From a virus, in the IMG/VR virus record IMGVR_UViG_3300027759_000350, positions 1 through 27,852 of that record: DNA of 27,852 nucleotides. One strand, 5' to 3'. Numbering within the stretch: the stretch's first letter is position 1; the number at the start of each line of letters is the position of its first letter. Below, one piece after another: positions 1 to 27,852 of this stretch. Both the position numbers and the translations under genes were made by a program. Under the pieces are notes generated by a model, which saw only the letters and a list, made by a program, of their open reading frames with translations, was not told the DNA's origin and did no database searches.

Positions 1-84
1 GGTCGGCCAATAAAAAACCCCACCTCTGGTGCTGATAGTGATCTTGCGCAAGAGGCCATAAAAGCAGGCTTTATGCCTAAATAA
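1..84 (+). CDS. C-terminal end of an unidentified protein (5' truncated by window edge)
   Basis: An open frame runs in from the left edge and ends with TAA, giving 27 residues that finish in AGFMPK. The fragment starts GRPIKNPTSG and is too short for a family call. It sits just upstream of a putative head-protein module, so a virion protein is possible but that is inference only. No start is visible. Confidence 0.6.
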   Translation, partial: GRPIKNPTSGADSDLAQEAIKAGFMPK

Positions 85-110
85 TGTTAGTGTTAACACC
101 TTTCTAACAT
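84..110 (+). terminator. Possible weak terminator hairpin
   Basis: ATGTTAG and CTAACAT pair perfectly over 7 bp around a 13-nt loop, directly after the stop at 82-84, and are followed by AAGTTTTG. The stem is AT-rich and the T-run is short, so termination is uncertain. The loop side contains the palindrome GTGTTAACAC (90-99), which could form an alternative fold or bind a protein. Confidence 0.3.
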
Positions 111-118
111 AAGTTTTG

Positions 119-126
119 TATAAATA
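119..126 (+). promoter_or_regulatory. T4-type late promoter TATAAATA, 5 nt before the ATG
   Basis: An exact T4 late consensus box ends 5 nt before the ATG at 132. By T4 geometry (box at -13 to -6) transcription would start at the A of that ATG, giving a leaderless message for the HNH gene. Confidence 0.7.
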
Positions 127-131
127 AACTT

Positions 132-783
132 ATGAAACATAAACATCACATAATACCAAGACACCAGGGTGGAACTAATGAGCCTGAAAATATTATCGAA
201 TTGACGATTGAAGAACATGCGGCTGCTCATAAATTATTATATGATCAATTTGGAAGGCATCAAGATTGATTGGTTGGCTTGGAAAGGATTGGCGGGCTTA
301 ATGACAAAAGAAGAAATAGTTAAAGAACACTTAAGCATAGCCGGGAAAAAAGGTGGGTCTGCTGGTAAAGGGGTGACAGGAAATCGCGCTAAAGGTGGAT
401 ATGCAAATTGGGAAAAAAATCGAGAAAAACTTTCAATTATTCTTAAAGACAATGCAATAAAATACGGACATTTGGGTGGTGCTAAAAGTAAAGGTTCATT
501 GTGGATAAACAATGGTGTCGAAACAAAAAAAATAAAGAATGAAGAAATACCAGATGGTTGGGTGTTGGGAAGACTGCCTATGAGTGATGACCAAAAAGAA
601 AAAATAAGCAAAAACCTAACAGGCATAAAAAAGCCTATAAGAACACAAGAACATAAAGATAAAATTTCTAAAAATAAAAGTGGCCGAAAATGGTTTCATG
701 ATCCAGTTAGCAATAAATCCGGTCAATTTAAAATTGAGAATATACCAGAAGGTTGGATTTCTGGTAGAGGGAAAATAGTATAA
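132..783 (+). pseudogene. HNH homing endonuclease, frameshifted by a 4-bp tandem duplication
   Basis: From ATG 132 the first frame encodes an HNH domain: HHIIPRHQGGTNEPENII, then LTIEEHAAAHKLLYDQFG, ending QD-stop at 269. The frame continuing to 783 restarts with DWLAWKGLAGL, the usual continuation in this phage HNH family. The break is at 264-271, where GATT occurs twice in tandem. Removing one copy restores HQ-DWLAWKG in a single frame of about 215 residues. The C-terminal half has two DNA-binding-like repeats (WINNGVETKKIKNEEIPDGW and WFHDPVSNKSGQFKIENIPEGW) with lysine-rich linkers. Such enzymes are free-standing mobile genes inserted between phage genes. Either the gene is dead, or the duplication is an assembly error, or the two halves are made separately; a TTG at 208 could start the second half. 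Confidence 0.82.
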
Positions 784-786
784 ATA
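779..786 (+). promoter_or_regulatory. T4-type late promoter TATAAATA
   Basis: An exact TATAAATA lies 8 nt before ATG 795. The TAA stop of the HNH frame (781-783) is embedded in the box. The predicted leader is about 3 nt. Confidence 0.7.
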
Positions 787-794
787 CATTATAC

Positions 795-1451
795 ATGAAG
801 TCAGAAATACGATTAAAAGATTTACTAACAGTTGATCAAACTGATGGATCATATGAATATGATCCATTGGACATTATGATTACTGCTTATAAAAAGCGTA
901 AAAAAGCATCAATGGTTAGTGAAGAAAATCCAGAAGTTGAGGAGTCTGTCTTTGACACAATGTCAAAGCATGAATTACATGCAGAGTTACTTCGATTAGA
1001 TCGTAATATTAAAAAACTAAACTCTCAGCCTGAAACTCCTGCATCAAAAAGTAATTTGAAAATTTTAAAAACTTCACGAGACTTTATAATGAGTCTCTTG
1101 AAAGAAGACACTTCTGAACTTACTGAAGTGCTGACAGCACAACAACGCATGGCTCGACGTGCAGCCATACGTAAAAACAAATCACGATTAAGGGTTGGCC
1201 GACGTGCAGCATCTCGTCGTCGTGCATCAAATACTGTGTTAAAAGCACGTGCAATGCGTGCAGCTCGCAATGAACTTGCAAAGCGTTTGACTGGTGGAAA
1301 GAGTAAAGGTGAACTATCCTATGCTGCTCGTGCAAACGTTGAAAGACAGCTTGCTCGCAAAAAGGGAATTATTAAAAGTTTAGCGGCACGCCTTATTAGT
1401 CAAGTCCGAACAAAGGAAAACCAACGCCTTAAAAACAAAAATAAGAGATGA
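795..1451 (+). CDS. Basic head-associated protein, candidate internal (packaged) protein
   Basis: The 218-residue protein has two halves. Residues 1-117 are mixed to acidic and start IRLKDLLTVDQTD. Residues 118-218 are extremely rich in Arg, Lys and Ala (RRAAIRKNKSRLRVGRRAAS, then RRRAS, ARAMRAARNE), typical of a nucleic-acid-binding tail. I recognise the basic Arg/Ala-rich C-terminus as a type recurrent in marine T4-like phages, of unknown function, found next to head genes. LTE at 109-111 sits at the junction and fits the (L/I)xE cleavage rule of T4-type prohead proteases, so maturation could release the basic half inside the capsid. That is inference. A late promoter lies just upstream and the stop overlaps the next gene's upstream ATG (ATGA at 1448). 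Confidence 0.7.
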   Translation: MKSEIRLKDLLTVDQTDGSYEYDPLDIMITAYKKRKKASMVSEENPEVEESVFDTMSKHELHAELLRLDRNIKKLNSQPETPASKSNLKILKTSRDFIMSLLKEDTSELTEVLTAQQRMARRAAIRKNKSRLRVGRRAASRRRASNTVLKARAMRAARNELAKRLTGGKSKGELSYAARANVERQLARKKGIIKSLAARLISQVRTKENQRLKNKNKR

Positions 1452-1456
1452 ATAAA

Positions 1457-2485
1457 ATGAAATCGTTTAAGACGTATGTTGAAGAAAAGGTAAATGAGAT
1501 TGTTGTCTCATTTGGTCGCTTTAATCCTCCGACAATTGGTCATGAGGAAAACATAGTTGCTATTGCTAAAATTGCAAAGAACAAACCATTTAGAATATAC
1601 GCTTCTCAGAGCGAGGATCCTAAGAAAAATCCTCTGCCATATAAAGAGAAAATTGACTTTATGCGCAAAATGTTTCCTAAATATGGTCGAAACATTATCT
1701 TTGATCGTGACGTAAAAAATGTATTTGACATTGCAGTGCGCGCATATGACGAAGGCTATACTCGTCTTACACTTCCAGTGGGAAGTGATCGTGTTTCTGA
1801 ATTTAAAGCCCTGTTACAAAAATATGATGGAGTAAAAGGCACACATGGTTACTATAAGTTTTCTGATGGCATAAATGTAGTGTCAACTGGCAGTCGCGAT
1901 CCTGACGTTGATAGCCGAACCGGTGAGGCCACATTTAAAGTAAGCGCATCAAAGATGAGGAGTGCTGCATTTGAAAATGATTTTCAAACGTTTTCAAAAG
2001 GCCTTCCAAAGACATTTGGAAATGCAAAAGAACTCTTTAATGCAGTGCGTAAAGGTATGGGACTAGAAGAGAGTCATAATTTTCGTACACACATACAACT
2101 CGACACTGTAAATGAAACACGTGAACGATATATTGCTGGTGAAATATTTAATATTGGTGAACGTGTGCTCTCTAAAAAAGATGGTGAGGTCTACATTATA
2201 GTTGAGCGTGGTGCAAATTTTGTAAAGTGCACAAATGAAACACGGACTGCGCAGTCTAAGTTTTTTATAAATGATATACTTTCAGAAGAGACCTGGGAAG
2301 ATGGCTATGAGCGCCGTGTTGTAAAAACAACTGACCCTGATCGTTTAGAGGCTGGATACAAATGGAGAATCAAAGGGAAAGATGACGCGGCTCGTACAAT
2401 AAAATACTACAAGAACAAGCCGGACTTTAAAGAATTTACAAACCAAATGAAAAGAGTTGCAGGACATGAATTTGGAAGTCGATAA
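1457..2485 (+). CDS. Nucleotidyltransferase-like (NMN adenylyltransferase / cytidylyltransferase fold) with capsid-targeting-like N-terminus
   Basis: The 342-residue protein begins with a short peptide, MKSFKTYVEEK, followed by a nucleotidyltransferase domain: GRFNPPTIGHEE (20-31, the TxGH nucleotide-binding signature), PVGSDRVSEF (about 107-116) and VSASKMR (162-168, the ISxTxxR-type phosphate-binding motif). This fold transfers a nucleotidyl group, for example ATP plus NMN to NAD, but the substrate cannot be read from sequence. Residues about 200-342 form an extra domain of unknown role. The start is chosen at 1457, with AAGAG about 10 nt upstream; ATG 1448, overlapping the previous stop, would add three residues. 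It lies inside a head-protein module, and its N-terminus resembles the T4 capsid-targeting sequence, so packaging in the virion is possible. Confidence 0.8.
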   Translation: MKSFKTYVEEKVNEIVVSFGRFNPPTIGHEENIVAIAKIAKNKPFRIYASQSEDPKKNPLPYKEKIDFMRKMFPKYGRNIIFDRDVKNVFDIAVRAYDEGYTRLTLPVGSDRVSEFKALLQKYDGVKGTHGYYKFSDGINVVSTGSRDPDVDSRTGEATFKVSASKMRSAAFENDFQTFSKGLPKTFGNAKELFNAVRKGMGLEESHNFRTHIQLDTVNETRERYIAGEIFNIGERVLSKKDGEVYIIVERGANFVKCTNETRTAQSKFFINDILSEETWEDGYERRVVKTTDPDRLEAGYKWRIKGKDDAARTIKYYKNKPDFKEFTNQMKRVAGHEFGSR

Positions 2486-4259
2486 CACTATACTTGAAGA
2501 CTATGGCGCTGGTTTTGAAGGGACAAATGCGCTAAGAGATAAATACATAAAAGACACCCCAGGACAACGCATACAACAATTTAAAACCAAGATGAAACAA
2601 AAAACATATCAAGAGTTTGAAGCTCAACACAAAAAGATGTATCCTTCACATACGACGGATCAAATAAAAGCTGCATACAAAAAATACAGCGAATATTTTG
2701 AAATGGAAGAAGTTGATCTTGAAGAAGCCAAGGATCCAAAACAAGCAGCAGATTTTCAGCGAGTGATTTATGGTCTAATGAAGCAGGATGACTATAATAA
2801 AAAATGGAAGCTTGGTAAATATCGACCAGCTGGAAATAAATTGGCTGGACCTGGTGGACTCTATAAAAATCTGCTTATGCCCAGTAAAAAAGAATCTGAA
2901 ATGGAAGAAGTTTATGGTGAATCATGGGTTGTGTACAATAAAGATACCAAAGCAAAAATCAAACCTTTCAAAACAAGAAAAGGTGCGTATGAATATGCTG
3001 CAAAAAATGGAGGCGTTGTATACAGTGGTGAATATTACCATGATCACCAAGATGACATTAATTCCGGTAAACTTGTAAAAGAAGAATCTTTACAAGAAGC
3101 TGTTCCAAAAATTGACGTTGAAGAACTGCTTGATGCAGCTGCTAAAATGCGAAAGGAAATGCCGGCATTGCGTAAAGGACAATCTATAATGATTACCTTA
3201 CATAATATGAATCCAAAACTATATTCAATGGCAGTGGACAAAGCAGATGCATTTACGGTTGACGCAAAAATCCCAGATTTGATCAACTTCTTGGATCCAA
3301 AATATTATGCTGAATCCGCAAATCTTGATGAAGCTATGGAACCACAAAATACAAGTTATGGATATTATGGAACAGTTGACGTCGAAAAATATAAGCTTAT
3401 TGCTTACAAAGAAATGGCTGATACTGTATTAAAGATAGTTCGTGCTAAAAAAATCTTTGCTAATTTCCCAAATATTACTAGTAATGCAGACCAAGAATCA
3501 GCTGTTGTAAAATACCTTGATTCTAAGCATGGTCGTCATATTGCTGATGGAAATGATTCACCGACCTATATTGAAAAAGATTTTACTAAATTCCTTAAGG
3601 ACTTTGCAGTTGGACACTATATGGAATCATCTGGCCTTGAAGAAGGAAGATTTTTTAATGTTAGAGACTATATGGCAACTTCTGAAAAATCACAATTTGG
3701 CGGTTATAGACCACATATTGTTGATAAAGCCGGCAAGACTATGTATTTGTCAGTAGCAGCGTATAACACTCCAGATGAGGCAAAAGATCACGCTGAAAAC
3801 TATTTGAAACAATACGCTCGCGGAATCAGTGAACCAAGAGTACCAATTAAAGGTACATATGTTAAAGAAGCCATTAACATTAGAGACTATATGGCAACTT
3901 CTGAAAAATCACAATTTGGCGGTTATACTCCAATTGTAGTTGATAAAAAGGGTAAGGTAATGTATTCTGGTCAAGCGTCTTATAACACTCCAGATGAGGC
4001 AAAAGATCACGCTGAAAACTATTTGAAACAATACGCTCGCGGAATCGGCGAACCAAGAGTACCAGTTAAGGGTACATATGTTAAAGAATCTACAGAAGAA
4101 ATTTCTTTGGAAGAACGTCGTCAAATGAAAATTGTTGCACTTGCCACAGGCTCAACTGATCTTGATAAAATCTATGAATATGTGACAACACAACCTGTGC
4201 AATATTCATCTATCGTAGAGCTAAAAGAAAGCTTTAATAAATACATTAACACCCCATGA
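2466..4259 (+). CDS. Large head-associated protein with internal tandem repeat
   Basis: The 597-residue protein is acidic and modular. Short segments such as VDLEEAKDP, ESLQEAVPK, SANLDEAMEP and SGLEEGRFF separate small domains and fit (L/I)xE prohead-protease sites. One module (ESWVVYNKDTKAKIKPFKTR to VVYSGEYYHD) has the look of a small phage virion domain. Two near-identical 73-residue modules (RDYMATSEKSQFGGY to GTYVKE) lie near the C-terminus. The start is ATG 2466, overlapping the previous gene by 20 nt; TTG 2457 is an alternative. AGGAC lies just upstream of the ATG but too close to be a convincing ribosome site. It probably belongs to the head with its neighbours. A catalytic role cannot be assigned. 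Confidence 0.7.
   Translation: MNLEVDNTILEDYGAGFEGTNALRDKYIKDTPGQRIQQFKTKMKQKTYQEFEAQHKKMYPSHTTDQIKAAYKKYSEYFEMEEVDLEEAKDPKQAADFQRVIYGLMKQDDYNKKWKLGKYRPAGNKLAGPGGLYKNLLMPSKKESEMEEVYGESWVVYNKDTKAKIKPFKTRKGAYEYAAKNGGVVYSGEYYHDHQDDINSGKLVKEESLQEAVPKIDVEELLDAAAKMRKEMPALRKGQSIMITLHNMNPKLYSMAVDKADAFTVDAKIPDLINFLDPKYYAESANLDEAMEPQNTSYGYYGTVDVEKYKLIAYKEMADTVLKIVRAKKIFANFPNITSNADQESAVVKYLDSKHGRHIADGNDSPTYIEKDFTKFLKDFAVGHYMESSGLEEGRFFNVRDYMATSEKSQFGGYRPHIVDKAGKTMYLSVAAYNTPDEAKDHAENYLKQYARGISEPRVPIKGTYVKEAINIRDYMATSEKSQFGGYTPIVVDKKGKVMYSGQASYNTPDEAKDHAENYLKQYARGIGEPRVPVKGTYVKESTEEISLEERRQMKIVALATGSTDLDKIYEYVTTQPVQYSSIVELKESFNKYINTP
3660..4091 (+). repeat. In-frame tandem duplication, 219-bp period
   Basis: Two copies (3660-3878 and 3879-4091) are in register by exactly 219 bp (73 codons). 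Long stretches are identical at nucleotide level, for example AGAGACTATATGGCAACTTC at 3663 and 3882 and GGTACATATGTTAAAGAA at 3852 and 4071. They diverge in the middle (RPHIVDKAGKTMYLSVAA versus TPIVVDKKGKVMYSGQAS). The divergence argues against an assembly duplicate and for a real duplication of one domain. Confidence 0.93.
4236..4243 (+). promoter_or_regulatory. Possible late promoter AATAAATA
   Basis: AATAAATA lies inside the end of the preceding gene, 12 nt before ATG 4256. It matches the NATAAATA form but could be chance in AT-rich coding sequence. Confidence 0.35.
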
Positions 4260-5035
4260 AAACACTCAATCAAATATTAAATGAGTCTGAAAACACAGAT
4301 TTAAAACTCCTTAAGACATTTTTAAAGTCAGTAGGTTTTACACAGGCCGAGTCTAATACAAAGACATACAAAACAAGCGCTGCAAATGTATTAGAACTCT
4401 ATGGTATTGCAATGAGAGCTGGTAAATGGGCAGACATCTATGTTGCAATTACTGACGATGCTAAACCATATTGGATCATAGACAACGAAGGAAGAGATAT
4501 GTACTTGTCTGTTAACGATGCAATCAAAGCACTTCAAAAACGCATGCGTACAATTAAAGAGGGCGAAGACACTGAAGAAGTTGACTCAATTGGAGAGACT
4601 CTCTCGTTGCTTGATCAAATTTCTGAGATGACTGAAGAACTCTATGATGCCCTTGCAGATCAAGATTCACTTGATGAGTCTGTAATTTCTGAGGTGCAAT
4701 CAATCTATTCGCATGTTGATGATTTTTACAACACAGTTGATGAAAAATATGGCATTGAGTCAGATGACGATGAGTATGACTTTTCAGACATGAAAGAAGA
4801 ACTTGAAACTGTAACTGAAGAGATTGACTATACCAAATTTAAACGTCTTGCATCAGTAGGTCTTGTTGACTCGGCTGAAATTTCTAAACTTGTTCTTGCT
4901 ATGAAAGCATTAGAATCTGGTAAGGCAATTTCAACCTCCCAAAAGGATATTATCAGCAGCACCTTCTTGTCACTTGTTGCAATTGTTACTGGTGATTCAA
5001 CCGTGCTTAGTAAAATAACTAAAGAGTTAAAGTAA
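4256..5035 (+). CDS. Acidic head-associated protein of unknown function
   Basis: The 259-residue protein starts MKTLNQILNESENTD, a short amphipathic leader resembling the T4 capsid-targeting peptide. It then has a compact domain (about 15-105, including WADIYVAITDDAKPYWIID and a YLSVNDAIKALQ helix), a very acidic helical middle (EGEDTEEVDSIGETLS, SDDDEYDFSDMKEE) and a helical C-terminus. ISEVQS and SLDESVISE resemble prohead-protease sites. It overlaps the previous stop by 4 nt (ATGA). I do not recognise a family. Position and composition suggest a scaffold-like or internal head protein. Confidence 0.68.
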   Translation: MKTLNQILNESENTDLKLLKTFLKSVGFTQAESNTKTYKTSAANVLELYGIAMRAGKWADIYVAITDDAKPYWIIDNEGRDMYLSVNDAIKALQKRMRTIKEGEDTEEVDSIGETLSLLDQISEMTEELYDALADQDSLDESVISEVQSIYSHVDDFYNTVDEKYGIESDDDEYDFSDMKEELETVTEEIDYTKFKRLASVGLVDSAEISKLVLAMKALESGKAISTSQKDIISSTFLSLVAIVTGDSTVLSKITKELK

Positions 5036-5042
5036 CAACAAA

Positions 5043-6314
5043 ATGCCTACCCAATACATATCAAGCACTAATACTCTAACGCGGCAAAATGCGCGTTATG
5101 AGGTAAATATGCTTTCAGATCAAATTACACCGGGTGGCACTCTTGTAGATGCATTTGGACGGTTGCGTATGTCTGAACCATACACACTATTTGAAAGCCA
5201 ACATCGTTATACCGAAAATGATAAATGGAGTACTGTAACTGCGTCTGGCGGAAGCACCACTCATGTCTCTGCGGAGAGTGCAATCAATATGTCAGTTACA
5301 ACAACAACTGGCAGCAAGGTCATTCGCGAGTCAAAGCGGGTAATGCCATATCAACCTGGGAAAAGTTTGCTCATTATGTCAACCTTTGTTATGTCAGCTC
5401 CAACTGCTGGACTACGCCAAAGAGTTGGTTATTTTGGTAGTGACAATGGAATATATTTAGAAAATGACGGGACTGGAAACTTTATTGTACTTCGCAGCCA
5501 AAGCTTAGGTACAACAATTCGCGTACCTCAAAGCGAATGGATCGGCGATAAATTTAATGGATCCGGTTATTCAGACGTGACACTCGACGTTACAAAGTCA
5601 AATATTTTTTGGATTGATGTTGAATGGCTCGGTGTAGGTGATGTTCGTTGCGGATTTATTGTACACGGTAAACCTGTTGTTGCTCATATATTTCACAATG
5701 ATAACGTTCGCACTACAACATACATGACAACTGCGTGTCTGCCAATACGCTATGAAATTGAAAATTTAGGATCTGCTAGTGGAACACTTAAACAAATATG
5801 CAGCACTGCTATTTCAGAGGGTGGCTATAATCCAGAATCCATTTCATATCATCAAGCGTCATCGGCTTCAGTATTTGTCACACGATCAACTAATGCAACA
5901 ACTGGTGACCGCGGAAAATTTTTCAATGCAGTATCAATTCGCTTATCATCATCTAAGTTAGATGGTATAATAGTTCCAACTGGAGTTTCTGTTGTTATTG
6001 AACAAAATAAAAAATATCAATGGGCACTGATAAAAAATGCAACATTTGCAACAACACCAACATGGTCTTCACATCCAGATTGTTCAACAGTTGAATTCTC
6101 AATAAGTGATTCAATTATGAATGGCGGCGTTGTAGTAAAATCTGGATTTATTACAAATGCAAGTGAATCTGTAGAATTAACAAATATAGGAAACCTTTTC
6201 TTACAATTAGGAAGAACACAAGGAGGTGTATCTGATACATATACATTGGGAATTGCTGCAGATTCAACAAATTCAACATTTAATGCATTATTAAGTTGGC
6301 ATCAAATTATATGA
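5043..6314 (+). CDS. Virion surface/structural protein (DAFGRLRxSEP family)
   Basis: The 423-residue protein is rich in beta-type residues, Ser, Thr and Gly, with no membrane segment or catalytic motif. The segment DAFGRLRMSEPYTLFESQHR (about 38-57) is a signature I recognise from predicted structural proteins of marine phages, where it opens a beta-rich domain. The rest (repeated short strands, NDGTGNFIVLRSQS, GVGDVRCGFIVHGKP) is consistent with a fibre, head-decoration or receptor-facing protein. It follows the previous gene by 7 nt and overlaps the next by 4 nt. Structural assignment is fairly secure; the exact location on the virion is unknown. Confidence 0.72.
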   Translation: MPTQYISSTNTLTRQNARYEVNMLSDQITPGGTLVDAFGRLRMSEPYTLFESQHRYTENDKWSTVTASGGSTTHVSAESAINMSVTTTTGSKVIRESKRVMPYQPGKSLLIMSTFVMSAPTAGLRQRVGYFGSDNGIYLENDGTGNFIVLRSQSLGTTIRVPQSEWIGDKFNGSGYSDVTLDVTKSNIFWIDVEWLGVGDVRCGFIVHGKPVVAHIFHNDNVRTTTYMTTACLPIRYEIENLGSASGTLKQICSTAISEGGYNPESISYHQASSASVFVTRSTNATTGDRGKFFNAVSIRLSSSKLDGIIVPTGVSVVIEQNKKYQWALIKNATFATTPTWSSHPDCSTVEFSISDSIMNGGVVVKSGFITNASESVELTNIGNLFLQLGRTQGGVSDTYTLGIAADSTNSTFNALLSWHQII

Positions 6315-6625
6315 TACGCTTTAAAGACTACATCTCTGAAGAGGCTGAGTATGATGGCCGAAAGGTTGAACTAAACAACCCATTTCGTTCAACTGATGAA
6401 AAGCATAAGTTCTATGTCTATGTTCGTAATGAAAAAGGCAATGTAATTAAACTTGGATTTGGAGACCCCCAGGCTGAGATTAAACGCGATGATCCTGAAC
6501 GTCTAAAAAACTTCCGAGCACGTCATCAATGTGACACTGACCCAGGTCCAAAATGGAAAGCTCGTTATTGGAGTTGCAAATTTTGGGAAAAAGGAAAAAC
6601 AGTGACTGACCTGTTGTCTACATAA
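6311..6625 (+). CDS. Small conserved phage protein (FGDP...RARHxCD family)
   Basis: The 104-residue protein overlaps the previous stop by 4 nt (ATGA), which fixes the start better than the TTG at 6296. It begins MIRFKDYISEEAEYDG, another capsid-targeting-like leader with an ISE site. It then has KFYVYVRNEKGNVIKLGFGD, IKRDDPERLKNFRARHQCD and ARYWSCKFW. This pattern is a small family I recognise from marine phages and some large algal viruses; function is unknown. One cysteine in RARHQCD and one in YWSCKFW could help bind a metal. Confidence 0.75.
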   Translation: MIRFKDYISEEAEYDGRKVELNNPFRSTDEKHKFYVYVRNEKGNVIKLGFGDPQAEIKRDDPERLKNFRARHQCDTDPGPKWKARYWSCKFWEKGKTVTDLLST

Positions 6626-6634
6626 AAGCGCATA

Positions 6635-6642
6635 TATAAATT
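6635..6642 (+). promoter_or_regulatory. Late promoter variant TATAAATT, 5 nt before ATG
   Basis: TATAAATT in the 22-nt gap ends 5 nt before ATG 6648, predicting a leaderless transcript. No Shine-Dalgarno sequence fits in the gap. Confidence 0.6.
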
Positions 6643-6647
6643 ATATT

Positions 6648-7016
6648 ATGCAGCTTTTACATGAATTGACCAATAAAAACTTTCTGATATATGCCGCAAA
6701 ACACTATAATAATCCAGGGTGTTTGGACATAAAGGATTTTGAGTCAGACCTTGCTCACCTAAAATACATTAAAAAACTTCTTAAGAAGTATGGTGATAAA
6801 GGTGTCCTGCAAGAGAGATTAATTCTTAACCATATTATTATTTTTCATAATATGTTTTATCCAGAGGCAGCAACTCGTATGTGCTTCTATAAGGTTCATG
6901 AAGAGAATTGGCCTGCATTAAAAACCTTTCTCTTGTATTTAAACTACATCCCAAATGGCGATTATATAAATATACCTATTGATCTAAATATAGCAAGAAC
7001 ACTTCAAAAAATTTAA
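6648..7016 (+). CDS. Conserved T4-like phage protein (DUF7207-like)
   Basis: The 122-residue helical protein has the pattern NFLIYAAKHYNNP, then FESDLAHLKYIKKLLKKY, then LQERLILNHIIIFHNMF and EAATRMCFYKV. I recognise it as a small conserved family found in many T4-like phages near neck or tail genes (remembered as DUF7207). No catalytic residues are apparent and the function is unknown. The start is fixed by the late promoter immediately upstream. The next gene begins 4 nt after the stop. Confidence 0.75.
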   Translation: MQLLHELTNKNFLIYAAKHYNNPGCLDIKDFESDLAHLKYIKKLLKKYGDKGVLQERLILNHIIIFHNMFYPEAATRMCFYKVHEENWPALKTFLLYLNYIPNGDYINIPIDLNIARTLQKI

Positions 7017-7020
7017 TTAT

Positions 7021-7605
7021 ATGGGACTATTTACACGCGTTAGCGATACAATTTATGCATTCAGGTTTTTACGTCTATTGACGACTCCATGGGAAAAGAC
7101 TGGTGCATACAAGGCAGGTCTTATAGATGCAACAGGCAAACTACTTCGTAAGCCTGAGACAAGTGAAGAAAAAAGCAAATACAACATTTTTCATCGACTT
7201 GTCTTTAACGTTAAAAAATTACTAAATAAATTACCATTGGGAAAAACAACAATTGCATCATATTTTGCTGCATTTTATCTCATTAAAGAAAAAACTGGGT
7301 TGTCTGACAAACAGATTGCACATGCTATACAAGAAGCGACTGGATTTGATCCTCTTGAAATTGAATTGCATGAGTCGTCATGGTATATGGTTGAAGACAA
7401 CAAACTGCGCTGTGGCCGATACACATTGCTAAATGACATTGCAATGCCAGCAACTGGCGAAGTCTTTGCTCTTAAAAATTCGACAGTTATTGTTAAAGAA
7501 GACTCTGCCCCATGTGGAAATATTTTTGGTGTAAATGTATATTCTGCATTTCACACATCAACGCGCCAAAACATTTTAATAACTCAACACGATATTAACC
7601 AATGA
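7021..7605 (+). CDS. Conserved marine-phage protein of unknown function
   Basis: The 194-residue protein has a basic N-terminal half containing YAFRFLRLLTTPWEKTGAYK, IDATGKLLRKPETSEEKSKY and FHRLVFNVKKLLNKLP, typical of a conserved family in marine T4-like phages. The segment around TTIASYFAAFYLIKEKTG is moderately hydrophobic and could touch a membrane or pack as a core helix. The C-terminal part (about 120-194) looks like a small beta domain. It overlaps the next gene by 4 nt. A TATAAATA at 6965-6972 inside the preceding gene might serve as a promoter. No biochemical function can be assigned. Confidence 0.68.
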   Translation: MGLFTRVSDTIYAFRFLRLLTTPWEKTGAYKAGLIDATGKLLRKPETSEEKSKYNIFHRLVFNVKKLLNKLPLGKTTIASYFAAFYLIKEKTGLSDKQIAHAIQEATGFDPLEIELHESSWYMVEDNKLRCGRYTLLNDIAMPATGEVFALKNSTVIVKEDSAPCGNIFGVNVYSAFHTSTRQNILITQHDINQ

Positions 7606-7901
7606 AAACTGAAGACACCACAACAAGCAATGTAGCAATGCCGCCATCAAATTACCCGCGTTCTGGTGCAACATGGAAAATGTTTGATGTTCCTACACTC
7701 ATCTTTAGACGTTTTGAAACCGGTAGAAATAAGTTTGAACGTTGGAGTAAATATCTCGACATGTCAGATGGAGAACAGTCGTCACTCTATAACTATGCAA
7801 AGAAAAATAGCAAACACACAATTATATTGCGTGACTCTGCTAGTGGTGCACTACGCAGCATACGCCGCCGTGCAATGAATGAAAATCAGCCAAACGTATA
7901 A
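7602..7901 (+). CDS. Small conserved phage protein
   Basis: The 99-residue basic protein has core motifs FDVPTLIFRRFETGRNKFER and ILRDSASGALRSIRRRA, which I recognise as a small family accompanying the preceding gene in marine T4-like phages. The function is unknown. The arginine-rich C-terminus suggests contact with nucleic acid or an acidic partner. Translation is probably coupled to the upstream gene through the ATGA overlap at 7602. Confidence 0.65.
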   Translation: MKTEDTTTSNVAMPPSNYPRSGATWKMFDVPTLIFRRFETGRNKFERWSKYLDMSDGEQSSLYNYAKKNSKHTIILRDSASGALRSIRRRAMNENQPNV

Positions 7902-7921
7902 AATATATAAAAAAATAGTTT

Positions 7922-7950
7922 TACATTTGTCATTTTTAGTATTAAAATAT
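7922..7950 (+). promoter_or_regulatory. Sigma-70-like promoter for nrdB-nrdA
   Basis: TTTACA (7922-7927), a 17-nt spacer and TAAAAT (7945-7950) lie 18 nt before ATG 7969. The -35 matches the GTTTAC type used elsewhere in the window, and the leader would be about 12 nt. The site also argues that NrdB starts at 7969 rather than at the upstream ATG 7879. Confidence 0.55.
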
Positions 7951-7968
7951 ACACAGAAAGCATCATTC

Positions 7969-8961
7969 ATGAACAACACAAACACGCACAGCATATTCGA
8001 AGAACAAATTAGCCGCAAACCAAACTATTATCCATGGACTGATCAATTTATCCAGGCGATGCATGACGGTTTTTGGACCGACAAAGAGTTTAGTTTTAAA
8101 AGCGACGTTCACCACTTTAAGACAGTACTCACAGAACAAGAACGTAATATTATTATCCGCACTCTGAGTGCAATTGGACAAATTGAAGTTTCTGTTAAAA
8201 GTTTTTGGGCCAAACTTGGTGACAATCTTCCACATCCAGCACTTCAAGATCTTGGCTATGTAATGGCCAACACAGAGGTTATTCATAACAATGCATATGA
8301 GCGGTTGCTTACTGTGCTTGGACTTGAAGATGTATTTGAAGAAAACCTTAAACTTGATTGGATTCAAGGTCGTGTAAATTACCTCAAAAAATACACTCAT
8401 AAGTTTTATAAGGACAGCAAAAAACAGTATTTATACGCACTCATTCTCTTTACGCTTTTTGTTGAAAATGTTTCGCTGTTTAGCCAATTCTATATTATCA
8501 ACTGGTTTGCTACACATAAAAATGTTCTCAAGGACACAGACCAACAAGTAAAATATACACGCAATGAAGAAAACATTCATGCACTTGTTGGCATTCAAAT
8601 TATTAAAACCATTCGTCAAGAACACCCTGAACTCTTTGACGCCGACCTTGAAGATAAAATTGTAAGTCAATCAATGGAGGCATACAAAGCCGAGTCTAAA
8701 ATTGTTGATTGGATGATTAATGGCATTGACGAGCCTGGACTCAATGCAAACATTCTTAAGGAGTTTATCAAGTCTCGTATTAATGATAGCATGAAGCAAA
8801 TTGGTTTTAGACAACCATTTGAAATTGATGAGGCTCTTATCTCCGAAACTGTTTGGTTTGATGAGCAGCTACATGGCAATAACATGACAGACTTTTTTCA
8901 CTCGAGACCAACTGAATATTCTAAAAAGAATCAGAGTTTCGGTGAAGATGACCTGTTTTAA
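7969..8961 (+). CDS. nrdB: Ribonucleoside-diphosphate reductase, class I small (radical) subunit
   Basis: The 330-residue protein has the ferritin-like R2 core. Visible metal ligands include NTEVIHNNAY (Glu, His and, four residues on, the radical tyrosine), LFVENVSLF (Glu) and RNEENIHAL (Glu and His). The first ligand position, Asp in E. coli, appears to be Glu (GQIEVSVKSFW), while the tyrosine is kept. The C-terminal FGEDDLF is the expected kind of acidic/aromatic tail that docks on NrdA. It makes the radical that lets NrdA reduce ribonucleotides to deoxyribonucleotides for phage DNA synthesis. It lies upstream of nrdA, the reverse of the common order. The start at 7969 gives a normal short N-terminus before YYPWTDQF. 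Confidence 0.95.
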   Translation: MNNTNTHSIFEEQISRKPNYYPWTDQFIQAMHDGFWTDKEFSFKSDVHHFKTVLTEQERNIIIRTLSAIGQIEVSVKSFWAKLGDNLPHPALQDLGYVMANTEVIHNNAYERLLTVLGLEDVFEENLKLDWIQGRVNYLKKYTHKFYKDSKKQYLYALILFTLFVENVSLFSQFYIINWFATHKNVLKDTDQQVKYTRNEENIHALVGIQIIKTIRQEHPELFDADLEDKIVSQSMEAYKAESKIVDWMINGIDEPGLNANILKEFIKSRINDSMKQIGFRQPFEIDEALISETVWFDEQLHGNNMTDFFHSRPTEYSKKNQSFGEDDLF

Positions 8962-8966
8962 TTTTG

Positions 8967-8974
8967 TATAAATT
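8967..8974 (+). promoter_or_regulatory. Late promoter variant TATAAATT
   Basis: TATAAATT in the 22-nt gap between nrdB and nrdA ends 9 nt before ATG 8984, predicting a leader of about 4 nt. It would give nrdA its own late transcript. Confidence 0.5.
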
Positions 8975-8983
8975 ACTTTGATT

Positions 8984-10633
8984 ATGGATGATAAAATATA
9001 TTGGTTGAATAAGGACAGTCGAAAATTTCTCGAAAGAGGATATTTGATTGAAGGTGAGACTCCTGAGAGTCGTATGCGTGACATTGCTGATGGTGCTGAG
9101 AAGCTCTTAGGAATAACAGGTTTTGGCGATAAGTTTGAGCGCTATTTACATGCTGGTTACTATTCATTGAGTAGCCCAATTTGGAGTAACTTTGCTCGTG
9201 AACGTGGATTGCCTATTAGTTGTTTCGGATCATACATTCCTGACACGATGGAAGGCATTTTCGGAAAACTGAGTGAGGTTGCAATGATGACAAAAGCTGG
9301 TGGTGGTACAAGTGGTTATTTTGGAAACATTCGTCCGCGTGGCAGTGCTATTAGCAGCGGTGGAACAAGCACAGGCGCAGTCCATTTTATGGAACTCTAT
9401 GATAAGACCATGAATGTGGTGTCTCAGGGCAATGTTCGTCGTGGAAGTTTTGCTGCATATCTTCCAATTGATCATGGTGACATTGAAGAATTTCTCCAAA
9501 TTAAAGGTGAAGGCAACAGCATTCAGGACATGAGTATTGGTGTTTCTGTGTCTGATGAATGGATGCGTAGCATGATTGATGGTGACAAACACAAAAGAAA
9601 AATTTGGGGACTCGTCATTAAGAAGCGTTTTGAAAGTGGCTATCCATACCTGTTTTTCTCTGACAATGCAAACAAAGTTGCGCCTCAAGTCTACAAGGAC
9701 AAAGGGTTAACGATTAACAACAGCAACCTTTGCAATGAGATTATGTTGTCTAATGGACCTGATGAAAGCTTTGTCTGTAACCTTTCATCAATCAATCTTG
9801 AACGTTGGGATGAACTTAAAGACACTGATGCAATTGAAACACTCGTCTGTTTCCTTGATGCTGTTATGTCAGAGTTTATTAATAAGACTGAAGGCATGTC
9901 CTATATGGAAGCACCTCGACAGTTTGCGATGCGTCAACGTGCACTTGGCATTGGAGTACTTGGGTATCATACATATCTTCAAAGCAAAGGCATTCCATTT
10001 GAAGGCATGGCTGCTCATGGAGAAAATATAACAATCTTTAAAACAATACGTCAAAAGTGTGACGCTGCAAGTGCTGAACTTGCTGCAATGTTTGGTGAAC
10101 CACCACTCTTAACTGGTTATGGCCGCCGAAACACAACAACAATGGCAGTCGCTCCTACTACAAGCAGCAGCTTTATTCTCGGTCAGGTCAGTCCATCAAT
10201 TGAACCACTAAACAGTAATTACTTTGTTAAGGATCTCGCAAAAGGCAAATTTACATACAAAAATCCAGAACTTATTAAGCTGTTAAAATCAAAAGATCTT
10301 AACTCTGCGGAAGTATGGAAAGACATTCTTGTTCACGGTGGTAGTGTGCAACACATGGAACAACTAACCTCTGATGAAAAAGCAGTCTTTAAAACATTTG
10401 GTGAAATAAGCCAAAAAGAAATTGTAATTCAAGCAGCTCAGCGTCAAAAATATATTGACCAAGGTCAGTCGCTTAACCTTACAATATCTCCAAAGGCAAA
10501 ACCAAAAGAAGTTAACGAGCTTATGATTTTTGCTTGGGAAATGGGTGTAAAAGGATTGTACTATCAGCGCAGTGCAAACCCTTCACAAGAACTTGCACGA
10601 TCAATCTTAATTTGCTCAGGCTGCGAATCATAA
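8984..10633 (+). CDS. nrdA: Ribonucleoside-diphosphate reductase, class I-type large (catalytic) subunit, compact form
   Basis: The 549-residue protein carries all expected active-site features: Cys80 in GLPISCFGS, NLCNE (248-252, radical Cys250 and Glu252) and Cys265 in VCNLSSINL. The C-terminus is ICSGCES, the swinging dithiol that is re-reduced by thioredoxin or glutaredoxin, here spaced CxxC. It is much shorter than E. coli NrdA (about 760 residues). It lacks an N-terminal ATP-cone, so the usual dATP overall-activity switch is absent. The start is ATG 8984; a TTG at 8978 is possible but less likely. Its stop overlaps the next gene (TAATG). Confidence 0.95.
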   Translation: MDDKIYWLNKDSRKFLERGYLIEGETPESRMRDIADGAEKLLGITGFGDKFERYLHAGYYSLSSPIWSNFARERGLPISCFGSYIPDTMEGIFGKLSEVAMMTKAGGGTSGYFGNIRPRGSAISSGGTSTGAVHFMELYDKTMNVVSQGNVRRGSFAAYLPIDHGDIEEFLQIKGEGNSIQDMSIGVSVSDEWMRSMIDGDKHKRKIWGLVIKKRFESGYPYLFFSDNANKVAPQVYKDKGLTINNSNLCNEIMLSNGPDESFVCNLSSINLERWDELKDTDAIETLVCFLDAVMSEFINKTEGMSYMEAPRQFAMRQRALGIGVLGYHTYLQSKGIPFEGMAAHGENITIFKTIRQKCDAASAELAAMFGEPPLLTGYGRRNTTTMAVAPTTSSSFILGQVSPSIEPLNSNYFVKDLAKGKFTYKNPELIKLLKSKDLNSAEVWKDILVHGGSVQHMEQLTSDEKAVFKTFGEISQKEIVIQAAQRQKYIDQGQSLNLTISPKAKPKEVNELMIFAWEMGVKGLYYQRSANPSQELARSILICSGCES

Positions 10634-10821
10634 TGAATATGACTGAAGAAACTTTATTAGATAACCTTGATCCATTTTGGTATGCAATTGGCATGATGTT
10701 TTGTGTTCCATTAGTAATAATTATCTTGTTGATTGCATGCGTGATATTTGTATGCATATGGCCAATTATTCCAATAGTAGCATACTATCAGCGTAAAGAA
10801 GAATTACAAGATAACGATTAA
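10633..10821 (+). CDS. Small integral membrane protein
   Basis: The 62-residue protein starts on the A of the nrdA stop (TAATG), implying coupled translation. Residues 15-52 are almost entirely hydrophobic (FWYAIGMMFCVPLVIIILLI onward to PIVAYY), enough for one long or two short membrane helices, flanked by an acidic N-terminus and a charged C-terminal QRKEELQDND. No family is recognised. A holin or membrane-anchoring role is possible from topology alone, but nothing specific supports it. Confidence 0.6.
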   Translation: MNMTEETLLDNLDPFWYAIGMMFCVPLVIIILLIACVIFVCIWPIIPIVAYYQRKEELQDND

Positions 10822-10828
10822 ATAAATA
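10821..10828 (+). promoter_or_regulatory. Possible late promoter AATAAATA overlapping a stop codon
   Basis: AATAAATA begins on the last base of the preceding TAA stop and ends 4 nt before ATG 10833. It has the same arrangement as at 11029-11036. Confidence 0.45.
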
Positions 10829-10832
10829 GTGT

Positions 10833-11033
10833 ATGGTAGAAAATAATCGATGCCCCAAATGTAAATATGTCTATGAAGTGTCATGGGACGATGAAGACGA
10901 TAAGTATTATTGTGATGATACTGAAGACGACGAAGACGATGATTTAGAACATGAAGAACTGTATCCAGAATATTGCCCATTTTGTGGTACGCATCACCTC
11001 TATGGCACCGAAGGTGACTCTTATGATGAATAA
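10833..11033 (+). CDS. Small acidic zinc-ribbon protein
   Basis: The 66-residue protein has CPKC (7-10), Cys27, CPFC (48-51) and HH (54-55), a likely zinc ribbon. Between the knuckles lies an Asp/Glu-rich stretch (DDTEDDEDDDLEHEE). Small acidic phage zinc ribbons often contact host proteins or mimic DNA, but no partner can be inferred here. It lies between two candidate late promoters that overlap the flanking stop codons. Confidence 0.65.
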   Translation: MVENNRCPKCKYVYEVSWDDEDDKYYCDDTEDDEDDDLEHEELYPEYCPFCGTHHLYGTEGDSYDE

Positions 11034-11036
11034 ATA
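11029..11036 (+). promoter_or_regulatory. Possible late promoter AATAAATA, 5 nt before ATG
   Basis: The box includes the TAA stop of the zinc-ribbon gene (11031-11033) and ends 5 nt before ATG 11042. The predicted start of transcription is the A of that ATG. Confidence 0.5.
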
Positions 11037-11041
11037 ACTAC

Positions 11042-11473
11042 ATGAGCTGGTTATACAATGATGTTCCATTTACAAACGCTGAAGCAACTGAAAAAATAAC
11101 TGATGGATACATTGGATTTGTCTATGAAATTTTAGACACCCAAAACAATAAAAAATATATTGGTAAAAAGCTACTCGTCAGCAAGAAAAAACTGGCACCT
11201 CTCAAGGGCCAAAAGCGCAAGCGAATTAAAATTGTGCAGACTGATTGGGAGACCTACTATGGAAGTAGCGAGAGTGTAAAGCTACTTGTTGAGGAGAGAA
11301 AAGAAACATTTACTCGACGTATCCTGCATTTTTGTAAAAGCAAAGGAGAACTCTCATACACCGAAGCAAAGGAACAATTTGATCGAGAAGTGCTCTTGTC
11401 TGATGACTACTATAATGAATTTATTGGGATTAAAATACACTCAGCGCATATTAAAAATTTATGGAAAAAATAG
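11042..11473 (+). CDS. GIY-YIG-like endonuclease domain protein
   Basis: The 143-residue protein has GFVYEILD (25-32) followed by KKYIGKKLL (37-45), a GIY-YIG-type core, then a Lys/Arg-rich loop (GQKRKRIK). DWETYYGSS, FTRRILHFCKSKGELSYTEA and VLLSDDYYNEF match a phage family I recognise as GIY-YIG/Seg-like nucleases of T4-like phages. Unlike homing forms it lacks an obvious extra DNA-binding tail. It sits between core metabolism genes, so a repair or recombination nuclease is as likely as a mobile one. The early promoter for rnh begins on its stop codon. Confidence 0.75.
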   Translation: MSWLYNDVPFTNAEATEKITDGYIGFVYEILDTQNNKKYIGKKLLVSKKKLAPLKGQKRKRIKIVQTDWETYYGSSESVKLLVEERKETFTRRILHFCKSKGELSYTEAKEQFDREVLLSDDYYNEFIGIKIHSAHIKNLWKK

Positions 11474-11502
11474 TGTACATTCTATGCGGTTTAGTGTAGA
11501 AT
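11473..11502 (+). promoter_or_regulatory. Early-type promoter for rnh
   Basis: GTGTAC (11473-11478), an 18-nt spacer and TAGAAT (11497-11502) lie 18 nt before ATG 11521. Spacing and -35 match the other early promoters in the window; the -10 differs from TATAAT by one base. Confidence 0.65.
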
Positions 11503-11520
11503 AGACTCACAATACAAATT

Positions 11521-12390
11521 ATGATAATCGTTGACTATTCGGGAGTTGCAATTTCAGGAATATTTTCTCAATCTGCCCCAGGGAAAATTACTGAAGACTT
11601 TATGAGACACATTATTCTCAATTCACTGAGAATGTACAATCTCAAATATCGTGAAAAATATGGTCAGCTTATTTTAGCTGTTGACAGTGGTAGTTGGCGC
11701 AAAGGCTATTATCCAGAGTACAAGGCATCACGTAAGAAAAACCGAGACTCTTCAGCTCTAGATTGGACAGAAATTTTCTCTATTATCAATACTGTTCGTG
11801 ATGAAATTACTGAACACATGCCATATCCAGTTTTAGCTGCACCTCGTGCTGAGGCTGATGATGTTATTGCCACTCTTGTAGAGTCTACACAGGAGTTTGG
11901 CGCACATGAGCCTGTAATGATTATTAGTGCAGACAAAGACTTTATTCAACTGCAAAAATACGACAACGTGTCTCAATGGAGTCCAATGACTAAAAAGCTG
12001 TTGTCAAGTTCAAATCCTCATCGATACCTATGCGAACATGTCTTTAGGGGTGACTCCGGTGATGGTGTTCCAAATGTACTATCAGGTGATCGTGTCTTTA
12101 CTGAAGGTGGTCGTCAAACTCCATTAAGTGCAAAGAAAATTGATGCTTGGTACTCTGCCGCAAAGGCAGGAACACTCGAGTCTGCCATGCCTGCTGAAGC
12201 ATATAGAAACTATATTCGCAACTCCAAACTAATTGACTTGTCATGCATACCAGATGAAATTAAGGAATCAATCTTGACAGCCTATTCATCACTCCAGAAA
12301 AAGGGAAACAGCAAAGTCTTTAATTATCTAGTGTCTAAACGATGCAATCAATTAACTTCTTGTGCAGAAGAGTTTTTCACATATAAATAA
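11521..12390 (+). CDS. rnh: T4 Rnh-type 5'-3' exonuclease / RNase H (FEN-1 family)
   Basis: The 289-residue protein has the acidic metal-binding residues of the flap-nuclease family in order: Asp5 (MIIVDYSG), Asp55 (LAVDSGSWR), EADD (111-114), SADKD (136-140) and GDSGDGVPN (177-185). KGYYPEYKASRKKNR is the basic arch that grips the 5' end. In T4 this enzyme removes RNA primers and 5' flaps during lagging-strand synthesis. The C-terminal domain is helical. It is transcribed from its own early-type promoter. A TATAAATA box overlaps its last codons and stop, driving the next gene. Confidence 0.93.
   Translation: MIIVDYSGVAISGIFSQSAPGKITEDFMRHIILNSLRMYNLKYREKYGQLILAVDSGSWRKGYYPEYKASRKKNRDSSALDWTEIFSIINTVRDEITEHMPYPVLAAPRAEADDVIATLVESTQEFGAHEPVMIISADKDFIQLQKYDNVSQWSPMTKKLLSSSNPHRYLCEHVFRGDSGDGVPNVLSGDRVFTEGGRQTPLSAKKIDAWYSAAKAGTLESAMPAEAYRNYIRNSKLIDLSCIPDEIKESILTAYSSLQKKGNSKVFNYLVSKRCNQLTSCAEEFFTYK
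12382..12389 (+). promoter_or_regulatory. T4-type late promoter TATAAATA
   Basis: An exact box overlaps the last codons and stop of rnh and ends 12 nt before ATG 12402, predicting a leader of about 7 nt. Confidence 0.6.
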
Positions 12391-12401
12391 AAACATAGAT
12401 T

Positions 12402-12848
12402 ATGAAAACAGCAAAAAATAATGTACATAAGTGTCCATTTGAAATTTTTGAAGCAGTTCAGGCCTGTAGCAACCAGGCTGATCGCATTAAAATTTTATTG
12501 GAAAATGAAAGCTATGAGTTAAAAACAATATTGCAAGGTTCATTTCGATCTGATATTGTTTTTGATCTTCCAGAAGGAGCTCCTCCATACAAGAAAAATA
12601 CATCACCTCCTGGGCTGTCATACAGTCCACTTAAAAAGCAAATTGATATAGTGCGAATGCTGCTGGTTGGAAACAACTCGTGGAATAAACTTAAAAAAGA
12701 AACATCATTTATTAAGTTTATTGAGCAGCTAAATGAGAAAGATGCAGAGATTATTATTGCAATGAAAGATAAAAAGTTGACTAAAAAATATTCAACAATA
12801 ACTGCATCACTCGTTAAAAAAGCATTTCCATCGTTAGGCATCGAATAA
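12402..12848 (+). CDS. Conserved T4-like phage protein (DUF6433-like)
   Basis: The 148-residue protein has the pattern PFEIFEAVQACSNQADRIK, LKTILQGSFRSDIVFDLPEG, PPYKKN and LNEKDAEIIIAMKDKKLTKK followed by VKKAFPSL. I recognise it as a conserved family in T4-like phages (remembered as DUF6433), usually near replication or late-transcription genes. The fold is mostly helical with a central PPY turn and no catalytic motif. The function is unknown. Its neighbours suggest a role in replication or late transcription. Confidence 0.8.
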   Translation: MKTAKNNVHKCPFEIFEAVQACSNQADRIKILLENESYELKTILQGSFRSDIVFDLPEGAPPYKKNTSPPGLSYSPLKKQIDIVRMLLVGNNSWNKLKKETSFIKFIEQLNEKDAEIIIAMKDKKLTKKYSTITASLVKKAFPSLGIE

Positions 12849-12849
12849 T

Positions 12850-13107
12850 ATGACATACTCCTATTGTTGCGAAAAATGTAATTATTTTTGGGATGAAAAT
12901 TTGCCGATGGATTCTCGAGACCTTCCACTTGCTTCCCCATGCCCTGACTGTAACCTTGCTGGAGACGTCAAGCGAAACGTTGCAGCACCATCAATAACCT
13001 ATGGCGGCGGAAAAACTATTTTACAGCGCGCTGGCTCTGGTTGGAATGATGTACTAAATAAAGTCAAAAAAAGCAGTGGCCGACAAACAAAAATGGAAAC
13101 CCGCTAG
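12850..13107 (+). CDS. FmdB-like zinc-ribbon protein
   Basis: The 85-residue protein has a single-domain zinc ribbon: CCEKC (6-10) and CPDC (31-34) separated by 20 residues. After it come a Gly-rich linker (TYGGGK) and a short helix (GSGWNDVLNKVKK). FmdB-type ribbons are common in T4-like marine phages next to DUF6433-like genes and are often annotated as regulatory proteins. A link to late transcription is possible but unproven. It follows the previous stop by 1 nt. Confidence 0.75.
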   Translation: MTYSYCCEKCNYFWDENLPMDSRDLPLASPCPDCNLAGDVKRNVAAPSITYGGGKTILQRAGSGWNDVLNKVKKSSGRQTKMETR

Positions 13108-13108
13108 T

Positions 13109-13270
13109 ATGGGCAAAAAAGGTAAAAAACAGCAAAGGAATAAGAATCTAGTCTATGACGATTCTGCAGTTGAATATTCATATAGAAAAAAATATAAAAA
13201 CAGCAGATTTGATGACAGCCGAAAAACAAAAGAGATTCAACAAAAAATGTTTGTTGATGATTGGAATTAA
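13109..13270 (+). CDS. Small basic protein of unknown function
   Basis: The 53-residue protein from ATG 13109 sits one base after the previous stop. It is Lys/Arg-rich at the start (MGKKGKKQQRNKN), Tyr-rich in the middle (EYSYRKKYKN) and ends QQKMFVDDWN. A GTG at 13076 would add 11 residues but overlaps the zinc-ribbon gene. No family is recognised. Tight packing between conserved genes supports it being real. Confidence 0.55.
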   Translation: MGKKGKKQQRNKNLVYDDSAVEYSYRKKYKNSRFDDSRKTKEIQQKMFVDDWN

Positions 13271-13275
13271 ATTTA

Positions 13276-13977
13276 ATGGTGTCACCCCGAAAACAGTTTA
13301 AGCATTCTAGTGTTTCATTGGGTTATTCTAACCTTGAAGACAGCACTACAAGTTCGGGTCGAGTGTATGTTACACCAGACGGCAAAAAGTATCCAAGTAT
13401 TACAACAGTACTTGGAGTGCGCGGCAAAGAGGCGCTCTATGAATGGAGACGACGTGTTGGAGAAGAGGAAGCAAATCGAATAGCTCGGCATGCAGCCACA
13501 CGCGGGTCTGCCCTACACAGCATTGCAGAACGTTATCTCAATAATGAAGAGACATATTTTGCCGAAGGTGAAATGCCACATGTAAAGGGCATGTTTAATA
13601 CAATTCGTCCGCTATTAGACAAGCATATAGATGAGATTGTAATGCAAGAGTGTCCACTCTATTCAGACTATCTTGGAATAGCTGGCCGAGTTGACCTTGT
13701 TGGACGATTTGACGGTCGTATAAGTATAATTGATTTTAAAACTAGTTCAAGAGTAAAGACTCGAGAAGAAATTAGCAACTATTTCGTACAGACGGCGGCA
13801 TACGCAATTATGTTTGAGGAGCGAACGCAGATTCCTGTCTCACAACTCGTAATTGTTATGGCAGTTGAAAATTCTTCAACTCCACTCTTGTTTATTGAAA
13901 AACGAGACTCTTGGACAGATGAACTACTCTCGGTTATAAAGGAATACAACACAAAAAAATTATTTGGACATGGATAA
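13276..13977 (+). CDS. RecB/Cas4-like PD-(D/E)XK exonuclease
   Basis: The 233-residue protein has the ordered signature of RecB-family nucleases: His81 (GSALHSIAE), Glu125 (MQECPLYS), Asp140 (GRVDLVGRFDG), Asp153 with Lys155 (IIDFKTS), and YFVQTAAYAIMFEE (Gln-x3-Tyr). These residues coordinate the metals that cut DNA. The N-terminus has YVTPDGKKYPSITTVLG, typical of the phage version. It lacks the cysteine cluster of Cas4, so an iron-sulfur centre is unlikely. A role in phage recombination or host DNA processing is inferred from the family. The start is ATG 13276; TTG 13261 is less likely. Confidence 0.88.
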   Translation: MVSPRKQFKHSSVSLGYSNLEDSTTSSGRVYVTPDGKKYPSITTVLGVRGKEALYEWRRRVGEEEANRIARHAATRGSALHSIAERYLNNEETYFAEGEMPHVKGMFNTIRPLLDKHIDEIVMQECPLYSDYLGIAGRVDLVGRFDGRISIIDFKTSSRVKTREEISNYFVQTAAYAIMFEERTQIPVSQLVIVMAVENSSTPLLFIEKRDSWTDELLSVIKEYNTKKLFGHG

Positions 13978-14584
13978 CACACTAAAAGACAATAAAGGGC
14001 TTCTCGATCAAATACTTAACGGAGGAATAAGCGACTCGTTTACTACGGAATATGGTTCAATTAAGGAGTATTATCTCTCCGATGAAATTGGTGATGCGTC
14101 TGACTATATTGGCTGGTTCCATGAAATACGAAACTGTCGGTCAACAGATTTAATTAAATTACACATCAATTGTCCAGGTGGCAACCTGTTTACCACAATT
14201 CAATTTATGCAGGCACTCTCTGAGACTGAGGCTCATATTATTGTGAGTGTTGAAGGAGCATGCATGAGTGCTGCTACTCTAATTTTCCTTATGGCTGATG
14301 AGTATATGATTACAAATCACAGCATGTTTCTCTTTCATAACTACAGCGCTGGAACAGCTGGTAAAGGTGGAGAGATGTATCACGGCATGGTGCATGAACG
14401 TGCCTGGAGTGCAAAACTATTTAAAGATCTCTATAGTGACTTTCTCACAGAGCCTGAAATTAAGGACATGCTTGAAGACAAAGACATTTGGATGGACGCT
14501 GCAGAAGTGCTAAACAGACTTGAAAAACGTGGTAAAAAGATACAAAAACGAATTCAAGCAGAACAAAAATCTAAAAGGGAATAA
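13970..14584 (+). CDS. ClpP-like serine protease
   Basis: The 204-residue protein shows the ClpP fold signatures: INCPGGNLFTTIQFMQAL, the nucleophile Ser100 in VEGACMSAATLI, His123 in MFLFHNYSAGTAGKG, and Asp172 in KDIWMDAAEV. All three catalytic residues are present. Phage ClpP-like proteins are common in marine T4-like phages. They may form a barrel used with host ClpX/ClpA or act alone; the substrate is unknown. The start overlaps the upstream gene by 8 nt. The C-terminus is a charged tail (RGKKIQKRIQAEQKSKRE). No ClpX-like ATPase is in this window. Confidence 0.9.
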   Translation: MDNTLKDNKGLLDQILNGGISDSFTTEYGSIKEYYLSDEIGDASDYIGWFHEIRNCRSTDLIKLHINCPGGNLFTTIQFMQALSETEAHIIVSVEGACMSAATLIFLMADEYMITNHSMFLFHNYSAGTAGKGGEMYHGMVHERAWSAKLFKDLYSDFLTEPEIKDMLEDKDIWMDAAEVLNRLEKRGKKIQKRIQAEQKSKRE

Positions 14585-14593
14585 TTTTGTTCT

Positions 14594-14689
14594 ATGACCG
14601 GTATACGTCCGGAAACTTTTTTCACTTTTATGTAAAAAGTTGTGTACTTTGAGTCCGTTTTATGCTATAATAACCATGTAAGCAACAAT
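14594..14689 (+). promoter_or_regulatory. Early promoter cassette, copy A
   Basis: In order: a GC-rich dyad (CCGG-TATACGT-CCGG), the AT-rich inverted repeat ACTTTTTTCACTTTTATG-TAAAAAGT, -35 GTGTAC (14642-14647), 18-nt spacer, -10 TATAAT (14666-14671) and the leader AACCATGTAAGCAACAAT before ATG 14690. The same order and nearly the same bases recur at 20934 and 25678. The start would fall near the ATGTAA in the leader. Confidence 0.85.
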
Positions 14690-15040
14690 ATGACAAACCA
14701 AACTAAACGAACGGTATTTACGGTAGCCAATGACGCCTCAGGAAATGAGACTATTAAGCAATTGAGAAAAGAAGTCAAAGCACACAATCTCGTCGAGCGC
14801 TCAAAGGAAGTTCTCGACCCAACCTATATTGCAACTTTCAAACGTGTTGATCTCTATGGTCGACTTGGAAAAAATAATCCAAACAACAGCAAATACAAAA
14901 AGGGCGGTCCACGTTCAAGTATTTTCGGAGCTACACCTCGAGTTTTGTTAGCCGACGCCGTCAAAATTGCAGTCTATGTAAACTATACACAACGATTTCA
15001 ATGGGGAAGTTGGAAAGGATTTAAAGTTGTGTATCAATAA
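14690..15040 (+). CDS. Early protein of unknown function
   Basis: The 116-residue basic protein is placed by the strong early promoter cassette immediately upstream; an in-frame TTG at 14642 lies within the promoter and is rejected. It contains TFKRVDLYGRLGKNNPNN, then KYKKGGPRSSIFGATPRVLL and KIAVYVNYTQRFQWGSWKGF. No family is recognised. Strong early expression and basic charge would suit a host-takeover or nucleic-acid-binding protein, but this is inference. No good ribosome-binding site is present. Confidence 0.7.
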   Translation: MTNQTKRTVFTVANDASGNETIKQLRKEVKAHNLVERSKEVLDPTYIATFKRVDLYGRLGKNNPNNSKYKKGGPRSSIFGATPRVLLADAVKIAVYVNYTQRFQWGSWKGFKVVYQ

Positions 15041-15080
15041 TAAAGTTTCGGCACTGTGGTGGTGCTGCTTACAGGAGCTT

Positions 15081-15117
15081 TCGGTCCCTACACCGTGTCC
15101 TTGATACACGGAACCGA
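15081..15117 (+). ncRNA. Structured non-coding element (two-tier hairpin)
   Basis: In the 89 nt between the early gene and the tRNA, TCGGT (15081-15085) pairs with ACCGA (15113-15117). Inside it CCGTGT (15093-15098) pairs with ACACGG (15106-15111) over a 7-nt loop. No U-run follows, so it is not a standard intrinsic terminator. A further GCAC/GTGC hairpin is possible just upstream. It may be a processing or stability element for the tRNA transcript, or a small RNA. Confidence 0.4.
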
Positions 15118-15129
15118 TAAATTTTCAAT

Positions 15130-15206
15130 GGCCATGTAGCCGAATTGGTATAGGCAACGAACTTAAAATTCGTAATTTGTCGGTTCGAGTCCGACCATGG
15201 CTACCA
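15130..15206 (+). tRNA. tRNA with anticodon UAA (predicted tRNA-Leu), short variable loop, encoded CCA
   Basis: A full cloverleaf of 77 nt folds: acceptor GGCCATG with CATGGCT (first pair G-U), TA at 8-9, D stem GCC/GGC with GG in the loop, anticodon stem ACGAA/TTCGT around CTTAAAA (anticodon TAA), 5-nt variable loop, T stem GTCGG/CCGAC around TTCGAGT, discriminator A and encoded CCA. UAA reads UUA leucine codons, common in this AT-rich genome. Bacterial tRNA-Leu normally has a long variable arm, so the class I form is unusual. Confidence 0.92.
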
Positions 15207-15230
15207 TTTTTCATTTGAGATGGAATTTTG

Positions 15231-15238
15231 TATAAATA
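15231..15238 (+). promoter_or_regulatory. T4-type late promoter TATAAATA
   Basis: An exact box 25 nt after the tRNA ends 9 nt before ATG 15248, predicting a leader of about 4 nt. It heads the three-gene paralogue cluster. Confidence 0.7.
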
Positions 15239-15247
15239 ACTAGATAT

Positions 15248-15766
15248 ATGAAACCATTTCACTATAACCAAGATCCACTGTATGCAGTAGCTGCATCAAT
15301 TCTCGCAGGCCAAACCGTTACTGAAGACGTCACTCTTGAAGAAGGAGTAGAAGATATTGCAGCTAATGTTGCCAATTTTAAAAAAGGTGACAAAACCAAC
15401 TTTGGTGTAGTCACCGATGTTTCTTCCACCAGTATCACTTTTAAAGCAAAGGACCTACCAGTCACAAAGATTGCTTTCAACCAACGCAAGATGGGCAGCA
15501 AAGATTTTGTACTTGACAAACTAATTAAGCTTAAGGAAAGCGAAGGCATAAAAGAAGGTGAAGAAGATTTTTATTCACAAAAGATGATTAAAAATCAATT
15601 AAACACAATTGTTCGTAATGCAAATGTATGTCTTCAAATGATTGAGGCTGGTCGCAAATTTCCTGAATGGGCACAGAGTGAAATTGCAGTATCTGAGGCT
15701 GGCATTGTAAGTGTCACTGAGTTTATGGAATCACACTCAGATGGTGTTAAACTAGGTGAAGCATAA
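15248..15766 (+). CDS. Late protein with N-terminal FHYNQD motif and beta-barrel-like domain (paralogue 1)
   Basis: The 172-residue protein starts MKPFHYNQDPLYAVAASILA, shared with the next gene. Then comes an acidic linker with TLEEGVED, then a domain (about 40-98: FKKGDKTNFGVV, ITFKAKDLPVTKIAFN, RKMGSKDFVLDKLIKLKE) shared with the third gene. The C-terminal half is helical. LEE and IKE sites resemble prohead-protease cut points. I recognise the middle domain from predicted virion proteins of marine phages; its function is unknown. It is driven by the late promoter just upstream. Confidence 0.7.
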   Translation: MKPFHYNQDPLYAVAASILAGQTVTEDVTLEEGVEDIAANVANFKKGDKTNFGVVTDVSSTSITFKAKDLPVTKIAFNQRKMGSKDFVLDKLIKLKESEGIKEGEEDFYSQKMIKNQLNTIVRNANVCLQMIEAGRKFPEWAQSEIAVSEAGIVSVTEFMESHSDGVKLGEA

Positions 15767-15786
15767 ACCTATAACAACAATAATAT

Positions 15787-16041
15787 ATGAACCCATTTCA
15801 CTATAACCAAGACACTGTAGCAGATGCAGCGGCTTCAATACTTGAAGCATCATCTGATGAACTTGCGTCACTTACAAAGGTGATGCTTAGCGCTGGTGCT
15901 TCATATGGAGACATTAATGCTGTGCGAGATAAACTTGGTTCTGACCCAAGCAGTGTATTTCTCTTGAAAATTGCAAATGTAATTGCACATGACACATCAC
16001 TCTTTAACTCTTTTGTGCAAGCATACAAACTTCAAAAATAA
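15787..16041 (+). CDS. Short late protein with FHYNQD motif (paralogue 2)
   Basis: The 84-residue protein starts MNPFHYNQDTVADAAASILE, aligning with the preceding gene over about 20 residues and over the first 27 nt almost base for base. It then diverges to a helical domain (ELASLTKVMLSAGASYGDIN, VFLLKIANVIAHD). The shared leader suggests a targeting or assembly signal rather than a fold. It ends 3 nt before the next gene. Function unknown, probably virion-associated. Confidence 0.65.
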   Translation: MNPFHYNQDTVADAAASILEASSDELASLTKVMLSAGASYGDINAVRDKLGSDPSSVFLLKIANVIAHDTSLFNSFVQAYKLQK

Positions 16042-16044
16042 ACT

Positions 16045-16689
16045 ATGAAAAATACTGACACTCTACTAGAAAACGCCCGTGCATTAATCACATCTACAAA
16101 ATTAGATGAAAATGTTGACCACATCAAGTCACTCGTTTCAACTGTTAAAATAGGCGACTCTACTAATTTTGGTAAAGTCCTTGAAATTGGTGCAAACAGT
16201 ATTACATTCAAAGCTAAAGATTTACCAAAGACCACAATTCCTTTTAATGCCCGTAAAATGGGAAGCAGAGACTATGTGCTTGACAAGCTCATTAAATTAA
16301 AAGAAAATAAACTTGAAGAAGTACTTGACCCTAATGACGATGCAGGTGTTTGGATTGATGATTTCGTAAAGAGTGACAATCCTAAATTTGCAGGTAAAAG
16401 CAAAGAACAACGTATCAAAATGGCTCTTGGTGCCTGGTATGCAGCACAGAAAAAAGAAAGTTTAGGTGAAGAAACACTCAAAGAATTGTACTCAATTAAG
16501 ACTTCTGCAGTTCGTACTCTTATGGCTGAATTTACATCATTAGATGCAGTTGAACTTGAAGACTTTTTCAAGGCAGCACAAGCGTATTTTGCAAAAGAAG
16601 GTGATGAATTTGACAATGACGATTTTAATGATTTGTCTATTATAATGGACAAAGCTGCAAAAAGATGGCATAATCGTGCTACAAATTAA
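16045..16689 (+). CDS. Late protein with shared beta-barrel-like domain and WIxDFxxSDxPxFxGKS motif (paralogue 3)
   Basis: The 214-residue protein has the domain VKIGDSTNFGKVLEIG, ITFKAKDLPKTTIPFN, RKMGSRDYVLDKLIKLKE, closely matching paralogue 1. It is followed by DAGVWIDDFVKSDNPKFAGK and IKMALGAWYAAQKKE, a short module I recognise from many marine-phage head proteins. The C-terminus is acidic and helical (LDAVELEDFFKAAQAYFAKE). LEEV and LGEE are candidate prohead-protease sites. It is the last gene before a strong terminator. A head role is likely but unproven. Confidence 0.7.
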   Translation: MKNTDTLLENARALITSTKLDENVDHIKSLVSTVKIGDSTNFGKVLEIGANSITFKAKDLPKTTIPFNARKMGSRDYVLDKLIKLKENKLEEVLDPNDDAGVWIDDFVKSDNPKFAGKSKEQRIKMALGAWYAAQKKESLGEETLKELYSIKTSAVRTLMAEFTSLDAVELEDFFKAAQAYFAKEGDEFDNDDFNDLSIIMDKAAKRWHNRATN

Positions 16690-16717
16690 TATTATAAACC
16701 AAGATAAAATATACATA

Positions 16718-16752
16718 AAAAACCTCAGATTTTTTACAGTCTGAGGTTTTTT
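16718..16752 (+). terminator. Rho-independent terminator
   Basis: AACCTCAGA and TCTGAGGTT pair perfectly around a 10-nt loop, extended by A-run and T-run pairing, and the 3' side ends in six Ts. It closes the 15248-16689 operon. Confidence 0.92.
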
Positions 16753-16820
16753 GCGTATATATAATTTATGACTACATCACGTTGGTGTAGTACACTACAA
16801 ACACAAACACACAAAAACAA

Positions 16821-17087
16821 ATGAATAAAAACGCATATGAAATCCGTCTGGAAGTATTAAGCCTCGCACATGCTGACATTAGTCAGCTCTACTATGAAAA
16901 GTTGAATGTTCTTAGAGAACAAGATCAACGCACTATGGAAGACTATTATAAAAAAATGGATGTTGACCGCATGACTCCTCTTCCAAAAATGAGCTTTAAT
17001 GCCGAAGCAATTGAAGCATTAGTTCCATCAACAGAAGCTATTAAAAAACGTGCTGTAGAACTCTACACCTTTGTTGAAGGAGTATAA
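16821..17087 (+). CDS. Small conserved phage protein (NAYEIRLxVL family)
   Basis: The 88-residue helical protein starts MNKNAYEIRLEVLSLAHADI, a pattern I recognise from small proteins of T4-like phages. The middle is rich in charged helix (LREQDQRTMEDYYKKMDVDR) and the C-terminus is helical. A TATAAT at 16760-16765 just after the terminator could be its -10, though no good -35 is in place. The leader is A/C-rich (CACACAAAAACAA) without Shine-Dalgarno. Function unknown. Confidence 0.68.
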   Translation: MNKNAYEIRLEVLSLAHADISQLYYEKLNVLREQDQRTMEDYYKKMDVDRMTPLPKMSFNAEAIEALVPSTEAIKKRAVELYTFVEGV

Positions 17088-17096
17088 ACTAACCCT

Positions 17097-17137
17097 GTGA
17101 TGGGGTTGTTCTATCACTGTTATAGCAACCCCATCAC
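17097..17137. terminator. Long hairpin between convergent genes, probable bidirectional terminator
   Basis: GTGATGGGGTTG pairs perfectly with CAACCCCATCAC (12 bp), with an inner CTAT/ATAG stem. It fills the 56-nt gap between the convergent stops at 17087 and 17144. Neither side has a T-run, so it may stop polymerase inefficiently or protect both 3' ends from exonucleases. Confidence 0.7.
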
Positions 17138-17143
17138 GTCAAT

Positions 17144-17944
17144 TTACAATCTGTGGCGTACAACTGGCACATTATAGAGCCAATTGACAGAGTCACTAAA
17201 GCCTGATCCCCAGTGGTGCACACTAAATTGATACACTGCTCGCGCACGGGACAATATAAAGAAATCTACTAGAGTGTCTAGCACATTGCCATCCTCTAAT
17301 GTCAAATGAGCTGGAATTGATGGTGTAGATTTTATTCCCCATCTTTCTGCTATTATTTGTTTTATTTCAAACGAATCAGACATTACTAAACATGGAATAT
17401 TACTCTGTGCCTTTATCTTTTCTATTACTGATAAATTTTTAATAATATCATTTAGCGTGTGTGGCACGACATCGCCGACTTGGGTTTTAAATGATAAAAT
17501 ATCACCAGCCCGGATGTGTATAACTCTATAGTCTTTTAAACCTTCTAGCGCACTCTGAATTGCCATTTCGCATTCGTGTGTCGGTTGTAAATAGTTTCGT
17601 ATAGAGCATGAAACTCTCCGAGGTATTTTAAAAATTGGCCAAACATTTGTGTATATGCCAAGATCATATTTTCTTAAATTTCGTAGTGGTCCTAGTTCTT
17701 CTAAAGAACTTTTTAGTATACGACTCGTCATATTTCCAATGTCTTGAAAGTTCACAATATCCTCAAGCGGAATAGGCGGGGTTGTATTAGTAGAGTTTAA
17801 ATATTTTCCCATTGGATGATGTCTAAAATCCATTTCAAATGGAATTGAATATTCATCGCACAGTTGCTTGCACGCAATCGACCCACGGATAAAGTCTCCT
17901 AAACCCATTCCCCTTTCCTTTACAAAATAGCTTTGCATTAACAT
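17144..17944 (-). CDS. Fucosyltransferase-like glycosyltransferase
   Basis: The only convincing - strand gene. From ATG at 17944 it encodes 266 residues. Early GMGLGDFIRGS suits a nucleotide-sugar or substrate loop. VIHIRAGDIL (141-150) matches the HxRxGD signature of fucosyltransferase-type GT-B enzymes (GT11/GT23 relatives). CLVMSDSFEIKQII and the C-terminal FSVHHWGSGFSDSVNWLY resemble the donor-binding end of the same superfamily. It would transfer a sugar, possibly fucose from GDP-fucose, to a surface glycan, phage structure or small molecule. Another ATG at 17938 is possible. A longer frame back to 18076 overlaps the divergent gene and is rejected. It is transcribed from the palindromic late promoter at 17953-17964. 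Confidence 0.72.
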   Translation of the reverse strand: MLMQSYFVKERGMGLGDFIRGSIACKQLCDEYSIPFEMDFRHHPMGKYLNSTNTTPPIPLEDIVNFQDIGNMTSRILKSSLEELGPLRNLRKYDLGIYTNVWPIFKIPRRVSCSIRNYLQPTHECEMAIQSALEGLKDYRVIHIRAGDILSFKTQVGDVVPHTLNDIIKNLSVIEKIKAQSNIPCLVMSDSFEIKQIIAERWGIKSTPSIPAHLTLEDGNVLDTLVDFFILSRARAVYQFSVHHWGSGFSDSVNWLYNVPVVRHRL

Positions 17945-17952
17945 AATGAAGA

Positions 17953-17964
17953 TATTTATAAATA
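17953..17964. promoter_or_regulatory. Palindromic bidirectional late promoter TATTTATAAATA
   Basis: The 12-mer is a perfect palindrome, so each strand carries an exact TATAAATA. The + box ends 6 nt before ATG 17971. The - box ends 8 nt before the ATG at 17944. Predicted leaders are about 1 and 3 nt, so one 12-bp element could drive two divergent, essentially leaderless messages. Confidence 0.7.
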
Positions 17965-17970
17965 CCATAG

Positions 17971-18624
17971 ATGAAAGTAACAAATCAAAATATTGCCATA
18001 TTAGAAGATGACACTCATATTTCACACTGGGTTGAAGAGTCTGGTCGATTAGATCATGATAGATATGCATTGCCAATTATTTTACAACATATAAAACCCG
18101 GAGACACTGTTGTTGATGCGGGTGCATTTATTGGAGACCACACAGTTGCATATTGTAATGCTGTTGGGGAGTCTGGACATGTCCATGCATTTGAGCCAAA
18201 CAAAAGGGCATATGAATGTTTAGAGCACAACTGCAAGTCTGCAAAAACATACAATTTAGGCTTATCAAATATTGCTGAAACAGTCTACTATTCTGAAGAT
18301 AGGAATGCCGGGGCTGGACGAATTTTGCATGATGTTACGACATCAACACAAATAAAAACCATTACGTTAGACTCATTGCAACTTAGTGCCCTAGATTTTC
18401 TAAAAATAGATGTTGAAGGTTATGAGGTTGCTGTTCTTGAGGGTGCAGCTCTAACAATAAAAAAATATCGTCCAAAAATGTGGATTGAAATTAATGTTGG
18501 TGCACTCGGTCAGCAGGGCAAAACTGCAGCTGACATTGAATCATTTTTGTCAAAACTAGACTATACATACACTGCCTTTCCAGAGATTGGTGAACAATAC
18601 GATTTACTTTGCATACCAGCATGA
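17971..18624 (+). CDS. FkbM-family methyltransferase
   Basis: The 217-residue SAM-dependent methyltransferase has motif I VVDAGAFIGDHT (47-58), HAFEPNKRAYECLEHN with the acidic ribose-binding residue, NLGLSN, and the FkbM-type FLKIDVEGYEVAVLEGA. FkbM enzymes usually O-methylate sugars or other hydroxyls, matching its glycosyltransferase neighbours. It overlaps the next gene by 4 nt (ATGA), giving a three-gene operon from the bidirectional late promoter. The N-terminus (ILEDDTHISHWVEESGRLDH) is also typical of the family. Confidence 0.9.
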   Translation: MKVTNQNIAILEDDTHISHWVEESGRLDHDRYALPIILQHIKPGDTVVDAGAFIGDHTVAYCNAVGESGHVHAFEPNKRAYECLEHNCKSAKTYNLGLSNIAETVYYSEDRNAGAGRILHDVTTSTQIKTITLDSLQLSALDFLKIDVEGYEVAVLEGAALTIKKYRPKMWIEINVGALGQQGKTAADIESFLSKLDYTYTAFPEIGEQYDLLCIPA

Positions 18625-19307
18625 ATGTCGATATTTTAATACGGTCATACCACAAAGATTTTAGGTGGTTACATCATTCATTAAAGAGTATTAGTCAATA
18701 TTCCTCAGGATTTTCAAACATACACATTGTAGTGCCTGAAACTGATGTTCATTTAATTAGTCATTTAACATGTGAAAAAGTACACCCTACAGTCGACAAT
18801 TGTGATGGCTATCTTGGTCAACAAATAACTAAACTCTATGCCGACACTTGGTGTAAAGGTGACTATGTTCTTCATGTCGACAGTGACTGTGTGTTCTATA
18901 AAAAGTTTTCACCAAAGTGCTTTTTTATTGATGACAGACCAGTGCTCCTTCGTGAAAAATGTGTCGATAGTCCATGGAATGCAATATCAGAAAAAACATT
19001 AGGATGGTATGATGAATATGAATATATGAGACGCCACCCAACAATATACCCAACTTGGCTCTATGCAAAGTTTAGAGAATGGATTAAAGAGACTCATGGG
19101 TGTGAACTTGATCATTGGATAAGTACGCGTGATCGTCATGAATTTAGTGAATTTAATACAATGGGGCAATGGGCATACAAGTTTTATAAAGACTCATTTG
19201 TTTGGTGCAATCCTAGTGAATTTACTGAATATTGTAAACAATACTGGTCATGGGGTGGACTTGATGACTCTATAATTTCTGAAATTGATGGTCTTTTAAA
19301 AAAATAA
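18621..19307 (+). CDS. DxD glycosyltransferase (DUF6492-like)
   Basis: The 228-residue protein starts with a Rossmann-type strand (MNVDILIRSYHKDFRWLHHS). DYVLHVDSDCVF (81-92) carries the DxD metal-binding motif of GT-A glycosyltransferases, and RPVLLREKCVDSPWN and EFSEFNTMGQWAYKF follow. The pattern resembles DUF6492-type transferases. Donor and acceptor are unknown. The ATGA overlap sets the start; a TTG at 18609 is rejected. It is two bases from the next glycosyltransferase, so both probably build one glycan. Confidence 0.8.
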   Translation: MNVDILIRSYHKDFRWLHHSLKSISQYSSGFSNIHIVVPETDVHLISHLTCEKVHPTVDNCDGYLGQQITKLYADTWCKGDYVLHVDSDCVFYKKFSPKCFFIDDRPVLLREKCVDSPWNAISEKTLGWYDEYEYMRRHPTIYPTWLYAKFREWIKETHGCELDHWISTRDRHEFSEFNTMGQWAYKFYKDSFVWCNPSEFTEYCKQYWSWGGLDDSIISEIDGLLKK

Positions 19308-19309
19308 CT

Positions 19310-19981
19310 ATGTCAGTAAAAATACTAAACGTTTCAACTGCTGGTCAACATAAAGAGTTGGCACAGTTACTAAATGACGAAATAGTTTTATATTGTAAAC
19401 AACACATTGATATTGTACAGTTGACAGACACTTGTGTTGGAAGTTTTCAGACAGTTGGATTTTTTAATTCATGTGTGTCTAAAATAAATTCAATAATTGC
19501 AGAGCTAAACTCTTTGGGTAACTCTGATTTTTTAATCTATCTCGACAGCGATATTTGTGTTTGTGATAATGTTGTTCTAATTATGATTGAAGAACTAGAA
19601 CATTATGATGCAGCATTTCAACAAGACAGCCCAAATGCGCTATGTGGCGGAATGTTTATTTGCAGAAAAAATCAAAAGACTTTGACGTTTTTTCAAAATA
19701 TATTAGACTCACTGTTAAAAGATCAAGAATATTACCAGAGTAAAGAATGTGATCAGACTGCATTAAATGAACAACTCTTGTCTGGCATTTTAGACTATAA
19801 AGTACTCAGCAAAAGATTTACAACATACGGCAATATATGTGAAGGCCTATGGGATCCTAGATGTGCTGAGTTTGAATTACCGCATAATTTAGTTGCCTTT
19901 CATGCAAATTTTACTGTAGGCATTGAGAATAAAAATGAATTATTGCGTCGAGTTCGGCATAAATTTTCATGTGTACAATAG
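19310..19981 (+). CDS. DxD glycosyltransferase (nucleotide-diphospho-sugar transferase family)
   Basis: The 223-residue protein has FLIYLDSDICVCDN (74-87) with the DxD motif, AAFQQDSPNALCGGMFICRK (acceptor/donor loop) and ECDQTALNEQLL, the order seen in PF03407-type nucleotide-diphospho-sugar transferases. HNLVAFHANF near the end holds a His that often contacts the metal or donor. It is the third gene of the FkbM-GT-GT operon. The -35 element of the UV endonuclease promoter lies within its last codons. Confidence 0.82.
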   Translation: MSVKILNVSTAGQHKELAQLLNDEIVLYCKQHIDIVQLTDTCVGSFQTVGFFNSCVSKINSIIAELNSLGNSDFLIYLDSDICVCDNVVLIMIEELEHYDAAFQQDSPNALCGGMFICRKNQKTLTFFQNILDSLLKDQEYYQSKECDQTALNEQLLSGILDYKVLSKRFTTYGNICEGLWDPRCAEFELPHNLVAFHANFTVGIENKNELLRRVRHKFSCVQ

Positions 19982-20000
19982 CGGCAAAATAGTGTATAAT
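19971..20000 (+). promoter_or_regulatory. Early-type promoter for UV endonuclease, leaderless geometry
   Basis: GTGTAC (19971-19976), 18-nt spacer, TATAAT (19995-20000). Only 5 nt (ACACC) separate the -10 from ATG 20006, so transcription would begin at or next to the start codon. Confidence 0.75.
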
Positions 20001-20005
20001 ACACC

Positions 20006-20923
20006 ATGACACCACGCCTCGGCCTTGTTTGTATCAGCGAAAAACTCACGCACCAAAAATTCACTGCAAAGACGATGACTCGAAAGCAGTTTGTTACACT
20101 CGGTCGAGAGGCCGGTCTCAAAGTCTTGTCTGAGCGAATCTTGCATAACTCAACGCATATACTTCGCACACTTCAGGCCTGTTATGCCTCTGGTGCTCGT
20201 CACTATCGCGTCAGCAGTTCAATGTTTCCGCTCATTACTGACTGCACCCTAGAGTTATCCTATAGAGACATACATAATTTTGATGTTGTACAGCAAAACT
20301 TACGAGCAGCTGGTGATTGGGCCCGTGCACATGACATTACACTAAGCTCTCATCCTGATCAATTTAATGTCCTATCAAGCTATCGGGATGATGTTGTACT
20401 CAAGACTGTCCGGGAACTTAATCATCAGAGTGAAGTGCTTGACATGATGGGTTGCACACAAGACTACAACTCTCCAATGTGTCTACATCTCAACAAGACA
20501 CCAGACTTTAAGCGTGAATCTGTTGAGGAGTACGTTAGTCGTTTCCTAACAAACTTGGCACTTTGCAACTCTGGTGTGCAGGCTCGCCTTGTGCTTGAAA
20601 ACGAGGACAAGGCATATTGGAACTGCGAGAACTTGCACACGCATTTTTCACGACACATTCCGCTTGTCTATGATAATCTGCATGATGTTTGTAACCCGTC
20701 AAGTGACAGTCACACAAATGCTGCACTATTTAAGGACACATGGGGAAGCTTCACACCAGTTTTTCATTGGAGTGAGGGCATTGGCAGCACCCGCAGTCAT
20801 ATTGACTATGCAACACATCTCCCCAGTGTGGTAGATTCTAACCGAAATGTGACCTGGGAGGTCGAATTAAAGGCAAAAGACAATGCAATTTGTCACATTT
20901 TGGACACTTTTTTCGGCCGGTAG
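20006..20923 (+). CDS. uvsE: UV DNA damage endonuclease (UvdE/UvsE family)
   Basis: The 305-residue TIM-barrel protein begins RLGLVCISEKL, the first barrel strand, supporting the start. HYRVSSSMFPLITD, LSSHPDQFNVLSS, CLHLNKTPDFKRE, LVLENEDKAYW, PLVYDNLHDVCNP and FHWSEGIGSTRSH are the metal-ligand and active-site segments of the family. The enzyme nicks DNA 5' of pyrimidine dimers and starts an alternative excision pathway. In a marine phage it would protect the genome or infected cell from sunlight damage. Codon use is slightly richer in G and C than its neighbours, compatible with separate acquisition. Confidence 0.93.
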   Translation: MTPRLGLVCISEKLTHQKFTAKTMTRKQFVTLGREAGLKVLSERILHNSTHILRTLQACYASGARHYRVSSSMFPLITDCTLELSYRDIHNFDVVQQNLRAAGDWARAHDITLSSHPDQFNVLSSYRDDVVLKTVRELNHQSEVLDMMGCTQDYNSPMCLHLNKTPDFKRESVEEYVSRFLTNLALCNSGVQARLVLENEDKAYWNCENLHTHFSRHIPLVYDNLHDVCNPSSDSHTNAALFKDTWGSFTPVFHWSEGIGSTRSHIDYATHLPSVVDSNRNVTWEVELKAKDNAICHILDTFFGR

Positions 20924-20933
20924 AAACTTTTTT

Positions 20934-21033
20934 TCTATACCCTGTATACAATAGACCACTTTTTTCACTTTTTATGAAAAAAGATGTGTACTTTTGCTGA
21001 GTTTCTTGCTATAATAACCATGTAAGCAACAAT
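20934..21033 (+). promoter_or_regulatory. Early promoter cassette, copy B
   Basis: The dyad ATACC-CT-GTAT, the inverted repeat TTTTTTCACTTTTTATGAAA, -35 GTGTAC (20986-20991), 18-nt spacer, -10 TATAAT (21010-21015) and leader AACCATGTAAGCAACAAT are in the same register as copy A. The leader is identical to copy A up to ATG 21034. Confidence 0.85.
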
Positions 21034-21237
21034 ATGAAAAACGAAACCAACACCGCCCTTGAAGCCCGTAAGTCCCTCATTGCAAAAATCGCTCAGCGAC
21101 ATGCATCAGAACGCAAACTCGTATCTTCTCTCGAAGTAAAGAAAAGCACTGATGTTGAAAGCGAGTATACCTCTATGGTTCGTGATGAATTTGAAAAAGT
21201 TCTGAAAGCTTCTACCTTTAATCCTATTAGCCTCTAA
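21034..21237 (+). CDS. Small early protein of unknown function
   Basis: The 67-residue, mainly helical charged protein contains ARKSLIAKIAQRHASERKLV and YTSMVRDEFEKVLKAS. No family is recognised and no membrane segment or cysteine is present. It is first behind a strong early promoter cassette, so it is probably expressed soon after infection. Two more small genes follow at 19-nt and 32-nt gaps and may share the transcript. Confidence 0.65.
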   Translation: MKNETNTALEARKSLIAKIAQRHASERKLVSSLEVKKSTDVESEYTSMVRDEFEKVLKASTFNPISL

Positions 21238-21256
21238 TTTTAAGCATCACAACATT

Positions 21257-21475
21257 ATGAAACGACTACCAGTTAAAAGCCATACTCTATCTAAAAAAAT
21301 TCGTTCAACAAACCCTTGGGGTTTAGGCGAGGAACTTGGCAAACAAATTGATTGTTATTGGGATTCTTTTAAAGCTGAATGGCCCAAAGAAAACCATACA
21401 TGGCTTGTAAATTTTTCCATGAAAAATAGACTAAATTCCAGTTTTGTTTTTAAAACTATTTGTAATCATCTTTAA
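21257..21475 (+). CDS. Small basic protein of unknown function
   Basis: The 72-residue protein has a basic N-terminus (MKRLPVKSHTLSKKIRST) and aromatic-rich centre (QIDCYWDSFKAEWPKENHTW). The leader has the recurrent CACAACATT form before ATG, with no Shine-Dalgarno. No family is recognised. It lies in the transcript begun at the copy B promoter and is likely early. Confidence 0.58.
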   Translation: MKRLPVKSHTLSKKIRSTNPWGLGEELGKQIDCYWDSFKAEWPKENHTWLVNFSMKNRLNSSFVFKTICNHL

Positions 21476-21507
21476 TTTTTTCGACAATAATACTACTTAA
21501 ACACACC

Positions 21508-21969
21508 ATGAAACTACAAACTCCTGCGCTACAATCCTTCACACTCAAGAGCAAACATGCTCGCACATACAGTGATGGAGGTCGTTATATTGACAATGGC
21601 TTTAATGTCTATGCTGATTCAAACTTGTCTTCGGCAATTGATGAATTTTTCAATGCAAACAAAATCTGTAGTCTGTCTTTTAAGTGTCGCACTTGGACAA
21701 AACTAAAGAATTTTGTAAGCAAGGTTGAGGCGGCTTCGCTAAAAGAAAGCTTTTCTCTTGAGGACTCGGCTGCCGTCAAATATTCCCATAAGACTGGTTG
21801 TTCATGTGGATGTTCTCCGGGCTTTCAAGTGCGTAAGACTCGCAAGTCTCTCAACGAGTTTCGTAATCATAGTGTCTATGTAAAGTTGGACTATGACTTG
21901 TCCCCTATCAAGGCTGTTCTCCCTGCCTTTGAGAGCATGCTTAAGGCTGAAATTGAGGCTCATGCATAA
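21508..21969 (+). CDS. Unknown protein with CSCGCSPGF cysteine cluster
   Basis: The 153-residue basic protein has the central HKTGCSCGCSPGFQVRKTRK. The three close cysteines, with Cys53/Cys59-type residues earlier (ICSLSFKCRTW), could bind zinc or an iron-sulfur cluster. The Cys-cluster motif with following basic residues recurs in phage hypothetical proteins, but I know no function. The remainder is mixed alpha/beta (VYVKLDYDLSPIKAVLPAFE). It probably continues the early transcript from 21016. Confidence 0.62.
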   Translation: MKLQTPALQSFTLKSKHARTYSDGGRYIDNGFNVYADSNLSSAIDEFFNANKICSLSFKCRTWTKLKNFVSKVEAASLKESFSLEDSAAVKYSHKTGCSCGCSPGFQVRKTRKSLNEFRNHSVYVKLDYDLSPIKAVLPAFESMLKAEIEAHA

Positions 21970-21980
21970 ATAATGTTTTA

Positions 21981-21988
21981 GATAAATA
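21981..21988 (+). promoter_or_regulatory. Late promoter variant GATAAATA, 5 nt before ATG
   Basis: GATAAATA ends 5 nt before ATG 21994, with the leaderless geometry seen at 119, 6635, 22150 and 22431. A second box, CATAAATA (21965-21972), overlaps the upstream stop. Confidence 0.55.
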
Positions 21989-21993
21989 TAGTT

Positions 21994-22173
21994 ATGAATT
22001 ATTTTGAAAATGATGTGACGACAACAGATACCTATGTGTATCGTGGGCAGCTGTGCAAACTCTCTATACAAGAGGCATATGCAAAAAATTATGCATTGGC
22101 ATTAAACAAAAGTCAAGATCGCTATGTTAAAGTAGTCACTAAGACTAAGTATAAATGTAGTAATGATGAATGA
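21994..22173 (+). CDS. Small protein of unknown function
   Basis: The 59-residue frame starts MNYFENDVTTTDTYVYRGQL and ends KTKYKCSNDE. It is supported by the late-promoter box exactly 5 nt before its ATG and by an 11-nt overlap with the next gene. It contains a helix (LSIQEAYAKNYALALNKS). No family is recognised. It is short, so confidence rests on context. Confidence 0.5.
   Translation: MNYFENDVTTTDTYVYRGQLCKLSIQEAYAKNYALALNKSQDRYVKVVTKTKYKCSNDE
22150..22157 (+). promoter_or_regulatory. Late promoter variant TATAAATG, 5 nt before ATG
   Basis: TATAAATG lies within the end of the small upstream gene and ends 5 nt before ATG 22163. Confidence 0.5.
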
Positions 22174-22423
22174 TTCAGACATTTTTGATTTTGGGTTTAC
22201 TGCTGTTGCAGAAGATGAACTAGACTCTGCAAAAGTAGTAAGTGCTAAAGAGGATGAATTGGTTGCAGCTCAAGCACAACTTGACTCGCTCTATAAATCA
22301 GTACTTCCTCTCATAGCAAACTTAAAGAAAAATCCAGAAAAAGACTATATCTACTGGCCAAACCGCCTTGATAAGGTAAAAGAGTTTGAGCGACTGCTAT
22401 TAAAAATTTATGAGGGAAAATAG
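22163..22423 (+). CDS. Small conserved phage protein (DFGFTAVxEDEL family)
   Basis: The 86-residue acidic protein has DIFDFGFTAVAEDELDSAKV, a coiled-coil-like stretch (KEDELVAAQAQLDSLYK) and NLKKNPEKDYIYWPNRLDKV, a combination I recognise from marine T4-like phages. Function is unknown; the KDYIYWPNR box is the most conserved-looking part. A second ATG at 22166 follows the first. The promoter box and the next gene's box 8 nt after the stop suggest it can be expressed as a single-gene late transcript. Confidence 0.7.
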   Translation: MMNDSDIFDFGFTAVAEDELDSAKVVSAKEDELVAAQAQLDSLYKSVLPLIANLKKNPEKDYIYWPNRLDKVKEFERLLLKIYEGK

Positions 22424-22430
22424 CTTTTCT

Positions 22431-22438
22431 TATAAATA
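22431..22438 (+). promoter_or_regulatory. T4-type late promoter TATAAATA, 5 nt before ATG
   Basis: An exact box in the 20-nt gap ends 5 nt before ATG 22444, predicting a leaderless endolysin message. Confidence 0.72.
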
Positions 22439-22443
22439 ATAAT

Positions 22444-23184
22444 ATGTCATTCGCTAATGTTGGAAAAGTATGGACAGTCGATTCCTTTAGAGAATATCTA
22501 AAGGGAATTAAACGACCGGTGTATGCAAAGTCTATTACGCTACATCATACTGGAGCGCCATCTTTAGGTCAACGCCCACAAGGCTTTCTCATTCAACACA
22601 TTCATAACATCCAAAGCTTCTATAAGTCATTAGGATGGAATAGAGGTCCTCATCTCTTTATTGATGAAGATCAAATCTTTGGTATGACACCATTGACTGT
22701 GTCTGGCATACACGCAGTTTCATTTAATAAGAGTTCAATTGGTATTGAAATACTTGGTGAGTATGATACTGAAGACCCGCTTAGTGGTCGCGGTTTGGCA
22801 TGCATGAAAACCACAGCAGCAGTTGTAAAAGTACTTGGTGAATGGTTAGACATTCCTATAAACGAAAATACACTAAAGTTTCATCGTGATGATCCTAAAA
22901 CAAGCAAAACCTGTCCTGGTAATAAGGTTAAAAAGGATTGGTTTTTGTCTCTAGTTGGCAACACACAGCAGTCTCAACCAGCAGTGCCACAGGCGCGAGA
23001 AGAGGTTGGAATAATTGACTATGCTGTTAAAAAAGGAATTTCCCAGACCGACGCTATCAAGCGTCTAAAGGTTCGTGGAGGATTGACATTTTTCAATGAT
23101 GTTTGGATTGAATCAGCACGGTATGACCAAACATCACAGACAACACTTGCGCTTAAATCAGAACTTGACACTGATATACGCTAA
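22444..23184 (+). CDS. Endolysin, N-acetylmuramoyl-L-alanine amidase (Amidase_2/T7-lysozyme type)
   Basis: The 246-residue protein has an N-terminal amidase_2 domain with zinc-ligand candidates HHTG (34-37), His147 (FHRDDP) and Cys157 (TCPGN); Lys155 in TSKTC is the catalytic lysine position of T7 lysozyme. It cuts the bond between N-acetylmuramic acid and L-alanine in peptidoglycan. No signal peptide is present, so it would depend on a holin or similar for export. A Gln/Pro-rich linker (TQQSQPAVPQAREE) leads to a C-terminal region of about 60 residues that may bind cell wall. It has its own late promoter, matching a lysis role. Confidence 0.92.
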   Translation: MSFANVGKVWTVDSFREYLKGIKRPVYAKSITLHHTGAPSLGQRPQGFLIQHIHNIQSFYKSLGWNRGPHLFIDEDQIFGMTPLTVSGIHAVSFNKSSIGIEILGEYDTEDPLSGRGLACMKTTAAVVKVLGEWLDIPINENTLKFHRDDPKTSKTCPGNKVKKDWFLSLVGNTQQSQPAVPQAREEVGIIDYAVKKGISQTDAIKRLKVRGGLTFFNDVWIESARYDQTSQTTLALKSELDTDIR

Positions 23185-23235
23185 ACCATTTGAGACACTC
23201 TTTGTTATGTTAAACAACAAACACAAATAAAAATT

Positions 23236-23997
23236 ATGGCTGCTGCCAAAAGAGAAAAAAAGAAAAAAGCATCATCTGCTGTATCACCCGATCTTTACGC
23301 CGAGGACTCAACTATTGAGTCCTCGATTGCTTTAAATTTCTGCTTTAATTTTAAAATAAAAAAGCCTTTTCATTTTAATGAAGCACACAAGGCGTTTTAT
23401 GAAACTATAAAGGCAGATGACACAACTATGGTGTTTGTTGATGGTCCTGCAGGAAGTGCAAAGAGTTATATTGCAGTGCTTGCTGCTCTCGAGCTCTTTA
23501 AGGACAAAAAGATTAAACACATCAACTATATACGCAGTGTTATTGAGAGTGCATCGCGGAGTATTGGTGCATTGCCTGGAGAAGTTGATGATAAGTTTTT
23601 GCCATATGCAATGCCATGCCTTGAAAAGGTACGTGAAATTACAGATGACAGCACATGCTTACAACTTCGTAATGCAAATGTAATATCAGCAACCCCGGTA
23701 AACTTTGTGCGTGGTCTTACTTTTAATGACAGTGTTGTAATTGTCGATGAGGCGCAAAACCTAACTCGCAGCGAACTTGTTACAATCTTAACTCGCTTTG
23801 GTAAAAATACGCGTTACATAATATGCGGAGATCTTAAGCAGTCTGATATTGGACGACTCTCTGGTTATGCTGACATCTATTCTCGCTTTGATACCCAAGA
23901 AGCACAGAGACATCATATACATACATTTAAGTTTGGTGAGAGTGAGATTGTCCGCAGTAAAATATTACGTTATATTGTTGGAGTGCTCGAAGCATAA
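23236..23997 (+). CDS. phoH: PhoH-like ATPase
   Basis: The 253-residue P-loop ATPase has Walker A GPAGSAKS (70-77), Walker B VVIVDEAQN (167-175), then TRFGKNTRYIICGDLKQSD with the sensor residues. The N-terminus is a lysine-rich extension (KREKKKKASS). PhoH-like proteins are among the commonest genes of marine phages; a link to phosphate stress is suggested but not settled, and some relatives act on RNA. It ends 240 nt before the next protein gene, the longest stretch without a protein gene in the window. Confidence 0.93.
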   Translation: MAAAKREKKKKASSAVSPDLYAEDSTIESSIALNFCFNFKIKKPFHFNEAHKAFYETIKADDTTMVFVDGPAGSAKSYIAVLAALELFKDKKIKHINYIRSVIESASRSIGALPGEVDDKFLPYAMPCLEKVREITDDSTCLQLRNANVISATPVNFVRGLTFNDSVVIVDEAQNLTRSELVTILTRFGKNTRYIICGDLKQSDIGRLSGYADIYSRFDTQEAQRHHIHTFKFGESEIVRSKILRYIVGVLEA

Positions 23998-24055
23998 AAA
24001 AATAAAAACTATTTTCACTTTTATGTGCGTTTTATAGTGTTTCTGCTATAGATAA

Positions 24056-24170
24056 TCTATGGTACATAGAAAAAACCAAATGATGCTTGTATCTATCCAG
24101 ATCAAGTTTTCCTGATAAACCTTAAAGTCTACCCCGGCTTTGCCGGGATGTAGAGGGCAGGCAAAGGTGA
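24056..24170 (+). ncRNA. Candidate structured RNA
   Basis: In the gap 23998-24237, four helices can be drawn: TCTATG/CATAGA with a GTA loop (24056-24070); CTTG-T-ATCT/AGAT-CAAG with an ATCC loop (24086-24106); CCCGGC/GCCGGG with a TTT loop (24033+100 to 24147) extended by TCTA/TAGA (24128-24131 with 24151-24154); and an enclosing ACCTT/AAGGT (24119-24123 with 24164-24168). A degenerate early-promoter-like sequence (CACTTTTATG, then TATAGATAAT) lies at about 24015-24056. The GC-rich hairpin stands out in an AT-rich genome. A short reading frame of 18 codons (24059-24115) is also present. It could be an independent small RNA or a regulatory leader. It matches no riboswitch I know. Confidence 0.5.
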
Positions 24171-24187
24171 AATAGGTATTAAAAGTT

Positions 24188-24216
24188 GTTTACATCTACC
24201 AGAATCGTGTTATAAT
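24188..24216 (+). promoter_or_regulatory. Early-type promoter (GTTTAC variant)
   Basis: GTTTAC (24188-24193), 17-nt spacer, TATAAT (24211-24216), then a leader with TTAAGCAAGC related to the cassette leaders, and ATG 24238. GTTTAC is the T4 early -35 form. Confidence 0.75.
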
Positions 24217-24237
24217 TAGTCTTAAGCAAGCTACATT

Positions 24238-24492
24238 ATGACCTCATTATTAACGCGATTATGTTGTACCTTTGCAATCTTGACGTGCAACAGTTGTGTC
24301 GTCGAGGTTGTAGAGTGTCCTGGACGTCCATACTCAACATACCACTCTACACATTATTTTCCTCGTCACGTCCATCGATACCCAATCGTTACTCCAATTG
24401 CACATGGGTTTGATCCTGATCCACAGTATATACATCGTGGCTCTTGGATTTTTCGTAACGCAAATGACGGGATGCTTTATTCTATTCGATAA
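24238..24492 (+). CDS. Small putative exported protein
   Basis: The 84-residue protein has an N-terminal hydrophobic stretch after an Arg (LLTRLCCTFAILTCNSCVVE) that resembles a short signal peptide; several cysteines lie nearby but no strict lipobox. The mature part is rich in His, Tyr and Pro (STYHSTHYFPRHVHRYP) and has no known domain. If exported it would sit in the periplasm or envelope, where a phage might block superinfection or alter metal balance. That is speculation. It is first behind a strong early promoter. Confidence 0.6.
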   Translation: MTSLLTRLCCTFAILTCNSCVVEVVECPGRPYSTYHSTHYFPRHVHRYPIVTPIAHGFDPDPQYIHRGSWIFRNANDGMLYSIR

Positions 24493-24495
24493 ATT

Positions 24496-25017
24496 ATGCT
24501 AACACTTGATGAACTTAAAAAGCTCTGCGTCGATTCACAGGTGTATGACATCTGTGCTCCGGTACTTGAAGACCCGCGACTACAAACTTGGCCTCTAAAC
24601 TGCACTGATGACCGGTATCATTCATATCCAGGTGGACTCCTGCTTCACCTGTGTGAGGTTATAAGCAGTGGAATCTTGCTATGCAATCTCTATCTCGTCT
24701 ATTTTAAAGTTGACATTAATGTCAAGGAATTTCTAATTGGTGCAGTTTGGATGTACTATGGTAAATTCTTTGTTATGCAACCAACAAACACTGACACTTG
24801 GACGGTCGACACTCTAAGGAGTGCACAGGCTATTTCAGTCTCCGAGTTTAGTAGACACTTTTGCCACCTTCAAGCCGAGTCTGCAGAGTCATTAGAGACT
24901 CTGCATGGTGTCTCCTATGAAAAAATTATAACGCTAATTTCTGGCGTTGACTCTATATCTACAGAGTCAACTCTCCTTAAAACTACAACAACCCTATCAC
25001 AAACACTACACACATGA
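24496..25017 (+). CDS. HD-domain-like protein with a degenerate active site
   Basis: The 173-residue protein has YHSYPGGLLLHLCEVISSG (41-59), which resembles the first metal-ligand helix of YhaM-type HD phosphohydrolases (xYPGGLLEHT). It is followed at the expected distance by IGAVWMYYGKFF (81-92), where the family has LLHDIGK. His51 is retained, but the defining His-Asp pair is replaced by Tyr87-Tyr88. Catalysis of the usual kind is therefore unlikely. It may be a binding-only relative. It overlaps the following exonuclease gene by 4 nt, suggesting the two act together. Confidence 0.62.
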   Translation: MLTLDELKKLCVDSQVYDICAPVLEDPRLQTWPLNCTDDRYHSYPGGLLLHLCEVISSGILLCNLYLVYFKVDINVKEFLIGAVWMYYGKFFVMQPTNTDTWTVDTLRSAQAISVSEFSRHFCHLQAESAESLETLHGVSYEKIITLISGVDSISTESTLLKTTTTLSQTLHT

Positions 25018-25616
25018 GTATACAATACAATGGATATAAGCACGTCTTTTTGGACGTGGAAACAACTGGACTGCACCCACATCAGCATGATATTTTTCAA
25101 ATATGTGCAATTGTGACAGACCCTCAATACAACACCTTGGAAAAAATCGATTTAAAATTTCGACCATTTTCTTTGGACGATGTAAGCGAAGAGGCACTCA
25201 CTAAAACAGGAATGACTCTTGATGGCTTGGCTGAGCTGCCACTCTCTGCACGTGAGGCCTATGCACGTTTTATTGAGTTTTTATCACGTCACTGTGATCG
25301 ATACAACAAGGCAGACAAGATGCATTTTGTTGGCTATAATGTACGCTTTGACTCTGACTTTATGCGAGAGTTTTTCACTAAAAATGGAGACCAATACTTT
25401 GGAAGTTGGTTTTGGAACCCACCAATTTGTGTAATGCAAGCAGCAGCATGGATGACAATGCGCGTACGCGGTGCCGTTCCAAATTTCAAGTTAGAGACTC
25501 TTTGCAAATGTGCAGAACTTGACTGGGATGACGCCCAATCACATGACGCAAATTACGACATTACACAAACCCTCGAGCTTTTCAAATACATTCGTCGAGA
25601 TATTCCTCAATTGTAG
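25014..25616 (+). CDS. DEDDh 3'-5' exonuclease (DnaQ-like)
   Basis: The 200-residue protein has the Exo motifs of the DnaQ superfamily: FLDVETTGLHP (Asp14, Glu16), FVGYNVRFDSDFMREFF (Exo II Asp), and SHDANYDITQTLEL (Exo III His and Asp). All five DEDDh residues appear present, so it is predicted to trim DNA or RNA 3' ends. RNase T, Orn and epsilon subunits share the fold, so the substrate is open. It is translationally coupled to the degenerate HD protein. A strong terminator follows the stop. Confidence 0.9.
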   Translation: MSIQYNGYKHVFLDVETTGLHPHQHDIFQICAIVTDPQYNTLEKIDLKFRPFSLDDVSEEALTKTGMTLDGLAELPLSAREAYARFIEFLSRHCDRYNKADKMHFVGYNVRFDSDFMREFFTKNGDQYFGSWFWNPPICVMQAAAWMTMRVRGAVPNFKLETLCKCAELDWDDAQSHDANYDITQTLELFKYIRRDIPQL

Positions 25617-25630
25617 GACAACCACACACA

Positions 25631-25674
25631 AAAAATGCCCAAAATGGTTAAAAATGCTGTTTTGGGCATTTTTT
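25631..25674 (+). terminator. Rho-independent terminator
   Basis: AAAAATGCCCAAAA and TTTTGGGCATTTTT pair perfectly (14 bp) and end in a T-run. It separates the exonuclease transcript from the next early promoter. Confidence 0.93.
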
Positions 25675-25677
25675 GTC

Positions 25678-25776
25678 TCTATACCAGGTATATGTCAGGC
25701 AACATTTTTCACTTTTATGAAAAAAGTTGTGTACTTTTGCTGAGAAATAGCTTATAATAACCATGTAAGCAACACT
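25678..25776 (+). promoter_or_regulatory. Early promoter cassette, copy C
   Basis: Dyad ATACC-A-GGTAT, TTTTTCACTTTTATGAAAAA, -35 GTGTAC (25729-25734), 18-nt spacer, -10 TATAAT (25753-25758), leader AACCATGTAAGCAACACT and ATG 25777. It is nearly identical to copies A and B. Confidence 0.85.
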
Positions 25777-25956
25777 ATGAAACACTACCCTACCCACGAA
25801 GAAATTGCTGAGCAAATCCTCAAGCTTGTCAACAACAACCTCAATTGCCCCCATACTCACAACCGCGAGAATCTTGATGATATTATCGCTGATCTGCAAC
25901 AATACGTGGAAAGCATTCCATCCGTTCAAGACTATATTGACAACAATCTCCTCTAA
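25777..25956 (+). CDS. Small early acidic protein
   Basis: The 59-residue frame (MKHYPTHEEIAEQILKLVNN onward, ending DYIDNNLL) is set by the conserved leader, which places the ATG exactly as in copies A and B. It is helical and acidic with an NCPHTHNREN segment that could bind metal. An overlapping frame on the same strand (25805 onward) covers part of it, but this frame fits the promoter. Function unknown. Confidence 0.62.
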   Translation: MKHYPTHEEIAEQILKLVNNNLNCPHTHNRENLDDIIADLQQYVESIPSVQDYIDNNLL

Positions 25957-25984
25957 TCTCCTAAACGCAACACACATCAAATAT

Positions 25985-26176
25985 ATGCAATACATTATTA
26001 AAGCAGAGAGTGGAATCCGTGGAACTTGTAATCTCGGCGACGGAAACACTGAAAAGGCTGCATGGGCAGATGCCTTTGGTCCCAAGCCATGGTCCGACAG
26101 CACCAAACGTGCCGCTAAAAAGGCATGGTGCGTACAAGTTCAATCCGATGAACCAGTAAGTTACAGCGGACACTAA
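25985..26176 (+). CDS. Small basic Trp-rich protein of unknown function
   Basis: The 63-residue protein has MQYIIKAESGIRGTCNLGDG, then KAAWADAFGPKPWSDSTKRA and KKAWCVQVQ. Three Trp and two Cys in so few residues suggest a compact fold. No family is recognised. It follows the previous small gene by 28 nt and precedes the AT-hook gene, probably in one early transcript. Confidence 0.55.
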   Translation: MQYIIKAESGIRGTCNLGDGNTEKAAWADAFGPKPWSDSTKRAAKKAWCVQVQSDEPVSYSGH

Positions 26177-26208
26177 AAAATCTCCAAACAACAAACACAC
26201 ATAAACAT

Positions 26209-26520
26209 ATGCTAACACGAGTAAAAGAAATGATTGACGAGTTGAATTCTCGTCCCGCTGCTTCCACCGGTTTTACAGCCAAGGAAGTTTATGAAGTTGG
26301 TAAGACTTTTGGTCTTACTTGTCGCGAAATTGGTCAGACCTTCCTTGGCAAATCCAGGGCAATTGGTTACAGCCGATATCTGCCGCAGTTGCCTCCAGCA
26401 GAGGTTATTGCTGCTGCGATGAAGGCCGGAGCTCCTAAACGCGGTCGCAAACCAGGAGCCGCAAAAAAGGCAGCTCCAGTAGAGACTGCATCTGTAGAGA
26501 CTGCAGACACAAACCCATAA
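26209..26520 (+). CDS. Small DNA-binding-like protein with AT-hook tail
   Basis: The 103-residue protein has an N-terminal helical region with a helix-turn-helix look (FTAKEVYEVGKTFGLTCREI, 22-41). A C-terminal PKRGRKPGAAKKAA (76-89) holds RGRKP, the core of an AT-hook that inserts into the minor groove of AT-rich DNA. The end carries a small duplication (VETAS, VETAD). It could act as a phage chromatin or transcription factor in this AT-rich genome; no close family is known to me. A strong terminator follows. Confidence 0.65.
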   Translation: MLTRVKEMIDELNSRPAASTGFTAKEVYEVGKTFGLTCREIGQTFLGKSRAIGYSRYLPQLPPAEVIAAAMKAGAPKRGRKPGAAKKAAPVETASVETADTNP

Positions 26521-26529
26521 GAGACATCA

Positions 26530-26566
26530 AAGTGGTGGAGAGGGGTTTGATTTCTCCACCACTTTT
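26530..26566 (+). terminator. Rho-independent terminator
   Basis: AAGTGGTGGAGA pairs with TCTCCACCACTT (12 bp, 11-nt loop) followed by TT. The 3' end runs directly into the next promoter's CACTTTTATG element. Confidence 0.9.
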
Positions 26567-26632
26567 ATGCAAAAAGTGTTGTACACATCAACACAAATAT
26601 GCTATAATAACATTGTAAGGAAACACCACATT
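26561..26632 (+). promoter_or_regulatory. Early promoter, shortened cassette, copy D
   Basis: CACTTTTATGCAAAAAGTG inverted repeat, -35 TTGTAC (26579-26584), 18-nt spacer, -10 TATAAT (26603-26608). The leader ACATTGTAAGGAAACACC contains AAGGA, the clearest Shine-Dalgarno-like sequence in this set, although it lies 14-18 nt before ATG 26633. The upstream dyad is replaced by the terminator. Confidence 0.8.
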
Positions 26633-26809
26633 ATGAAAGACGAAATTAAAAATATTATTAGCGGCTATTGCGAAGGCAAACACTATTTAGAATTTTGCGT
26701 AGATGATTTTGACGCAATGATCGCTGAAATCAAACAAGCAATTTTAAATCAAATTGACGATTCGGATTATTTGGCTGTTGCAAAAAGCAATGTCACCAAC
26801 AATCTGTAA
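26633..26809 (+). CDS. Small early acidic protein
   Basis: The 58-residue protein begins MKDEIKNIISGYCEGKHYLE and ends VAKSNVTNNL, acidic and helical, with no known family. The in-frame TTG-type start at 26567 lies within the promoter and is rejected. It is one of four small acidic or helical products placed directly behind cassette-type promoters. Confidence 0.65.
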   Translation: MKDEIKNIISGYCEGKHYLEFCVDDFDAMIAEIKQAILNQIDDSDYLAVAKSNVTNNL

Positions 26810-26827
26810 TTGAAACACCACAACATT

Positions 26828-27217
26828 ATGTCAACACGTTCAACAATCTCAATTCAAACGCCAGAAGGCAACATTCGCAGCATTTATTGCCATTATGATG
26901 GCTACCTTAGTGACGTCGGAGCACTATTGCATACATATTATAATACCGAAGAAAAGGTCAATGCCTTAATTGATCTTGGAAGTCTTTCGAGTCTGTGCGA
27001 AAAACTGACGCCTGATCCAACTTTACCTCACAGCTTTGATGCACCACAGGAAGGTGTAACTGTGGCATATCATCGCGAGCGTGGTGAAGCACTACACATT
27101 GATCGTCTTATTTCAATTCATGAGATTAACAGTCAAGAGTATAACTACATTTTTAAAGAAGGTGCGTGGCATTATTGGACAAACAAAGTTTCCAACATTC
27201 AACGTCTAACATTTTAA
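26828..27217 (+). CDS. Conserved phage protein (MSTRSTI...HYDGYL family)
   Basis: The 129-residue protein begins MSTRSTISIQTPEGNIRSIY, then HYDGYLSDVGALLHTYYNTE and a Leu-rich LIDLGSLSSLCEKL. This start is typical of a small protein family widespread in phages and some bacteria, always of unknown function. The HYDGY segment is the hallmark. ATG 26828 matches the family start, so the upstream TTG is rejected. The leader CACAACATT is the same as before 21257. Confidence 0.8.
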   Translation: MSTRSTISIQTPEGNIRSIYCHYDGYLSDVGALLHTYYNTEEKVNALIDLGSLSSLCEKLTPDPTLPHSFDAPQEGVTVAYHRERGEALHIDRLISIHEINSQEYNYIFKEGAWHYWTNKVSNIQRLTF

Positions 27218-27235
27218 CAACAAAAGAAATATATT

Positions 27236-27625
27236 ATGGGATTAGATATGTACATTGTAAAAAAAGACAAGGCCGCAGGTCCTATGTCTGATGAAAATTA
27301 TGACGACTCAAATGACGTTGCATATTGGCGCAAATTTAATGCACTGCACGGATGGTTTGTTGAGAACATCCAAAACGGTGTTGATGATTGTGGAAGCTAT
27401 GAGGTTACCAAAGAACAGTTGTTTGATCTACTGGAAGTGCTGGAAGAGGCATATGCACTGAAAAATCCATCCAAGTTTCCTCCTACACCCGGATTCTTTT
27501 TCGGATCATATGAAGTTGACGAATGGTATTGGGACAGAGTTGCATCAGCACGTGAAACAATTTCCGGTCTTATTGACGACACTGATTGGGAAAAATACAA
27601 ACTGTATTACTTTGCATCATGGTAA
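27236..27625 (+). CDS. Conserved phage protein (MGLDMY...GVDDCGxYEV family)
   Basis: The 129-residue acidic protein has MGLDMYIVKK, VAYWRKFNALHGWFVENIQN, GVDDCGSYEVTKEQL and GFFFGSYEVDEWYWDRV, the ordered signature of a small phage and bacterial family with no known function. It often appears near the preceding family, as here. Start and length match expectation. It overlaps the next small frame by 7 nt. Confidence 0.8.
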   Translation: MGLDMYIVKKDKAAGPMSDENYDDSNDVAYWRKFNALHGWFVENIQNGVDDCGSYEVTKEQLFDLLEVLEEAYALKNPSKFPPTPGFFFGSYEVDEWYWDRVASARETISGLIDDTDWEKYKLYYFASW

Positions 27626-27726
27626 AAATAAACACACGACCAGTATTTGTAGTTGAAAATCCAAATTTTCTAGGATTCTCTACACCTGAAGGACAAGCAC
27701 GAGCAGCAACTACAACCATCTTCTAA
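27619..27726 (+). CDS. Very small possible protein
   Basis: A 35-codon frame (MVKINTRPVFVVENPNFLGF onward) starts within the last codons of the preceding gene and ends TAA. Overlap and tight spacing are typical of this phage, but length and lack of homology leave it uncertain. Confidence 0.4.
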   Translation: MVKINTRPVFVVENPNFLGFSTPEGQARAATTTIF

Positions 27727-27756
27727 ATGTTCTCAGTAATCACACAAAATAAAAAT

Positions 27757-27852
27757 ATGACACCCGCACACTATATAATCGCAACTCTACTTTGTATGGC
27801 TTCCTTTGTTTTAGGTTACCATGCAAACAAACAGTCCTCTTGGGACACTCCT
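27757..27852 (+). CDS. Small membrane protein, 3' truncated by window edge
   Basis: A frame open to the right edge starts MTPAHYIIATLLCMASFVLG with a hydrophobic segment at 5-20, then YHANKQSSWDTP. It reads as an N-terminal membrane anchor or signal. ATG 27727, in frame and directly after the previous stop, would add ten residues. The leader before 27757 is CACAAAATAAAAAT, the A-rich type seen elsewhere. Function unknown. Confidence 0.5.
   Translation, partial: MTPAHYIIATLLCMASFVLGYHANKQSSWDTP

Follow-up and report, generated by a model that had tools for sequence, protein, structure and literature searches.

The window analysed here is a 27,852-base IMG/VR virus sequence, and near its beginning a nucleotidyltransferase ORF lies between a small basic ORF and a long ORF that resembles a polyprotein (Table 1). 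The first-pass annotation had begun the nucleotidyltransferase at position 1457, a choice that we favour over the ATG at 1448 because the N-terminal peptide then falls into the T4 register. The transcription unit follows a T4-type late promoter box, TATAAATA, of which the window holds nine copies where 2.04 were expected (none of 100 shuffles reached nine). Other copies include those at 119-126, 6965-6972, 12382-12389, 15231-15238, 17957-17964 and 22431-22438, and five of the seven boxes on the + strand sit 5-12 nt ahead of a start codon. A box is kept ahead of the ORF 795 homolog in two relatives, L004 and L016, and in S-PM2 the late promoter has been reported as NATAAATA (PMC2984593).

Table 1. 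Features of the nucleotidyltransferase locus, in window coordinates.
Feature	Position	Strand	Basis or remark
T4-type late promoter box TATAAATA	779..786	+	8 nt ahead of ORF 795, first gene of the transcription unit
Upstream basic, Arg-rich ORF, 218 aa	795..1451	+	PHROG_23027, E 8e-8; overlaps the nucleotidyltransferase ORF (1448 start)
Nucleotidyltransferase ORF, intact	1448..2485 or 1457..2485	+	ATG 1448, 345 aa; ATG 1457, 342 aa
Capsid-targeting-like peptide MKSFKTYVEE	1457..1486	+	Alignment with T4 MKTYQEFIAE; conserved in family
Nucleotidyltransferase domain	1496..2071	+	Residues 17-208 of the 345-aa form; AlphaFold2, structure comparison (best Z 12.7)
Motif GRFNPPTIGH	1514-1543	+	Sequence
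Motif VGSDR	1778-1792	+	Sequence
Motif SRDPD	1892-1906	+	Sequence
Motif VSASKMR	1940-1960	+	Sequence
Conserved L-x-E (GLEE/SHN), candidate prohead-protease site	2063..2071	+	Domain end; putative cut before SHN
Small all-beta C-terminal domain	2162..2284	+	Residues 239-279, AlphaFold2 secondary structure
Downstream ORF, 597 aa, polyprotein-like module string	2466..4259	+	L/I/V/M-x-E then A/G/S junctions
ORF with weaker capsid-targeting-like start, MKTLNQILNE then S	4256..5035	+	Exact-register pattern
Predicted virion structural protein	5043..6314	+	PHROG_1645, head and packaging, E 5.7e-105
ORF with capsid-targeting-like start, MIRFKDYISE then E	6311..6625	+	Exact-register pattern; PHROG_7595

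The polyprotein-like ORF contains seven [LIVM]xE[AGS] sites compared with 1.97 expected (p 0.002), and in its alignment with the L004 homolog several large indels adjoin LxE-type junctions, as in a processed polyprotein; it also holds two near-identical repeats (RDYMATSEKSQFGGY...). Modules of this block are found fused to the nucleotidyltransferase in relatives, namely an ORF 795-like module in Stenotrophomonas phage DLP6 (PHROG_23027, E 4e-24, together with PHROG_3041) and DUF5824 with the ORF 6311 module (PHROG_7595) in phage Melnitz, and PHROG_455 unites a DUF6267 protein with the nucleotidyltransferase. The idea that this is a block of head genes held in part: ORF 5043 belongs to PHROG_1645 and the S-SCSM1 homolog is flanked by genes (90 and 92) with virion-protein annotations, but the window contains no capsid, portal or scaffold gene. 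A gene for a gp21-type prohead protease is likewise absent from the window; such a protease (Peptidase_S77) was present in seven of nine long records carrying the family and was not seen in the other two, one of them the L004-lineage contig, a 100-kb fragment. Elsewhere in the window, three tandem related ORFs lie at 15248-15766, 15787-16041 and 16045-16689, the first two beginning MKPFHYNQD and MNPFHYNQD and the first and third sharing a KDLPxTxIxFNxRKMGSxDxVLDKLIKLKE stretch.

A profile search of ORF 1457-2485 matched the PHROG_395 'cytidyltransferase' family over residues 12-294 (E 7.6e-63) and PHROG_3041 in second place (E 1.1e-58), with a match to Pfam CTP_transf_like that lies under the Pfam cut-off (E 0.0034). 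The protein combines the full-domain PHROG_395 match with all of the family motifs (GRxNPPTxGH, GSDR, RDPD and SASKMR), and these intact motifs and the AlphaFold2 fold confirm the TxGH/VSASKMR nucleotidyltransferase domain recognized from the sequence at first pass. Homologs were found by tblastn in 530 of 50,697 phage records, every one less than 60% identical, chiefly in T4-like phages of Synechococcus and Prochlorococcus, with others in phages of Methylophilales and Pelagibacter and in some of the jumbo phages. IMG/VR contains relatives that are 73% identical (L016) and 57-60% identical (L004 with its two identical copies). A search of plasmid sequences gave no match. We considered a cellular origin for the 36 matches in genome contigs and rejected it, as every title points to a binned genome or one assembled from a metagenome, and the contigs are probably of phage origin and were sorted into the bins of their hosts. 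In several phage records, including L225 (P-SSM2), stretches that match the family carry the names of unrelated proteins (ribonucleotide reductase A, tail fiber protein and IMP cyclohydrolase among them), and in S-SKS1 (L226:3498-4758) the gene has in-frame stops past the leader, reflecting a frameshift or a sequencing error.

A capsid-targeting-like peptide and the virions of relatives

The N-terminal peptide of the window protein aligns with T4 MKTYQEFIAE in exact register, having aromatic residues at positions 4 and 7, an aliphatic residue at 8 and Glu at 10 (F4, Y7, V8 and E10), and thus has all of the T4 determinants at these positions. The first 10 residues of T4 IPIII suffice for packaging, with positions 4 and 7 directing targeting and 8 and 10 governing processing (PMC9026906), and almost any protein is taken into the head by the T4 tag (PMC7697877); in the T4 IpII record, a signal peptide of 10 residues (-10 to -1) is annotated ahead of a mature protein of 90. 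The window protein thus shares with IPII and IPIII a 10-residue peptide of this pattern, but the sequence relation ends at the tag, the cargo in the window being an enzyme domain and cleavage there being putative.

The reality of the peptide, suggested by the first-pass annotation, was borne out by its frequency: of the window's 104 candidate starts, 3 carry the exact-register pattern where 0.04 were expected by shuffling, as do 5 of 43 starts in L016 and 4 of 58 in L098, each count exceeding every one of 2,000 shuffles, with the strict and loose patterns having been defined post hoc, once the peptides had been seen. The three starts in the window are 1457, 4256 and 6311, with none beyond 1.4-6.4 kb. 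The peptide behaves as a separate tag, since it is unstructured in the AlphaFold2 model, is absent from jumbo-phage homologs such as CBB, which begin at the first strand, and stays at the extreme N-terminus in a second subfamily (L109, L111, L133 and others; MKSFFQFLNEA, MKSFSKFITEA, MKNFLRFLSEA) despite ~100 residues preceding the enzyme. A T4-type 10-residue tag probably explains entry of the window protein into the head. In the open-licence literature, we found no paper connecting capsid-targeting sequences with Synechococcus phages.

Members of the family have been detected by mass spectrometry (MS) in four separate virion preparations. Sullivan et al. reported in 2010 that the 'citidylyltransferase' (T4-GC190), a cyanophage core protein, was present in purified S-SM1 virions (PMC3037559), and later studies detected S-SCSM1 ORF91 (PMC9602691), S-CREM2 ORF154 (gp154; 3 peptides; PMC10665884) and S-SZBM1 gene 140 (S-SZBM1_140; 2 peptides; PMC9146016); S-CBWM1 is also named beside the virion proteins of the family (PMC10665884). 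The peptide counts for S-CREM2 and S-SZBM1 are low. The window protein is 41% identical to the S-SCSM1 protein (E 3e-50) and 33% identical to those of S-CREM2 and S-SZBM1 (E 9e-32 and 3e-35), and these three begin with the targeting-like sequences MKSFLQFLKE, MKNFSSFLTE and MRFRQFIIE, respectively. ORF91 (QFG06348.1, annotated NMNAT) has a homologous enzyme domain but, unlike the window protein, carries a leader of ~100 extra residues that separates the tag from the enzyme and includes a DGHGGWYD module. Its authors proposed an effect on NAD should the protein enter the cell and warned of co-purification (PMC9602691), which the S-CREM2 authors also did not exclude (PMC10665884). By analogy, these MS detections together with the T4-type peptide support the carriage in the virion that was proposed at first pass; that proposal was right in outline and not new, as both the virion MS and the NAD suggestion had already been published.

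We asked how the tag relates to virion detection in the S-CREM2 proteome (219 proteins, 52 of them virion-detected). The strict pattern was found in three proteins (0.03 expected by shuffling), the gp6 SAM hydrolase, the gp14 APH-like kinase and the gp154 nucleotidyltransferase, and all three were MS-detected. With a score matrix trained solely on metagenomic nucleotidyltransferase N-termini, and with the 99% quantile of scores at internal positions as the threshold, 7 of 11 high scorers were virion-detected (p 0.0045 against the overall 52 of 219), or 6 of 10 if gp154 was left out (p 0.012). Tag variants are also found on virion-detected gp12 (annotated Cas9-like; LRFASFMAEA) and gp136 (MQTFSMFFSE). 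Among 162 T4 ORFs, the same matrix ranked IPI 2nd and IPIII 11th. The loose pattern gave 5 of 11 proteins in S-CREM2 virions (p 0.09), and a rank test of matrix scores against virion detection over all S-CREM2 proteins was not significant (p 0.06), so that the association of tag and virion rests on the high-scoring tail. We conclude that the enrichment is support for packaging, short of proof.

We give a probability of roughly two in three to the reading that the window protein is a late-expressed, capsid-internal nucleotidyltransferase of a T4-like marine phage, delivered in the manner of T4 internal proteins. In this mechanism the N-terminal sequence would tether the enzyme to the prohead core; a gp21-type prohead protease would probably take off the tag and perhaps cleave a second time, at the conserved LxE past the enzyme domain; and the enzyme would stay in the head, probably to be ejected with the DNA like T4 Alt and the internal proteins, whose example makes injection into the host plausible. 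The enzyme itself, having the PPAT/NMNAT fold, would transfer an adenylyl or cytidylyl group, and its acceptor is most likely a small phosphorylated molecule; the best single guess, weakly supported, is NMN or NaMN. For the window protein, we infer tag cleavage, ejection and host entry, catalytic activity and substrate alike.

The window protein is a typical representative of an enzyme family already known from virions; what is added here beyond published work is the T4-register tag, the conserved late promoter, the fold and a pseudoenzyme lineage. It has the profile family, motifs and domain order of PHROG_395 / T4-GC190, members of which have been detected in virions, but its lineage has its own C-terminal region, a short tag and no linker, and its closest lineages include the pseudoenzyme.

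Fold, substrate and a lineage without the active site

The window protein is predicted to fold as a nucleotidyltransferase of the PPAT/NMNAT type. The AlphaFold2 model has a mean pLDDT of 85, with values of at least 93 at residues 21-150 and 171-210 and mostly above 95 in the domain (17-208), and the four motifs are nearly invariant across 66 family members. Structure comparison placed PPAT (Z 12.7), the M. thermoautotrophicum NMNAT (Z 12.1; rmsd 3.2 over 154 aligned residues) and a NaMN-type enzyme (Z 12.1) in a tie, with matches covering 150-156 aligned residues. The comparison with NadM and NadR, suggested as a check in the first-pass annotation, thus upheld the nucleotidyltransferase fold but gave NMN enzymes no edge over PPAT or the NadD type. 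Overall, the domain resembles CoaD, NadM/NadR and NadD in fold (Z ~11.5-12.7 over ~150 residues) and in its TxGH/HxGH and SxSxxR-type motifs, and differs from them in that identity is ~10-19%, no curated cut-off is reached and the conserved RDPD loop is distinctive of the phage enzymes.

Sequence searches gave a similar picture. A single-sequence PDB search with the window protein returned nothing at E 1, and the best hit of a profile search of the PDB was an NMN/NaMN adenylyltransferase at E 0.66. TIGR01526 (NadM/NadR) scored 15.5 bits, short of its cut-off of 341, and among the 66 members the NCBIfam models of NMN/NaMN enzymes (TIGR00482, 42 members; TIGR01526, 40) matched more often than PPAT (27), all of these matches being weak and far under cut-off. 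Nor did the fold single out an NMN-specific identity, the NMN, NaMN and phosphopantetheine enzymes being inseparable in structure comparison. As the substrate is settled by neither fold nor profile, the role in the host NAD pool or against NAD depletion that was raised at first pass stays unproven; the structural matches are tied, the family models weak, and a close relative is without the active site.

The absence of a structural preference for NMN is also consistent with a packaged enzyme acting, instead of on NMN, on a macromolecule or some unusual acceptor, be it a host protein, an RNA or a signalling nucleotide, an unlikely reading though the best placed of the alternatives. In its favour are the SAGxRDPDxxGVxG loop ahead of SASKMR (S/A-G-x-RDPD), which is nearly invariant and family-specific yet poorly ordered in the model, and the packaging of the S-CREM2 enzyme together with a SAM hydrolase and a kinase; against it, none of the homologs found has a known macromolecular substrate, and the nearest curated families use small molecules.

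The first-pass annotation had described an uncharacterised C-terminal domain fused to the enzyme, and the AlphaFold2 model agrees, with a small, separate beta domain at ~239-279 that on inspection appears SH3-like. Between the two, the helix stops at residue 203 and pLDDT falls past ~residue 210, and [LIVM]xE is found at residues 206-208 in 61 of 66 members. T4 gp21 cleaves after Glu within short motifs (PMC9026906), which makes processing by the prohead protease at this domain-end LxE plausible.

One lineage has lost the active site. At L004:5001-5981, also present in L005 and L006 (a single lineage, since the three contigs share an identical 17-kb stretch, L096-L098), all four motifs are gone and the tag, fold and C-terminal domain are retained. 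GRFNPPTIGH has become DSFNPPTIHD and GSDR has become RTEH, while 14 residues are deleted in frame across RDPD up to SASKMR, itself destroyed, leaving a 327-aa frame open. The fold is predicted with confidence by AlphaFold2, though from an alignment made of motif-bearing relatives. Identity between L004 and the window is 51% in the nucleotidyltransferase domain and 71% in the C-terminal domain, compared with 76% and 71% for the motif-bearing L016, and we conclude from this that the enzyme domain of L004 evolved faster. All four motifs are intact in 104 of 107 members, a set collected partly by a motif-based pattern and so biased toward motif-bearers, and L004 alone of the other three has lost all; L134 is without two motifs, but its sequence is truncated by the contig end. 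Catalysis is thus dispensable in one lineage, given that L004 keeps the tag, fold and C-terminal domain without the motifs.

This lineage, in which packaging signals are kept and catalysis is gone, has to be accounted for by every functional proposal, and it argues for a mainly structural or DNA-binding internal head protein whose fold serves as a scaffold with catalysis secondary or vestigial, as do the fusions of the nucleotidyltransferase to other modules of the block. We consider that reading improbable, and slightly more so than a macromolecular acceptor, given the nearly invariant motifs of the 66 members and their integrity in all but three of the motif-biased 107. Least probable is a cytoplasmic auxiliary metabolic enzyme (NMN adenylyltransferase) contaminating virions, as the best-matching curated families (NMN/NaMN adenylyltransferases), the MS authors' own caution and tagless jumbo-phage homologs such as CBB might suggest, for family members recur in four separate virion preparations, the targeting peptide goes with a late promoter, and the S-SCSM1 neighbours are virion proteins.

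A leader module and possible further cargo

The preferred reading of a packaged, injected nucleotidyltransferase may extend to other enzymes. In many cyanophage nucleotidyltransferases the tag is followed by a leader module of ~45 residues (A..LGL..DGHGGWYD..G..VAKT..G.L.FY), which is also present on S-CREM2 gp12 (L135:7704-10313) and gp14 (L135:10579-12846) and on two S-B68 proteins (L227:3054-4994 and 5257-7008), one of them kinase-like by inspected motifs. The Cas9 label of gp12 has no Pfam support, with PHROG_3561 the only match. Among 80 IMG/VR loci with a close form of the leader, 77 are nucleotidyltransferases, and a search of these loci for other enzymes behind it found in the remaining three (L165, L183 and L202) only the leader in a short frame near the locus end. 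The leader protein of P-SSM2, although listed as hypothetical, likewise proved to be a nucleotidyltransferase. By its sequence distribution, the leader points to a common mode of presentation for different virion enzymes.

More tentatively, with the odds somewhat against it, marine T4-like phages may possess a general cargo system in which a portable tag, with or without the DGHG leader, marks enzymes for processing in the head and for joint delivery at infection, and in which modules are shuffled between genes at LxE junctions, as would be the case in the window's block. Its cargo would comprise the nucleotidyltransferase, the SAM hydrolase, the APH-like kinase, the protein annotated as a Cas9-like nuclease and possibly more. 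Cyanophage virion enzymes have so far been reported piecemeal, with contamination left open, and a tag that predicts packaged proteins would let candidate injected enzymes be read from genomes alone.

Further observations concern related proteins. S-CREM2 gp156 (L137:26012-26725), a virion-detected hypothetical encoded two genes past the cytidylyltransferase, has a match to NTP_transf_2 (E 3e-4), another type of nucleotidyltransferase that is unrelated to the PHROG_395 enzyme. The DUF6267 protein at L016:2982-4217 has a targeting-like start, MKTFKQHLTEA, and by eye a K-x-DG-like stretch, KFDGAPAVF. Elsewhere on the L004-lineage contig, MKSFK-type tags begin two proteins on the minus strand (L266:1112-2209 and L267:1672-2283), both without a Pfam match, and the first contains a GS...DVD pattern and could be a nucleotidyltransferase of the polymerase-beta type.

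Follow-up and report, generated by a model that had tools for sequence, protein, structure and literature searches.

T4-type late promoter boxes set against start codons predict leaderless or near-leaderless late mRNAs in a lineage of uncultured phages

Genes and promoter boxes of the window

The DNA analysed here, called the window, is a record complete at 27,852 bases and represents a piece of an uncultured virus genome. Few T4 core late genes lie inside it. No deposited phage matches the window at the DNA level; relatives of its proteins are encoded on uncultured viral contigs, and nine relative records of up to 174 kb were covered in large part. For gp23, the best cultured phage among the matches listed is Pelagibacter phage HTVC008M (58%). 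In G001, the largest close relative, there are homologues of gp55, gp33, gp45 and gp23, so that the group owns the T4 late transcription set; gp55, gp33 and gp45 occur all together in G001, G009, G010 and G011, and the window fragment is without them. Gene starts on the uncultured contigs, which are related to one another, are simple home-made calls from one gene caller used for all records, and the gap is the number of nucleotides between the end of a box and the nearest in-frame ATG.

The fourteen boxes named in the original prediction were re-read from the sequence, and every position and gap is as it had been given. They are TATAAATA, the octamer of T4 late promoters, or variants of it, and lie on the plus strand except where noted. 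A gap of exactly 5 nt separates the late boxes at 119–126 (TATAAATA), 6635–6642 (TATAAATT), 11029–11036 (AATAAATA), 21981–21988 (GATAAATA), 22150–22157 (TATAAATG) and 22431–22438 (TATAAATA) from the ATGs at 132, 6648, 11042, 21994, 22163 and 22444, the last belonging to the amidase gene. Several of these arrangements recur in relatives: TATAAATA at gap 5 precedes the homologue of gene 132 at L098 and those of gene 22163 at L078 and L063, and the amidase homologue at L161 has AATAAATA at gap 6. For gene 6648, both box and gap are exact in the orthologues at six other loci (L004, L089, L091, L106, L107 and L164), despite diverged flanks.

The other boxes lie at 4 to 12 nt. The late box at 779–786 (TATAAATA) is 8 nt from the ATG at 795, and both orthologues found are also boxed; TATAAATA at 15231–15238 stands 9 nt from the ATG at 15248. 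The late box at 12382–12389 (TATAAATA) precedes the ATG at 12402 by 12 nt, for a predicted leader of 7 nt, and at least six orthologues keep a gap of 11–12. Gene 10833 has its box (AATAAATA, 10821–10828) at gap 4, and the box position differs among orthologues. A weak box at 4236–4243 (AATAAATA) lies within the upstream gene, 12 nt before the ATG at 4256; the orthologues are without it. Within 8967–8986, a late-type box (8967–8974, TATAAATT) lies 9 nt before the nrdA ATG at 8984; some orthologues carry TATAAATT or TATAAATC at gaps 5–6. To our knowledge, nrdA is not a late gene in T4. At 17953–17964 a near-palindrome holds two divergent, overlapping late boxes, both TATAAATA: one on the minus strand (17953–17960; gap 8) for the minus-strand gene whose ATG is at 17944, the other on the plus strand (17957–17964; gap 6) for the ATG at 17971, with gap 6 likewise at L169.

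An early-type −10 element, TATAAT, lies at 19995–20000 on the plus strand, 5 nt before the uvdE ATG at 20006, and five orthologues have TATAAT at gaps 5–7. The uvdE promoter would thus have the same leaderless placement as the late boxes but be of the sigma70 type.

The window holds further features of its own. Behind the first late box, a short ORF (132–268) is followed in another frame by a second (208–783); the two look like a split endonuclease-like gene, and a Pfam search with ORF 208–783 gave no match. A tRNA-Leu gene (anticodon TAA, 15130–15206) measures only 77 nt and has a short variable loop, unlike the usual bacterial tRNA-Leu. A ClpP-like protease gene (Pfam CLP_protease) occupies 13964–14584. 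The proteins starting at 795, 1448, 4256, 6311, 15248 and 16045 share similar short N-terminal peptides, for example MKTLNQILNES, MKSFKTYVEEK and MIRFKDYISEE, which, by analogy with those of the T4 internal proteins, may be capsid-targeting tags.

Spacing between box and start codon

Box-like words and ATGs are numerous in an A+T-rich genome, and their juxtaposition could be accidental. The words alone exceed expectation only mildly (72 occurrences of TATAAATA with at most one mismatch in the window, against 53 in shuffled sequence), so the remarkable part is the spacing to the ATG and not the number of boxes. The pattern ATAAATA-N5-ATG (ATAAATANNNNNATG) occurs four times in the window, against a mean of 0.09 in shuffles, none of 100 of which reaches four.

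A histogram of box positions across the window and six close relatives bears out the predicted excess at gap 5; for comparison, T4 and Syn9 were covered in part. Counts at gaps 0–4 are 0, 1, 1, 0 and 4; they rise abruptly to 36 at gap 5, followed by 28, 15, 3 and 12 at gaps 6–9, a sum of 94. There is a minor peak of 12 at gap 12, and about 2 per position beyond. Twenty permutations of the motif, identical to it in composition, give about 2 per position and about 10 over gaps 5–9. Permuted motifs were used because ATAAATAN had proved unsuitable as a control, its core being common with the box; one permuted motif, TAAATAA, is also elevated, as it overlaps the box within TATAAATAA.

In whole records (24, with T4 and Syn9 complete), ATAAATA-N{5,9}-ATG was compared with its reversed pattern. 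The counts are 44 against 7 in G001, 42 against 7 in G009 and 16 against 2 in HTVC008M. No clear excess is seen in T4 (5/6), KVP40 (6/3), S-PM2 (4/6), P-SSM2 (7/9), P-SSM4 (3/5), Syn9 (5/3) or C48C1 (1/2); RB49 has 5 against 1, and phiM7, Cr30, BUCT608 and OLIVR6 have one each. Together with the conservation of gaps in orthologues, these controls refute chance for the group, for which it is now a very remote explanation; single weak boxes, such as that of gene 4256, may still be accidental.

The boxes tend to accompany late genes. When HTVC008M proteins of the T4-like late and early sets were used to find orthologues in six relatives lacking Shine-Dalgarno (SD) sites, a box lay within 26 nt upstream of 18 of 41 late starts and of none of 36 early ones (p = 1.3e-6). 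For gp2 and gp25, the box is at 4–7 nt in most of the six relatives. A minority of boxes lie 10–26 nt upstream, for example those of gp19, gp8, gp21 and gp26 in G001, and many late genes in the six relatives have no recognised box. The late operons are for this reason not all leaderless: the original prediction that most late messages lack a leader agrees with the excess at gap 5, but the longer gaps of the minority leave leaders in place.

Predicted transcription start and SD-free translation

The octamer of T4 late promoters occupies positions −13 to −6 relative to the transcription start (PMC1524935). Applied to a box that ends 5 nt before an ATG, this rule makes the A of that codon the predicted +1; the arithmetic of the original prediction is correct in this respect. 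The +1 position in the clade is transferred from T4, and the abrupt edge at gap 5 would be the limit below which the start codon is no longer transcribed whole. For the gap-4 case, gene 10833, the T4-rule start would cut into the ATG.

The base at −1 provides a second mark of this position. Of the genes inside operons, 24% have a purine there, but none of the 46 late gap-5 sites does (p = 3e-6), nor any of the 24 early gap-6 sites (p = 0.001); at late gaps 6 and 7 it comes back, to 23% and 12%. The pyrimidine present at all 46 gap-5 sites agrees with transcription predicted to start at the first base of the ATG. A T at −1 was rejected as start-site evidence in itself, 64% of all starts having one; because T is so common everywhere, the informative sign is only that purines are missing altogether at late gap 5 and early gap 6. 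At gap-6 sites T usually occupies the position that would be +1 in T4, so the start site there must move by one base.

It could be argued that these are late promoters whose transcripts start elsewhere, for example 10 nt or more past the box, so that some messages begin inside the ORF and a later codon is used. Room for this is left by the borrowed +1 and by a gp55 that shares only about 36% identity with the T4 protein. In the relatives, however, homology runs up to the first codon, with no offset in most cases; the starts of HTVC008M were annotated independently, in GenBank, by others; and the position that the T4 rule gives is marked both by the abrupt onset of the gap distribution at 5 nt and by the missing purines at −1. 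This alternative is accordingly judged quite unlikely.

SD-like words were counted 4–20 nt upstream of starts and compared with shuffled upstream sequence. They precede 0% of the window starts and 4–10% of those in the close relatives and G009, which is about the shuffled level, whereas the SD users stand well above it (T4, 62% against 23%; HTVC008M, 54% against 23%; Syn9, 39% against 19%). Within the clade no start class shows SD words above shuffles, and operon-internal genes are as poor in them as promoter-proximal ones. The loss of SD sites is consequently not specific to late genes. In the close clade the early element TATAAT is most frequent 6 nt before the ATG, where 27 sites lie, while most other gaps have only a handful; T4, Syn9 and HTVC008M have no such peak. 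The late messages do lack SD sites as first proposed, but this is a property of the whole phage, whose early TATAAT elements are placed alike.

Two further observations concern the regions upstream of genes. Boxless leaders at 16790–16823, 23205–23238 and 26180–26211 are CA-rich with almost no G, and that of gene 16821 is conserved in five relatives; such leaders are possibly a signal for SD-free translation. Early promoters of the window (14650–14692, 21000–21036 and 26600–26635) and of G001–G006 have a −35 element like TTTACA or GTGTAC and an extended −10, TGnTATAAT; about 4–5 nt past the −10 follows a conserved TGTAAGC, TGTAAGG or TGTAACC, a motif that may give early transcripts a constant 5′ end of the GUAA type.

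These data also bear on the idea that the A/T-rich element near the ATG is a translation signal, for example an unfolded stretch or one recognised by ribosomal protein S1, with transcripts starting further upstream. The upstream regions of all clade genes are A-rich and SD-free, and A at −3 and T at −1 are favoured even within operons, as such a signal would have it. Against this, permuted heptamers of the same composition have no peak; the element, already known as the late box of T4, precedes late but not early orthologues; and TATAAT, an element of another kind, has its peak one base farther from the ATG, as promoter geometry predicts. We regard a translation signal as an unlikely source of the pattern.

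The reading that we favour, and hold to be probable, is that gp55-type late promoters are fused to start codons and yield mRNAs with no leader or almost none, in a host whose translation dispenses with SD sites. T4-kind late boxes would be read by a gp55-type sigma factor together with gp33 and gp45, and their placement would make transcription start on the A of the start codon or a few bases away. The late mRNAs would then open with AUG or with a leader too short for an SD site, and their initiation would take an SD-independent route. Since sigma70-type early promoters are placed likewise at some genes and operon-internal genes are SD-less too, the whole phage would be built for a host with no need of SD pairing. 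Leaderless late mRNAs seem a well-founded reading on sequence grounds. If it is true, the virion proteins of this related group are translated via a different initiation route than those of T4, and the late sigma factor alone sets which codon starts translation. The group would let translation without SD sites be studied in aquatic bacteria as an experiment made by nature, and its boxes would give gene finders a start-codon signal for such phages.

Hosts and comparison with known systems

Across 32 dereplicated phages (31 on the exonuclease tree, and T4), 165 of 430 boxes lie at gaps 5–9 in phages without SD sites, against 5 of 144 in SD users other than HTVC008M; the rank correlation is −0.49 (phages with at least four boxes, kinship not corrected for). 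This suggests that the box-to-ATG arrangement follows host translation, with HTVC008M as the informative exception.

Clues to the host were sought in several directions. Bacteroidota are an SD-poor host group; the Bacteroidota-type promoter TANNTTTG shows no enrichment upstream of genes, whereas TATAAT is enriched. Actinobacterial hosts are rich in leaderless mRNAs, and a WhiB-like gene is a frequent though not universal marker of actinophages; none of 19 records searched has one, and, the marker not being universal, the host may still belong to this group. Phage-encoded bS21, IF3 and WhiB, looked for as an explanation or host marker, are absent from the clade. Relatives of gp23 in genome bins (named Muricauda, Flavobacteriales, Chloroflexi, Acidimicrobiaceae and Gammaproteobacteria) were rejected as a host clue, as they are mostly SD carriers with few short gaps.

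Pelagibacter phage HTVC008M resembles the clade in having boxes 5 nt before starts and predicted mRNAs without an internal SD site. Its nine gap-5 boxes all stand exactly 5 nt from a start annotated in GenBank; the genes concerned are those at 6280, 7562, 16007 (minus strand), 18916 (minus strand), 19456, 31132, 49760, 75559 and 142360, and gp2, gp48 and gp25 are among them. SD words accompany 2 of 12 boxed genes, against 57% of other genes (p = 0.013), and in the two gap-5 genes that have an SD-like word (the tape measure gene and gp10), the word lies at the box or before it and is not part of the predicted mRNA. Unlike the clade, HTVC008M uses SD sites for its remaining genes; some of its late genes have a box and an SD leader (gp8 and gp21, with the box 18–19 nt upstream and the SD site between box and start); its early promoters are not at the ATG; and it encodes bS21, which the clade does not. 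An SD-free host is thus not required, since HTVC008M combines the arrangement with SD use at its other genes. The arrangement, proposed at the outset to be unusual for a T4-like phage, is unusual among those described but not unique. HTVC008M is cultured, and the arrangement is directly testable in culture. A survey of pelagimyophages was unsuccessful in predicting their middle and late promoters (PMC7029224); in one pelagimyophage, late promoters can now be located beside the start codon. A wider proposal is slightly more likely than not: that an entire T4-like lineage has the fusion of promoter and start codon as a main mode of expression, with both gp55 late and host-type early promoters placing +1 on the AUG in an SD-free genome, and that in HTVC008M the position of the promoter alone would divide the late mRNAs into two translational classes, one with leaders and one without.

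Late transcription in T4 is a textbook case, and leaders there contain SD sites. T4 and the clade share the octamer before late genes and gp55, gp33 and gp45 (in the clade as homologues in the relatives). In T4, however, a leader of at least 14 nt with an SD site typically comes after the box, whereas in the clade the ATG is mostly 5–7 nt off and no SD site is present. The late promoters of marine cyanomyoviruses, NATAAATA, have a variable first box base (PMC2984593). The cyanomyoviruses S-PM2, Syn9 and P-SSM2 are like the clade in this variable base and in their T4-like gene set; they differ from it in having no excess of boxes at gaps 5–9 and in the use of SD sites (Syn9). A search of the literature found no paper on leaderless late mRNAs of T4-like phages. 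Leaderless mRNAs as such are known from Deinococcus and from lambda cI, and a published study places them in mycobacteria (PMC4633059). The clade resembles these bacterial messages in having no SD site and a promoter element whose short distance to the start is fixed; it differs in mainly using the box of a phage sigma factor, over part of a T4-like late gene set.
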